DNA of 64,000 nt from Lophium mytilinum (taxonomy: Eukaryota; Ascomycota; Dothideomycetes; Mytilinidiales; Mytilinidiaceae), in NCBI GenBank assembly GCA_010093605.1, contig MU004193.1:1123520-1187519 (forward strand). Direction: 5' to 3'. Below, one piece after another: positions 1-64,000 of the stretch. Every line of letters starts with the position of its first letter. The stretch's first letter is position 1. The position numbers and the translations under genes are program-made. The notes beneath the pieces were generated by a model. That model saw nothing but the letters and a program-made list of their open reading frames with translations, was not told where the DNA came from and did not search any database.

Positions 1-539
1 TGGTGGTAAATTCTTCATAAAGGGCAGGTAGCGTTGCGTTGAAGGCTGCGAAAAGGATCGAGGGGGTGGTGACGAGTGCTCCAAGAAGGACACGGAGAGC
101 GGCGACGAAAGCTCCAAAGATGACCGAGGAAGCGGCGACGAGGGGGGCCACGACGTGCCGATTGAGAAACGGGAGCGCGGAGAAGTATCCAACGATATGG
201 CCCTTGATGATGATGAAAGCGGCGAAAGAGGCGAGGAATTGGTCCATCTTCGCGCAGAAGCGGTCACGCTTTGCTGGGACTATAGCAGCGAAGCGGCAGA
301 AGAGGTAGGTGGCGGCGTGGAGGAAGATGTAGATGTTGAGGAATAAGATGAGCCAGTCTACGAGCCACAGCGTATGCTCAGGGTCCGCCAAGAAGTAAAT
401 ACCGGTGGTCTAAGTTTTGTTAGAAACGTTCAAATTGAACTGGTATCCCTGGAGGGCCTAAATCGTAACTTACGTCGAGGTCCTCTGCTGCCACGAACAT
501 AGCTTGGAGGGCGCTTCCGTACGAGACGTAGGCAGTCAT
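1..539 (-). CDS. multi-pass membrane protein, 3' end cut by window edge
   Basis: Function not recognised. The proposed start is the ATG at 539-537. Exon 1 (539-474, 22 codons) ends at a GTAAGT donor, and exon 2 resumes in phase at 409 after a TTAG acceptor and stays open to the window edge, giving at least 158 residues. The translation begins MTAYVSYGSALQAMF and then shows at least three hydrophobic stretches, the first around WLVDWLILFLNIYIFLHAA, followed by a short basic loop (PAKRDRF) and two more membrane-like segments. Upstream lies a pyrimidine-rich leader and a TATATA near 718-724 on this strand, which supports the start. The C terminus lies outside the window, so family assignment would need the adjoining sequence. 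The exon-intron structure is fairly secure and the function is unknown. Confidence 0.6.
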
Positions 540-717
540 GATGATGAAGATTTTGACGTGATTTGAGAGCTTGAAGAAGATGAACTAGTCGAGACGACGC
601 AGCTTGAGGCCAGCTCAAGGAGAAAAGGCTACTGCAATTGAGATTTTGAAGGAAGTCAGAAAGTCAAGAGATGTAGCGCGGTATGAACGGTTTCAATGAG
701 ATGGAGGGAAGCTGAGA

Positions 718-724
718 ATATATA
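718..724 (-). promoter_or_regulatory. TATA box of the membrane-protein gene
   Basis: A TATATA motif on the minus strand lies about 180 bp upstream of the proposed ATG at 539. A pyrimidine-rich leader lies between them. Inferred from sequence only. Confidence 0.4.
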
Positions 725-1907
725 GTCGAAAGGTTTGGAAATCGCGCTAACACGCACAATACCTATTCAAATGTGACTATTATCGAGGCGGGAAGCCGAT
801 CGAAAGTGAAGTGGGAGGGTGGTGAAGTTTTTGAATGGGAGGACAATAGGATTATTGCTAGCGTGAATTGTCGATTCACCCTATTATCAGGTATACTACT
901 GTCAACCTCACAATACCGAGCACGCCCTTTTACCACTGTTTGGAATGCCTCCGTGGGTTCTCTAAATTGTAAGCCCGATGTCAAATTTGGTGCAATGGGA
1001 ATTGAGCTGCCCTTTGACCGGCCTGACGGCCGCCTATAAGGCTCCTCCCGACAGTGGTGTCTAGCTTCCAAGCGTGGCAGTCATTTAGTGGTTTTCCGGT
1101 GGTGCAATTTCTTTGCGAACGGATTTCAGACAGCTTTTGGGCGACGTTTGGCGTTTTGGTCAAGTGTTTGGAGGGCCCTAGGGTCAACATTACCGAGAGG
1201 AGCATGATGTCAAGTCCCTATAATCGTGAGTTAGGAGCGGAAATATAGAGCGCTTCAAGTCAACCCAATGACGAGTTACGTCACAATTGTAATCTGAACG
1301 AGGAGTGAGCTCTCGCCGATTTGACAAACCTGTAAACCAGCCGAGCGCCCCGCGGAGAATCATTCACTTCCCCCTAGGCCGCCAAAACATCCGACTTTAC
1401 GGTTCTCTCTCAACCAGCAAAACAAGTTTTCTTCGCAATTCTTTGGGTTCAGCCACAACTCTTACCCCGCTCGCTGAGAATTGTCGTTGCATGAGGCTTC
1501 TGCGCCCCAATCGCGCCAGCTCAACGCGTCCTCGTATTCATGCGCGGGATCGCGGCGTCAGGCGATAACGCGCCGAGTTCGCGTTGACTCATTGCCTGCC
1601 TGAAAGCACCGAGCAAGGGCCTTACACGTCCAATCGTGGACGAATACGCGCGCCTCAAAATGTGCTGAGGCCGTCATTGGAGAGAAGCGTGCGGAGAAGA
1701 CTTCATGATTAGTTATCTGGCTTTCAGAAGACGAAGTATGAAGGAGAGAGATGATGTATAAAGAGGTTGGGATGGAATGCGGCGAGGGAGGGACAAAGCC
1801 TTCGGATTGAGAGTCTCTGAACACCCAAGAAAATCACTGTCAGCCGATATTCGTCTCTACGCATAGAACTCCAGGCTTCCAAACGATAGTTCTTTACCTA
1901 GGTCAAC
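725..1907. other. divergent intergenic region, no gene seen
   Basis: About 1.2 kb between the divergent membrane-protein and VOC genes. Short open frames exist on both strands, but none has coding character or a recognisable domain. The stretch around 1850-1907 is probably the 5' leader of the VOC gene. Confidence 0.5.
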
Positions 1908-2640
1908 ATGTCTTCCGAACATCAAGCAGCCAGCATGCCCAGAGAAGGTGCCCTGTGCTGGGTTGAGTTCCTCGCTCATGACGTCCCAAAGCTCAAGGTA
2001 TGAGACTCGTCTATTGGGTCAGATTCGTGTCCAAATCTATGCTGTGAGCAACCCCTCGCAAGCTGACCTTTTCATGTCGAACAGGAATTCTATTCTGCTC
2101 TTTTTCCGAACTGGGACTTCAAGCCCAGCACCAAGGAATACAAGGCCGAAGATATCGCAATGGTATCCTTTGCGGGTGGATCCGGTAATTTGCCGTATAT
2201 GTCACGGAGCTGAGCGATTGATACTAATATAACGTATAGGACTGAGTGGCGGGATCCTCAAACTCCCAGCAGACTGCAACCGTGAAGAGCAGCCCAACGG
2301 CGTTGGAACCACATCGTACTTCCTCGTGGAGTCGATTGAGGAGGTACGTCGCTCATAGTCTGGTCAGGCTCATCGCCCCGTGCCTCTCCAAACCCCCGAA
2401 TTGCTCTGTTCGAGCCTTTTTTTTTTACCGTAGACATTTGCCTCGCAGTGCTCCGTGACATCGAACCATCGCTAATACGGTTATCACTAGATCAAACCTA
2501 GGGTTGAGAAACTCGGAGGCACTATGTGTCTCCCGAAGACGGAGCAGGGGAAAAGTGGATGGTTTGCAAACTTCAGAGATCCAGATGGGAACAGGTTCGG
2601 AGTCTATGAAGTCAATCGCGCTAACCTCAGTGAGAAGTGA
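1908..2640 (+). CDS. glyoxalase/bleomycin-resistance (VOC) family protein, 147 aa
   Basis: Four exons: 1908-1997, 2085-2184, 2240-2343 and 2491-2640. All junctions are GT-AG and the phases close to a 148-codon frame. The protein opens with a VOC-type first beta strand (GALCWVEFLAHDVPKLKEF). It then has the glycine-rich turn (AGGSGLSGGILKLP), and it ends with the family's typical metal-site strand and turn (GKSGWFANFRDPDGNRFGVYE). VOC proteins are metal-dependent lyases, isomerases or dioxygenases that act on small oxo-compounds. Many fungal members of this length are glyoxalase-like and of unknown substrate. It is cytosolic by default, with no signal peptide or membrane segment. The neighbouring GFA-type gene also belongs to a detoxification-like family, but this may be chance. 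Family call is strong, substrate unknown. Confidence 0.85.
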
Positions 2641-3657
2641 ATGGTTCCTATGGCGGGAAGTGATGACGGACCACAAGATGGTTCCTCGAAGAGCAGATTA
2701 TTGGTGTTCACTGCTGTTGGTGTTCGTCGATGTAAAGTTTGCACAGGAGATATCTGAAGCTAGGTGGTTTTGGGACAATGACCAGGTTAGGACTAGCGCC
2801 CTCGGGTCTTGTTATCGAATCCATCATTCACTCGCTCCGTTTCCAATTCTTCATCGCAGCCTTCACTGTACAGGCATGATGACGGCTATAGTACTTTTTT
2901 TCAACCGGTAGCTTCATTCTTTCGGTATTCGAATCATCCCGTATCTCGAGGAAATCTGTGACAGGTCTCCTGTAGCCAAGTGACTTTACACTGCCTTCAC
3001 GGCTACCTTGAACCTAGTCCTATGCACAGACGAGTGGTAGTCGAGTGTGAATATCAGCTACGCAGAAGACCTGACTGGAAGATGGACAGAGCAGTTGCAA
3101 TCGCTCCGATAAATTATATGTACAGACACGAGTAACCATGCTTTTTCTTCTTTAACATCCCTTTTCCCGTACCCCGGACCTAGCGTTCTCCTTCCTACCG
3201 GATTAAACGAAATCAGAACTATCTCCAAGCTGATTGCTGTACTGCTGTACTAAGCGACAGTTGTTCAATTGGTACAATCCCTTTCCTCAATAGCCAAAAC
3301 AAGGAAAGCGTTTACTGATACGGCTTACGTCATTCCGACCTCCATTCCAAATCTGAACCCGCAGAATCCTTGCTCGACGACACGGACGACTGTTATACCG
3401 CATCAAAAAATCAAGCCCATCCAAACAAACGTCGTTGGCTGATCCGTGCGGCCGAAGTGAGGGGTTCCCAAGCGGGCAAGTCCTGCGAGACCGGAGATCC
3501 ACTTTGTTTACGGATGAGGGGTCACGCGGTGACGTCCTGGGTGCTTTTATATAAAACCCCCAGCTCACTCAGGTACTCCAATTCTCGGTAAACTGAGCAC
3601 CTTGATACCTGCGTCTATTCAATTCAACCAAAGAAAAACCTTGAAAAATCCGCCACC
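2641..3657. other. intergenic, VOC 3' region and GFA promoter
   Basis: The first half holds short open frames without coding character and probably includes the VOC 3' UTR. The last 130 bp look like the GFA promoter, with a TGACGTCC element at 3530-3537 and a TATATAAA at 3548-3555. Confidence 0.5.
3530..3555 (+). promoter_or_regulatory. CRE-like element plus TATA box of the GFA gene
   Basis: TGACGTCC (3530-3537) is followed by TATATAAA (3548-3555), about 105 bp upstream of the GFA ATG. The spacing suits a fungal core promoter. A role for a bZIP (ATF/CREB-type) factor is inference. Confidence 0.45.
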
Positions 3658-4127
3658 ATGGTAACCAAAGGAAGCTGCATGTGCTCGCAAATCGCGTATG
3701 AATTCAGCGGCGAGCCCGCGACCACCGCCCTCTGTCGTAAGCAATCCTCTAGCAAGACATACTGCTCGCTCCCCTACTAACAACCACCTGTACAGACTGC
3801 ACAGACTGCCAAAAATGGAGCGGCGCGGCATACACCGCCAACGTAGTCGTACCACGCAAAGACTTCTCCGTCACCAAGGGCACGCCCAAAACCTACGACG
3901 CCATCGGTGATTCAGGAAAGGTCAACAAGCATTTCTTCTGCGGCAATTGCGGCTCTTCGCTGTACACCGAGCTCGAGATCATGCCCGATGTCGCGTGTGT
4001 TAAGAGTGGGGGGCTCGATGGCGGCGCGGCCAACCATGAAGTCAAGGTTGAGTTCTATACAAAGGATCGCTTGGGGTACGCGAAGGAGGTACCTGGGGCG
4101 GATCAAGTGACGCAGTTTGGGCAATAG
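3658..4127 (+). CDS. GFA/CENP-V-type zinc-binding protein, 136 aa
   Basis: Two exons, 3658-3736 and 3796-4127, with the phase closing across the intron. The start context (CACCATGG) is an excellent Kozak match. The protein shows the cysteine set of the glutathione-dependent formaldehyde-activating (GFA/Mss4-like) fold. These are GSCMCSQIAYEF near residue 6, HCTDCQKWSGAAY straight after the intron, and FFCGNCGSSLYTE in the middle, giving the C-x-C, C-x2-C and C-x2-C zinc ligands. Length matches the single-domain family. Members bind zinc and are often annotated as glutathione-dependent formaldehyde-activating enzymes, though true activity is shown for few. The promoter has a CRE-like site and TATA box. 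Family call is strong, enzyme activity inferred only. Confidence 0.88.
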
Positions 4128-4656
4128 AAATGCAGGCTATCGCTAAGAAGACGGAGGCGGGAGGATAGTGTATATAGTGAAGAAGGTAGCTATCCCCATC
4201 GGGGAAGTGAGTCCAATACAACTCGATTGTTGCCTCTCTTTCATGTATGTATGTACCAGCCTAGAAGTCTGGTGAAACTGAGAATGTCGTGCCAACTCCA
4301 CCATTCAGCTCTCCCGCCATCGATTCTTCATTTTAGCGGCACCGTGAACGCACTTAATGCCCGATAATCCCCTCCCTCGTTTATATACCGAGCTCCTCAG
4401 AATTCAGCCTCACATGTGCCCATATCACCGCCACTCCCAGTCACCCCGCAAGGGAGACTTCTGATAGGCTTGCAGTGGCAGGAGGCGCCTGCAGGCAAAC
4501 CTCAGCCTTGCACCGCCCCCTCAGCACACGTGACTGCTTCACACGCTTCAGAAATCGCGCAGCAGCTAGAAACCACACTTCCTGGTTCTCTAGCACTACC
4601 TGAAACGTTGATTCCAGTTTGACATACCTTGCGAAATTCTCACTCCCGTCTGAGCC
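4128..4656. other. intergenic, no gene seen
   Basis: Contains the likely GFA 3' UTR and the leader of the STAND-N gene. No recognisable element. Confidence 0.5.
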
Positions 4657-6963
4657 ATGGTCGTAGCATTTGGGTGGTCCGCTGGAGACATCGTCGCCGG
4701 GATCCGGGTCACGGTCAAAATATGCGAGGCTTTCAAAGAATCGGGCGGTGCTGCATCCAAGTATAAGCAAACAGTCGACTTTTTGGATGGCTTCAAGCTC
4801 ACGCTAGAGCACTTGAAGACCTACATCGATGGTAACCCGGCGGACAGTCATGCTTCCAGCATTTCCGACCAGATCGAGAAGATCAAAGTCCACTTCGAGT
4901 CATTCCAAAACGCTATCGAAAAGTACGAGAAGGCTTTGGGTGAAGCTTCAACCACGGGACTCGTCAAGAAGGTATCGAGGAAGATGAGATGGACTTTGAA
5001 AGAGATGTCTGGAGATGTGGATAATCTTAAAGCTGCTGTCATGCAGCCCTTACAGATTATCAACACACTTTTGTCGTTGCAGATGCTGTAAGTCTCACTC
5101 ATTGGCGTCATCCTATCACACGATTGATCCAAGCTAACGCGTTTTAGTGATTCTCTCGATAAGACGTCTAGCCAGCCCCTGAGCCCTGTTAATTGCCGGC
5201 AGTTGGTCGAGGCGATCCATCTCGCGGCCATGCCAGCCTGTCTAGAACAACATATTGTTCGCCTTCAGAGCGCGGTCGAAGGTCAAGCAACAACGGCGGA
5301 AGCTGCGAACACTCTGACTGTTCAGGAACTCGACTCTATTCGTGAGAAGATAACATCAGCGGAAGCAAGCATCTCCCAGCTCATTGTACCCAAAGACAGT
5401 GTTGCAATAACTCAAACGCTTGAAAAAGTTTCAACGATGGAAAAACGACTTGACATGATATCACAACAACTCGACAAATCCGAATTAGAGGCTCTAGCCA
5501 GAACTCAACAAAAGACAATCTTGGAACTACAAGCCTTTCTCGAAGCCACTGCGGAGGCGCATAGTCGCTCCTCCGAAAACTGCTCTGAAAACTATAGCGC
5601 AGAGTCTTCAGCCGAACCCGGGGCGCAGCCTTCCATTGAGAGTGCAGCGAAGTGGGTCAATATATTACTGTCTTCCATTGTAGCTCTAGGCGTCATCACA
5701 GGAGCCGTAGAAATGAATATATCTATATCTCCAATCGGCCGTACTAGAACACGGAGCAAGCAGCGATACGATAGCAGTATACAGCACGTCACTTCCCGAA
5801 GACATAGAATAATACCAAACCCTGGACCACGCATTACCACGACGAAAAAACGAGCCGCCGCAAAAGAGGATGACATCGACACCGAATCTAAGCGGCTTGA
5901 TGAATTTTGGAACATGAAACGAGCCAAAAGCCCTACACCAGATCACGAAGAAGCTGCAAAAGAGGACGACATCGACACCGAATCTGAGCGGCTTGATCAA
6001 ATATGGGCTCGGAAACGAGCCAAAAGACCTACACCAGATCACGAAGGAGCCGCAATTCGTCCTGGGCGAGGGGGCGGAGGAAGTACTTGGGAGCGAGCGA
6101 AACTGGCCGAAGTCGTGATGCTCTCCCCATGTTCCCTGGGAGGGGAGATGGAGGAAGTGCCTGGGAGCGAGCGAAACTGGGCACCCGATTCTCAATACTT
6201 TTTTTCGCCTTCCCCAAAGCTCCGGCAGGATAATTTTCAAGCAGGTGGATGGAGTACTCACGAGAGAGCGAAGCCAGGAGTCCTAGCGGCCCAGCATTGG
6301 GACGACGAAGCTCATTCAACAGCACCAGAGGCGCAGTCCCAGGAGGCTATCTGCCTGGCTTTTTGTCCCTCGCAGAACATGCAACCGACACCCATCGAAC
6401 TAAGTACTGCGAGCCAATACCCCATTTTTAACGATTCTACTGGATATCACTTCCTTTCTGACGGTCTGCCGTCCATGGGCTCCCAACCCTCCCCACCACG
6501 ATTCCCCCAGCCCCCTCCCGCACCCGCATACCCACGCAATCACATGACCCCCCTCCCTCCTTCTCTGCAGCCCTCTACCTCATCCCCTCGCCTCGCAACC
6601 GAACCGAGACCAACCGCCACCGCCGGCGCCAAAACTCTCCCACCACACTACCACCACCAGCCGAATCGCGGGGAAGTGGGTTGTGGACCACCGCGGGCCT
6701 ATATTAGCCGCAGCCCTAGCGGACGGAGTGCCTGGCGGGGGGACCTGGTGATGCAGGATAAAGTTCGCTCTCCCGCCGGCGAAGGGCCGATTGGCGAGAG
6801 GGGAGGGGTGGTCATGATGGCCTACCCACGGTCTTGGGAGGTGGGAGAGAGGGGAGAGGTGGAAGATGGTGGTTGGGAGAAGGATTACGAGATAGAGGTT
6901 GGAGAGGCGGCGGTCATGAGATGGGAGGAGAGGGGTTTGGGGTGTGATTCGCGAGGAGTTTGA
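4657..6963 (+). CDS. fungal STAND/NACHT-type N-terminal domain protein with internal repeats, 748 aa
   Basis: Exon 1 (4657-5087) and exon 2 (5148-6963) join in phase 2 across a 60-bp intron. Residues 1 to about 145 resemble the helical domain found at the N terminus of fungal STAND (NLR-like) and related proteins (FGWSAGDIVAGIRVTVKICE, then FKESGGAASKYK). Residues 160-280 are predicted coiled coil. A single hydrophobic stretch (WVNILLSSIVALGVITGAV, about 313-332) could be membrane-spanning. There is no NACHT or P-loop, so it is not a complete NLR. Two 96-bp tandem repeats (5860-5955, 5956-6051) encode near-identical 32-residue units with KEDDIDTES cores. A second repeat set around 6061-6106, 6134-6180 and 6240-6275 has its middle copy out of frame. 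The C-terminal third is low-complexity and Pro/Ser/Gly-rich, so the true 3' end could differ. Function is unknown. Confidence 0.65.
5860..6051 (+). repeat. two tandem 96-bp in-frame repeats
   Basis: Two adjacent units of 96 bp (32 codons) both begin GCAAAAGAGGA and encode AKEDDIDTES followed by a W-x2-KRAK-x-PTPDHE segment. The differences between copies are few, which suggests a fairly recent duplication within the STAND-N gene. Confidence 0.8.
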
Positions 6964-9900
6964 GGAGGTGAGATGTGGAAGGGCCGACTATGGGAGTCTC
7001 GTCGAGCGAATGGGGTGAGGTACCGTAGGTGAGGTGGGCGTGGAGAGGAGCTAGGAGTTAGTGCTCGTCCTCTCGATAGTCGATGAGGCTATGCTGCTTT
7101 GCATCGCGGTTGCGAGCCTCAGGCTAGGGGAGACGCCACAATACACGTTAGACTTCGCAGGTGGCGGGGGTGTCCTTACGGGGTGAGGGGTTTCTGTATC
7201 TACAGTTTCAGATGAATATCATCGTTCGTATGAGTGGATGAGGCACTTCGTATGGGAAAGTCTAAAATATGGGAGGAAACTTGGTGTGATTGTGGTTGAT
7301 GAAAACTCACGTGCTTACTGGCACTACTCTCGGTGGGACTGTTGTTGTTTACTACGGACGCTGGTGCTTGGCGGTACATGTGTGTACATGTGAAGTCCAT
7401 TGGTACTTGCGCATATTGAATGACGAGGTGCTGGCGCATATATTGCCTGATACTGCCAAGGTGCCAAGGCTCCCTTTTGATAAAGATTCACATGCCTTCT
7501 AGGAAGTCTTACTACGAGAATTTCCACTTCTTCACCGGAACCGACACTTTCAATATCTCTTTCAGCAGTATCTTTAAAAGCTCGGGTTAGCATGTGAAGC
7601 GTAAGCAGTCCCTCGAATCACGAATAGCCTATCCCAACCCAAGCGCTCTAGACCCCTCCGAACATGCGCCAAACGAGGCGAAGTGGAGATCTCCCGCTGT
7701 TAGGATGCGCGGGGTAGGGGTGCTGTGGGTATGGTGTTATTGGCAGGATAGCGGGGCTGCTGTATTGGATATGCAGGATGCAGAGATTGGCATGTTGAAA
7801 TTCTGCGTATGCGAGGTAAGCTGGGAGTGCGTGCAGCTGTGTGTCCTTTTGCGATGAACATGCGTGATCGGGAGATGCCGGATGGGTGTGGTGGTGAGGG
7901 GCGGTGGGGATGCTGACGATTGTCCTGGTAGACTAGCGGTCTTAGGCAGTATGACCGAGGCAGAACCATGGCTCTTAATTGCTACAGTAATTTCACCGTT
8001 GATGGAGCTGGACTGGTTCAAACATTACGTGGGTAAATGGAATGGGTACTCATCTACAGCCTCTCTTTGTGTCCGGTGGTTACTCTCTAATACCAAGCCA
8101 CAAACTTACCTTATAAGGGAGCAGCTCCGAGCGCCTTTAGGGGGTAATAGCACCCTTCTAGCCAACCAGTCCTCGAGTTGCTTCTGTACTAACCCGGAAA
8201 AGAGCAATACCGGGATCGACTCAGTCTAGCGCTGGGTCACCGGACGCAAAGAAAGGCTGTATTACGCTTCTGTAATGTATGTCTCAGTGTAACGTTAGTT
8301 GAAAAGATAGGTTCAGTATCACACACCGTCAAACATACCCAGACGTTGAAGAAAACAGGTGTGGGGGCTTGGTCCAGCTCTACCTAGTTGAGGATCGCTG
8401 GATTAATGGTAACGGAGCCGCTGCGGGTCCCTACTAGGAATGGATGCAAGACCGTTGACAGGCGTACGGACGGTTCGCAGGGAAGGGGAGCGCTTCAAGC
8501 CAGGAGCGAAGAGAACCACTGGGGACGCGTCCAGGGCGTCAGGGGACCTGGTGCGGGGTTTCGGAAAGGCGGCCAGCTCCTGCGGTGTCGGTCCATCACG
8601 GAAGAGGCTTGATGCCGGGGCCATGTCCGGAGGCAGCGATTGATTGTGCCCGTGGCGCCCTGAGCTCTGGTAAAGTTGCCGAGCAGGCAACTGAAGTGAG
8701 ACGGTGTTGAGAGTCTATCGGGGGCTCACGCGAGCATCGATATCACTTGCCATATGTAGCCTGAATCCTGCTAGTCATGTAGCCCGGCGCTTGCATACGG
8801 GAAGCCCCAAACTAGGGGCGTTTGGTACGCATTTGGGTTCGTGCTTCGGTCTTGGTTTGGGACTGGTGATCGTCGACCTCGTGCTAATCCAGGGAATACG
8901 TGGCGTAATAGTACCCGGTCTACCCAGGTACAACTAACGCAATTGATACTGACAGCCGCTATATGATGCATAAGTCCGCAATGGTACATGGACGCATGTT
9001 CCCCACTGAATTCGCCCAGCGGAAATAGCTCTCGATTAGCATGTAGGAATTGACGAGGGTGAAGAGAATGGTGGATACAAGATGGCAAAGACATGACGGC
9101 TGTTTGTGCAAGCGAGCTGGCTACGTAATAGCACAGCGTATGAGCACGGAATTGAAGATTGTGTCGTTGTGGATCAGTCTGGATGTCAGGCGGGCGAGTT
9201 TGGAGAGTGGCGATTGATAAATCCTCTCACTCGAGGCTGTGATTGGCTGTCTTGAAAGTGGTAAATCAATCCAAGCCCCGATTTTCTCTTTTCAGTTGGT
9301 TAGATTGGTGTTGCGCCGCCAATGAGCTGCTCCCCAAGTAAGTGCCGAATTGGCGGGATTGATGTGTCTCGCGGGTGGTCTGGTGGTCGGTGGGAACTAC
9401 TCCGTATTTTGACTCGGAATGCCTGGTGCGGTGTCGGAACTCTTAAAGAATGCGAATGAGGCGATGGCAGCCGAAACTGAGGTTGCACCTGAGACATCAA
9501 AGGGTTTGGTACACAGTCTGCCGTTCTGTGATGCCCCCAACCCAATTTGAAGATCTGATTCGTGAGAGCGTCCTGAGACACGGGCTTACAAGGTCGTAGC
9601 ACTAGAGCTGACTGAAGGATAAGAGAGGCGATGGCTTGAATAGTAGCGCCTTGAGTCGGTGGCGAACACGCCTAATGAGAACGCAAGATCTGAGATTGGA
9701 TCGGGGGGAGGCACGAGGAGGATACCGTGGCGGACAGAAGGAACCCAGGCGGGTGGAATGTGGAAGACGTAACAACAGTACACCGGCAAGGCGCGTCGGA
9801 CATTCTTTTGGGCCAACGGCGTGGTTATGTGTGAGGTAGAGGGTGACTGAGTGACTTTGAGGGTTGAGTCTGTGACACCAGAGGTTAGATATGGCAGCCT

Positions 9901-12743
9901 GAGTGGTGGGATCAAAGTGACGGTGTGCCTCTGCTGGAGGTCCAATAATGAAGAGCTGTTGGATGCACGCGCGAGAGCTTCCAGACGAGGCGGAGTGATG
10001 TCCGCGGGTAGCACTACGCTGGTGCTGTGAGTTGCGGGAGATCATCCGGAGTCGTCTTTCCCAGCAGCGCGGCCGCTTCGGGTGCACACAGCACCCACAG
10101 CTCAGCGGACCGGCGAAAGCGAATAGTAGAGGAAAGGCAGGGACCAAGAACAGAGGCCTCGTTGCGTGGATCCACGTGGCGGCGCAGTGAAGCCGCGAAG
10201 ATGGCATCGAATGACACGCAGCAGCTCTCCCACACTTCAGACCGATGATGCGGTCCATCACCATTTCCGCAATGCTAGGCGCCCATTGGCCGTGCGACGA
10301 CACCAGCAGCCGGGGGGCTGGCGAGCGAGGGCCCGGCGCACGGCGGGCACAAACGTCTGCTCCGAGCCAAAAGAAAGCATTCGCCCGATGTGACGAGATG
10401 CGTCCACGTGCAGCTGCGGCGCAGAGAGCGACAGGGCTGCCCGTGTTGGAGTTGAACGCTGCGGCTCTTGCTGCGCTGTCGGGCGGTACTTGGGGGTACT
10501 TTGGGCCCGTTTGATAGCACTGAGGCCCCGTTGTGTCGCCATGGCCAGGGCGTGATTGGCACTCGCTCAGGCGGCCGCCTAATCTCCCTATCTTACCAAG
10601 CAAGTGGTATCGCAGCGGTTGGCGGTGGCAGAGGGGCCCCAGGTACGGAATCCTCGAGCCCTGCCGCTCACCGTTCAGCAAGGAGTGAGGTTGAGTGAAT
10701 GCATGGCCGATCTTGCGCTCGAGGGCCCAAAACGCCGCCTGGGCCTCGCGGTTCCCACTTTTCCCGTCTGGCATCCCCGAGCGCCAGATCGCCAGCTCCG
10801 GCAAAGTCAATCCAGGCGAGCTTGCTTGCCCTGAGGCCTGCGGCGCTGTATCGTGGAGTCGCGACAGCGCCAGGCGGGCGAACCTCGACGACGGCCTCCC
10901 ACAACAGGCCGCGATCCCCGGCTGTTCGCACCTGGTGGCCGCGAGCGACTTGCCGGCGCTGTGAGGCAGTGCTGATTCGCTGCAGGGGACGACATTGCCA
11001 GACGTCCGGGATTCTTAGCGGGCTGCAGTGGCGGATGGACAGTGTGCGATTGGCGCGCGGAGAGCCAGCCTTGAGGTACCAGCAGGGCTCTGCTGCATGG
11101 CCCCAAAGCTCCCGGGATGCAGAGGGGGCCGAACTGCACGCGTGCCCTCGCTGTTTCGAAAATAATGCCGCTCGCACCCAGCTTGGGAAGCCTCTGATTG
11201 CCCGGATTAAATTGCTCTGATATGCCGGCAACGGTGCTGATAGGTCCGGGGCGACGACTTTCGAGGCCAGGGAGTCGAATGCCGATGCGCTGGAGAGGCC
11301 GTTTTGTGTATTGGAGCAACGGTCGTTCACTGACGCCGGGGGATGTGATGAGTGATGAGCGATCACGTGCCTTCCTTACACTGCAACACCACATCGGGCG
11401 TTGAATACTGGCGATACCGCATTGGTCAGCAGGGCTAGGCTCCCGGATCGCAGCGCAGACCCAGGGTGTTCGTCCTCGATGGCGCCGTCAAGCCACGGGC
11501 ATGAGGCCCCCCCCACCTCGCGGCAGGCCTGCTTCAGCTGCCCAGCTCCACGCTGATACCGTACTGGCGCCCGGGGCCCACGGAGCGCAGCGCACTCCCT
11601 GTGGCGCGAGAGGGAACGCCCATGCCTCACCGTCGCGGCGTCGTCGTGGTCGCATGAAAGAGGCCCGCTTGAACGAGGAGAAGACGCACTCGAGACAATG
11701 GGCACTCCACCAGGGCAGCGAGCGCGATTGAGGCCCCGCAGGCTGAGGCGACGGTCACGCTAGATGCTGCTATCGCTGCACCAGGAGTCCGTCGACTGTG
11801 CGACCCTTGGTGGCCGCTGCTATCAGACAGACTCGCGCAGGGAAGCTCCGATGGGCTGCTTGCTGGGCGCGTTTTGGTTGCAAGTCTCGCAAGTCACCAC
11901 TCCAGCTCTCCCCCGTACCCCCAGGTCTCTCCCTCGCCTTTTGCCCCGTTCCCTCTGCCACGACCAGGACACCCACAGTCCCATTGCTGCCCACCACTCT
12001 GCCACCCCCTCCCGCGCTGAGCCGTCTGCCCCTCGCCGCTGGCTGCATGGGCTTATCATTGGTTTAAGCTTCTCAGCCTTCCGACAGCTGGCGCGAATTG
12101 TGGCCGCGACGACACCACCCACAGCCCTCTCCATCCCATTGGACTTCGCCGTTTTTGAGAGCGCGGGCCAGTGACCGGCGTCCTGGACAGGGCCGAGCGG
12201 CTAGCGGCGTCTCCAATCCCAAGTTCCCAAGCCCAAAGAGCCATCAGAGCCACCAGAGCCATCTTATCCGCCCGCGCGACCCTCACTGCCCATACCATAT
12301 CAGCCCGCCTGCATCCTCAACCTCCACCGCACACCACCGCGGACAGCCTCCCCGCCGCGACCCCCAGATCCCTCTTGCATCCTCATCCAGGTCGTCCAAG
12401 TCCCGCTGTGCGCTGCATTCGTGTGTCTGCCCGCTGCTGCCATTTGTTGGGCTGGCGTTGTGCGCATCCGTCGTTGACCTTGCGCCATCTCCACCCAGCT
12501 GCGTTGAGACCGCGCAGCACCATTCACGGATTATTCACGGATTGACGACCCCCGCCGCTCTAGAACCGCACACGTCGCCCTCGCGCTCGACAGAAGTTCC
12601 GCCCGTCGCCGCATCAAGCAGCATCGTCCTCGGCACATCTCGCCGTCCACGCCTCGAACGGCGCCGCCAGCCTCTTTGTCTCAGGCTCGCCCGTGACAGA
12701 AAACGGCCACGCAGAAAACGGCAGCGCCAGAACAAAGGGAAGC
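6964..12743. other. 5.8-kb gene-poor region upstream of WHI3
   Basis: No credible gene. Several long open frames occur from 9.6 to 11.4 kb on both strands, one of 402 codons. They overlap each other in GC-rich sequence, are rich in Arg/Ser/Pro/Ala and show no domain, as expected for chance frames. From about 11.9 to 12.7 kb the plus strand is pyrimidine-rich, like a long 5' UTR. Long leaders are common for RNA-binding regulator genes such as WHI3, so a non-coding first exon or uORFs here is plausible. Confidence 0.55.
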
Positions 12744-14504
12744 ATGGCCGGTGGGCCGAGTCCGAGCAGTACTAGCCCGTCCAACTTGTCCAACAGCAGC
12801 CCGTTCCTGCACGGCTCCTTCAGCTCTACATCCTCATCGCCGCCCAAGCACCCGTACTCCTCGCAGACCAAGATGACCGCCGACGCGTACTCCGGATCGC
12901 ATGGCTACAGCCTCCCCACGCCCATTGGCGACAGACGCGCGCTTGAGAAGAACATGTCGCTACTATCCTTCAGTGAACTCGAATCGAGCCCGGACTCGAA
13001 GGGCCCGCCCGCGATTTTCCTGCGCAAGCTGCCGAGCAGCAGCGATCGCGAGGCCGTGCGCAACATCCTGCTTTTCTCGCAAGACATGATCGACTGCGAG
13101 CTCGTCCCGTCGTCGAAATACCCCGAGGACAAGGGCTTCGCCTCCGCCGTCGCCCGATTCCGCTCCATCGAGGGCGCAAAGGAAGCCAGAAACTTGCTAA
13201 ACGGAAAGCGCAACGCCTCCAATGATGCCAATATCATCGTCGAACTGGTCCAGGACGGCCTCCCAGGAACCATCGGCTCGAGGAGGAACACCGTGGACAG
13301 CACCTCTACCCGCCAAGGATCCGTCTCCGCTGCGTCTGGCATCTCCTCCAACGGCCAGAACGGACGCCAGTCGTCGCGCTACAACGGCACATTCCAGCAC
13401 ATGGAGAAGATGTCCCCACCCAACGCAACCCCAGGTCTTGGCAACGGCGAATTTCCCGTGCAGAATTTATTTTCGCCCACGTCCCCCGTGAGCACGTCCT
13501 TCAACCATCGCAATCTCGGCAAGTCGGTCATCAATGATGAGGCCGACGATGAATCAGACGGCCTCCTCCAAGAGACAATCGGCTTTGCTACCGGCAGCCA
13601 GCAGTCCCAGGCGGCCATGCCTCGTCGAACCACCAATCCATCTATTCCAGTCTCTCGTTTCTCGGCCCTATCACTCAACACTAATGGCACTAATGGCATG
13701 ACTTCACCACCACTGCCGAACTACTCTTCTCCCCGATCGGGCGCACCAGTTCAGTCACCGAGCACGACGCTTTCCGCAATGTCGCCACATACGACTCCGT
13801 CTTCCTTGAATAATCTCGGACCTAATGCCAGTTATCAGCAATTTTCCCAGCATTTCCCTAGACACAACTATCCACCCGTTAATCCAGCGGACCAGAACCC
13901 TCCGTGTAACACTCTTTACGTCGGCAATTTGCCTATCGATACTTCTGAAGATGAGCTAAAAGCCATGTTCTCCAAGCAACGTGGATACAAAAGACTGTGT
14001 TTCCGCACCAAGCAAAACGGCCCCATGTGTTTCGTTGAATTCGAGGACATCTCGTTTGCGACCAAGGCCCTCAACGAACTTTACGGCCACCCACTGCATA
14101 ATAGTGTCAAAGGCGGGATACGCCTCAGCTTCTCTAAGAACCCACTCGGCGTCAGGACTGGCCAGCCCAGCAGCATGGGATGCGCTACGCCACTCCAACA
14201 GTCCTCTGTGATGCCCGGATTTGGTGGTAACGGTGGTAGCCTGACGCCTGGCTTCACTACTGCGACTGGCCCGCCGCCAGGGCTTTCCGTCCCACCCGGA
14301 CTTCAGACAGCCTCGGCTGTGCATACCAACGGAGCATCAAACTTTGGAATGTTTTCGAACGGAGGTTTTGGAGTCAGCCATAATGACATGTCTAGCCCGA
14401 TTAGAGCTCATACGCAGCCAATGGGCGGGCTTGCGACCAGTGTCGCAGGCAGTGCTTTTGGCGGTATGGGCGGTAGGTTCCCGACCTACATGATGGGAGG
14501 TTGA
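12744..14504 (+). CDS. WHI3: WHI3-like RNA-binding protein (RRM), 586 aa
   Basis: Intronless as modelled. The frame is open upstream to a stop near 12557 but has no ATG there, only GTG at 12693, so I chose the first ATG (12744), giving MAGGPSPSSTSPS. A coding exon further upstream cannot be excluded. Residues about 87-160 form an N-terminal RRM-like domain (PPAIFLRKLPSSSDREAVRN). A long Ser/Asn/Pro-rich disordered middle follows. The C-terminal RRM lies at about 388-475, with RNP2 (TLYVGNLPID) and an RNP1-like strand (GPMCFVEFEDISFATKAL), and ends in the Whi3-typical GGIRLSFSKNPLGVR. Whi3 proteins bind and localise mRNAs such as G1 cyclin transcripts and control cell-size entry and hyphal polarity. 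Many form condensates through their low-complexity regions. The tail is Gly-rich. Orthology is strong, the exact start less so. Confidence 0.88.
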   Translation: MAGGPSPSSTSPSNLSNSSPFLHGSFSSTSSSPPKHPYSSQTKMTADAYSGSHGYSLPTPIGDRRALEKNMSLLSFSELESSPDSKGPPAIFLRKLPSSSDREAVRNILLFSQDMIDCELVPSSKYPEDKGFASAVARFRSIEGAKEARNLLNGKRNASNDANIIVELVQDGLPGTIGSRRNTVDSTSTRQGSVSAASGISSNGQNGRQSSRYNGTFQHMEKMSPPNATPGLGNGEFPVQNLFSPTSPVSTSFNHRNLGKSVINDEADDESDGLLQETIGFATGSQQSQAAMPRRTTNPSIPVSRFSALSLNTNGTNGMTSPPLPNYSSPRSGAPVQSPSTTLSAMSPHTTPSSLNNLGPNASYQQFSQHFPRHNYPPVNPADQNPPCNTLYVGNLPIDTSEDELKAMFSKQRGYKRLCFRTKQNGPMCFVEFEDISFATKALNELYGHPLHNSVKGGIRLSFSKNPLGVRTGQPSSMGCATPLQQSSVMPGFGGNGGSLTPGFTTATGPPPGLSVPPGLQTASAVHTNGASNFGMFSNGGFGVSHNDMSSPIRAHTQPMGGLATSVAGSAFGGMGGRFPTYMMGG

Positions 14505-16201
14505 ACGTGCGACGACATAGAAGCTTATGATGACATAGAAGCCTATGACGCCGTGACGCCTGACGATGCTACGTAGGAGTTTTGGGGAGCATTCGCCGGT
14601 CTCAGTGCGCATCGTTTCTTTCCTGTTCGTCTACTGTTGCGTTACATTCTGTCATTCCAATCATTGCGTGGTGTCTTGTTTTGGGTTTTTTTTGAGGGGG
14701 TTCTGTTTTCCTATTCGTTTCTTGTTCTGGCACGGGCATGGGTAATGGCGTGAAACTCCATCGAAGACGCTGTGTCTTTCCGGGGGTGGGCTCCGTTTCA
14801 AGCATACAGCGATGATTCCCCCTTGCGCGTTTTTTATTCTAGGGTTTTTTATTATTTTGCAAGGAGCTGGCTGGGCGCATTCCGGCGTCAAAGTTTGTCT
14901 GCGTTCTCCTTTCTTCACCAGTTAGGAGCATCCTTTGGGGTTGCATTTGCCTGTCGTTTCACTATTTGGTGTCTTTTCGAAGGGCAGGAAAAGTGTCTGG
15001 GACTCGCAAGGGAATTTTGTGCACATGGGAAACTACAGGACATGGAGGAAATTTGTGTTGGACTTCGCGGAATATGCCATTTTTTCGAATAGGATCTTGC
15101 TCTCCATTGTTTTGTTTCTTTTCTTTCCGCTTTCTTATTCGACTTTGGCTGACTTTGGCTGGCTTTGGCTGGGTCTTGTCGGTACACACTTCCTGTGGCA
15201 GGTTTCCAATTCGCTTTGGGTTAATTCATCTGGCACCGAACTTGTTTCATTCCAATCCGCTTTTGCACATATGGTATGGCGCTAGTAACATCGCGATATG
15301 AGTGCATTGCTGGATCGAAATCCAGGCTGAACAGAAGTTCTCGTCTTGTTCTTCGGTTGCATGGCGGTCGCTTATCTTGAGATCTCCTCTTTTCCGTCTC
15401 CATTTAGTTCAACGTCTTAGGGGAATAGGAGTCTGCACCTGCCCATCGGAGGAGTACTAGAGTCGCATCATACCATTGAGTGGGTGTTTGGAGTATGGTG
15501 CGATGATCCTGTCCTTACAGCATTTGGTTGTTCCTTTGGCATTTACTGGATTTTCACAGTTTCTCTCTCATTAGGGAGACGTTGGTCTTGTTGTAACAGC
15601 CTGCTAGCATTCAATCGGGGGGGCAATAGAAAACAATCATGTGTGGGGCTTCAGAAGAATAATCTTATGGCTGATCTGAAGTGAGTGATGTGAATTGTCG
15701 CGTCTTGCAAGAATCTAAGCAGTCTTATGGTTGCAAGGGTTTTCTTTTAATCTAAAGGAAGGCCACTAGAGTTCATCTGCTCAATATATATAATAGTCCA
15801 CAGCATCAATAAATGTAGTTTACTAAGTTGCCAACGTATGATTATACTGTAAAGATGTTACTGCTCCCAATCTTAGATGTCATCTCCAAAGGTATGTCGT
15901 TTCACTAAAAGTCCACCTTGATTTCCTCCGTGCTCTGCAAGCACCGATCGAAATCTACCCTAACACCTAGCATGAGTGCCTAGTTGACGTTGGTTGATTA
16001 GCGGAAACATGGTAGATCCTAGACACGTGACCATACCTTGGCAAACGAGCCGACCCAACTTCAATCGAAACTTTCATCCCAAAATCTACATCAACTCCCA
16101 GCCCCAATCATCACTCCAACCACCCACGCTTCTCGCCCGGCTCAATTGCCATTGTACTCACTCAACCCGCCCATGCGGTAACACATCTATCGTTCTCCAA
16201 G
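14505..16201. other. intergenic, WHI3 3' region
   Basis: T-rich plus strand just after WHI3 (about 14.6-15.3 kb) looks like a long 3' UTR. From there to 16.2 kb I see no gene, only short frames, and then the leader of the mS45 gene. Confidence 0.5.
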
Positions 16202-17617
16202 ATGCCGCCCCGGTTACGCCCCCGTACCTCTCTCCTCCCATCCCGTCCTCCCCCTACCGCCCGCCCACAATGCCTCCTCCTCCGCCCATCCCCATCACAC
16301 CGCCAGTTTTCACAATCCACACCACACTATGAGAAGGCGACGCGCATGCGGCGGAACATGTACAAGTGGATCAATGGCCCTGGGAAGGTCTTCCTCGAGC
16401 CCCTTCCAGGCTCGACGAATTACATGAGCGCGTACGATCGGGACGGGAACCTGCTCCGCGCACGGAAAGGGGGCGAGGGGGACGGCGCATCTGGCGCAGG
16501 GGAGGCGAAGCCGCTAGAAGAGGGCAAGCAGGCTGAAGACTCGGAACCCGCTAAGTCGGCGGAGGAAGAGCTGGAGAGCCTCGACGAAGCGGCTGTTGCG
16601 AAGAAGGAGGAGGACGCGGAGAAGCTAAAGGCTGCGCAGATTATGAATCTTCCGCCGGAGAGCAAGCAGGATCTGCAGCCGTTTCCGCTGAACGGGCAGT
16701 TTGTGAGCCAGCCGGTGCTGAGCGAGGAGCTGCGCGAGGCGATTTGGAAGAGGGTTATGAAGGATGGGGTGAGCTTGCCGACGGTTAGTGTGGAGTTCGG
16801 GGTTAGTAATGAGAGGGTTGGTGCGGTGGTGCGGTTGATGCAGATGGAGAAAGAGTGGATTGCCCAGGTATGTTTGAGATTTTCCTTTTTTTCCCTAACA
16901 CAACTCGATGCAATGATGAGACACAAAATATTTCGATTAGTCTTGAAGACACATACATGGTTAACAAATTTTTGCTATGCTCTTTCTGAAACGCATTCAA
17001 CCTTTCAATGATATCTATTGGCTTTTGGGGAGGGATCTTCACTAATGCTAGAGGATTCATAGGGCACACCGCTCGTCAAACCATATGCTCAGGCTGTTAT
17101 GGCTATGCTACCTAAGACCCCTTATGTTGCTAAGGGAGAGAACAAACGACCTGTCAATCACGAATCCATCAACGACCTCATCGTCCACCCGGCCACAAAA
17201 CAACAGCTGTTCGTACCCGTGTCCGAGTCTCGGCACTTCACGCGTGAGGACGCGGCGAAGGCGTTCCATCACACGCTCCTCTCCGCCGACGACCGTATTC
17301 CACATCCAGAACTCGTAGTGTCAGAGCGAGAAGCGCAGCTCGGGTTGTCGAATTCCGAGCGAATTGCAGCTGCGAGCGCCCGTATGCTCGCAGAAAGGCA
17401 ACGGAAGGCGGAGAAGGAAGCGAAGAGGAAGGAGTGGGAGGCGAAGACGATTACGAGAGTGCCGGGCAGGAGATGGGATTTCGTGTTCCAGGATATAAGT
17501 GTTGAGAGTGTGGGCAAAGATGGGAGGAGTGAGAAGGGCGTTGGCTGGAGATACGGCATACCACACGAAGACAGGAAGAGGGGGCAGGTCAAAATTCCCA
17601 CAAAGGTTGACGGTTAG
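16202..17617 (+). CDS. MRPS35: mitochondrial small ribosomal subunit protein mS45 (Bot1/Mrps35 family), 406 aa
   Basis: Exon 1 (16202-16867) and exon 2 (17063-17617) join in phase 0 across a 195-bp intron. The N terminus is Arg/Ser/Pro-rich and lacks acidic residues (MPPRLRPRTSLLPSRP), as in a mitochondrial presequence. The Bot1p family core then follows: MYKWINGPGKVFLEPLPGST, an acidic Lys/Glu insert, PFPLNGQFVSQPVLSEELRE, and FGVSNERVGAVVRLMQ just before the intron. After it come GTPLVKPYAQAVMAMLPKT, then INDLIVHPATKQQLFVPVSE and RIPHPELV. S. pombe Bot1 and yeast Mrps35 are peripheral proteins of the mitochondrial 37S subunit, needed for mitochondrial translation. The length fits. The 3' end converges on SND2, 365 bp away. 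Confidence 0.9.
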
Positions 17618-17982
17618 GGTGGTGTACCATATTACCAAGTTTTTTACACCTGGATATATCCAGTGCGTTGGTAGCGATTGTAGCATATACTGTAGGATTG
17701 TATCATATCGGCAGACACTGCCCTTCTTGCATCAATGTTTGGTTCTGTGGTTTTGATATTCACAATTGGTTCTCATGATGTACTCGAACACTAATGAAGG
17801 AAGCTCAACTTGGAGCTTGGCGCCATCTTGTCTTCCAATCGTCTTACGACCAATGCACCAAGCAGGTTTCATCTCATGACGGTGCCCTATAAGACGTCTA
17901 CAACTCGCTTCTAGTATACACGTGGTGCGCATTGAAGCACCACTTCTGCAATATGTGCCTTGACGGCCCAATGTGGGGCAAT
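17618..17982. other. convergent intergenic spacer
   Basis: 365 bp between the mS45 and SND2 stop codons, presumably their two 3' UTRs. No other feature seen. Confidence 0.5.
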
Positions 17983-18579
17983 CTAGCGATACTGCATTTT
18001 CTGGCCACCCCTCTTCTCCAATTTCTGTGACCTTTTACTGGCCCCGCCCTGGGGGACACCCGCACTGTCTGTCATGCCAGCCATGCCCCCCTTTGCGCCC
18101 ATGAATGTGGTATACGCCAGCCAGCCGGAATAGAGCGGGATGATAGCCTGTCTGTAATCAGCTTCTCAATCCTCAGAATTTCACCAGTCCCTGAAAATAC
18201 TTACCCACCACCACCAAGCCCAGTCTCCTAATACGGCCACCAGGATAGTGCATCCATACGTCCAGTATAGCACATCCCACATCCACTCTGTCAGCCCTTT
18301 CGCCTCGAGGTCATCGCCGCTCTTCTTTAGCTCCTTGCGTTCTCCGGCTCCTGCAGAGGCGTAGGTAGGGCGTCCGATGCGCTCGAACTGAAATTGGATG
18401 AAAGCCGCCGGTAGCCAAAGAAGAAGGTAAGTTATTAGGGATTTCCGCGTGAAGGAGCCGCGGAACAGGATGAGGCGCAATAGGAGATAGAAGGCATGAA
18501 CGGCGAGAGAGATGGACAAGGTGCGGTTGAGGATCTGGGTGTTGCGAGCCGCGAGGGTTTTGGCAGCTTTCTGGGCCAT
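17983..18579 (-). CDS. SND2: SND2/TMEM208 family ER protein, 179 aa
   Basis: Exon 1 (18579-18205) and exon 2 (18147-17983) join in phase 0 across a 57-bp intron with a GTAAGT donor. An upstream in-frame extension exists, but the family starts at MAQKAAKTLAARNT, so I used the ATG at 18579. There are four hydrophobic segments: after LNRTLSISLAVHAF, at SLITYLLLWLPAAFIQF, at WMWDVLYWTYGCTILVAV, and IIPLYSGWLAYTTF in exon 2. The basic tail KLEKRGGQKMQYR is the family's conserved end. Snd2/TMEM208 is part of the SRP-independent (SND) route that delivers membrane proteins to the ER. It is divergently transcribed from CDC27, with about 650 bp between the two starts. High confidence. Confidence 0.92.
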
Positions 18580-19228
18580 GATGGCTGCGTTGAGGGGTGT
18601 GGTTGATCCGTGAGGGCGTGTTGTGGTGGGATATTTCGTCCTGCAGCTGTGTTTCCGGCTGGGAGACGGCCGTTTCTGCCATTCACCGCCTTCGACGCTG
18701 GAGGGCGTTACCACAACAATAGAGAGCGCGAACCGTCAACTTCAACCACACACTCCACGGCGCCTGCCCTCGACTCTGACACGACAGACATGCCCGCCAG
18801 CTGCAGCACTCCAACCCTCTGCCGTCCCCAGTGCTGAGAAGCCCTACCTTCGACTTTCTGCGCGGCTTGGCAATTAGCTTTGTCAAGCGTCCTCTCCACG
18901 CCGGGAGCGTCTATCCTCCAGAACCGCCGTCAAGAGCCCCCTCCCGCGTCTCGCCCTGGGCCTTGAGAACCGCATTCATGCACCATACCAGTGGACCTCT
19001 CTTCTCCCACCACGGTCTTGCTTTCTCTCAGGCATCGCGCCAACACTATTCACCAAGCTGTAGCACCGTCTAGGTGAAGTCCAACACTCTCTCACGAGAC
19101 CCGACAAACCCACACACCGACCGCGACACTGCTGGCCTGTCAAAAGGACCCTCACCGCCTCTTCTGGCCTTTCTATCTCTTTCTCGCCAGCCAGCTCCTG
19201 GCTTCGATCAAGCTACACCATCACAACA
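18580..19228. promoter_or_regulatory. shared upstream region of SND2 and CDC27
   Basis: 649 bp between two divergent start codons, with pyrimidine-rich leaders on both sides and no TATA box I can defend. It must hold both promoters. No other gene seen. Confidence 0.5.
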
Positions 19229-21936
19229 ATGCCGCCCTCAAATACCAGCATCGCAGCCCAGCTGCGCCAGCTGATCTACTACCACCTGGACAACGACCTC
19301 CTTGACAACGCCCTCTTCCTCGCCGGCCGTCTGCACGGATTAGAGCCACGCAGCCCCGAGGCAGCGCATCTGCTCGCTCTTTGCCACCTGCGCCTGGGCC
19401 GCTACAAGGGCGCTTACGACTACGCCCGCGACAAAGGCCTGCGGGGATCACATCTGGGGTGCGCGTATGTTTTTGCGCAGGCGTGTCTAGGGCTAGAGCG
19501 ACATGCAGATGGCATAGCAGCACTGGAGCGCGCGCGGGGCCTTTGGGGTGGACGAAATCATTGGAGTGAGTGCGACTTAAGCGCTAGAAAAGGCGGATAC
19601 GAGCTAGACAATAGCATACTAACATATGCGCAGACAAACATTCAGAGACCTCGAGACGACATTTGCCAGATGCGGCCGCTGTAAACTGCCTGCTGGGCAA
19701 GCTATGCAGAGCGCAGGGCGACATGAAGAAGGCGGTGGATTGCTATGTCGAGGCGCTTAAGCTGAATCCCTTTATGTGGGATGCCTACCTTGATCTGTGC
19801 GATACTGGTATGTGCCGCGTTTTCCACATTGATGTGCAGTCCTTGGCACCATCTGTTCAACAACCTGACGATCTAGGCGCTGCGGTACGGCCGTCGAACA
19901 TCTTCAAGATGACGCCAGAGATGCTAGCTTTTCTCTCTCACTCAGCAACGAATGGAACTGGAAACGGCTCCCCTCCGCAAATACCAGCTCATGAACCACC
20001 ACCTACTCGGGCGCAGTATGTTGCCACCCCCATGGGAAACGACCCTTTCAACCCTTCAATCCGCACCGGAACTGACATCGGACTCAATCTGGGCGGCTCT
20101 AATTTGTTATCAAAACTCAACGGAAACGTTGTCACTAATGGAAATGGAAATGGCTCTCATTACCCGGATCTGGAAACCCCTACTTCTAATGGACAAAATT
20201 ACGACGACGACGTGTTAATGGGCGATGTGGGCGGAGGACCTGTCATCAGTATTCCCGCGAACGAACCGCCGCAAGCTCCGCTACGGCGGCAAAGGACGAT
20301 GCAGCAATTCGCCTCGGATCCGGGCATGGAGGCGCCTAAAATGAAATCGATTACGACGAGACACAGGTTAAAACCTGGGTCAGATGATACAGGTTCAAGA
20401 GATGCAACGGAGATTCCAAGACCAGTTGGACAGACTAATCATAAGAGGACGATTTCAGGACATTCGGCGATGCATTCGAATCAGTCTTCGGCACAGTCGA
20501 ATGCTGCGTTGTCACTTGACCCAACTGCGGCGCCTCAACGTAGGAGTATTCGGCTGTTCAACCAGATCAAGGAGATCAAACCGTCGAGCATGAGGTCGGG
20601 TTCCTCTATAGCAGGACGGGATATTGAGTCCAAGGAGAGGAGAGAACTGAGGAAGGCAAAAGCCACAGGCACCAAAGGTCGAACTGGGTCCGCTTCTACT
20701 GTCGGAAGAGTTGTTAGTGGAAACCGGAAACCGGTCGAGCTCACGGATCATAATATGAAGGATTCAAGACCTGCGAGTGTGAACGCTGGAGCATTCCCAC
20801 CCAAGATGACCTCAATACCACCTCCGAACGACTCCACCCGAGAACGAGACCAAGAAGCACTGCAATGGCTATTGGACCTCCTCTCAAAACTTGGAACTGG
20901 ATACTACCACCTGAGCCGCTACCAATGCCAATCCGCTCTCGCCGCCTTCCTCTCCGTTCCAACGCCTCAACGAGAAACCCCATGGGTCCTCGCGCAAATC
21001 GGCAAAGCCCACTACGAGCGCTCCGCCTACGTCGAAGCCGAAGAAGTCTTCGCGCGCATCAAGAAGATTGCGCCCTCGCGCATGGACGACATGGAGGTAT
21101 ACTCCAACGTACTCTGGCAGCTGAAGAAGGAAACCGATCTCGCTTACCTCTCCCACGAGCTCATCGAGCAGGACCGCCTCTCTCCGCAGGCCTGGTGCGC
21201 TATTGGCAACTCGTTCTCGCTCCAGCGCCAGCACGACGAAGCTATCAAGTGCTTCAAGCGGTCCACGCAGCTGGATCCCCGGTTTGCGTACGCGTTCACG
21301 CTGCAAGGGCATGAGCACGTCGCGAATGAGGAGTTCGACAAGGCGCTGTTCGCATACCGGAGCGCGGTGGGTGCGGATGCGCGGCACTACAATGGCTGGT
21401 ACGGACTGGGACAGGTGTACGAGAAGATGGGGAAGTATGAAACGGCGGAGAAGCATTATCGGGCAGCGAGTCAGATCAACCCGACGAATGCGCTGTTGGC
21501 CGTTAGGATTGGTGCTGTAAGTTCTAAACTCTTCCCTCAAACTTCATCAAACTGTAAGAAACGAGTTTACTAACGATTGTTCCAGGTCCTCGACCGCCTC
21601 CGCAAAACCGACCTCGCCCTCCTGCAATATACACACGCGTGCGACCTCGACCCGCGCTCCAACCTCGCGCGCTTCCGCAAGGCGCAGGCGCTCATGAAGC
21701 TACACCACCCGCGTGAAGCGCTGACGGAACTCACGATTCTGAAGGACCTGGCGCCCGACGACGCAAATGTGCATTTTATGTTGGGCAGGTTGCATAAGAT
21801 GCTGAGAGATAAGCAGACGGCGATCCGCCATTTCACGATTGCGCTGAATCTGGATCCGAAAGCGGCGGGGCTGATTAAGGAGGCGATGGAGGGGTTGGAT
21901 GAGGAGGGGAGTGAGTGGAGTGAGGGGGAGCGGTGA
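19229..21936 (+). CDS. CDC27: anaphase-promoting complex subunit Cdc27/APC3, 833 aa
   Basis: Four exons: 19229-19565, 19634-19807, 19877-21516 and 21586-21936. The second intron (19808-19876) is open in frame and could be missed, but the family sequence reads LDLCDTGAAVRPSNIFKM only when it is removed. The N-terminal dimerisation TPRs start at IAAQLRQLIYYHLDNDLLDN and continue to KAVDCYVEALKLNPFMWDAY. A disordered region of about 300 residues follows. The C-terminal TPR array runs from about residue 490 to 815, with repeats such as GWYGLGQVYEKMGKYETAEK. Cdc27 is a scaffold TPR subunit of the APC/C. It receives the C-box/IR tails of activators and drives ubiquitination of cyclin B and securin in mitosis. 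Orthologues include BimA and nuc2. The acidic C terminus ends EGER. Core conserved gene and left border of the accessory island. Confidence 0.94.
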
Positions 21937-24024
21937 TGTGAGAAAAGCGGGGAGAGGAGAGAGGAGAGAAGGGAGGGGGAGTTGTCTTGAAGTGTGAAGC
22001 GCTTTGAGCGAGCGGTCAGGCTTAGGCTTTATTCTTATGAGTATGGGATGAGATGAGGTTACTTTGGCGAGCGTGCGTTGCGTGTGTGGCGTGCTTCTTT
22101 CTGAGGTTTTGGCTTTTTGCGTGCATTGGGGCTGTTTTGATATGACATGGATGGCGTTTTTGGGGATGGGATACTTGGATTAGTGACTGAGAAAGGTGGT
22201 TGGCTGATGATGAGGATTTCGGGATGGGGATTGGCAATGGGCATGAGGGAAGCTGTATATTAGATAGCGGAACAGATGTGAGTCTTGCCTTTAACTGTCT
22301 CCGTGTGGCTGTGCTGCTTCGAGTGATTTGAGCGGTACTTCGCGAGGGAAGAAGGGGGTGGGCACGTGGTGAGTCAATATCCACGTGATGGATGCGTTGG
22401 CGCTAACAGAGACTAGGATTTCTTTCTATAAAAGTCGGTGATTTGGTAGAGTTTCTGGAAAGCAGAGGTTGGGAATTGGCAGGATCAACAGAGGATGTTC
22501 TCAGTCTCCATGGAGTGAAGTGGGAGTAAAACACACGACGTGTCGCCGTCATGGCTCTGCGGTATTTGGGTGGTGTTGCAAAAAGAAAAGCTGGTCATAT
22601 CCATGGCTGGGTGGAGGGGGAATTATGTGCAAAAAATGGGAGACACGTTCTTCGATGGAATCAGTGGAGAGTGGTGTGCAACATATATCCTTGACGAGAG
22701 TGATGGGGAGGGCATGACGGGAGGTAGTGATGGTGAGCAACATGGTAGAGAGACGTTGGAAAGGAATAGTAGGCTTACTGATGGTGGTGAGTCTATCGAC
22801 TTGCGGATCGAGAGCAGTGCTGAATCCTGAGGGGGTATCTAGTCGGAGTACGCGAAGGAGATCGTCAACATCTTTTGATTGTAAGTATGCTCAAGATCCT
22901 CCGCCATCAAGCGACTTCATCACTGATTTTCAGCACGCTCCCAATTTCATCAATCCATCATCACCCAACAAGCCAGCTTTTGCTCCATCGCATCTGTACA
23001 GTTGATGTCTTATTAGGCCCGCGCCAAACCGTCTACATTGAAGAGGGGTTATGGGACTTCTTGGGCGTGTCTTTATAGTAGAAGAAATCCGGGAGACTCT
23101 GAGCCGATCCGAGGTCAGGTGGTCTATTGGTCTTACTGCGGTAAGAGCGTTTCAAGGCAAGGAAAGCTCTAGTAAACAGCCACCAATTGAAACCCCAAAG
23201 TGCGTCCTTTCTTCACCTTTTCGCATTCTCAATCCCAAAGGGAAGTCCTCAGGCTGGATGTTCTTTGTTCCTTCCAGCTCGTCCTCACGAAGTCACGTAT
23301 CTTACTTTTGAACCGCACTAGGCACGTTGATTGAAATCTAGGCCCGCTGGCGTGCTCGTCCGCTCGGACATGTCTCAGATGGACCGTCTCATCGAACTCG
23401 TATATGCGGAACGCGATGGTCCGGTGGTACTCAGTCCGAGTTCCTCTAAGACCAATATATTTCGACGAATTTCTATCAACATCTTCTCAAAGGTGTTAGG
23501 TTATAACAATCACCTACCGCAATCAATGCTAGTAGCCAACTAGGGGGGCTTATGTATGTACATAATGTCGCGTCCCATCAATGTTTAGATGCTACGGCCT
23601 GCAATCTAAACAAAGGTACGCAAATAGCACCAGGGCTCTGCGTGCCTCTAATGCTATGGGCCAAAATCCTCCGATACCTTGATCAGACCTTCCACTAGAT
23701 TCAGTTGCATTGGTGCACAAGCTGCGAACTCGCTAAGCCACCTCACAGCACATTGTCTATCAGTACTCAGAAGGATAACTCGCAATCGCATACTCTTTTT
23801 AGATCCGAGTGGATACTCAACGTCCGTTGCATTGTTCATCTACAACACCACGTATACTCATGTGCCTACAATAACAATGCAGGAACATATATACGTTTCA
23901 ATACGCCGCTTCTTTTCACCGTTTTCTTCAAAGACATAACACTCCGAAATTCAAACTTGTCTCGGATCACATTTCAGCAAAACTGCCAACCCATTCCCGC
24001 CAAAGAGTATCGCGATCTGTAGGT
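21937..24024. other. 2.1-kb intergenic region at the left edge of the island
   Basis: Short open frames only, none with domain signal or matched splice sites. A TATATA at about 23888-23893 lies some 130 bp upstream of the next gene and may be its TATA box. Confidence 0.5.
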
Positions 24025-24723
24025 ATGTCTTCCCAGGATGCACCCTCCAGCGAGAATGGGCCTTCTATTTCGTTGTCAGCGCCGGACCAAACACTCGCGG
24101 ATATACGTCAGTGGCGTGCTTCGCAGCGGCGGTCCTTCTTTGATCACATTGAGGAGGTCCAAGACAGACTACGGTTATCCGAAGACATTTACCGCGTTGA
24201 AGGTGTCCATTACCACCTAACTACCCCGGGCATTCGTGGGTTCGCCCCGATAGACGTTATCGCCAAGGCTGAACTAGCTGAAGCATTCGAATCAGCCATC
24301 TCGGTAGATGAGATACCACTCTTCGAGCCCTTCAGGCGTGCCCAAGACCTTCTCAGGCAAGCTCGAGCTGCATCGAATGTCAATATGGCCTTGGATCTTC
24401 CTGAGAAAGCGATGGATCTAGTGTTCGAAGCCCACGCTCAGGCAATTGAACTTTCCAAACGCATTTCCTGCTTGTCTGAATGGGTAGACGTGCTGAGAGA
24501 GACAGACATGGAATGGGCGGCCAACAACGCCGAGCATGCAATAGCTGTCGAGCAACGCAGAGGTGATTCCTTAGGCCTCCGCGAGGAAGACGTGGTCCAG
24601 AAGTGGGTGCGCTCTCTCCCAGAGACTTCAAAGCAACTCAAACTCGGACGTCCGATGAGCGATATCGTTGGGGACCAGTTTTCAATCGGGGAGGGGTTCG
24701 ATACTGATAGTGAAGAAGAGTGA
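24025..24723 (+). CDS. island triplet protein E1, unknown function, 232 aa
   Basis: Single-exon frame of unknown function and first member of a tandem paralogous triplet with 25362-26438 and 27277-28398. The shared blocks, in order, are a helical segment ending in VHYHLTTPG (about residue 62), then PLFEPFRRAQDLLRQAR, a long amphipathic helical region, and a C-terminal WVRSLPETSKQLKLGRPM (about residue 193). The C terminus is short and acidic (DTDSEEE), unlike the longer acidic tails of the two paralogues. No signal peptide or membrane segment, so it is probably cytosolic or nuclear. It is the most divergent and shortest of the three, lacking the long Ser/Pro-rich N-terminal part. I recognise no described family. 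Confidence 0.7.
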   Translation: MSSQDAPSSENGPSISLSAPDQTLADIRQWRASQRRSFFDHIEEVQDRLRLSEDIYRVEGVHYHLTTPGIRGFAPIDVIAKAELAEAFESAISVDEIPLFEPFRRAQDLLRQARAASNVNMALDLPEKAMDLVFEAHAQAIELSKRISCLSEWVDVLRETDMEWAANNAEHAIAVEQRRGDSLGLREEDVVQKWVRSLPETSKQLKLGRPMSDIVGDQFSIGEGFDTDSEEE

Positions 24724-25361
24724 GAATCTTCTGTCCTTGATGATATCGCTCTATCATAGCTGATAACGCCCTTTGAAGCACTGCGGCCACTCTAGCCAAA
24801 CCGAAAACTGCCAGCAGCCATGCTTCCGAATGAGTGGCTCAATCCATCGGAAAAATCGCGTGGGGAATTTCCCAGGATTCGTTCCCTTCTGTACACCACT
24901 TACAAATAGTATCAAAATGCTTGATGTATTAACAAATGAGACGAATTCTTCCCCACACCATGTCTTGTAAGTGCGCCGTTAAAATCCATTCCGTTGTACT
25001 GTAATTGAACCATAGCGTGTAGCCGATTTTCCAAAGCTCGAAGTCGCCGGGGCGATTCCGACTCCCTCTCTCCGTGAATGTGGGAGACTCCTCGAGCTCC
25101 GAATTCATGGGCTAGGCCGATTTCGCATTATGCATTCACATGAAAACCCTCTAGATCCACAATGGCATAAACGAATCCTGGCAGTGAATCTCCAACATCA
25201 TTCACTTTTAATGTTGTAGATATATATTCGTCTAACTACGCACTCCCCTTATTCTCATCATCTTCTGGTTGAAACGCTACCAGCGCCCCCATACCACCCT
25301 TTTCAACCACTTTTTAACAGAACATCTTGCACCTGGAAGCAACCCAGCCACACCAATCAGC
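24724..25361. other. spacer between E1 and E2
   Basis: No gene. A TATATAT motif at 25221-25227 lies about 140 bp before the E2 start and is the likely TATA box. Confidence 0.5.
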
Positions 25362-26438
25362 ATGCCAACCCGTGCTACTCAGCTATCTGGGACTGGCTCG
25401 CCATCCACACCTGAGCTTCAAATCTCTCCGAGCCGTTCTCCCATCCCTACTACCCCAGTTCGCGGTCCAAACCCACGGGACAGGCAGACTTCTGAAGGTT
25501 CAGAAGATCCCCGGGACCTGGGATCTCCAATTCCCACCCATAATTCTGAAGCGGCTGCGGCCGCGACTGATTTGAATGCAGAGGACCAGACCACTACTTG
25601 TATCGAAGTCGTCGAAGCCCCTGGCAACACGATCGCAGAGGCCCTAGCTGACTTAAGAATTCTTGCTTTAGAGCAGCCACCCGTGACAGCTGAGGAAATC
25701 GAGATTCGACGGCTTGCTCGACGGCAACGAGATTGCAACACGTCATTGGGCAATCTGGGCATGCACCTAACGTCGATGGAAGACTTGTACCAAGACATCG
25801 GCGTCCGATACCATCTGACAACCGACATTGCTCGAAATGCAGCCCTCACTCGAGAAGCTCGTGATGTCCTTCGAAATGCCTTCTCCGGTGAGCCGCGGGC
25901 TTTGATGCCCCTCTGGGACAACCATCGTCGAGCTGTAGCGCACCATAACATCTTGCGCCATGCTCTCAAAGAGCAGATTGAAGACGAGGTGGTTTACTTC
26001 GCGCGGGTTTCTAGGCTCATGGAGCGAGCCGTGGAAGAGGGTGATACCTTCTATGGTCACTTGCAAGAGATGAAAGGGCTGGTGCACTACATTGAAGACA
26101 TTGAAGTTGAATTTGCAACTTCTGGTGGTCACCACCGCTTGCATCGCGCCATTGCTGACGCTAGGCGCAGTGAGGGCTATCTCGTAGATCTTCGAGTCCA
26201 TGCGTGGGTACGGGCGCTGCCAGAGACCCCGAGACAGTTGGCTCTAAGGCTCCCTCTAACGGAAATCATTCAGAATGTCTTTTGCCCTGACGAGAGGGAA
26301 CTCGTGTCAGGATCAGAGACATCTGACGATGTTTCTGGAGATGATTCTGAAGATGGCTCTGAAGACCGCTCTGAAAATGGTTCTGAGCATCAATCCGATA
26401 GTGAACCTGGTGAGAGCCGAATTTTTGAGTCTTCTTAG
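25362..26438 (+). CDS. island triplet protein E2, acidic-tail protein, 358 aa
   Basis: Single exon. The frame is open further upstream without an ATG, so the first ATG (25362, MPTRATQLSG) is used. Order of parts: a Ser/Pro-rich disordered N terminus (1-90), then a helical region opening with the family block IGVRYHLTTDIARN (about residue 145), LTREARDVLRNAFSGEPRA, two further long helices, and the second block WVRALPETPRQLALRLPL (about 281). It ends in a strongly acidic Ser/Asp/Glu tail (about 310-358) with repeated GSEDRSE-like units. Function unknown. The tail suggests electrostatic binding to basic partners such as chromatin or RNA-binding proteins, but that is inference. Paralogue of E1 and E3. 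Confidence 0.72.
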   Translation: MPTRATQLSGTGSPSTPELQISPSRSPIPTTPVRGPNPRDRQTSEGSEDPRDLGSPIPTHNSEAAAAATDLNAEDQTTTCIEVVEAPGNTIAEALADLRILALEQPPVTAEEIEIRRLARRQRDCNTSLGNLGMHLTSMEDLYQDIGVRYHLTTDIARNAALTREARDVLRNAFSGEPRALMPLWDNHRRAVAHHNILRHALKEQIEDEVVYFARVSRLMERAVEEGDTFYGHLQEMKGLVHYIEDIEVEFATSGGHHRLHRAIADARRSEGYLVDLRVHAWVRALPETPRQLALRLPLTEIIQNVFCPDERELVSGSETSDDVSGDDSEDGSEDRSENGSEHQSDSEPGESRIFESS

Positions 26439-26561
26439 AGCGGTCGCCCAGTCGTAAATCAAGAGCAAGTGGAGCGGCCATATGAAGCGAAAAGAATCAT
26501 CCCAAGATCTGATGGAAAGGTCTAATGTAGCGTTTGAAATATTTCACATACTACGATGATA
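26439..26561. other. spacer after E2
   Basis: Short 3' flank of E2. No feature seen. Confidence 0.4.
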
Positions 26562-26564
26562 GTC

Positions 26565-26635
26565 AGCGTGGTTAGTAAATCGTCCAATCCTCCATCTGAT
26601 TGATGACCAGTGTGTTAAAACTCCCCTTTGCAGTC
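26565..26635 (+). repeat. 71-bp sequence duplicated on both sides of the gap, left copy
   Basis: This 71-bp stretch is identical to 26671-26741, and the two flank the run of N exactly. It is most simply explained as an unmerged overlap of two contig ends rather than a biological repeat. Confidence 0.85.
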
Positions 26636-26670
26636 NNNNNNNNNNNNNNNNNNNNNNNNNNNNNNNNNNN
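26636..26670. other. assembly gap, 35 N
   Basis: Run of 35 N. Its flanks are the same 71-bp sequence, so the real distance may be negative (overlap) or the locus may contain an unresolved tandem repeat. Confidence 0.95.
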
Positions 26671-26741
26671 AGCGTGGTTAGTAAATCGTCCAATCCTCCA
26701 TCTGATTGATGACCAGTGTGTTAAAACTCCCCTTTGCAGTC
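26671..26741 (+). repeat. 71-bp sequence duplicated on both sides of the gap, right copy
   Basis: Identical to 26565-26635. Confidence 0.85.
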
Positions 26742-26971
26742 AAATCAATCAATCCAAACCGTTGTCAATCCTCGATCCGCCTCTTTCACTCTTGTTTTAC
26801 CTAAATCGGAATACTTCATACTTTTTATGATCTTAGCTAGCAATCTTTCAATCTGTCTAACCAATCCGCACTATTATCCTGCCAATCCCATCTAATCTCT
26901 ATCTTGGTCCGGTCAGTCAAATCCAATTTGATGGCTAGCAATCAATCGGACGGTTTATCAACCACGCTGAC

Positions 26972-27276
26972 GTTGAGAGTAGACTTAAGATTTTCTTAAT
27001 GGCATTGCCATATTCACATTGTGCATTCATATGCCATTGCAACATTCACTTTCGTACCCAATGCACTCCCTATAACACTGTAAATGATGGATTGAGCATT
27101 GTGTTCTTACGGTGGTTCACTCCCAGGCTTATATATTTCCATCTTCACGTCGCTCATTTCCTTTCTTCACCACTTTCAACCCAAACCGGCTTCCACCCAA
27201 CCTAGTATCAGTCAATCATAACATCCTCCAAAACACCATTGACCACACCAACACTAGCTCAACTCGACAAGCCGGC
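26972..27276. promoter_or_regulatory. upstream region of E3
   Basis: About 300 bp with a TATATAT at 27130-27136, roughly 140 bp before the E3 ATG, followed by a pyrimidine-rich leader. The TATA-to-ATG distance matches that of E2, as expected for duplicated promoters. Confidence 0.4.
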
Positions 27277-28398
27277 ATGCCGCTCCCCATCAACCCTCCA
27301 GGTACCCCATGGACCCGAATGCTTCCAGAGCCAGTCCCAATCCGTAACGCGCCACGTCGGCAACAAGCTGGCCGCCTGACTGGGCTGTTCAGGGACCGGG
27401 AGCAGATCTTTCAAGGACTTTTGAGCCACACTCGCCGCGAATTTACCACAAACCAGACTCCCCGAGAATTAGGTGGCGACGAGGGCTTCCGTCCGGATAA
27501 AGAGAATAAGGGGTTTCGCCCACCAGCTTGGCTCGTCCCTGAAGACTCGGAGCGCCCTTGGGAGATGGGGCCATTGGTCCTGACCTTGCTGCGTGAAGAT
27601 GGGGTGACTCCGGCCACGGTTGATATTGATGCAGGAGAGTCAACCACACACGGCCCCGAAGTCGAATCCTCGGCTGAGTGTGATCTCGAGTACTCGAACT
27701 CGATTAGCCATGCAGAAGTTGAGGTAACAGAGCTGGAGGAGGCATACATCGAGCTCGGCGTCATGTACCACCAGACCACCGATGCAGCTCGAAACACCTC
27801 GCTTAGTCGAGAGCAGCGCCGCACCTTGTCGACCGCCTTCAGCGGCCAGCCGCGGTCGGCGCACCCCCTCTTTGAACCCCTCCGCCGTGCCCAGAGCCTC
27901 TACAACGAGGCGCACCATGCCCATCATGAGGCTGACATGAGCGAAGAACACCGTGCTCGACTCGGTGACCTCCTGACGCGAGGTTCCCAGGAGGTGCAGG
28001 TGTTCAGGGAAGAAATCATAGCTCTCCACCAGCTCGTGACGTCCATTCGGGATGCCGACGCTGCCCTAGCATTTGGAGGGCGCGACCCGCTACTCCACCG
28101 CCGTGCCATGATGGCTCGACACCGTCCGGATGAGTATCTCGCGGATCCGCGGATCCGTGCGTGGGTTATGGCGCTCCCGGAGACGGCGAGGCAGCTGGAA
28201 CTGGGTGTTCCTCTTGCGCACGTGATCATCAGGGTGTTCGAACCTGGCGATGGACCGGCGGTTGATGATGTTCATGTTTGGCGTGGTCAGGATTCCCCTC
28301 CGATCCCTCGGAGCCATGAGTCTACTTCCGAGGATTCAGAATCTGATACTCATGAGAGCATGGAGTCTGATTCAGATGACAGCATGGACTCCTTGTAG
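27277..28398 (+). CDS. island triplet protein E3, acidic-tail protein, 373 aa
   Basis: Single exon from the first in-frame ATG (27277, MPLPINPPGTPWTRM). The first 125 residues are disordered and Pro/Arg-rich. The helical family region follows, with ELGVMYHQTTDAARNTSL (about 160), LSTAFSGQPRSAHPLFEPLR and its own RRAQ, and then a long helix. The second block is WVMALPETARQLELGVPL (about 295), and a Ser/Asp/Glu tail ends the protein (about 330-373). It is closest to E2, sharing the TTD-ARN, AFSG-PR and acidic-tail features that E1 has only in part. GC content is slightly higher than in its neighbours. Function unknown. The regular spacing and orientation of E1-E3 indicate tandem duplication. 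Confidence 0.72.
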   Translation: MPLPINPPGTPWTRMLPEPVPIRNAPRRQQAGRLTGLFRDREQIFQGLLSHTRREFTTNQTPRELGGDEGFRPDKENKGFRPPAWLVPEDSERPWEMGPLVLTLLREDGVTPATVDIDAGESTTHGPEVESSAECDLEYSNSISHAEVEVTELEEAYIELGVMYHQTTDAARNTSLSREQRRTLSTAFSGQPRSAHPLFEPLRRAQSLYNEAHHAHHEADMSEEHRARLGDLLTRGSQEVQVFREEIIALHQLVTSIRDADAALAFGGRDPLLHRRAMMARHRPDEYLADPRIRAWVMALPETARQLELGVPLAHVIIRVFEPGDGPAVDDVHVWRGQDSPPIPRSHESTSEDSESDTHESMESDSDDSMDSL

Positions 28399-30069
28399 AT
28401 CAGCTTTGCAACCAGGACAAACAACTGCGTAGGTTGCGCCACACGAGTTGATAGGAAGATCTCATAGATAGATCAGACGCAGCGTTTCAGACATTCTAGA
28501 CGTTGTCTAAGTATTGGTAGAGACAAATACGCCGCGTTAGATAGCCATACGTGGCTAGATCTGCCGCGATGGCTAGCTTGTCATTCTCTTTCTAAAAGAT
28601 AACAATATAAAGGCCCCAAATGGGGTTATGAAAAGTACATTTTGACTTGAACATGATTGCACGTGACTGTATAAAAGATTGATCTCATAAACACTGATAA
28701 CAAGAAGAAAGATGGAGACTCATCCTATCACGAAGGATTCGCTTCTGAGGGATCGAGATTTAGTAGTTGGCAACCTTTCCATCACATCATTGGTTGCAAG
28801 CAGAACTAGATTGGTCCTGCCTAGCAGCAAGAAAAGCAAAAGCAGCTGCATCCAACCGGCGCAGGTGAATCTTGATTGTTCGCCCATCCCTCTCTAATGC
28901 GGCCGCCTGAAGCCCATGATCCACGATCCTGGGACCGTACGCATATCCAGCGAGAGAAGACGGGCTGCAGCGTTATCACGCTGCATGGATGACTCAAGCG
29001 CATCATGCTCATGCTCCACCTAGGAAGTATGTTGTGCAACTCTCCACTGGGATGTCGCGATGATAACCCACTACGAGTGACGGTGATAGCTGACTCATCT
29101 CCGGAAAGCGGGTAAGATCGGTGCCGGAATACAAGTTCCGGCGCGCTTTGAGGACTGGACGGCAATGGAGCCGGTAGGTATTGGGGAGTAGAGAGGGCTG
29201 AGAGGGTGGGAATGCGGCTCAAGTGCAGATGGTTCGACCTCGAGAGCACCTGACCATCACCGAGATGGACTAATATGCATGCACTAAGGCATCCCTGTAT
29301 AGCTGCATGCGTGTCGCTGTTTTAAGACCGGGAGAGAGATCGGGGGGCTTGGCGGATAAAGCAAAAAGGAGGGTTTTGGAGGGGCCAAATGATTCGTCGA
29401 TGGAGTTGGTAGATGTAGTTTGGAGGAGTTGGTAATTTTCGGCGACGTCCGGATTCCCGTCATCGAGGGCCTGTAAATATGGGGCGGATGTAGCATGCGG
29501 TACCGTCGAAGCAATGGGTGGTGTCTCGCCGGATAGCTACCTCGTTCCGCAGTATCCTTCGCAGTTCTGCGGATGGTTGGCAGGAGAAGTAAAATACTGC
29601 GATATAAAATTGCTGACACCGCTCTGAATTTTGCTCGAAGTTGACTTATTAGGCCAGCCTCGGCTGAAGTACTCAGGCTGGACCTCCTACTTGGTGCCCA
29701 ATCTTTGTTAGCACCTAAAATCCACCTGTGGTATCGCAAAGGTGTAAGAAAGCTTCTGCTTTGGTACTGTAGTCGTCTTGTTCGATCGCGACAAAACAGG
29801 TCTATGTCACTTAGGGAGATGTGAGACTGACAACGAGACGCCCAACGTAGCCGCAGCTCTGAATTATATAGCCCTTCGATAGTTGTGCTAGATGCCGAAT
29901 GTACAATAGAACGTAACCATATGATGTGAAAGATAACCGGGTATTCGCAATGAAAACATCAAGACACCATAATACACGTAATTGGAAGGGGTGCGCCGCC
30001 GTGACAAGGTGAAATAGGGTCAAAAGTGTAAAGTGACAAAACTTAACCGTACTCGCGAGGTGAAATGCT
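28399..30069. other. 1.7-kb tail-to-tail intergenic region
   Basis: Lies between the E3 and unit-A coiled-coil stop codons. Minus-strand frames at 28821-29249 and 29284-29739 are open but lack domain signal. A small perfect palindromic stem (TAGCCA/TGGCTA) near 28540 is probably fortuitous. Nothing else seen. Confidence 0.45.
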
Positions 30070-32163
30070 TTACGTTTTTTGCCGTACCGCCATCTTGGTG
30101 GTTCCAAAATCCATAACCTTGGATGACTGTCCTGGTTGGGACTTATGGCGAGAACGACCTCGTTTTTGCCTCTTGCGTCCGTCTGGAGCAGGTGCAATGG
30201 GGGCAGGCCTATCAGGCTGCACCGCGGGGGGCTGCTGCTCGACAGAGTCTTCTTCTATTGAGTCCGGCCCATATCTGACGTTAGCGAGATCTTTGGTGGC
30301 CAGATCGGTCCTCCACACGTCAAGCGCCATCTGCGCCCAAGCGGGGATACGCTCTCCTTGTGACGCTTCACCAACACTCCGCTCCAGCTCATACATCTCC
30401 CACGGAGAGATTCTGAGCTTATGAAGAATCCACATGTTGATGCGTTCACGAGTGCTTGTGAAATCGCGTAGATAGTCGCTCAGGGTAGACTGACTGCTAT
30501 GACCCTCATCCAGGAGGAGCAAGTCTCGCCCATCTCCCCAGACATTCCCATCATCATAGAAAGCTGGCTCTCCTTCGTGGATGGTTGTAAGGTCTCCAAT
30601 GCCTCGCAGACTGTCGGGCTGCGCCAAACGCCAGATATCTGGCGTTTGAAGATCAGGCGCAGTATATTCTAGAGGAATGCGGTCGTCCCCGGCCATGCCT
30701 TTCGGGACGTCTTCCGCCGTAAGAACGGTGCTTCGTCGCTCAGTACTTCGATGCTGAAGCTGCGGTAAGGCCGACGATTCTTGTTTACTATGAGACAGCG
30801 AACTCTCATACTCGGGTTCTTGGATCCCAGGCTTGAACCGAGGCATTTCGCCGACTTTGACGTTATCGCCAAGATAGGCGCCGTTGAGCATGGCGGCGTT
30901 TCTTGGTTCGCCCACAACCTCACCCACATGCGACTCTGATTCGAAGGATATGTCGGACATGTGCGTTGCCACCGTCGTATTACCAGTCTGCAACTTGAAG
31001 AAGTGGTTGAATTTGCGTTGCAACTCTTCGTATTGCTCCTTCAATTCCCATTCAGCTGCACCCAATTCGTTTTCAATCTGTTCGTAATCATCCTCAGCCG
31101 GACCAACAAGGTCACGGGATGATTGGGCTTTCTCGAATAGCTCTTCTAGTTTGGTGTCTGTGGAGGTAGTCCCACTAATCCATGATATGCGTAAAGCATC
31201 CATAAAGATTCTATCCTTATCAGACACGTTCTGCCGATGTATTCGCAATTCAGTTCGTTTCTCCTGAACTTGGACCCGAAGCCTGGTTATATGCTCTTGC
31301 TTTTGCACAAATTTTGATAGATCGTCCATGAACCGATCATATACTCTCTGGGCTGAAGGATTTACACGCGGTAATTCGGCATTGTCACTAGAGATGACCA
31401 TGTAGGTCATATCTAGAGGCTTGGGTGGACCTGGTGGGGGCGGTGGGGGGGGAGGAGGAGGAGGAGGCGGAGCTTCAGTCATGGTGACAGATTTGACAGA
31501 TCCTTCTGTCTTGGTTGGTGTGTTAGGCGGTGGAAAGTCTTCTGGAGGTGGAGGTGGAGGTGGGGCTGGATGAGGAAGTACAAGCGTATCCTGGGATGGA
31601 TCCATGTCTATATCAATGGGTGGAATGCCGTCGCCGCTCAACGGTTGCTCCCTCTCGTCATTCTGGAATTCATCAGGGGCGGCTGGCGGCTGGATCGCTG
31701 CTGGTGGAGGGTGTATGAGATGGAGGAGGGGGAGGGGTGGAGGAAATATTGGTGGTGGTAAAGCGTCATGAGGTGGAGACGTTAAGGTTGATTCTTCCTT
31801 CACTGGCTGTTGTTTCGGCGTTGCAGGACGTGAGTCTTCGCTGAAGTATTCTTCAGCAAAATGAACCTTGGCCCGTGCTGGCTTTGGCTTTGGCCCCGTC
31901 GCAAAATCACGACCCCGCGGTATAGTTTCGTCTTCCCCAATCGTGTTTGAGTCTGAAGTAATTTCTGAAGGTGGGAATGAAGCTTGGAGGGGCGCCTCAG
32001 AAGAGCTCTTTCGGGAACAGTCCTCGGACGACGGCGTGCTAGGCGCGCACGATTCGACAGACACGGAAGGGCTAGCCTCCATCTAACGAGCACGGGAGTC
32101 AGAAGTGGCCAGAATACCATTGCGATTACTTACGTCTTCCAGAGGCATGGTGGACGTCGACAT
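30070..32163 (-). CDS. unit A coiled-coil protein with polyproline tracts, 680 aa
   Basis: Small exon 1 (32163-32134, MSTSTMPLED) joins in phase 0 to exon 2 (32082-30070) across a 51-bp intron with GTAAGT. The ATG opening exon 2 is an alternative start. Residues 1-245 are disordered, with polyproline runs at about 180-195 and 214-232 (APPPPPPPPPPPP in the second). A long helical, coiled-coil region spans about 252-375, containing VYDRFMDDLSKFVQKQ and the family segment AQSSRDLVGPAEDDYEQIEN. The family motif near residue 545 reads DFTSTRERINMWILHKL. The C terminus is basic (GRKRQKRGRSRHKS), a likely nuclear signal. Paralogous to the coiled-coil proteins of units B, C and D. Divergent from the unit A DUF6590 gene, 567 bp away. 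Function unknown. Confidence 0.7.
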
Positions 32164-32730
32164 CTGAGGCTGCTGCAAGTCCATTCACATCCCATGTTCG
32201 AGCCGCACAGCCAGACGTGGAGCGAACGGAACGGGCGCAAAAAAGGGGCAAAGAGCCAGCGGTTCAGCCAGCAAGAGCGCGGAATGAGAGAGATACGGCA
32301 TGAGCCAGAAAGCGACACGCTGTGGGCAGACCGCAACGGCAGACGGCGAGCCTTACATCGTGGTTGTGAGCGGTACGCCCCATTTAACGCGCCAGAGAGC
32401 TTTTGCGCGCTGTCCGGGATATTTTAGCGGCGGGAGCTTGATACAACGGATTGGGGCCAAAACAGGGGGCCAGCATGGCGGGCTCGGCTACGGCGACAAA
32501 TGACCAAGCGTCGATAACTGTAACGAAACCACATGCACGCTGTGCTGTCAGGACGCTTACCCTACTTATTACCGTGAGTGCCCCTCACTCAGACCAGCTG
32601 CTATGAGGCTCTTTGCTCGCCAGCGGTATTTGATTGCCCTCGTTCCAGCCCGAAAGGTTGCCGGCTGCTCCCCTAGGACATCCCCGCTGCTGGATGATCC
32701 ACCCCTCGTTTGGCCAACCATCATGTAAAT
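32164..32730. promoter_or_regulatory. shared upstream region of unit A
   Basis: 567 bp between the divergent starts of the unit A coiled-coil and DUF6590 genes. No gene and no clear TATA box. Must contain both promoters. Confidence 0.5.
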
Positions 32731-34354
32731 ATGTCTTCGAGCGTCTACTCGGCGTGGGTTTGGTCTCCAGAGCACCAGCGCCACTACTGTTACCGCTATG
32801 TGAACGGCCAAATCGAGTACCAGTGGTCAGGCCTCGCAACTGCCCAAGCGCAAGCAGCCGCGACAACATCGATACCGCAGACACCCCAGGGGACGAGGTG
32901 AGTGATAGTTTATATTATAGCCCTCGAATCTTTGATTGAAACCTTGTTACGGGCTGGAGCACTAGCTCTGCTAGTTGAATGGTTTTTGGAAGTTGTCGGG
33001 GGAGTTCGTTGCCTTGATCTCTTTGGTAGCCTCGTCCTCTCAGCAATGAAACTCCATACCCTTCAAGTCTAGCCCCAAGCACTCCCAACTTCCTCTGCTG
33101 ATCTCCACTATGCAGTGCTGTACCTCGCACAGTACCGACAATACCCTCGGCAGCCGCATCCTCGCCGGGAGCCACATCCTCAAGGACAAATACTTCCTCG
33201 GGAAAAAGGCCACAACCCAAGAAAGAGACTCCTATAGTGCAGGAAGAGAAAGATGACGACGAAGAAGATGAAAATGAGAGCGACGAAGAGGACGACGACG
33301 ATGATGATGACGAGGGTAGTGGAGCGAGGGAGGGAAGGCCGGCGCTTCAAGTATCATCTCAGGCGTACAGGCCAGTCGCAACCACAACGACCCAGCCCGG
33401 CCGGTCTCATAGTTACCAGTATGGAGCGCCCCAGCCTAACAGCTATCAATACGGAGGTGCCCAGTCTACCGCTGCTACATATGCGTCATCTGCAAACACC
33501 CCCTACGTCGCCCCCGCTTCGGCTCCCACGTCACCTCAGTACACCTTCCAACGTCCTCACACGGGTGCTTCTCAGACGGCTGTGCCACAAAAGCGGCAAA
33601 ACTCTTCCAATGGGGGAGGTCCAAACCATCGGCACATTAAAAGTACCGCGGAGGGTACCGAGTCAAAGGAAGAGTCGCTTGATCCTCGTACGTGGTTCCT
33701 GCACTCAACAGGTACCCTGACTGACCGTGTTAGGCTACAAAAGAGTATCCCTTCGGCACACATCGCAGTTTTTTTGTAGAGGAAGAGTCTTCAAGATGCT
33801 TTGGACCGAACCCGCTGGTGTCACTCCGGGGAAAACCCGCGGTTCTACCCATTTTAGTCTAATTAGGTTCAATGAGACGGCCTACTCTGAGATTCGTCGA
33901 TTTATTGTAATAAGTAACAAGGGAAAATACAGTCAGTGCATGTAAGTTTGAATGTGGTTTCTCACCCATCGTCAATCCCTTGTCAGAAACTATCTCACTT
34001 CCTCTCATTCGACCCAGTACGTATGAGACTAAGGCTAACAGTCATAGACCTATCCAAACATACCGTGGCCAGGGCGCTCGTAAGCAGGGGATTATAGTCA
34101 ATGATCACGCCTTGATCTATACTGGCGCCGAGAACGACGAACAACCGCAACTTCTTCCCGGCGAACGGATCACAAAACAACCTCTGCGCGTAGAGCCAAC
34201 GGGCCAGGAAACTCTCGAACCTGCCTCTCGGGTAAATTTTGGGAAGGTATACACCGTGGAACACAACGTCAAAGTGTTAGACGTTGGCGTTGTTGCTCCA
34301 CAGCACATATACCTCTTGATAAATTACTTCACCGACGCTGTGACTTCGGTGTAG
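32731..34354 (+). CDS. unit A DUF6590 protein with WW-like module, 417 aa
   Basis: Four exons: 32731-32897, 33116-33687, 33734-33941 and 34048-34354. Phases 2, 1 and 2 all close. Near the N terminus is a WW-like module, AWVWSPEHQRHYCYRYVNG, then a closing Trp (QIEYQW). A run of almost pure Asp/Glu follows at about residues 98-125, then a Ser/Gln/Tyr-rich linker. The DUF6590 domain fills 247-415: GRVFKMLWTEPAG, EIRRFIVIS, CIPIQTYRGQG, DHALIYTG, and SRVNFGKVYTVEHNVKV near residue 388. DUF6590 is a fungus-specific domain of unknown function, common in Pezizomycotina and often beside low-complexity or coiled regions. The phase-1 intron directly after LDP is shared with unit B and matches the LDS intron of units C and D. 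Confidence 0.83.
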
Positions 34355-36097
34355 ACGACAACATAGCGAGTAAAGGATGAGGAGAGAGGCAGGGGATCGA
34401 ATTTCGAATGCTTGACGCGCCACACACTAAGCAACATACGCTTAACTGGCATGTCTCGCTGAAGACACATTTGCACACCACGATGTGCGCGATCATATAC
34501 GAGCCGTAACCGCTTCGTGTTAGCCACGATACCGGGCGGCGTTCCTACGTCTTTTTGCTTCGCATCGTTTTTCTTATGACGATTCTTCTACGAACGCTGT
34601 CATCTAATATTTCCTTCGGCTTATCAGCCCGGCTTACTTGATTTTACCACGATGATGCGTCTGAATAATGCTCTTCGTAACGCATCTAATCTCAGCACGT
34701 CCCAGCGTTAGATAGCTCTTCATGTTTATTCTAATGCAATATAGTTCTCTTAAAGGTTATTATCTTTGAAAAACAAATGTTGGCTCTAAGTGCACTATGC
34801 TGATACTGGAGCTAGGATGGGAATTAAGGGTCTACCTAAGTGTGATTATAGTTGTGGGTCTTGACGGCCCGAGGCACGTGCCGCTGCCCCGCTACGGCCC
34901 GCCAAGTCGAGACTAGTCGATCGGCCCCACGTTTTACCGGCGTGACGGCCCACGCTAATTTTGACATTTCGCCCGACGCGACACCTCAGGAGTTCATCAC
35001 ATCTTCCATCTCATAATCATCACTGTTGTCCTCCAGTGTTTGAAACGGCTGTCTGCTCTCTTGCATGTTCTATGCATCTTTCTTCTTTACATAGACTGAA
35101 CATGTCTTGACCGACACTGCCGCGTCCAGTCTACAAAGAGACGAGGTGCATATCCCCATACAAACCGGGCGACATGCAACTTCGATGATCGCAAGCCCTA
35201 CCGACCCAGCGGACTCCCCTGCCGCTAGCTTTGCATAAAGTCCTCGCTGTTTTAACAGCAAGTCTTACTAAGGAAAAGAAGGCAACAAATGAGGCTGAGG
35301 CTGAAATTAAGAAGGCATAGGTTCGGGCACCGAGTGGCCGAAGGAACAAATACAGGATCCGGCGTGAGCCTTCTCGTACTCTCGCGGTCAGAGAACACGG
35401 CTAGGCTAACGCGTTGTTTCGGATCCCGGGCGTAGAAGTCCGCCAATGATGGCAGCGAGGGGAAGTATTATGTTCAACAAACATTGGTACTCGCGGTCCT
35501 TGATCGGTACTGTAATCGCTAGTAGATACGCAGAGAGCTATGTGAATGCTAAGCTTATCTTTAATTATCTTAGGAAAGTAGGAAAAGAGCGGCCGTTGCT
35601 GAAAGGAAACCGTCCACCGAAGGGAGCAGCCTGGAAATGGCCTCCGGAGCTCTCTTCGCCAAGACGCTCTGAATGAATCAACCAAGTCGTAAACTGTCAC
35701 GTGACCAGGAAATCCGTCGGACTGGAAAACCTATCAAGCGATCGAATGTCGATCGAACCCGTCCTAGAAAAGCATAGCACAGTAGGAAAAGATGCGCAAA
35801 TCGAGCCAAACAAAAGGGATTGTATCCAAACGAGCGTAAATCATGCGTTTGTAACAAAGTTAAAATCCTTTCGGATTACGAACCTCATGTACAAGACTTC
35901 GAATGAGTCTCGTACAGAGCCGTATAAAATACGAAACATGCTTACGGTGTGAAACACGTGCTCATACAAAGACTTGCCGCTCGCAGGCGTTCGACGAACG
36001 CGGGTATGTTCCGCGAGCGAGGTCAAACAAACTGGGAACGGCGATCTCTCAAGGTAGCAAATTGCGGAAGAACAAGTGGGCCTTATCGAGATCCGAC
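34355..36097. other. 1.7-kb tail-to-tail region, possibly with a decayed DNA transposon
   Basis: Between the unit A and unit B DUF6590 stop codons. Around 34860-35450 the sequence changes character. It has GC-rich blocks with repeated GACGGCCC words, then a stretch translating as LTKEKKATNEAEAEIKKA, a stop and VRAPSGRRNKYRIRREPSR in the same frame, vaguely like the basic C-terminal part of a transposase. I cannot name a family and no terminal repeats are clear. The remainder is featureless. Confidence 0.3.
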
Positions 36098-38490
36098 TCA
36101 GCCTAGCCATCTTTGCGAACCGTATTCCGAATTCCTTCTCTTCCCTCCTTCATTTCGTCTTGCGTGCTCTCTCTCTCCTCCTATCACTCTCGTGTCTTGT
36201 TTTTGTCTCCTGTGCGGTCGCTCTGGTTCCTTGCCGGAGTGCTGTTCATCTTTCACATTGTTTCCAAGTGCCAAAGTCGAGGAGGCTTCGCTTGCTTCCG
36301 GGTCATTGCCATCATCCATCGGAGTATCTTCGGGTTCTATCGATCCTCCGGACTGTGCCGGGTAGTTCAATTGCCATTGCTCCGCGGGGCGTGTATTTCC
36401 TCTAGGCCGTGGTTGCTGATTGCTCTGTGAACTTGTCCCCATCGCCGCCTCGAATTCAGATCCTCTCCTTTTAGTTTGGTGAGTCTGAAACGCTTGCTCT
36501 TGTGCACCAGATGATGCCAGAGACTGAGGATACACCGGACGGGATGGATAAGCGGACGATGATGCCGGTGTCGATCCCCCAAGGGCATACGGTGGTTTTA
36601 TGGTGGACCCCAACACTGAGGGTTGCTGATACGGTGAAAGCTGGCCTTCAGCAGGTTGATATGCTCTCTCTGTGGATGATCCAGCATTGAGCTCTTTTGG
36701 AGCGCTACTTATGTTCGACCCAAAAGTGCCGCGCGAGGCTCCTACCACAGATCCCCAGTTCAAGGCTGGTTGGTGTGGCGAAGGCTGACTCTCCGTAGCC
36801 TGATGGTCTGCGAATATTGATGAACGAGTGTTGACATCGTTATCGGTAGCAATCTTTGTGTTACTTTTCTGATTCGTACTGTAATCAGACGAAGTCCTTG
36901 CTGGCCTATCCCGCCGCGGGGCGGTAGAGTCGGATTTACAGGCGTTCATGAACTGGTAAACGAGGGCTCGCTCCGAGTTTTTATGCACCTTCCCAAAATG
37001 CCGTACCTTCACATTGTGCTGGACGGTGTACACTTGGTCAAAGTTTATTCGAGACATCGGATCGAGTTTTTCCCAATGAGGGTCCGGCACAACACGAATA
37101 GCATCACCTAGTGGCAGTCGGTTTCTCTGGGTCATCTCTTCAGGCCTTAGTGGCGGGACAGTATCACCAGTATAGATGATGGCATGTCGACTTCTTTGCT
37201 TATCACCAGTGACACCCCGGCCTTCATATGTCTGGATGGGGAGGCACCAGCAGCAGTTACTGCGCATCTTGACGACGACAAACCAGCGGATTTTGACGAA
37301 GAATTTCTCCCCAAATCTCTTCGACTCAGCAAGGTTTTGTGCCGAGACTTCGTGGGCGGAGATCGTCATAGAAGCGGCTCGCTCTGCTACCGGCTCAGGC
37401 CAAAGAACTCGGAATACTTGGCCTACGAGGAAGTAATGATCCCCCTTTGGCTGGACACAGAAACCTAATTGTGTTAGAAAGTTGACTGAAACAGAATGGC
37501 TTAGTCCGACAATATCTTACGAGGATCTAATCGCTCGACTCGCCCAACGGTACCGGCAATCACCTCCGTGTCTACGTCGTCCACGTCTGGTCCCTCTTCT
37601 CTTTGACTAGGCATGGGTGGCGCATTCTGGATTTCTGTGGTACGGGAAGAAGTATCTATTGTCCTTCCCAAGGTCGACGGAGCTTGGCTCGAGCTCTGCA
37701 TTGGAGGTGCGTGGTACGCATTTTGGGCCGGAGAGGCGTCGTGCGAAATGTGGTTCGCGTTTGCGTAGTATGAAATCTGACTTGGATTCGAGCTCTGGAC
37801 TCGCATAGTTTGCGGTTGGCCATTCGTCAAGGGTGGGCTCATGGCCCCGGTGTTGCTAGAAAGATAAGGGGCATGCTGGGCCCAAGGAGAGTACTGAACA
37901 GAGTTCTGACCCATCTGGTACGGGTTCCAGTGGTTGGCCGCAACTGGACGATATGGCTGACCACCAGAGGCTGCATGGTATTCCGGCCCAATTCGTAAGA
38001 GAGAGTGTTGAGCTATGGTTGAGTTTAACGTGTGTGTTTGGCCAAACCCTCTCTCATTCGGTTGTGGTTGAACAGCATATATGCCACCGCTTGTGGTCCC
38101 ATTATCGATTGGAGCTTGTTCGAGGGTCGGAGTCAGCTGCGAAGTAGTCTGTGAGTTGCTTGACTCCACAACTGAAGGGGATGAATGCAGCTGATTGGCA
38201 GACGAGTTTTCTGCACTGTCTTCAAAATGTCTTTGGGGGTTACTGATACTCTATAGATTAGCCTCCAGTGCTGATTCCGCATCGAAGCATCGTCTTGGCG
38301 GGGCATATTGAACTCACTGATTGTTTGGACCGGTAGTGGCACCTGTTGCAGAAATTTGAGTGGTATTGAGTTCTGTACTCGCTCTAAAAATCCAGCTACT
38401 GCTTCCCGTATCGTAGTACCGATAATCATGGTATCTCTCGTCCCATATCCATTCCGGCGGCGGTGGTGGTTCTCCCTGAGGCGGTGCCAT
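36098..38490 (-). CDS. unit B DUF6590 protein with WW-like module and long tail, 753 aa
   Basis: Three exons: 38490-38318, 38242-37521 and 37464-36098, with phases 2 and 1 closing. The N terminus is MAPPQGEPPPPPEWIWDERY, a proline run leading directly into the WW-like module (HDYRYYDTGSSSWIF). A Gln/Ser/Pro-rich linker spans about 60-290. The DUF6590 domain (about 299-470) is the most canonical of the four: GQVFRVLWPEP, KIRWFVVVK, CCWCLPIQTYEGRG, RHAIIYTGD, LDPMSRINFDQVYTVQHNVK. A 280-residue disordered tail rich in Ser/Gln/Pro and ending in basic clusters is unique to this copy. The intron that units A, C and D have before the PIQTY-type strand is absent here. The phase-1 intron after LDP is kept. 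Divergent from the unit B coiled-coil gene. Function unknown. Confidence 0.83.
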
Positions 38491-38912
38491 AATGGCGCAT
38501 TGGCCGGCCCTGGTCACTTTTGTACGTATGCAGTCGCCATCAGTTTTATGTAAGTTCCTCTGTCAAGGATGGTAATGATGGGGACGGGTCGATGAGGGGA
38601 TTGGTCCAGCAAACAGAGCCTCATGATGTCGACTTGTACGTATGATTCGTCCGTTCCTTTGGCCAGCGAAGTCGACAGCCCCGGCAAACCCTGGTAAAGA
38701 CTGGTTTCCAAGTCTAGCCTGCCTCGCTTACTGATAATGCAAGCAGCGGAGGACGCGGGCGAGAACCACATTGATTGCCCTGTGATCCCGGTGGTACGTT
38801 TGTGGCGCCTCCTTTGCAGAAACAGGGCGGGCAACCCTTCTTTTAAGCATGCAGTGTCCTTCACACCAAAACTCGACTTGGTGTGCCTTCGACTGTTAGC
38901 CGTCGCCTACTT
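38491..38912. promoter_or_regulatory. shared upstream region of unit B
   Basis: 422 bp between the divergent starts of the unit B genes. Short antisense frames only. The shortest of the three divergent promoter regions. Confidence 0.5.
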
Positions 38913-40551
38913 ATGGACCTGGTAAAGCAGGAGCCGGTCGGTACTGAAGTCGTCTCGGCCAGCGGATATGACATTTTTACTGAACTTTCGTAAGTTTTCT
39001 TCGGCTCAGTAATTTTTGCTCCAAGTTCTAACTATATGAAGACTGCAATCATCAGTTCACCACTCCCCTTTACTACTCTCATCCGAGACACTCGATGCAA
39101 GAGGTCAGCTGGACCTCGGCTCTAGACCCTCGTTCCAAAATAGAAGGCTTGAGCTATGCGAAGGATCGCCGAACAATGCCTCTGCCGCATTTGACCAAGC
39201 CTCCTCAGCCTTGCTGCAAACGCAAGCGCCGTCCCCTCAAGAACATTATCAACAACACTCAAATGGGAATACATTGTACCAGATTTCCACTGGATCGCCG
39301 GAAACATCATCACAACTGCCAAAGAGGAGCACCTCTAGGCAAACCATGCCAAACAGCCTTCCACCGAGCAAAAGGTGGATCAGAGCACAACCACGCGTGG
39401 CTCGTTGGAGGGACAAAGTCTTGACTGCACGTGTTCGGAATAAAGAGCAAAGGAGGATATGTTCGCAGCAAAGGCAGCACTGCCATGGTCTCCAATGGCG
39501 GCTCACGAATAATCTCCAGACAGCACTGGAAGCCCTTGTACAAACGAAGGACCCGGAAAGCCTCAAAAAAGGTTTCCAAGGTCTTCAGCGATTGTGCGCA
39601 GAAGTGGGCGTGTTAATGAATGGATTGGAGGCTGAAAACGTGCAAGTAGATGCACAGGAAGACCATCTTTCTGATCTGGAATACCGTTTCGGAAAAAAAG
39701 AAGATGACCTCTTCCGCCACTTGGACATTGCATTACTCGGCGGCGACACGCAATATGAGAGCACAGATTCATTCTCCGACAGTAGCTCTAGTATATCGAG
39801 CTACGATTCCCCTGAAACCGAGATCCACCCTCTTCTCAAAGAACTTTATTCAAGGATGGGAGACCGAAACATCTATAAGGACCGCCGGATCGATTTCGAG
39901 ATGCGGCTTCAGCACGACGTCGAAGATCGCGAGACCCTTCGTGGAGAAGGGAAAGAAGTCAGCACCGATGAGGAGTTCTACCGCACGCGACTACCGGAGC
40001 AGTTACGAATACAATATGATCTGTCCCAAGCACGCGAAGATGTTCGACGGCTTAGGCAGTTATGCTTCAATGAGGGTATCGAGGTTGAGCACATCGTTGA
40101 GGACGACGACGATGGATCAGCTTTTGATGCTCATTCTGAAGTGTTCTCAGCGCCCGTGGATCTGGAACATTCTACAAAACCCTCGACTACGGACTGGTGC
40201 CCTCCGCAAGCATCTCGATCTTTTAGCAGTATATCACCCGGGGTAATCAATAGCTTCGTAAATACCCGCGAGCGTGTCAGGAAGTGGTTAGCCGATGCCC
40301 CTATGGTAGAACCAGCGCTCGAAGCACCCGCAATTCAAGCAATATCCAAGGACCAGAGTTGGGTCAAGCTAGTGCGAGCACCATGGCCATCAAAGGAGGC
40401 TCTACAAGGCGGGATCTCTGGCTACGATGCACCTGACTGGATCCAGCCCGCGCAAGCCCAGCTCTCCAAATCGGCACCTTACATTCGAACCCCGTCGACT
40501 GAAGCCTACGACAACCCTCCACGAGGAGGACGCACATGCAGTTCCTCGTGA
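38913..40551 (+). CDS. unit B coiled-coil protein, 528 aa
   Basis: Exon 1 (38913-38989, MDLVKQEPVGTEVVSASGYD) and exon 2 (39042-40551) join in phase 2 across a 52-bp intron with a GTAAGT donor, a CTAAC branch site and an AAG acceptor. A CAG acceptor 14 bp further on would break the frame. Residues 1-110 are disordered. Residues about 120-330 are helical and acidic/basic-alternating, with LEALVQTKDPESLKKGFQGL and the family segment LPEQLRIQYDLSQAREDVRR. A Ser/Asp-rich break separates the two helical parts. The family motif near residue 430 is SFVNTRERVRKWLADAP. The C-terminal 80 residues look disordered. It is the most divergent of the four coiled-coil paralogues. Function unknown. Confidence 0.68.
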
Positions 40552-42999
40552 ATCTGCAGTACCCATGTGACTCCAGAGTGGTCCAATGTTAACCTTGTGC
40601 TTTCAGCTCAACCAATTCTATCTCATATGTATCCCTTCGGTCGGTTTTGGCGTGGCGCGTTGCATTTCAGCCCCACGATAAGGCAATACTAATGCTATTT
40701 GACAGACGTCGCGAGTTGTTTTGTAGTAATTAGACGAAGCCCTTGCGAACATGGTCTTGTTTTCTAGTTCTATCCCTTGTAGCAAACGCATATTATACCC
40801 CCTTGTTGGACACCTTTCGGTCATGCTGTGAACTTCCTTTCCTGCCTTTCAACTGCGTCCTTCTCCCTTTAGAAACCTCTCTCGTATTAAGCGCGTGCGG
40901 CTCAAAATTCATATACCCAAGCTCAACTGATAAGAGATGACATCTCTTCATACACTAGTGGTGAATATCGTGATCTCATTCGTCAGCCGGTGAACCACTT
41001 CAGCCTGTAAGCCAACGCTGCAGCCGCCTCGCATATCTCGTGATTCCGTTGGTCCGTGAACCCTAGAACGCGGGGTGTTTCTGCGTTATGGACAGGTCTC
41101 TTGACCAATTAATGTACCGTAAATAGTGAGGCGTGCGAGAGACCGTGACACAGCCTTCATGTACACAGCCCCCCAATCTCCGAATTCTCTATTCGCCAAC
41201 ATCCTGGCGAATGCGGTTCAGAGCAGGTTTCATTTTAATATCATCCCGCTCTGCTCGCCTAATGCTGATGCAGACCCGCGACCTGACACTGGTATTGGAA
41301 ATACTGTGACAGTGCAGCACGGGATGGGTGGGAGCAGGCCAGCACACTCTTGCGTGATTGTGGTGGAGAGGTGCAGTTCCAAGCAGGGATACTCCAAGAA
41401 GCACGCGACTTTGCATGGGCCCGTCCGACGGGGCGGGACGGGGCGTGGGAGAGTGGGTCTCTAAGTTGATGTGGCTGATTTAGGTCCAGATGGATATTCG
41501 CACGGACGTCCGACTGGTTGGCAAGGAAGCTACGTAATGTATCAAATACTAGTCAAATAAGGATACCTGCATTTATGACAACTTCAGTCTCCCGGGTAAC
41601 TTCATGTAGGCTCCAGTCAGATGAAGGCAAACGAGGGCGCTTCAGCCCGCTTTGTCCTACGTGCGACCGCGTACCGTGTCATCTCCGTGTCTTGATGCGA
41701 CGACTCGTATCACCCGCGTAGGAGCCCTGTCCCCATCTCTTCTCGGAAACTTCTCACCGATGAGAGGGAACTGAGCTGTCAGACAGGTCTATAACTCATT
41801 TGATTAATGTGATCAGATCAAGACGGGACTTTGCAAAAGTCAGCGTTGCGCGTTAGCCCTCCGCGGCCCGGAAGATGGAGATGATGCGTACAAGCATAGC
41901 TGCTGCAGCCTTGATGCATTTCCCCAGAGCTATTGGAGGCAACTTTACGTCTTGAACAGCATAACTTTCGGATTAGTCATTGGTCGTGGATTTCATGAGT
42001 TGCGGTGAGACGAATTAGTCGCCTTCTGAGGCTGAAATGCAATAAAGGGAAATGAATGGTCGCGTATCGAAAGGTTGCTCTTGACGATTGGAGGGTGAAT
42101 GGGGCTTCCTGGTGCTCCGAGGCCTGCCCCTTTTGATGCCAAGCAGCCCCAGTCATACCTGGGCTGCTGGCACCAGTAGGCAGAAGGCAACCACCTCAAG
42201 GTCATTCGCGAAGGCTGAGGAGGTCCAGGTGCAGATGTTGCTCCATGTTTCGCGCCCAACCTTAACGCCATCGGTAGGAGCGTTGACTAATATCTCCCGT
42301 GCAGCCACGGCGTTTTGTGCCGTGTCAGCGTGTTGCTGCTCTAAGACGGTGAACCGAGACACCGATTGGAATGCACGGGGCCAAGGTTGTCTCAAGATAT
42401 CCAATCCTTGCTTAGGTACAGTGAGAGATCATATTAGACAATCTGCTGATCTACCTGTAATGGCAATATACCTTTGCGGTCAGGCTGTAGTGAGGTGAAT
42501 AGTACCATAATATTCTGTACTGAAATATGCATAACGCGTACCTGAAATCCTAGCAGTTATCTTCGAGGCCAGTTCCGGGAGCAATCATCGACTACCCGCA
42601 TACGCTCTCAAAACAATTGTTGCTCTGTCGAGATGCTTCTACGCAATCATGTCAACTGGAGATCTGGAAACCACATGATCCCGAAATAGATCCACCATCA
42701 TATATCCATTCTCATTGTTCTTCCAGTACGAAGGCCCTTAGTATTCCTGTCGAATCGTGAATAACACCGGATAGATGACGGGGGCAGTGATAGGATACCA
42801 TCGTGAAAGTGCTGATTGCAAAGAACATCACAAACATATAGGACGGGGATGGGAGATTGCGAACCTAACAACATTCGGACTACCTCATAGTAACCCTAAA
42901 AACTCAACGATGCTGATCCCATCGTCCGACATTGGATGAGCGGGCTTTTGACTTCGGCAAGCATAGCTGAATCAAGTTGGCCCTCTCGAAGACTCAACA
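40552..42999. other. 2.4-kb tail-to-tail intergenic region
   Basis: Between the unit B and unit C coiled-coil stop codons. Open frames at 42088-42498 (plus) and 42153-42404 (minus) overlap each other and have no domain or splice support. I see no repeat or transposon signature. Confidence 0.45.
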
Positions 43000-45066
43000 T
43001 CACCGAGAGGGCCGATCCGGCTTCCTGGCGTGTGGAGCGAGGTTTCCGATGCCAATTTCACTGTGTGCCCGTCGGCGATGCGGGTTCAGAGGCACCAATC
43101 TATATGGTTGCAGCACCTCTTCAAGTGGTATAAACTCAAGAGGTGACGGTGATCGAGACAGACGGTAGTCAACTGTTTCAGGTGGACTAGGTACATCGTG
43201 GCTTGGCTCATTGACTGTGGGTATGCCTGCTACTGTATTCTCAGGATCCAGCGGAGGAGTTCGAGGCTGTCTATCCCGGTGCCAAGAGCCATCGTACGTC
43301 GCAAGATACTCTGCCACCGCGCGTTCTTGTTTCGGACCTCCTGGCTCAGACTGTGGCCTGGTTCTGCCTGGCCGTTCATTGGGGAATAGGGTTCGGTGAC
43401 TCTGAATTGCTTCTTCGATCTCAGCAAGAGCCGTTTCGTGGCTTCGAACTACGACATCTGGGTAAGTTTCTTGCGTGGGTGTGATTCCTGGAGATGATGC
43501 CGGGGATTCTTGGTCTACTTCGTCGGATATTACTTTTGTTTTACAATGTGGCCAGTGAAGACAAGATGCTTCCATTACTGGAGATGGTTGGCAAGAATCT
43601 TTCAGCGGAAGGGGTGGTGGTAGACTGATCGCTGAATCTGCAAGCATCTGTGGGTCGTTGATGACAGGATGTTCCACAGCGTGGCCTCCTGACTGATCTT
43701 GCGGCTCTGTCAGGGAGATAGCAGGTTCATTCAGGGGAAGTACCGCCGTCAAATCTTCCGAAACTTCATCATATAAATCCGCGGTGCTGGCTAGAAAGGC
43801 AACATCGGGTCTTCCCTCGGTTACAGTTTTCCTAGTAACAGATCCCACGGCGTGCGCAGTTTGATGAGATGCCGACGGACTTTCTAAATGTTCATGAAGC
43901 AGGGGACTGCTTGTTATGTCATCATTCCAGTGTTTGACGATCTGCAGCCATGAATCTTCATCGAGATTTTCAGTCCTGAGACTCTTGAGGAGGGTCTTGA
44001 ACCGCGTCCATTCGAGAGGGGATTCATGGAGGCTCTCCAGCATCCAAATGCCAATACGCTGTTTGACGCTTGAAAAGTCACTGACTAGATTCGATACCGC
44101 ACTGTCGGTCCACGCTCGACTGGAACTTGGCCTGGTCGGCAATGCTCTCTGACTGAAGATGTACAAAGGGTCCGACGCTCGTCGTTCGACATTTGGATTA
44201 TGTCCCTCGGTGTACATTTGCTGCTTCCAGCGCTGCAGTTCATTTTCTGCCGCTATCAACCGATCAAGGATTATGCTAGCTCGCTCATAGAACTCTCTCA
44301 AATATCGCTCGGTCTCTGGTGGCGTTGAGAATTCGGCCAACATTCGCAATCGGCGCTCTTCCATGTGTCCAACCTCTTCTTCCCGAAATTTGTTGAATTG
44401 AGCTGTGAGCTTTCCAACTTCTGCAAGAGCAGACAAAAATCCTTGGTTGATTATATCGTTGTTGGTCTCCGGCATCACCACCTCGGTAGTCGGCGGTTGT
44501 GGTGGTGAAGATGATGCGGACGGAGGTTGGGCTGGTCGATCGTCATTCGGAGCAAGTCGTTCACGTAAGGGCTTGAGAACCTGTTCCTCAAATAAATCCA
44601 GAGCGTCCATATCATAGAACTCATTTTCCTTTTCGAGCATTTCCCATTCAGAGATATTGAAGATCCTATCATCTTGCATACTGTCATCCTCGGTTTTGCC
44701 TATGTCATCCCGTAACTCTTGGACAAGCTGGTATTGCTCCTGAAGTTCAGGAGGAAATATCTCATTCCTCGTTATGTAAAGGCGTCGAAGGCTTTTCATG
44801 AACTCCGCTTCAGCATCTCCAGCCTTGAGCCGCTTTTTCCGGATAGCACCATCGGTTAAGCGAAGATTGACCCGTCCTTGGACTACCCCTTCTCTCATTT
44901 GTAGCAGAATCCTTTGTTGGTCTTGGAAAAGGCGTAAGAATTTACGGACCAGTTCGAGCAAATACTCCTCTTCGTTTGGTAGAGGCTTTGGACTCGCTTC
45001 TAGCCTTGTGTCTTGCTGAGAAGAACGCTGAGGAGGACGCAAGTCCGGATTCGGGTCTCTCGACAT
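43000..45066 (-). CDS. unit C coiled-coil protein, 688 aa
   Basis: Single exon. The frame extends upstream only through non-ATG codons, so the ATG at 45066 (MSRDPNPDLRPPQRSS) is used. A coiled-coil region starts at about residue 31 (EEEYLLELVRKFLRLF) and includes the family segment PPELQEQYQLVQELRDDIGK, then a second helical block with QFNKFREEEVGHMEERRLR and MLAEFSTP. The RRASDP motif and, at about residue 330, DFSSVKQRIGIWMLESLHES follow. The C-terminal half (about 400-688) is disordered and Ser/Pro/Glu-rich. Unit D's protein shares the FREEEV, LA-FSTP and RRASDP blocks, so C and D are sister copies. Divergent from the unit C DUF6590 gene. Function unknown. Confidence 0.72.
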   Translation of the reverse strand: MSRDPNPDLRPPQRSSQQDTRLEASPKPLPNEEEYLLELVRKFLRLFQDQQRILLQMREGVVQGRVNLRLTDGAIRKKRLKAGDAEAEFMKSLRRLYITRNEIFPPELQEQYQLVQELRDDIGKTEDDSMQDDRIFNISEWEMLEKENEFYDMDALDLFEEQVLKPLRERLAPNDDRPAQPPSASSSPPQPPTTEVVMPETNNDIINQGFLSALAEVGKLTAQFNKFREEEVGHMEERRLRMLAEFSTPPETERYLREFYERASIILDRLIAAENELQRWKQQMYTEGHNPNVERRASDPLYIFSQRALPTRPSSSRAWTDSAVSNLVSDFSSVKQRIGIWMLESLHESPLEWTRFKTLLKSLRTENLDEDSWLQIVKHWNDDITSSPLLHEHLESPSASHQTAHAVGSVTRKTVTEGRPDVAFLASTADLYDEVSEDLTAVLPLNEPAISLTEPQDQSGGHAVEHPVINDPQMLADSAISLPPPLPLKDSCQPSPVMEASCLHWPHCKTKVISDEVDQESPASSPGITPTQETYPDVVVRSHETALAEIEEAIQSHRTLFPNERPGRTRPQSEPGGPKQERAVAEYLATYDGSWHRDRQPRTPPLDPENTVAGIPTVNEPSHDVPSPPETVDYRLSRSPSPLEFIPLEEVLQPYRLVPLNPHRRRAHSEIGIGNLAPHARKPDRPSR

Positions 45067-45900
45067 AGTAGGCTTTGTTGTGGCGTGAGGAGTAGTGGGC
45101 ACTTCGCTCTCCTGTGGACATTTCCGGATAATATACGGCGGCCGAAAGCGCGGTCCGACCGGTGTCACTTGAAAGTTTCAGTGCTGAGACAGGAGACGGA
45201 GAAGAACAGGCAGGTTAAAACGAACGTTGATATGGTCCACGGTTATGCTATGTCCCGAGCTCTGCAATGTGTAAGACTGAAGATCGATGTGTTGAGTTTA
45301 GCGGAGGGTGTTGCAATGGACAGCCCTTACATGGTCGCAATTTTGACGCGCCTGAGCTTGGCACGCGCAAGGTGATAACCGCGCTATTTATTACCTTGCA
45401 AAATGAAACAAATGAAAGCATTCCACTTGGTAGCGGCGGAGGGATTAAGGCAACCGTGCGTAAAGGGCTCGACCAAGCTAATTGCGGTGCACGAGCATGC
45501 ACCCAGCCGGGCGAGCAACGGGGGGCCCTCAATCGGTGAAGGCGATCGAACGAGGCGCTGGTGCGTCCCCCATAATCCGAAGGGTGGCACGCCTAAGTGT
45601 GAATCCCTGCGCCATACTAAAGCGGCGTTCGACCCGTGCGGTACGCACCAACCGCCTGGGATTGGGCCTGGGGCATTATGCATGGCGCATAACTCATAAC
45701 CCCTCCTTGTTACTTGCATGCAGCATTCAGACAGGGTGAAAGTGGGGAAGATGGACAATCGCTGCAGCGTAGAATAGCTCGTGATAGAAATGCGGCTCTG
45801 CGAGCGCTACGCTGGCAGCCACCGAGGTGTGGACAGGAACGTGGCCCGTATAAGAATGCCTCCCCCAACCGTGTGAAACCTGTCTAGATAGCAATCAAGC
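45067..45900. promoter_or_regulatory. shared upstream region of unit C
   Basis: 834 bp between the divergent unit C genes. Overlapping short frames on both strands (45384-45758, 45403-45699) have no coding support. Confidence 0.45.
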
Positions 45901-47159
45901 ATGGCTTCCAATAGCAACCCATGGGTCTGGAGCGAGGAATATAGGCGATACTACTGTATCTCTTATGATGAAGAGTGTAATTGTACCGACCTGAAGCAAC
46001 GTGTGGGCTCACTGACAGTCCAAGCAAACCCCGTGTACATTTGGCAAGATGTCACACCTAGTGTAGCACCCACCCCTACCTCACTCGGTATAGCAAGCAA
46101 TACTGCAACCGCTACGCAGCGTGCGTTTTCTGACATGTAGCGACAATTTGAATGTACTAATCAGCTCAGGCCCCCCTCCGCAGACTTGGGCCTATGGAAG
46201 CCATCCTACAAGCCACGCCGCAGTCAACACAACGACAAATGCTGTATACAGCACACCCACGGAGGGTGCAAATGATCCACGGCGACGCGATTCAGTGATG
46301 ACTAGTAAGCTACTCACTTGTAATGATGTTATAATTGAACCGTCTACGTTTAGATCATTGAAGTGAACTGACATGGATCACTCAGAAAAAGCACCGGACT
46401 TGGGCAACCATATCAAGGGGACGAATGGAGACTTCGAGGAGCTAGATTCAAGTATGACCCTGGATGACTGAATATCGCATAGCACTAACAACTGCAGGCT
46501 ATTCTGTAAGGAAGGATGGCAAGAGATTTTTCAAAAGAGGAACAGTAAGACCTTTCCCATAGTTGATTGGACCTCGGCTTATTAGTTTTTACAGCTCTTC
46601 TCGGTCCTGTTTAGTGAAGGCATGGGAGAAACGCAAAAAATGCAGGACAACGAGAATGTCACTACGGTCAAATACGGTGGGAAGGTGTTTACACAGATAC
46701 GCCGATTTGGTAAGGCGTGTTCCTGGACAGAGCTCCCCGTATAAATTTAACAGTTCACCAGTTGTCGTGGCAGAACGTGAGGGGTTCTGCTATGCGTGGT
46801 ACGTTTAGAGATTCTCATGTACCCATTCAACCGTTTTTTAACAAATCGAATACAGTCCAGTCTTCACGTACACCGGTCGTGGGACCCTGAAACCGGGCTG
46901 TCGGCCGTGGGAGCATGCCGTCATATACTACAGCACGTTGCAATCTCCCATAACTCTCGATGGCGAGAACCAGATGAAGAATTCTCCCATCGGGGTGAAA
47001 CCAGAGCCTACCGAAACGAGGCCATTGAGTACCGCCTCCCGTGTACAATTCGGGAAAGTGTACCCCATTGATCACAATGTCAAGGTGAAACTTCTCGGGA
47101 AAGTCATAACTGAGCACATGGGAAGGTTGATCGCCTACTATAAAAATGAGCTCGATTGA
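45901..47159 (+). CDS. unit C DUF6590 protein with WW-like module, 280 aa
   Basis: Eight exons: 45901-45976, 46025-46087, 46170-46304, 46386-46451, 46498-46544, 46595-46709, 46762-46798 and 46856-47159. Every phase closes to 281 codons, and each piece aligns with the unit D gene, which supports this highly split model. The WW-like module is NPWVWSEEYRRYYCISYDEE plus a closing NPVYIW across the first intron. The short linker ends ELDSSYSVRKDGKRFFKRGT. The DUF6590 domain (about 118-278) reads LFSVLFSEG, FTQIRRFVVVAE, CYACPVFTYTGRG, EHAVIYYS and SRVQFGKVYPIDHNVKVK. It is the most compact of the four, close to domain plus module only. Unspliced reading of exons 1-3 gives a premature stop, so gene finders may truncate it. 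Function unknown. Confidence 0.78.
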
Positions 47160-47924
47160 TTCGTCGTCGACGCGCGCATCCTGGACAACCGATCATACGT
47201 GGGACGCCAGCTCAACACTGGAGAGATTAGCTTCAACACCTCTCCCTATTCCTTTTGTTTACAATTACGTGAGCTTCATACCTTGAAGCTCGGTGGCACC
47301 ACCAAGAAGGACCTCTATTTCTCGTTCGATAAGAAGCGCACTTGATATTCAACCCAAATTGTCGATGATGATACTAGACAAGACCCCCATTTCGTTCTTT
47401 GAAGTTATATGATGTAGTTTTCCCTTGTTTATGACAGACTGGAACCTCTCGTAGTCTACTTCACTCTGAGTAAGCGTGTTCGGACTTGTATGCTGTGCGT
47501 TTTATTTCGACATCCACTGTCTTTACTCGTGTGAACATCGTAAAGAGATAATGAAGACATCTGACTTCTTCGAACTATGGTCGTCTAACATCATCTAGAT
47601 AGAGACGAGCGTCACAGGTACTCTACTAGATAGACGTAAGATACGAGTCAGAGCGAAGGACCGGCTGAGTAATCTGATGTAAGGAGCCTTCGTGGCAGAG
47701 ACTTATAGACTAGCAGAATATATTCAAAGGAGTCGTGGGCTCCGCAAATGATGATGAGCTGCTGGCATACTGGTGCAAAACTTTTCAGATTTTCTTTCAG
47801 TGTTTAGTACTACTACCAAAATAGAATAGCGTCTTGGCAGACCGAAATAATACCGAAAATATAGGAGAAATGACCGTATCCCGACTAGCATGCTCCCTCC
47901 GAGGCCTTCTTCTGGCGCCATTTT
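47160..47924. other. tail-to-tail spacer, no gene seen
   Basis: 765 bp between the unit C DUF6590 gene and the DUF7580 gene. Nothing recognised. Confidence 0.5.
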
Positions 47925-49679
47925 CTACGTCAGCCACTCTACCTCCCTTTCTAATGGCTCGATGACGTTGGCGTAGATTCCATTTCGTGTCTCAGCATCG
48001 TCCAGCCTCACACTCTGACCCCCCTGCACCCAAGTTAGGTCCAAACAAGCTTCAACTGAGGAACGGTATGGCGACGCATCCATTTTCTTGACAATACGAT
48101 CCGCGACTATCAAATTAAGGTTGTCCTCGGTAGCGGCCGTCAGATTCGAGCGCTCCTGCGTGCTCCGCCAACACTCGATTGGCTTTTCGTTATGTATCTC
48201 GATAAGAAGAATGCCCAGAGTGAGAATATTGGAGTTCGGATGGAACACTCCGGAATTTGGTTGTCCGACTTGCCTTGCGGGGCTCTCAAATCTAGTCGAA
48301 AGGTATGGTCTCGTATAATCTGGCTCGTTTTGGAGGTTGACGAAAAACGAGAGATTGCTCTTGTTCCATCCGCGGCTAAGCCATGGACTATCATGAAAAA
48401 GAAGAAGCGAGTAGGAACATATCAACGCAAGTCTGCGCTTTTCTAATGGTCCCATCTTTGCATTTTCAACCAGTAGTTCCCCTAGGGATATTGGTTTTTG
48501 TGGCTCGAGTAAGTTGTGGATCCGTCGAGGTTTAGGGGCCAATCTCCAAAGAGACTGCTGTCCGTTGATGTCTTCCATGAGAATGCGGAGCCTGAAGTCT
48601 CTCAAGCCCATTTTCAATGCGTCACAAACTCTTTGGAGCCTAGTTTCGTCGTCGGCTCGCGGTATACTGTTCCCAAATTAGTCAGGTTAGAACTCCATCA
48701 GCCTCAAAATGTACGCTTACCTGGCCGAGCAGACTGACACAGTCCCTTCTTGCCAACAGTGCGCGCTGTTCTGTGAAGAAGTTGTGGTGATGAAGAAGTC
48801 AAGGTCTACGACGTCGGCGTTCAAGTTTGCCGAAGCTTCCTGGACGTAAATGCAGAATCTGGCTTCATGTCCTCCGTTGCAGGTACACTTCCACGAGCGA
48901 GCAAACGCATCATACAACTTTCTTGTTAGTAGCCGGGCTGGCGCAGAAGGGCTTGTGAGTGCGAGGAAAAACCCGCTTTTTCCCTGAGTGTGTTCACTAT
49001 GTCGGCGCCCCATAAGAGGCAGAACATGTGTCTGAGATCCTACTTTCTCAATGAGATCTCTCAATCTCTGATTCCTGAGTTTCAATCTCTGCAAGCAATC
49101 ATTGCGATGATTCTTTTTTCTGAAAAAGTGGAATCTTTCCATGAAATTGCTTTTCGTTCTCTTTGTTTCTCTTTCCAAGGCGAAGCCTTTCAACTTTTCA
49201 TACATTTCGGATTCTTCCTACAGCCACTTAGTACGTAAGACTCAGAAGAGTTGTTCCTGACTAACCAAGTCTTTGTTGGCAACGTATGTCATTTGGTTCT
49301 TGAGGAGCTGAGCCAGGAGTTGCACGATTCTTTTTGACGTTGTGCTAAATTTGTTGAACGCAGCCTCCGAACCAAAGTAACGGCGAAGACGCTTCTCCAC
49401 TTCTGAGTTTTGAATCCAGTCATCCAGCTTCAACGCAGAGGCAGGACGATATTGTCCCGGGGAATCCGAAATAGCTCTAGATATCTCTGCAACGTGCTCT
49501 CCTAGCTCACTTATTTCCCAGTAAAATTCGTCGTAGAAGTCGCTAAGGCTCGCATTACGGCGAGATTTTAAAGAAACATTAAGAACTGTGTCCACTCCAT
49601 CCGAGTACGCTTTCCCAGCCTCGATAAAAAGTGGCAGCAGCGCAAGGACAAGACCGGCACACTCGACTCCCGTAACCAT
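47925..49679 (-). CDS. DUF7580-type fungal protein (kinase-like fold remnant), 550 aa
   Basis: Three exons: 49679-49266, 49217-48721 and 48666-47925, with phases 0 and 2 closing. The N-terminal helical domain starts MVTGVECAGLVLALLPLFIE. The middle part carries RKLYDAFARSWKCTCNGGHE, the Cys/His signature common in this family. The C-terminal part resembles a degenerate protein-kinase C-lobe, with LLVENAKMGPLEKRRLALIC, SLLLFHDSPWLSRGWNKSN and FHPNSNILTLGILLIEIHN. HRD and DFG catalytic motifs are not seen, so kinase activity is unlikely. DUF7580 proteins are abundant, variable fungal proteins often found near heterokaryon-incompatibility and NLR-like genes. It is isolated in orientation between units C and D, with a 600-bp upstream gap to the zinc-finger gene. 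Family fairly sure, role unknown. Confidence 0.8.
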
Positions 49680-50280
49680 GGCGATATCTCAGAGGTAGCA
49701 ATTGGAGTGCAATGATTCGAAAGGCTTGTCGAACTTGATTTTGTGTCTCACTAAAGATTCAGCTGCTTGTGTCTTGGGTCGTTGAAATAAAAAAGCTCGC
49801 GGTTCTTGAGGGGTCAAGAGTTCTAGTGGGGTCACCGCCAATCATCAAGACCTTCCGGTGAAGGATGTTCCGGTGAGTGCTGCGACTGACCGAGGATAGG
49901 AATCTCTAAGAGCGTCCGGTGAAAAGCAATAAGCTTGACGATTCCAGAGAGCGCCCTGGGAAAAATCCATCATTACTAGATCTATATCGAAACATAAATA
50001 GTACGTCACCCGCTGCTCTGCTGTACCCCATCACCTTGCTATAAGTCGCAAGATTGAGTGCAGTTTACCCCGCACTAGAAAAAGCAAATGAGTGCACGTC
50101 TCAGCATTTTCTATCACCGACCCAGCATTGCAGATTCTAATGCTTGTCGAGGCTTAGTTTACATTTCTTGCAACGCTTTGGTAAGATCTTTTCAATTTAG
50201 CCTCTAAGTACTACTATCGAACTTTTAGAGAGACATTCCATGCCCTGTTGAGGTTCAAGCTCCAAGAATCTCTTCTCAGC
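49680..50280. promoter_or_regulatory. upstream region shared by DUF7580 and zinc-finger genes
   Basis: About 600 bp between divergent starts. No gene and no clear core element. Confidence 0.45.
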
Positions 50281-51856
50281 ATGGACACAGTAAAGTTCGA
50301 AAACGATGCAAGAATCAGCACTTCTACGGAGCAACTACACTACGACAATTTCATATCTATACAAACTGCTGCGAATCATTGCGCTAGTATCTTCACTAGC
50401 TCAAGAGCAATATCTATTCGACAGGAGTGCCCAAAAGGGATACTAGTCGACTTCGAAACCCAATGCAGTCGATTCAAGATTTGGGCATGCGGTCTCGATA
50501 TCTCTTTCAGTCAAGTTAAGGCGGAGCAGCTGAGTGAAGAGCGGCTTAAGACTGAGAGTAAGTGCGAAACCGATGAAGTCGTTGCCCATCTGCTTCGAAG
50601 GCTCGCCGGAAAGCTCCTTGCATTTTTGGCATCACCTTTGGATACTCAAGCCCGACCTGAAGAGCAGTCAAGCCAGGCCGGAAATAACGCAGAATCAACG
50701 AGTCCATGTTCTTCGGTGTCCTCTCTGGTGCTTGAATCGGATGCAGAATCTTCCGACTCAGATGATTCACCCCCAGACTCCGCAACACTCCGGACAAACC
50801 TTGCTCGCCGGCATCCTCTACTGGTAGATGCTGATAATATCATCACGCGTCTCTATCGCTTCAATGCTATTACCAGGATATACACAGCACACGGTGAGCA
50901 CCAAAGGTCTCCTCAGCATGTTGGGGCTGATCAACAGTACCCTGACCCACCGGGTTTCCAGTTGCTTGTCGAAAACGACGTTCTGAGGAGTAGTCCCCGC
51001 CTGCAACATTTGCCAGCTTTGCAGGAGCGTATTGTTCGCGCAGCTCTTCACCGGGACAGAAGAATTCGTGGTTGGAAACCCCATGAACAGGAGCCTCTTG
51101 AAGCTGATGCCTCGGAAACTGAGATACCTCCAGCAGGACCAGAAGATTGTCTTGGGATTCCACATATGCCGCAACCTATCAGGCCAAGTTCATCGGAAGC
51201 TCAATGTCCTATTTGCTCCAAAACCTTTAATCACGGGCTTGAAGAAAATCGGAATACGGGAAAATGGTGGAGGTAATGTGTTAATCGCCGCTTGAGTTTC
51301 AGTCCTTCTACTAATCTAACTGGGTAATTATAGGTCCCATGTTATGGAAGATCTAGAACCATACGTCTGCCTATTTGAGGAGTGCCCTATGGAGTATCAA
51401 GCTTTTCGGACTATCGCTGATTGGATAAATCACATGGCGTGGCAGCATACCACGTTCTACTCCTGCCAGTTTGGCGGCCACGAGAATGTATTCTTCCTCA
51501 GCCGGAAAGCATTCGAGTGTCATCTAACGCAAGATCATCTTGATAACATCCCTAAAGGAAAAATTGACCATATCATCTCAAAAGGCCTCCGGCCGGCCCC
51601 GGATCTGATAACAGTGCTCGTGGCCAAAGCAGATCTGACGACACATGCCCTTCTCGATCACGTGTCCTTGTGTCCCTTTTGCTATATCGGATTGAGTATA
51701 TTCGGCTTTCCCTTGAATGTAGAAGCAAATGGTACTGCAATCTCACTAATTCCATCTGCGCTACATTTGAAAGTACAAGACCACGTTGCTGCTCACCTAG
51801 AATCCATTGCGCTGCTTTCGTTAAAAAAAACGAGGACCGTACCCTCCTACCCTTGA
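50281..51856 (+). CDS. C2H2-like zinc-finger protein of fungal incompatibility-type families, 504 aa
   Basis: Exon 1 (50281-51272) and exon 2 (51334-51856) join in phase 2 across a 61-bp intron. The ATG at 50281 is the first in frame. The N-terminal 330 residues are mostly helical with an acidic Ser/Asp patch (ESDAESSDSDDSPPDS). The zinc-binding part spans the intron. CPICSKTFN lies before it and WWRSHVMEDLEPYVCLFEEC across and after it. Then come WINHMAWQHTTFYSCQ, FECHLTQDHL, and CPFCYIGLSIFG with HVAAHLESIALLSL. This Cys-His arrangement is typical of zinc-finger proteins associated with fungal NLR-like and ankyrin genes. The frame stops just after an A8 homopolymer, only 70 bp before the unit D DUF6590 start on the same strand, so the two could be one gene. 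Function unknown. Confidence 0.72.
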
Positions 51857-51926
51857 TCATTCGGTGTCTAAAGCAGCCAATTCGCGAACTCTGGAAGATT
51901 CATGGCCCGCCGCATCAAATGCGCCC

Positions 51927-53204
51927 ATGAATGCATCCACAGATGCGCAGGCCACATCCCAGCCAACAACGCTCTTCCGTCAAAGATCCGCTGAACCTGC
52001 GCATCCACCGAATGCTAGTCATTTGGAATCTGGTGTCATTACATCATCAGATGTAGAACCCGCTGCACATGCACAAAGGCAAATGGCTTCGCAGCCAGCG
52101 TCATCCTCTTATCATCCGGCCTCGAACTCTTCTGCACAAAATACCGGCCTGTCCATGTCGCTCACCAATGCTTGGACATCCGAGACTTCTAACGCGAATG
52201 TGTGGACTTGGAGCGAGCCTTACCAGAACTATTACCGCGTCTCTTGGGACTCGAAAGGTAGTATCACTATGTGAAGTTAAGGATGCGTTGTTCACTAATT
52301 ACGATGCAGGCGCTCCAATATACCACTGGGCCGAAATAAAACCTACCATTTCAAGTCCGGTGAACCCAGCGAGTTTGGTATCTTTGCCTGCAAAGGGTAG
52401 GTCGACTTCCCTTTATGTTGAGTACTCGTTCTTTCAGATATTCTATCAATGCCGTTACGTTTCCAGAAACTGACAAGCCATAGATGAAAGCAAGGCTGCA
52501 AATGTTAGCAGTGGAACGCTCAGTAACGCAGAATTACTTGACTCGAGTGGGTTTATTACCGTAGACTCAAACATGTTGTTGCTAATTGCTACAAGGCTAC
52601 AGACTCCAAGCTTCTAGGTTCTTTAGGAAAGGAAGGGTAATTTACCCTGTAAGCAGCCTTAGTTTGGTAATACTATTGACGCAACTCTGTAGATGTTCTC
52701 AGTTCTTTCCACTGTCGGTGATACCGCACCTAAAACAGACAAGGAGAGCGGGTATGGTAGTGTAGTTCGGCACCAAACGACTACGGCGGCGCAAATTCTC
52801 CGATTAGTCTCCGTCGATAACAAAAACGAGGTGTGTTATGCCTGGTAAGTTTCACACGATACTCATCACGGTGAGACGCTGATAATGATAGTCGTATCTC
52901 TACATACGGAAAACGAGGTACCCTCGGAGAAGGGTGCCAACCTAGCCAGCATGCCATTATCTACTACGTTGGGCGTCAGGATCCTATCCTTCTGGAAGGA
53001 GAAATGGGAATAAAGAAAAACCCAATTGGAGTCACACCTATGGAAGGCGACTCCTCGCTATCAAAGATGCACGTTGCTTCGCGCCTTAACTTCGGAGATG
53101 TGTATCAGATAGAGCACAACGTGAAAGTAAAAGATCTCGGGAAGGTCATCGACGAAGACATGTCGTACCTGATTGCCTACTACGAGCAGGGAAGAAAGGG
53201 ATAA
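51927..53204 (+). CDS. unit D DUF6590 protein with WW-like module, 328 aa
   Basis: Six exons: 51927-52257, 52310-52396, 52484-52546, 52596-52636, 52693-52844 and 52892-53204, with phases closing to 329 codons. The start is uncertain. The WW-like module (NVWTWSEPYQNYYRVSWDSK, then APIYHW after an intron) begins near residue 90 rather than near the N terminus, and the first 85 residues are low-complexity. The linker ends LLDSSYRLQASRFFRKGR. The DUF6590 domain (about 160-326) has MFSVLSTVG, ILRLVSVD, CYACRISTYGKRG, QHAIIYYVG, and SRLNFGDVYQIEHNVKVKDL. Introns within the WW loop, before MFSVL and within the CYAC segment match unit C. Unit C's extra intron in the VVV strand is absent. Transcribed in tandem with the unit D coiled-coil gene. 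Confidence 0.78.
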
Positions 53205-53987
53205 TGTGACTCATGCTCTACACGGTCATGGAAATTGAGGATTAAACACTAAGCGCAGTTCAATGTTGACCTAAATGTCTTGATTTAAAGTGATGGTGAG
53301 TTATTGAAAGCTTCCGGCTGTATCGATTTGAAACTCGAGGCTGCTAAATAGTTCATATACCGATTTCGTTATTTAATTGCGTCACTGAGACAATAGTCCT
53401 CTTGTCACAAGCGGATTCAAACGGCAGAACTTTATACCATGACTCTAGCAAGACACTGCGTGGCCTGATTAACGACCGGAGGGAGTGAAGTGCCCGGGAA
53501 CGCAGCACGCTACAAGCTATAACGTAACGATAGTATGCTTCCAAAATATGGTTAAACAATTGATTGGAATCCACTCAATCCCCTTTAATAGAAGTCCTGT
53601 AACTTGAAGGATCCCTATGCGATGTTCCTATGCTTGCATTGCGATCAGACAACAGCAGGAATGGCTTCACACGGGCCGGGCGCTTCGCTGGCGAATAGGG
53701 CTATGGCTTAGAACTAGTATTTTCACCAGCCGCGACTTCATTGGTGTGCACGCGCGAGTGGCACAAGCCACATGCAATGCTGGGCAGATTTACGTTCTAG
53801 CCTGCAACGAAACCCACGTAGACGTCTGCGTCCAGAGTGCCCACTGTGCACACACTCTGCTCTGGTGATGTCAAGTCCGAGACCTATTGGCTTTTGATGC
53901 ATACGGCGTTTTTCGAAGAACCCTGTTTTCTGCTGTCCATGCCGGCGTCCCCGAGCTGCTCTCACTCATTCAAAGCCTGGGGCAGTC
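53205..53987. other. spacer between the two unit D genes
   Basis: 783 bp with no gene recognised. Presumably the 3' UTR of the DUF6590 gene and the promoter of the coiled-coil gene. Confidence 0.5.
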
Positions 53988-55904
53988 ATGTCGACAGATC
54001 GAGGTCCAATTGCAGACCTACCAGAGGAACTTTGCGGCGATACTTCTGATGTCCGTCCAAACCGGCCTTACCTTCCAAACTTCTCTAGCGTGTGTCGTCA
54101 TAAGGACTGTCATCTTTCTCAACACAAGGACCGTCATTTCCATCGCAAGTACCGTCAACATCTAGAGAACGTGCAGAGGAGGCATGAACAGCTCGCGCAG
54201 TCAAGAGAACGAATAGTCATCGAGCGAGTGGAAACCCGATCTATATTGCAATCGATTCGTCCGCACCGAGAGAGAGCTGGAAACCTCGAGGCTTCATTTG
54301 TGACGAGGCTGAGACAATTCTGTGCGCGGCAAGCCAGTGTTCTTCCTCCGGATATTGACGCACTGTACCAAGAGGTTCAAGAAGCACGAGACACGATTGG
54401 TAAACTCGAAGATGACTTTATCGAAGCCCAGAAGTCGTATAATGCCTCTGAATGGCGGTTCATCGAAGCAGAGGATGATTTCTATCAGTATGATATTCTA
54501 GAAGATCTCCCAGAGACTAGCGACGAGGGCAGTATTAGCGACAGCGCACGTGGAGAGCCTACAACTTCACTCGTCATAACCCAACCAGTCGCTAAAGCTA
54601 TGATGGAAAGACTTTCCCGCGATCTCGTAAGCAATACGATAGAAAAGCGCCAGCTCAACGATCAGTTCAATGACTTCCGGGAGGAAGAAGTTGTACCAAT
54701 GGATGAACAAGAACTACGGTTACTTGCCGACTTTTCAACTCCGCGGAGGATAGAGGAGGAAAAGGACTTATTTCAACAAGCAGCAAACGTGGTTATCGAG
54801 AAACTCGTTGCTGTCGATGTCAGAGAAAGAAATCTAAGGCAAGAAATGCTCAGTATCGCCCACTCCTCCATGGCCCTTAGTCGCCGAGCTTCGGATCCTC
54901 CGAGATCGACTATGATGCCTTCACCAACTTCAAACATCGAGGCAATCTCACGCGAGATGAATGAAAGCAACTTGGCTGTGTATGGCCACGACCGCATAAG
55001 TAATAGAAAGAGAGTGGGCCAATGGATACTTGATACTATGGAGACGTCATCTCTTGAGAAAGCTCGATTCAAGCACTTTCTCCGCAGTGCAAACAATGAG
55101 GAGTTTGATGAGTCCATCTTTGAGCAGATCTTGATTCAGCGTTGGATGGATGGGAGCTCTAGTAGTTCAGCAAGTCGCACTGGCCAAGACGGCCCGATGT
55201 GGCACAGAAGCGTTGCGAGAAGTGAGTCTATGGAGGCAAAGAGAGAAGAATATGAGCCTTCGGAGACTCTGATGTCCAGACATGCAAAGAGCACATGGAC
55301 ACCGCCCATCTCCGTCAAATTTGCCTCACCACCCCATCACCAACTAGAGCTCAGAAACACAACACCGGAAAATATGGAAAGCTCTGATCATACGAGCAAT
55401 CTCTCTACAAATGACCGACACATAAGTCAAGACAAGACTACCATCGATCGCCCTAACCCCACGCTAGACTTTCATCAACATGCCTACGAATTACGTATCC
55501 AGCCTGAGAGATCTAGTGATCGGCCTCGATCAGATCTAGGGGATATCGGTGACGCTGGGAACGTCACTTTCGATCTGATTCTACCCAACTCATCCGCGAA
55601 CGTTGAGACCTCGTCTACCACCCAATACCGGTACAATGAGCCTTTGCGAGCTCCTCCGCCAATGATCACCGAGAACATCAGAGGCGCCCACCAGCTATTC
55701 ACATATACCATCAACAGACCATCTCCAAGTCCACCGCTTACAATGGCGTCTAGCGCTTCAGTCGTAGTTAATATCTCACGATCTGCTTCACCAATGAGCG
55801 ATGGTATTGAGCCACATGAATTACGGCGATGCCCCAGAGGAGATCTACCGCTTGCAAGGTCTGCATCCCACCGAAGATCTCGGAGTGAAAGCAACGCTTG
55901 CTAG
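53988..55904 (+). CDS. unit D coiled-coil protein, 638 aa
   Basis: Single exon from the ATG at 53988 (MSTDRGPIADLPEELCGDTS). A His/Arg/Lys-rich patch (HKDCHLSQHKDRHFHRKYR) precedes a long coiled-coil region, about 55-300. Its family segment is PPDIDALYQEVQEARDTIGK, followed by NASEWRFIEAEDDFYQ, both close to unit C. The second helical block has QFNDFREEEVVPMDEQELR and LLADFSTP, and RRASDP follows. Near residue 338 is NRKRVGQWILDTMETSS, equivalent to the R-x-x-x-W-hydrophobic motif in the other copies. The remaining 250 residues are disordered, Ser/Pro/Arg-rich, ending RSASHRRSRSESN. This copy is not divergent from its DUF6590 partner but lies 783 bp downstream on the same strand. Function unknown. 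Confidence 0.72.
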   Translation: MSTDRGPIADLPEELCGDTSDVRPNRPYLPNFSSVCRHKDCHLSQHKDRHFHRKYRQHLENVQRRHEQLAQSRERIVIERVETRSILQSIRPHRERAGNLEASFVTRLRQFCARQASVLPPDIDALYQEVQEARDTIGKLEDDFIEAQKSYNASEWRFIEAEDDFYQYDILEDLPETSDEGSISDSARGEPTTSLVITQPVAKAMMERLSRDLVSNTIEKRQLNDQFNDFREEEVVPMDEQELRLLADFSTPRRIEEEKDLFQQAANVVIEKLVAVDVRERNLRQEMLSIAHSSMALSRRASDPPRSTMMPSPTSNIEAISREMNESNLAVYGHDRISNRKRVGQWILDTMETSSLEKARFKHFLRSANNEEFDESIFEQILIQRWMDGSSSSSASRTGQDGPMWHRSVARSESMEAKREEYEPSETLMSRHAKSTWTPPISVKFASPPHHQLELRNTTPENMESSDHTSNLSTNDRHISQDKTTIDRPNPTLDFHQHAYELRIQPERSSDRPRSDLGDIGDAGNVTFDLILPNSSANVETSSTTQYRYNEPLRAPPPMITENIRGAHQLFTYTINRPSPSPPLTMASSASVVVNISRSASPMSDGIEPHELRRCPRGDLPLARSASHRRSRSESNAC

Positions 55905-56363
55905 GAGGATATCTTTCTCGAGCCTAACCGGAAACCTCGATTAGAAAGACCATAACTTGGACCGCTTGGCCGTGAGGCCTAGGACAACCATTTATAGCTC
56001 GATGTATATAGCGGCAAGCCTCTTCCGATCCCAGAAGATATTTGAGACTTCATGTTGATCAACCACCTGCAAAGATTTTGCCAGCAGCGGGGCTTCACTT
56101 GGTTTAGAATATAAGATCATATTCTTATTCTTCTCATGGCTGGTGCGATTCTCAACCTGGCTGTCTTAGATTAAAAAATCTAGTCGAGCGTAAATCTCGA
56201 TAGAAACCTGCAAAGCTGAAAACACTGTGCATAAACTGAAGTCCGAGCTCTGTGGAGCAATCACGTGAAGATATCTTGGCAGAGCTTGGCATCGCTGGTA
56301 AGAAAAAAAATCCAATCTTGACCTCAGCAGAAATCAACACAGCCTCAAACACCACCCGTCAAG
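55905..56363. other. spacer between the island and DBP9
   Basis: 459 bp, no gene. The last 150 bp are probably the DBP9 leader. Confidence 0.5.
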
Positions 56364-58308
56364 ATGAAACGAAAACTCAACGAAGAAGACGTTCCGGAGG
56401 AGGTACGGTCTGCGCCAGCTATGAAATCAGGCTCGAAATTCGAAACGTTGCATCTTGATCCTCGTCTCATGCGCGGGATTCAAGCGCAATCATGGGCAGA
56501 GCCGACGAAAGTGCAATTGGAGGCTATTCCACTAGCTCTGTATGGCCTCTCATTTAAAATTGATCCTACTCAAGCTGACAGTATGTAGTGAAGGGAAAGA
56601 TATCCTCGCGCGATCCTCGACTGGCACTGGGAAAACCGCCGCCTACCTTCTACCCGTACTCGAGAAGATCCTCCGCAGCAAAACAACATCCACCCAGCGA
56701 CAGGTCACGGCACTCATACTTGTCCCGACTCGGGAGCTGGCTGGGCAGGTTGCAAAGGTCACGGAGTCGCTTGCGGCGTTCTGTGGACAAGACATACGCG
56801 TGGAGAATATCGCACGGAAAGAGGATGATAACGTACAACGTCAACGCTTGGCAAACTTCCCGGATATTGTTGTGTCTACTCCGGGTAGAGTGTCGGCCAA
56901 CTTGAACAATGGTGCGCTCTCTCTCGATCACCTGGCATACCTGGTTATCGATGAAGCGGACTTAGTTATGAGCTTTGGACACGAAAGCGATCTTGAAAAC
57001 ATCTCCAAGTCTTTTCCGAAGGGTGTCCAGTGCTTCCTCATGAGTGCTACTCTAGCTTCCGATCTGGACACACTGAAAGGCTTGTTCTGTCGGGATCCGG
57101 TCATTCTGGAGCTGGACGATGACGAGAAGGATGCTGCTGGTGTCACTCAATTCGTTGCGCGATGCAAAGAGGACGAAAAGTTTCTGCTGGTCTATGTTAT
57201 GTTCAAGCTGAACTTGATCAAGGGGAAGGTAATCATTTTCGTGGGGGACATCGATCGATCATACCGACTAAAGCTATTTCTGGAGCAGTTCGGCGTCAAG
57301 AGCGCGGTCCTGAATTCTGAACTACCAGTCGCCTCTCGCCTACATATCGTGGAACAGTTTAACAAGAGCTTGTATGAGATCCTCATTGCTAGCGATGAGA
57401 ACGAAGTTCTCGGGAACGAAGGACGAAAGAAGAAGAGTAACAAGGTGGATGAAGCGGAGGAAGAGGTGGACAAGGAGGGCGAACCAAGCAAGGCAGCCGA
57501 TCCCGTAGATGTTCCAGCAGATGACGATCATGACGCAGAAAAGGACACTACAAATGGCAACGCAACTGAAAAGTCTGGGCCGCCACAGAAGAAGAGGAAA
57601 GGACCAAAGCTCGACAAAGACGCCGGCGTGAGCAGAGGTCTCGACTTCCGTAACATCGCCTGTGTCCTCAACTTCGATCTTCCAACGAGCTCCAAATCAT
57701 ACACTCACCGAATCGGACGAACAGCACGCGCGGGACAGACCGGTATGGCGCTGTCATTTGTCGTTCCCAAAGAGCACTACCGAAAGCATCGCCCAACCAC
57801 TTTCCCGTCCACTGAGCACGATGAAGAGGTCATGGCGAAAATTGTCGCATCCCAGGAGAAAAAGGGGAAGTCTGTTTTGCCTTACAACTTCGACAACGAA
57901 CGTCTAGATTATTTCCGATACCGATTCGCGTCCGCCCTGAAAGCTGTGACTCGGATAGCCGTGAGAGAAGCTAGGGTGCGGGAGTTGAGGATCGAGCTCT
58001 TGACCAGCGACAAGCTCAAGAGGCATTTCGAAGAGAACCCTGAGCTGAAACAGCAACTGAGGCACGACGGCGAGCTCAGAGCTGTGAGGTTGCAACCACA
58101 CTTGAAGCACGTTCCCGATTACCTTCTACCCGGAGGCACGCAGGCTGCTCAAGATAACGTCGGGTTCATTGGGATGGGTAAAGCGAACGAGAATCGGATT
58201 CGAAAAGCAAGAATGCAAAACAAGGCTCGTGGTAAAGGGAGGAAGCCTGGAGGGAGGAACGCAGATCCACTGAAAACATTCAATGCGAAGGGGCGTGGGA
58301 AAAAATGA
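56364..58308 (+). CDS. DBP9: ATP-dependent RNA helicase Dbp9, 631 aa
   Basis: Exon 1 (56364-56539) and exon 2 (56589-58308) join in phase 2 across a 49-bp intron. The removed intron falls inside the conserved [20 protein letters not shown] stretch. DEAD-box motifs appear in order: Q motif around [15 protein letters not shown] (SSTGTGKT), Ia (PTRELAGQV), Ib (TPGR), II (VIDEADLVM), III (SAT), IV ([15 protein letters not shown]), V ([12 protein letters not shown]) and VI ([10 protein letters not shown]). A Lys/Asp/Glu-rich insert between IV and V ([19 protein letters not shown] onward) and the basic tail are typical of Dbp9. Dbp9 works in the nucleolus in assembly of the 60S ribosomal subunit (27S pre-rRNA processing). 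Core gene and right border of the accessory island. High confidence. Confidence 0.94.
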
Positions 58309-58596
58309 GTCTCTCATGACGGTAGATGAAAATATAATCAGGCAATACCCGATCCTTTGTCTACACATTGCATCCACTTGAAAGATAGGTGCCATATGAG
58401 TGCCTCTTCTAGACGCCGCTATAACAGCAAACATGCCCCGACACCTGTTCAAGCCCGCATGAGCACCGATAATGATAATAGAAAGAATAACCAAAACCCA
58501 GACTACAGAACCCAGACCGCAAATCCCAAATCTCTCCTAGCCTCGAAGAATGCCTTCTCACCATCTCGGCCATCTCTCTCCCCCTTTCTACGCTCC
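58309..58596. other. tail-to-tail spacer
   Basis: 288 bp between the DBP9 and BTB stop codons. Nothing seen. Confidence 0.5.
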
Positions 58597-59784
58597 CTAC
58601 CCCATCCTCAATCCCCCACTCCCCTTCCCCCTCACCACAGCCATATCCACCCCCTCCTCCCGAAACGCGGCTTTCAAGTCCCGCCCCAGCGCCTCGTTCC
58701 CCGCAACCAACTCCCCGAACTCCCTCTCCTTCGCCAACCGCGAAAACCCCTCCATAACCACCTCAACACACGCCTTCCTCAGCTCATCGTGGGTAGTTGG
58801 CTGGCTGGACGGAAGCGTATACACGAAGCCGACCCCCTTCACCACCCCGTCAACCCCGACCTCCTCTTCCCCCCTTACCCGCGCCCTCCGCGCCCGCGCC
58901 ATAATATGCGCGCACGCGGCGCGGAAGTTCGCCACAGCGTGTGTGATGAGGCCCGGGACGGCGAAGTGCAAGGCGGTGTGGTAGACGCGCGCGTGCCACT
59001 CTGGCGGTGCCATGACGGGAGCGTGCGCGGCGGTGTGCGCGATAAGGGCGTGGTAGATGGGGGTGTAGGAGCGGGCGTAGAGGAAGGAGAGGAGGGCGCG
59101 GATGGACCAGCTCCAGTAGCCCTCCAACCTAAGGGTGGTGAGAGACGAGTTAGGTTCGAGAGCGTGCGCGAACCATTGCGATTGCGAGCAGAGGATTATC
59201 TTGTGGGCGGGCGTGGAGTGCGGGCCGTAGTGGAGTGATATGTCCGTGAAGGTTGGGTCGACGAGGAATCTGGGAGGGGGGTTAGTGGAGGAGGTGGGGG
59301 GGAGATGGTGGGATGGAAGTTACCTGTGTAGATTGGGCCCGGGGATTTCGACGAGGGTGTCATTCGTGACGGGAGGTTGGCTAGGGGGCGCTCTGGGAGC
59401 TGCATTCGGGACGGCTCTAGGGGGCGTATGAGCTCGCAGTGGGACGCCCTCCTTCTCCGCCGGCTGGAGATCTCTGAGAGGTGCTCTAGGAGCTAGACCT
59501 GGGATAGCTCTAAGAGGTTTCCGAGCGAGTGGATGTCCTTCTGGCCACGGGGAGGGAAGTCCGCGAGCCCGAGGAGATGGAGGAACGTGGTCCACGTAAT
59601 ACTTATTTCGGGAAGCTCTGAAATCTGGTCTAGTAACTGCATTTGGCACCGCTTTAGGAGGGGTCGGAGCGGGCGGTAGGACGCCATCCACATTCTCCTC
59701 TAGTTGTAGAGAGAACAAAGAGGCCTCAGGAGCCGGGCCTTCGGGGGTGTGGCTGCGAGAAGTCTCTAGCTGTGGTCGTGACAT
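58597..59784 (-). CDS. BTB/POZ domain protein with repeated N terminus, 377 aa
   Basis: Exon 1 (59784-59324) and exon 2 (59269-58597) join in phase 2 across a 54-bp intron. Exon 1 encodes a disordered Pro/Arg/Ala-rich region with three degenerate repeats of a PP(K/R)AVPNA-like unit (about 59375-59435, 59470-59525 and 59625-59672). Exon 2 opens with the BTB fold: FLVDPTFTDISLHYG, then STPAHKIILCSQSQWFAHAL, LEGYWSWSIRALLSFLYARS and a run of helices (HARVYHTALHFAVPGLITHA). The split between repeats and BTB at the intron is neat. Fungal BTB proteins of this class are numerous and mostly uncharacterised. Some are CUL3 adaptors, but this one lacks MATH, Kelch or BACK partners I could identify. The GC-rich codon use makes the opposite strand open too (58357-59238), a shadow. 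Function unknown. Confidence 0.75.
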
Positions 59785-60883
59785 GATGGTATGTGGATTT
59801 GGTGGATGTTGTGGTTGGTTTATTGGCGGGAGGTTCGTTTGAGGGTGTGGAAAGACAGTTTGTCGTTATAAGAATACAACTTATATTAGAATTGAAGGTA
59901 AAGTAGATATTCACTCCTTCTCAGAATGACATGCCCGGCGGGTGGGCGTGCATGAAAGAAGATTCTAGGCTGCAAAATTGACACTAAGCTTGCTATCATT
60001 GATAGGCTGATATTAGAATAGAGAATGATTTGTGAAGCTGATCCTATAACACTCGAACGCAACAGATCTTCCATCTTGTCTCAAGTCTGCTAACCTATCT
60101 GGAGCACGATCAAAATGTGCTCTGGAAGCGAGTTTGTTGACGAGGTATGAGGGATAGAATTGCCGACATACATGTGTGAGTGTCATATCAGCCCTTGGCT
60201 CCGTCTTTTATTTGCTGGGAGGAGGGACGAGGAGAACGAGCCCGCTTGACCTTGTGAGTACCATCCCCAAGTCTCAACTCGTGCTGAACGCGTGATGCCC
60301 ACATCTACCATTTTAGGCGCATGATAAGTGTTTACTATTTTACCCCGAAATGGCTCTATAACTCCTTTAAGTCCTTTCTGTGTTTGAAACCTTGAAGACG
60401 AGAGGATGCAGGAGCGAAGAAGTATGGTCATAACTGCGCAATGTGCTCGCGCTGTCATAAAACTTAGTGAAGATCAAAAGGAAGACGAAGCCCGAATGTT
60501 CACTAGATTGGAAGATCTTAACGTGTCCAAAAATATGAGCTCCTACTTTTGATACGCCCTTGTACTCATCTCCTTCCGAAATGAGTAGAAAGCCACATCC
60601 AACCTTCGTACTGAACGAAAGAAATCAAATCGAAACATAAGTCGTAGAAAACCGAGAAGAGTGACTAGGATGCAGATAGTCTATGAACTAATACCACAGA
60701 TACGCGGATGATAGACCATAAAGACCATCACAATACTGACCTGGCAGAATAACACCTCTTCAGTCGAAACCCCGCGGAGCTCGCCGTCTAGATCGCCAAA
60801 GACACGGCTCGCTTCCAAAGCTGCTGATCAGGAGGTACACCACTCACACACTATTCAAAGTTAATCAGCAGCAGACCCTGTGC

Positions 60884-60891
60884 CGACGTCA
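60884..60891 (-). promoter_or_regulatory. CRE-type motif TGACGTCG, distal
   Basis: Perfect TGACGTCG on the minus strand, about 520 bp upstream of the catalase ATG. Such sites are bound by ATF/CREB-type bZIP factors, which control catalases in other fungi. Binding here is inferred. Confidence 0.4.
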
Positions 60892-61058
60892 ATGACGAAG
60901 CATCCCGATCCCAACATCGGCATGACAATCGGCATGAATCAGACATCGGGGTACACTCGGGACAGAGCAAAGGGTCTTAACGCCATAGTGTGATGTACTT
61001 TGATAGTATGATAGAATAGCGCCGATAAACATCTGCCGGTGGTTCTGTGGGAATTCTC

Positions 61059-61066
61059 TGACGTCG
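61059..61066 (+). promoter_or_regulatory. CRE-type motif TGACGTCG, proximal
   Basis: Second copy of the same octamer, on the plus strand, about 345 bp upstream of the catalase ATG. Confidence 0.4.
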
Positions 61067-61298
61067 GCGGATTCCACGGTGTCACTGGTGTAGGCGATGA
61101 TGGCGATTCGCAGAAGCAAGGCGGTGGGGATGGGATTATAATGCGTGGACAGTAATTGGCTGGCCACCACGCGTCGAGATGCACGGGAATTGGAAATAGA
61201 GCTGGAGGTGTGTGCACGGGCCGCGTATGACCCTTGTTCTGAAGTCTAGTTCATCAACGTCATGGATGCCGGACTAACTGTAGAGGCAAAACGTGGGG

Positions 61299-61307
61299 TA
61301 TATAAAT
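61299..61307 (+). promoter_or_regulatory. TATA box of the catalase gene
   Basis: TATATAAAT about 100 bp before the ATG at 61406. It lies inside the longer upstream open frame, which argues against the ATG at 61262 as the start. Confidence 0.55.
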
Positions 61308-61405
61308 TCGAGTGCACCGTTATGACAACCACTCCTTTCATACCCCAATTGCTTCAGCCCAATTATCTCCTACCCACTAAACACATCTTATATCTACTCA
61401 TAAAT

Positions 61406-63094
61406 ATGTCGCAACACGTCGCATCCGGCAAGAGCGGCGACATGTCTCGCAACTACATCGAAGACCGCGCTGCTAAGTCCCAGGACACTCTTTACACCAC
61501 GAGCAATGGCGCCCCATACCCTCACCCATACGAGGCTCAGCGAGCTGGCACGAATGGACCTCTCCTACTTCAAGACTTCCACCTAGTCGACCTTCTCTCC
61601 CACTTCGACCGCGAGAGAATCCCAGAGCGTGTCGTTCACGCAAAAGGCAGCGGTGCCCATGGCTTCTACAAGACCACAAACCCTTTGGATGACCTGTCCT
61701 GTGCAGACATCTTCCAAGCTGGCAAGGAATGTCCCATCACCGTCCGTTTCTCCACCGTGGGAGGCGAGTCTGGGTCCCACGACTGCGCTCGCGATCCTCG
61801 AGGCTTCTCGGTCAAGTTCCGCACTGACGAGGGCAACTGGGATGTGGTGGCAAACAACACCCCCGTCTTCTTCCTAAGAGACCCAGCGAAGTTCCCACAC
61901 TTCATCCACACTCAGAAGCGTAACCCTGCCACCCATCTCACCCACGCAGACGACTCAACCGTCTTCTGGGACTACCTCTCGCAAAATCCTGAGTCGATCC
62001 ATCAAGTTATGATCCTCATGGGCGATCGTGGCATCCCAGATGGCTACCGCTTCATGCACGGATACTACGGACACACGATGAAGCTGGTCAACAAGTCTGG
62101 CGAGTGGGTGTACTGCCAGATGCACTTCAAGTCGAAGCAAGGGACCAAGTTCATCACTCAGGCCGACTCGGCAAGCAAGTCTCCCGACCACTCTCAAAAG
62201 GACCTCTTCTTTGCTATCGAGAATGGTGATTTCCCTTCCTGGGACGTCGAGGTGCAGACAATGACAGCAAAGGAGGCCGAGGAGCTCTGGGAGAAGCAGA
62301 AGATCAATGTATTCGATCTGACCCACGTCTGGCCGCAGAAGCAGTTCCCTCGCCGCAAGGTTGGAGAGTTTACGCTCAATGAGAACGCCAAGAACTACTT
62401 CGCCGAGATCGAGCAGGTTACATTCAACCCATCGCATTTGGTGCCGGGTATTGAGCCATCAGCGGATCCAGTGCTGCAGTCGCGGCTGTTCAGTTACCCC
62501 GACACCCACCGCCACCGCGTTGGCCCCAACTACCAGCAACTTCCAGTCAACGCACCTCGCGTACCCTACCGCATGGCCAACTTCCAGCGCGATGGAGCCA
62601 TGTCTTTCTACAATCAGGGCTCCCGGCCAAACTACCTGTCCTCAATTGAGCCCATCTCTTTCCGCAACCGGACGGTTGATCTCAATAAGACCCACGGTAG
62701 CTTCACCGGCGACGCTGTGACGTTCCTATCGGAGATCCGACCCGAGGATTTCAACGGCCCGCGAGCGCTGTGGGAGAAGGTGTTTGATGACGGTGCGAAA
62801 GAGCGTTTCGTTGGCAATGTGTCGGGCCACATGGCGAACTGCACGGACAAGGAGATCATCAAGCGCCAGATTGGTATCTTCCGCGAAGTGTCAGATGACC
62901 TAGCGACTCGCTTGGAGAAGGCGACGGGCGTCAAGGGGTATCCGGGCATTGCGAACTTGAAGTTCAACGGGACGCACAACGGTATGGCGAGTGACAGCAG
63001 CTTGAGGGCTGCGAATGGTATCAAGGATGTTGTCCATAATGACAACCCGAATGGCGCGCCCATTAGCGGGACTCACAAGGGTATCACTGCCTAA
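61406..63094 (+). CDS. monofunctional haem catalase, 562 aa
   Basis: Intronless. The frame opens earlier (ATG at 61262), but a TATA box at 61299 lies between, so the start is set at MSQHVASGKSGDMSRN. The catalase core is complete. The distal His lies in RVVHAKGSGAHGFYKT (about residue 77) and the distal Asn in VVANNTPVFFLRD (about 148). The proximal haem-ligand Tyr lies in RLFSYPDTHRHR (about 364), with RFSTVGGESGSHDCARDPRG between. The C-terminal catalase-immune-responsive domain follows. Length and the lack of a flavodoxin-like C-terminal domain place it with small-subunit catalases. It ends in KGITA, with no obvious PTS1 (SKL) peroxisomal signal and no signal peptide, so it is probably cytosolic. 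It breaks down hydrogen peroxide to water and oxygen. Two CRE-type motifs upstream suggest stress control. Confidence 0.95.
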   Translation: MSQHVASGKSGDMSRNYIEDRAAKSQDTLYTTSNGAPYPHPYEAQRAGTNGPLLLQDFHLVDLLSHFDRERIPERVVHAKGSGAHGFYKTTNPLDDLSCADIFQAGKECPITVRFSTVGGESGSHDCARDPRGFSVKFRTDEGNWDVVANNTPVFFLRDPAKFPHFIHTQKRNPATHLTHADDSTVFWDYLSQNPESIHQVMILMGDRGIPDGYRFMHGYYGHTMKLVNKSGEWVYCQMHFKSKQGTKFITQADSASKSPDHSQKDLFFAIENGDFPSWDVEVQTMTAKEAEELWEKQKINVFDLTHVWPQKQFPRRKVGEFTLNENAKNYFAEIEQVTFNPSHLVPGIEPSADPVLQSRLFSYPDTHRHRVGPNYQQLPVNAPRVPYRMANFQRDGAMSFYNQGSRPNYLSSIEPISFRNRTVDLNKTHGSFTGDAVTFLSEIRPEDFNGPRALWEKVFDDGAKERFVGNVSGHMANCTDKEIIKRQIGIFREVSDDLATRLEKATGVKGYPGIANLKFNGTHNGMASDSSLRAANGIKDVVHNDNPNGAPISGTHKGITA

Positions 63095-63954
63095 AGGTGG
63101 CATAGATTTGGCCTTTAAAAGGGAAGCTGGAAGTGCAATGACTAGATGATGACTGTATTTATAACGAAAAGGAAATGGTATACCAGGATGAATACATCTC
63201 GTAGTGAATGTCGAACAATATCATAGAACAATTTCATACCCAGACCAAGTTGAAGAGCACTCCCTACCAATTATGCCTGGTTACAATGCTGTGCCACCGC
63301 TGTACACTTCCACACCTTGACACACGCTTGAGGAGGATGTAGCGATTAGCTAGTCACATCCGCCTTGCAGCTAATCTCATTCAGCTAGTAGGGTTACAAA
63401 GGGTGGTTCAAAGTTCAATGAGGAGCTCTTCGCCTGGGCAGGCTAAATGGTGACACTGGATAGCGTAACGGAAGGTGACAGCGGTGACTGGCTGGAGCCT
63501 CATGGTGCAGGCGCCGGGAAAGAGGAGCTTTCAGTCGGGATGGGAAAGCCGAACGCTAACCTCCTTCTAATCAGTCATCACGTGCAGATCTGTAATTGCT
63601 TTCGCGCGCTCTCTTGCACCGTCATTGCCATCCAAGCGACGTCTCCAGCTCCCCTATTTCTGTCGCCCACAACGTCCACCACGAGCCATAATCACCCTCT
63701 GATGTTCCCGCTTCGTGTCTCTCTGGCAGGTAGCCCCCTCTCCCACCAACATCGCCTCCCTCTAGCCCCATCGCCATGAGTTTGCCGCCCTTGGTAGAGA
63801 TGGTGGTCTGTGCGGAAGGAAGCAGCCCACCGTAGTCTACGGCGGGCGGCACCGGCTTTTGTGTCGCGTCTTTTCGCACCAATACTCGAGTTGCTTCTCC
63901 TCACCACCATTGACCCCCCATACACGACACCCACACCGAAGCCCAGCCCGTACC
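63095..63954. other. region downstream of catalase, no gene seen
   Basis: 860 bp without a supported gene. Open frames at 63447-63779 (plus) and 63622-63882 (minus) overlap and have no domain. The last 300 bp are pyrimidine-rich on the plus strand and may be the leader of a gene running off the window. Confidence 0.4.
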
Positions 63955-64000
63955 ATGCTTCTCGCCTTTCACTTCGCCTACGTCCGTCGTCCAATCTCTC
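63955..64000 (+). CDS. possible start of a gene running off the right edge
   Basis: An ATG at 63955 after a C-rich leader opens a frame (MLLAFHFAYVRRPIS) to the window end. Too short to judge. It may be a mitochondrial or secreted N terminus, or chance. Confidence 0.2.
   Translation, partial: MLLAFHFAYVRRPIS

Follow-up and report, generated by a model that had tools for sequence, protein, structure and literature searches.

What does a DUF6590 protein do, and why should a long gene lie next to each DUF6590 gene at one locus? DUF6590 occurs widely among ascomycetes, and no function has been described for it. The window analyzed here, a 64,000-nt stretch of the Lophium mytilinum genome, holds four such arrangements, A through D. 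Our favored reading, which we hold tentatively, is that these are four copies of a two-gene module in which a MazF/CcdB-fold protein and a dedicated long helical partner work as effector and restrainer.

Four DUF6590 genes adjoin long partner genes

DUF6590 genes and partners are almost certainly paired (Table 1). All four DUF6590 genes of the original prediction exceed Pfam's curated cut-off, and the long ORFs adjoin them in the expected order: partner–DUF6590, DUF6590–partner, partner–DUF6590, DUF6590–partner. Units A–C are divergent, with modeled start-to-start gaps of 582 (A), 477 (B), and 831 bp (C), and D is in tandem. No promoter words common to nine divergent regions rose above shuffles. 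A DUF6590-profile match at 23652-23936 (13.7 bits) spans 42 residues, is chance-like and lacks Pfam support; the gene at 27112-28398 was rejected as a fifth partner.

Table 1. Positions of the paired genes, their motifs and neighbors in the window
Feature	Position	Strand	Details
Partner A	30070..32148	-	675 aa; exons 32134-32148 + 30070-32082, intron GTAAGT..TAG; ORF, family match
Partner A motif RERINMWI (R-x-R-I-x-x-W-I)	30427..30450	-	residue 550; coordinates from gene model
Unit A divergent intergenic region	32149..32730	.	582 bp, common to both genes
DUF6590 protein A	32731..34354	+	four exons; N-terminal WW-like motif, acidic/disordered middle, then DUF6590 domain
DUF6590 protein B	36098..38490	-	753 aa, three exons; Pfam match; predicted fold
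DUF6590 B domain, modeled as P0123	36950-37462		predicted MazF/CcdB fold
Partner B	38968..40551	+	505 aa, start codon uncertain; ORF; possible, unproven family member
Partner B motif RERVRKWL	40267..40290	+	residue 412; coordinates from gene model
Partner C	43000..45069	-	frame open to 45177; ORF, family match
Partner C motif KQRIGIWM	44041..44064	-	residue 369; coordinates from gene model
DUF6590 protein C	45901..47159	+	seven exons, WW-like N-terminus; matches the deposited L. mytilinum protein BU16DRAFT_620199; predicted MazF/CcdB fold
DUF7580 protein	47925..49679	-	three exons; divergent neighbor of C2H2-like/D gene
C2H2-like gene	50185..51856	+	upstream of DUF6590 D; zinc finger by eye, Pfam only E 0.098
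DUF6590 protein D	51927..53204	+	WW-like motif; Pfam match
Partner D	53988..55904	+	638 aa; in tandem with DUF6590 D; Mytilinidion resinicola orthologue P0002
Partner D motif RKRVGQWI	55005..55028	+	residue 340; coordinates from gene model

Partners A, C, and D form one family

Sequence comparison unites A, C, and D in a single family (C–D 1e-40; A–C 2e-8 plus a second collinear block). The four partners had been expected to join one profile family; these three do, and B is borderline by profile comparison. Against the family profile B scores 9.0 bits, compared with 6.1 for the best of 1000 full shuffles, and among local shuffles of B one of 1000 reached 9.5 bits. The hhalign probability of B against the family is 5.4. 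B is the top non-member among 2085 frames scored with the family profile; when the set was widened to 2911 frames, one antisense frame of 62 codons scored higher, at 9.9. The R-x4-W motif is present in all four window partners, as predicted.

The label coiled-coil is partly supported, as judged by a crude heptad test against shuffles. Here A, C, E, I, K, and the protein from Mytilinidion were set apart (reached by 0–2 of 60 shuffles), D, J, F, G, and H were not distinct (6–16 of 60), and B had no segment passing the filter; an unrelated control was reached by 4 of 60. Searching the protein database with partner D or with a profile built on the A–C–D family plus the Mytilinidion protein returned only D itself and one orthologue. 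Partner C of the window was missed as well, and the profile search scored no more than the 7990 candidates with the most words in common, so the missing relatives say little about distribution.

A second partner family recurs with DUF6590-like genes

Searching with the motif R-x-x-[IV]-x-x-W, taken from the window, revealed a second partner family: two other contigs carry three clusters that together hold 7 partner genes and 10 DUF6590-like genes. Genome searches found neither this family nor the DUF6590-like genes of its clusters anywhere else. Only E and F of the ten DUF6590-like genes exceed the Pfam cut-off; the others join by profile. Genome-wide, 9 of the 11 partners are divergent from a DUF6590-like gene, one is in tandem and one is loosely clustered; partner J lacks a convincing divergent DUF6590-like gene, the sole candidate being a frame of 53 codons at 8.7 bits. 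The two partner families show no detectable homology in profile-profile comparison (hhalign, probability 0.2), so the W motif common to both could be convergent or due to chance; its wide pattern also matches 10 other distinct frames among the 2911.

The pairing is not strict, contrary to the proposal: the surroundings of the three DUF6590 genes at C2, C5, and C7 showed no such partner, the genes at C5, C7, and D adjoin a DUF7580 gene, and partner subtypes are mixed in M. resinicola, where a C-type DUF6590 accompanies a D-type partner. In that species the orthologue of partner D is on a contig of 590,201 bases, and two DUF6590 genes are on contigs of this same length. The proposal of a functional pair is nevertheless better supported than before, because the pairing recurs with a second partner family, without detectable homology to the first, at three other clusters and both families occur on these M. 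resinicola contigs.

Among 123 proteins (the 120 DUF6590 matches listed, P0001, P0002, and P0123) no DUF6590–partner fusion was found beyond the partners themselves, and further flanks on C16 held no additional family members. A weak place on C1 (E 0.2) was rejected; it is a proline-rich frame with 4.2 bits to the partner profile and 3.2 kb without DUF6590. Other weak search places are C2:35106, C4, and C20 (E 0.09–2).

DUF6590 is predicted to adopt a MazF/CcdB fold

Two AlphaFold models, of the B domain and of C, place DUF6590 in the MazF/CcdB fold, and we consider this predicted fold very probably correct. CcdB has the MazF fold yet is no RNase; it poisons bacterial gyrase. The PDB titles of CcdB entries read topoisomerase poison. 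A Foldseek search with DUF6590 B gave no match reaching E 0.001, and 47 of the 50 rows listed were unrelated. At the sequence level, the genome has no match to PF02452 (PemK_toxin, MazF) at E≤10, whereas controls from E. coli, B. subtilis, and C. glutamicum did match; hmmscan gave no PF02452 match in 20 DUF6590 or DUF6590-like proteins, and no MazF among PDB sequences matched the DUF6590 profile. Pattern scans for bacterial or viral DUF6590 relatives gave 9 and 20 stretches, none confirmed.

DUF6590 conserves Arg 59/60 and Thr 78 within a strong set of Arg, Thr, Tyr, His, and Asn. In the one local alignment with the E. coli MazF sequence, the DUF6590 Thr falls one residue away from Thr52 of MazF, and in DUF6590 B Trp replaces one of two conserved Arg. 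Names of catalytic residues were not found in PMC7180214.

Domain architecture and a possible adaptor role

DUF6590 proteins were found widely (239 at E≤1e-5 among 7991 scored), and the 120 matches listed include many from Pleosporales, Penicillium, Hortaea, and lichen fungi. A WW domain has two Trp ~20–22 residues apart and a three-stranded sheet; the WW-like N-terminus of DUF6590 C has predicted strands at 9–11, 16–22, and 28–32 (mean pLDDT of ten-residue blocks 58, 91, 91, and 71). Pfam recognized no WW domain in 10 DUF6590 proteins.

DUF6590 may have kept the fold and lost toxicity, serving as an RNA- or protein-binding adaptor with the partner as a scaffold in a signaling or RNA-regulation complex; we regard this as possible, if doubtful. 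DUF6590 is joined, as adaptors are, to other parts: protein kinase domains in P0055 and P0116, C2H2-like and ankyrin-like parts recognized by eye, and the WW-like motif. CcdB itself has this fold without RNase activity, and the A lineage is well conserved (89% identity over 150 aa to the Mytilinidion orthologue P0012, 65% in Cenococcum), unlike a fast arms-race gene. However, the strongly conserved Arg, Thr, Tyr, His, and Asn could, from the sequences, be an active site, and the tandem expansion in this lineage, together with a dedicated partner, fits effector–regulator pairs.

Unit D and the DUF7580 genes

Unit D comprises more than two genes: DUF6590 lies downstream of a C2H2-like gene, with a divergent DUF7580 gene. 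The arrangement is alike at C5 and C7, where the C2H2-like gene runs into DUF6590. DUF6590 D may itself belong to the C2H2-like gene as its C-terminal part, in another frame from the A-run near 51825 onward. The N-terminal segment of the DUF7580 protein may be of HeLo-like type, as judged by eye.

All three C2H2-like/DUF6590 genes are divergent from a DUF7580 gene, which would fit a micro-cluster for regulated cell death or allorecognition in which the partner senses, DUF6590 transmits or kills, and DUF7580 serves instead as executioner at D, C5, and C7. Two-gene units of executioner and sensor are an established fungal theme (PMC10197012, PMC12881547). Yet DUF7580 adjoins DUF6590 at only 3 of its 18 places in the genome (a fourth, C2:1637125, is ~12 kb from one), and Pfam found no NLR, HET, or protease domain in the partners; such a micro-cluster is unlikely.

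It is improbable that the two AlphaFold models mislead and that DUF6590 is another small SH3-like barrel with a superficial likeness to MazF. Least probable of all is a mere by-product of tandem or segmental duplication of one accidental neighbor pair: the copies within each cluster are clearly duplicates, and C and D are alike in both genes, but DUF6590-like genes accompany both of two partner families that share no detectable homology, and neither component of the second family was found apart from the other.

A candidate effector–restrainer pair

The reading we favor, of effector and restrainer, can be put as a mechanism. Both genes are usually transcribed outward from one short intergenic region. 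The MazF-fold protein, often with a WW-like N-terminus, would be the effector, perhaps an RNase or an inhibitor of another machine, like MazF and CcdB. The partner segment R-x-x-[IV]-x-x-W-[ILVM], which follows the helical part, would bind the MazF-fold protein and keep it inactive, and the partner would also have a sensing part; its disturbance would free the effector, and the hypha would be arrested or killed. Such action of the pair is possible and is put forward with reserve: the pairing, its recurrence with two partner families and the predicted fold come from computation, and binding, restraint, toxicity and trigger are inferred. The predicted MazF/CcdB fold of DUF6590 lends weight to an earlier guess of a toxin-antidote-like function, though not as a strict pairing.

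A MazF/CcdB fold with a dedicated, repeatedly recruited partner gives DUF6590 a testable role. If the pairs are effector and restrainer, they would constitute a MazEF-like fungal system bearing on allorecognition, antiviral defense, and selfish elements. A broader extrapolation, rather unlikely in our judgment, is that filamentous fungi own a large MazF-fold toxin-antidote or effector-sensor family, with at least two unrelated antidote families sharing a W-helix and with DUF7580 (a HeLo-like pseudokinase) and fused kinases as further partners. Such MazF-fold modules in fungi would, if real, make up a eukaryotic equivalent of MazEF and add a new arm to fungal immunity or genome conflict.

Comparison with known systems

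No paper on DUF6590/PF20233, DUF7580, or the Lophium mytilinum genome was found in the literature searched, nor, in its titles and abstract beginnings, any on fungal MazF or MazF-like pairs; judged by title, the broader toxin-antitoxin papers listed concern bacterial systems or their use, persisters, and algal chloroplast translation. The window genes are members of Pfam DUF6590 (PF20233), whose function Pfam lists as unknown; the predicted fold and gene pairing are new here. Fungal MazF-fold genes with helical partners may be an undescribed two-gene system resembling toxin and antidote.

In the fungal gasdermin/protease and het-S/nwd2 clusters two adjacent genes form a functional unit (PMC10197012). 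The DUF6590 pairs are likewise fungal and of two adjacent genes, but units A–C and the proteins of the second family contain no gasdermin, protease, NLR, or HeLo Pfam domain; a DUF7580 gene adjoins unit D.

Type II toxin-antitoxin systems combine adjacency of two genes, a toxin fold, and a partner, all found here with the fold as a prediction, with a co-directional operon, from which 9 of the 11 partners depart by being divergent. The fungal pairs differ from MazEF/PemIK in being eukaryotic, mostly divergent rather than operonic, and without a PF02452 sequence match; their partners are long and helical (~390–720 aa), whereas MazEF/PemIK antitoxins are short, and the DUF6590 proteins carry extra WW-like, C2H2-like, or kinase parts. 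The same differences apply to CcdAB, whose CcdB toxin belongs to the fold family predicted for DUF6590 and acts on gyrase, not RNA. With MazEF/PemIK the pairs share two adjacent genes and the predicted MazF/CcdB fold. Conserved Arg and Thr residues of DUF6590 fall close to the two essential residues of MazF, the Thr one position off in the sequence alignment. Like MazF, which has two or more antitoxin families (PMC4041440), DUF6590 is paired with more than one family of partners, unrelated to each other.

Results

Reading of open frames and a Pfam search located four DUF6590 genes, each beside one of four long genes (partners A-D), where the original prediction had placed them, on a contig of 1,795,902 bases in a genome of 43.18 Mb. 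We built exon models for all four DUF6590 genes; the unit C model matches the deposited L. mytilinum protein BU16DRAFT_620199, which is 100% identical to the unit C DUF6590 domain, except for one small additional intron close to the start.

The proposal that the partners make up a single family holds for A, C, and D. BLAST clearly relates C to D (33% identity, 1e-40), and A is related to both, with an A-C match at 2e-8 over 104 residues and a second collinear block around the R-x4-W motif. Partner B is less secure: it is weakly similar to the other three by BLAST, and its family-profile score of 9.0 bits was higher than that of any of 1000 full shuffles. Of the 1000 local shuffles, however, one reached 9.5, and among 2911 frames a 62-codon antisense frame scored 9.9. 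Partners A-D matched no Pfam family, and genome searches with each of them and with a Mytilinidion orthologue found no further clear copies. Long polyproline tracts occur in partner A, and a WW-like motif in DUF6590 A. WW domains bind proline-rich stretches; these two features could possibly provide a second contact, though not one shared across the other units.

We scanned 19.5-24 kb around every other DUF6590 locus (2085 frames, a figure that includes the window and counts overlapping loci twice). A short regular expression of the window motif recovered A, B, and D, two ORFs on contig C16, and four non-partner frames. The C16 locus, when read, contains three divergent DUF6590/partner pairs. 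One C16 partner used as a genome query retrieved seven genes, itself included, on C16 and contig C10, and a C16 DUF6590 query retrieved DUF6590-like genes at those loci, four of them at E 0.02-0.34 only. With the most distant second-family members as queries, no other place scored better than E 0.86, and the match counts are lower bounds. The seven partners form one family with a conserved C-terminus and no detectable homology to the window partners. Iterated profiles unite the ten DUF6590-like genes in one family, which profile-profile comparison relates to DUF6590 (probability 78-81, P about 1e-5); two of the ten pass the Pfam DUF6590 cut-off. Each of six partners (E-I and K) has a DUF6590-like gene in divergent orientation; J has a DUF6590-like gene 1.8 kb past its 3' end, with just a 53-codon frame at 8.7 bits upstream. 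Counting both sets, B included, 9 of 11 partners are divergent, one is tandem, and one is loosely clustered. The C16/C10 clusters and the window therefore reveal two partner families, each tied to DUF6590-like genes. On C10, three DUF6590-like genes (K, L, and M) stand in tandem with one partner only, in sequence covered to C10:277,700.

A widened W pattern (R-x-x-[IV]-x-x-W type) matches all 11 partners and the Mytilinidion protein, none of 121 DUF6590-search proteins, and 11 of 2200 shuffles, as well as 10 other distinct frames among 2911, nine of them below 250 codons. This pattern was fitted after the sequences had been seen; the sole blind test is the narrow expression, which found E and G.

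Unit D, predicted as a simple pair, does have a tandem partner, but its DUF6590 gene also follows a C2H2-like gene with a divergent DUF7580 gene. The same order occurs on two other contigs: on C5, a single open frame encodes C2H2-like fingers and then DUF6590, and on C7, C2H2-like, ankyrin-like, and WW-like parts precede the DUF6590 exon (C2H2 and ankyrin labels by eye), both genes being divergent from a DUF7580 gene. DUF6590 D thus has two neighbours, DUF7580 as on C5 and C7, and tandem partner D. The three loci hold 3 of the 18 DUF7580 places in the genome. With an N-terminus that looks HeLo-like and a pseudokinase-like part, the window DUF7580 protein is reminiscent of an MLKL-type architecture. 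Around an A-run near 51825, the ORF with C2H2-like fingers stops and the N-terminal part of DUF6590 D goes on in a different frame, which may reflect an assembly slip, a real frame change, or two genes.

Three tandem ORFs elsewhere in the window match no Pfam family. The third was rejected as a partner relative, being unrelated to the partners; the first two were matched by no profile in the scan of 2911 frames.

Features of the window and of the C16 and C10 clusters
Feature	Location	Strand	Remarks
Tandem ORF 1	window 23875-24720	+	ORFs 1-3 alike by eye; each ends in V-x-x-W-V-x-x-L-P-E-T-like segment
Tandem ORF 2	window 25236-26435	+	
Tandem ORF 3	window 27112-28398	+	
Partner A	window 30073-32082	-	
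DUF7580, C2H2-like, DUF6590 D	window 47925-53204		
DUF7580 gene	window 47925-49679	-	open once two short introns removed; N-terminus HeLo-like by eye; divergent from C2H2-like/DUF6590 D
Frame switch	window 51820-51870	+	
Partners E, F, G	C16		
Partners H, I	C10 near 655 kb		
Partners J, K	C10 near 265 kb		
DUF6590-like K, L, M	C10:270002-276404		
DUF6590-like G2, L, M	C16/C10 clusters		additional genes; L and M also in the row above

In Mytilinidion resinicola, the partner D orthologue (BDZ99DRAFT_526596) and two DUF6590 genes, BDZ99DRAFT_399963 (89% identical to DUF6590 A) and BDZ99DRAFT_526598 (67% identical to C, 49% to D), lie on contigs of 590,201 bases, presumably one and the same, and their tags suggest that 526596 and 526598 are near neighbours. 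A D-type partner with a DUF6590 closer to C than to D indicates that different subtypes can combine. The DUF6590 tree places C with the C7 gene (support 0.89) and with the gene from Mytilinidion rather than with D, suggesting that partner type has shifted over time. Findings from the protein search come from the best 120 of 239 matches; among these, Pycnora praestabilis and Byssothecium circinans have proteins that join DUF6590 to protein kinase domains (P0055, P0116), and a gene model of Penicillium roqueforti (P0094) joins it to a guanylate-kinase domain. P0006 from M. resinicola has two DUF6590-like domains, an N-terminal charged helical stretch, and an inter-domain segment that by eye looks like a putative retroviral-type protease.

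Discussion

The pairing of DUF6590 with partner genes and the predicted MazF fold are strongly supported. Bacterial MazF-fold proteins with dedicated neighbours are toxins with antidotes. The partners are long and at least partly helical, carry a conserved W-containing segment, and usually share one intergenic region with the DUF6590 gene. From this analogy and these features we propose that the MazF-fold protein would be the effector and the partner would restrain it and sense. The pairs were not assigned to the type II toxin-antitoxin systems: the PF02452 profile (PemK_toxin, MazF) is not matched, and most pairs are divergent instead of forming a co-directional operon. That the pairs work like MazEF is a tentative reading, somewhat short of an even chance. 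In fungi, cell-death clusters of two genes are a well-established pattern (PMC10197012, PMC12881547), and the DUF7580 neighbour at unit D, C5, and C7 may fit such a setting.
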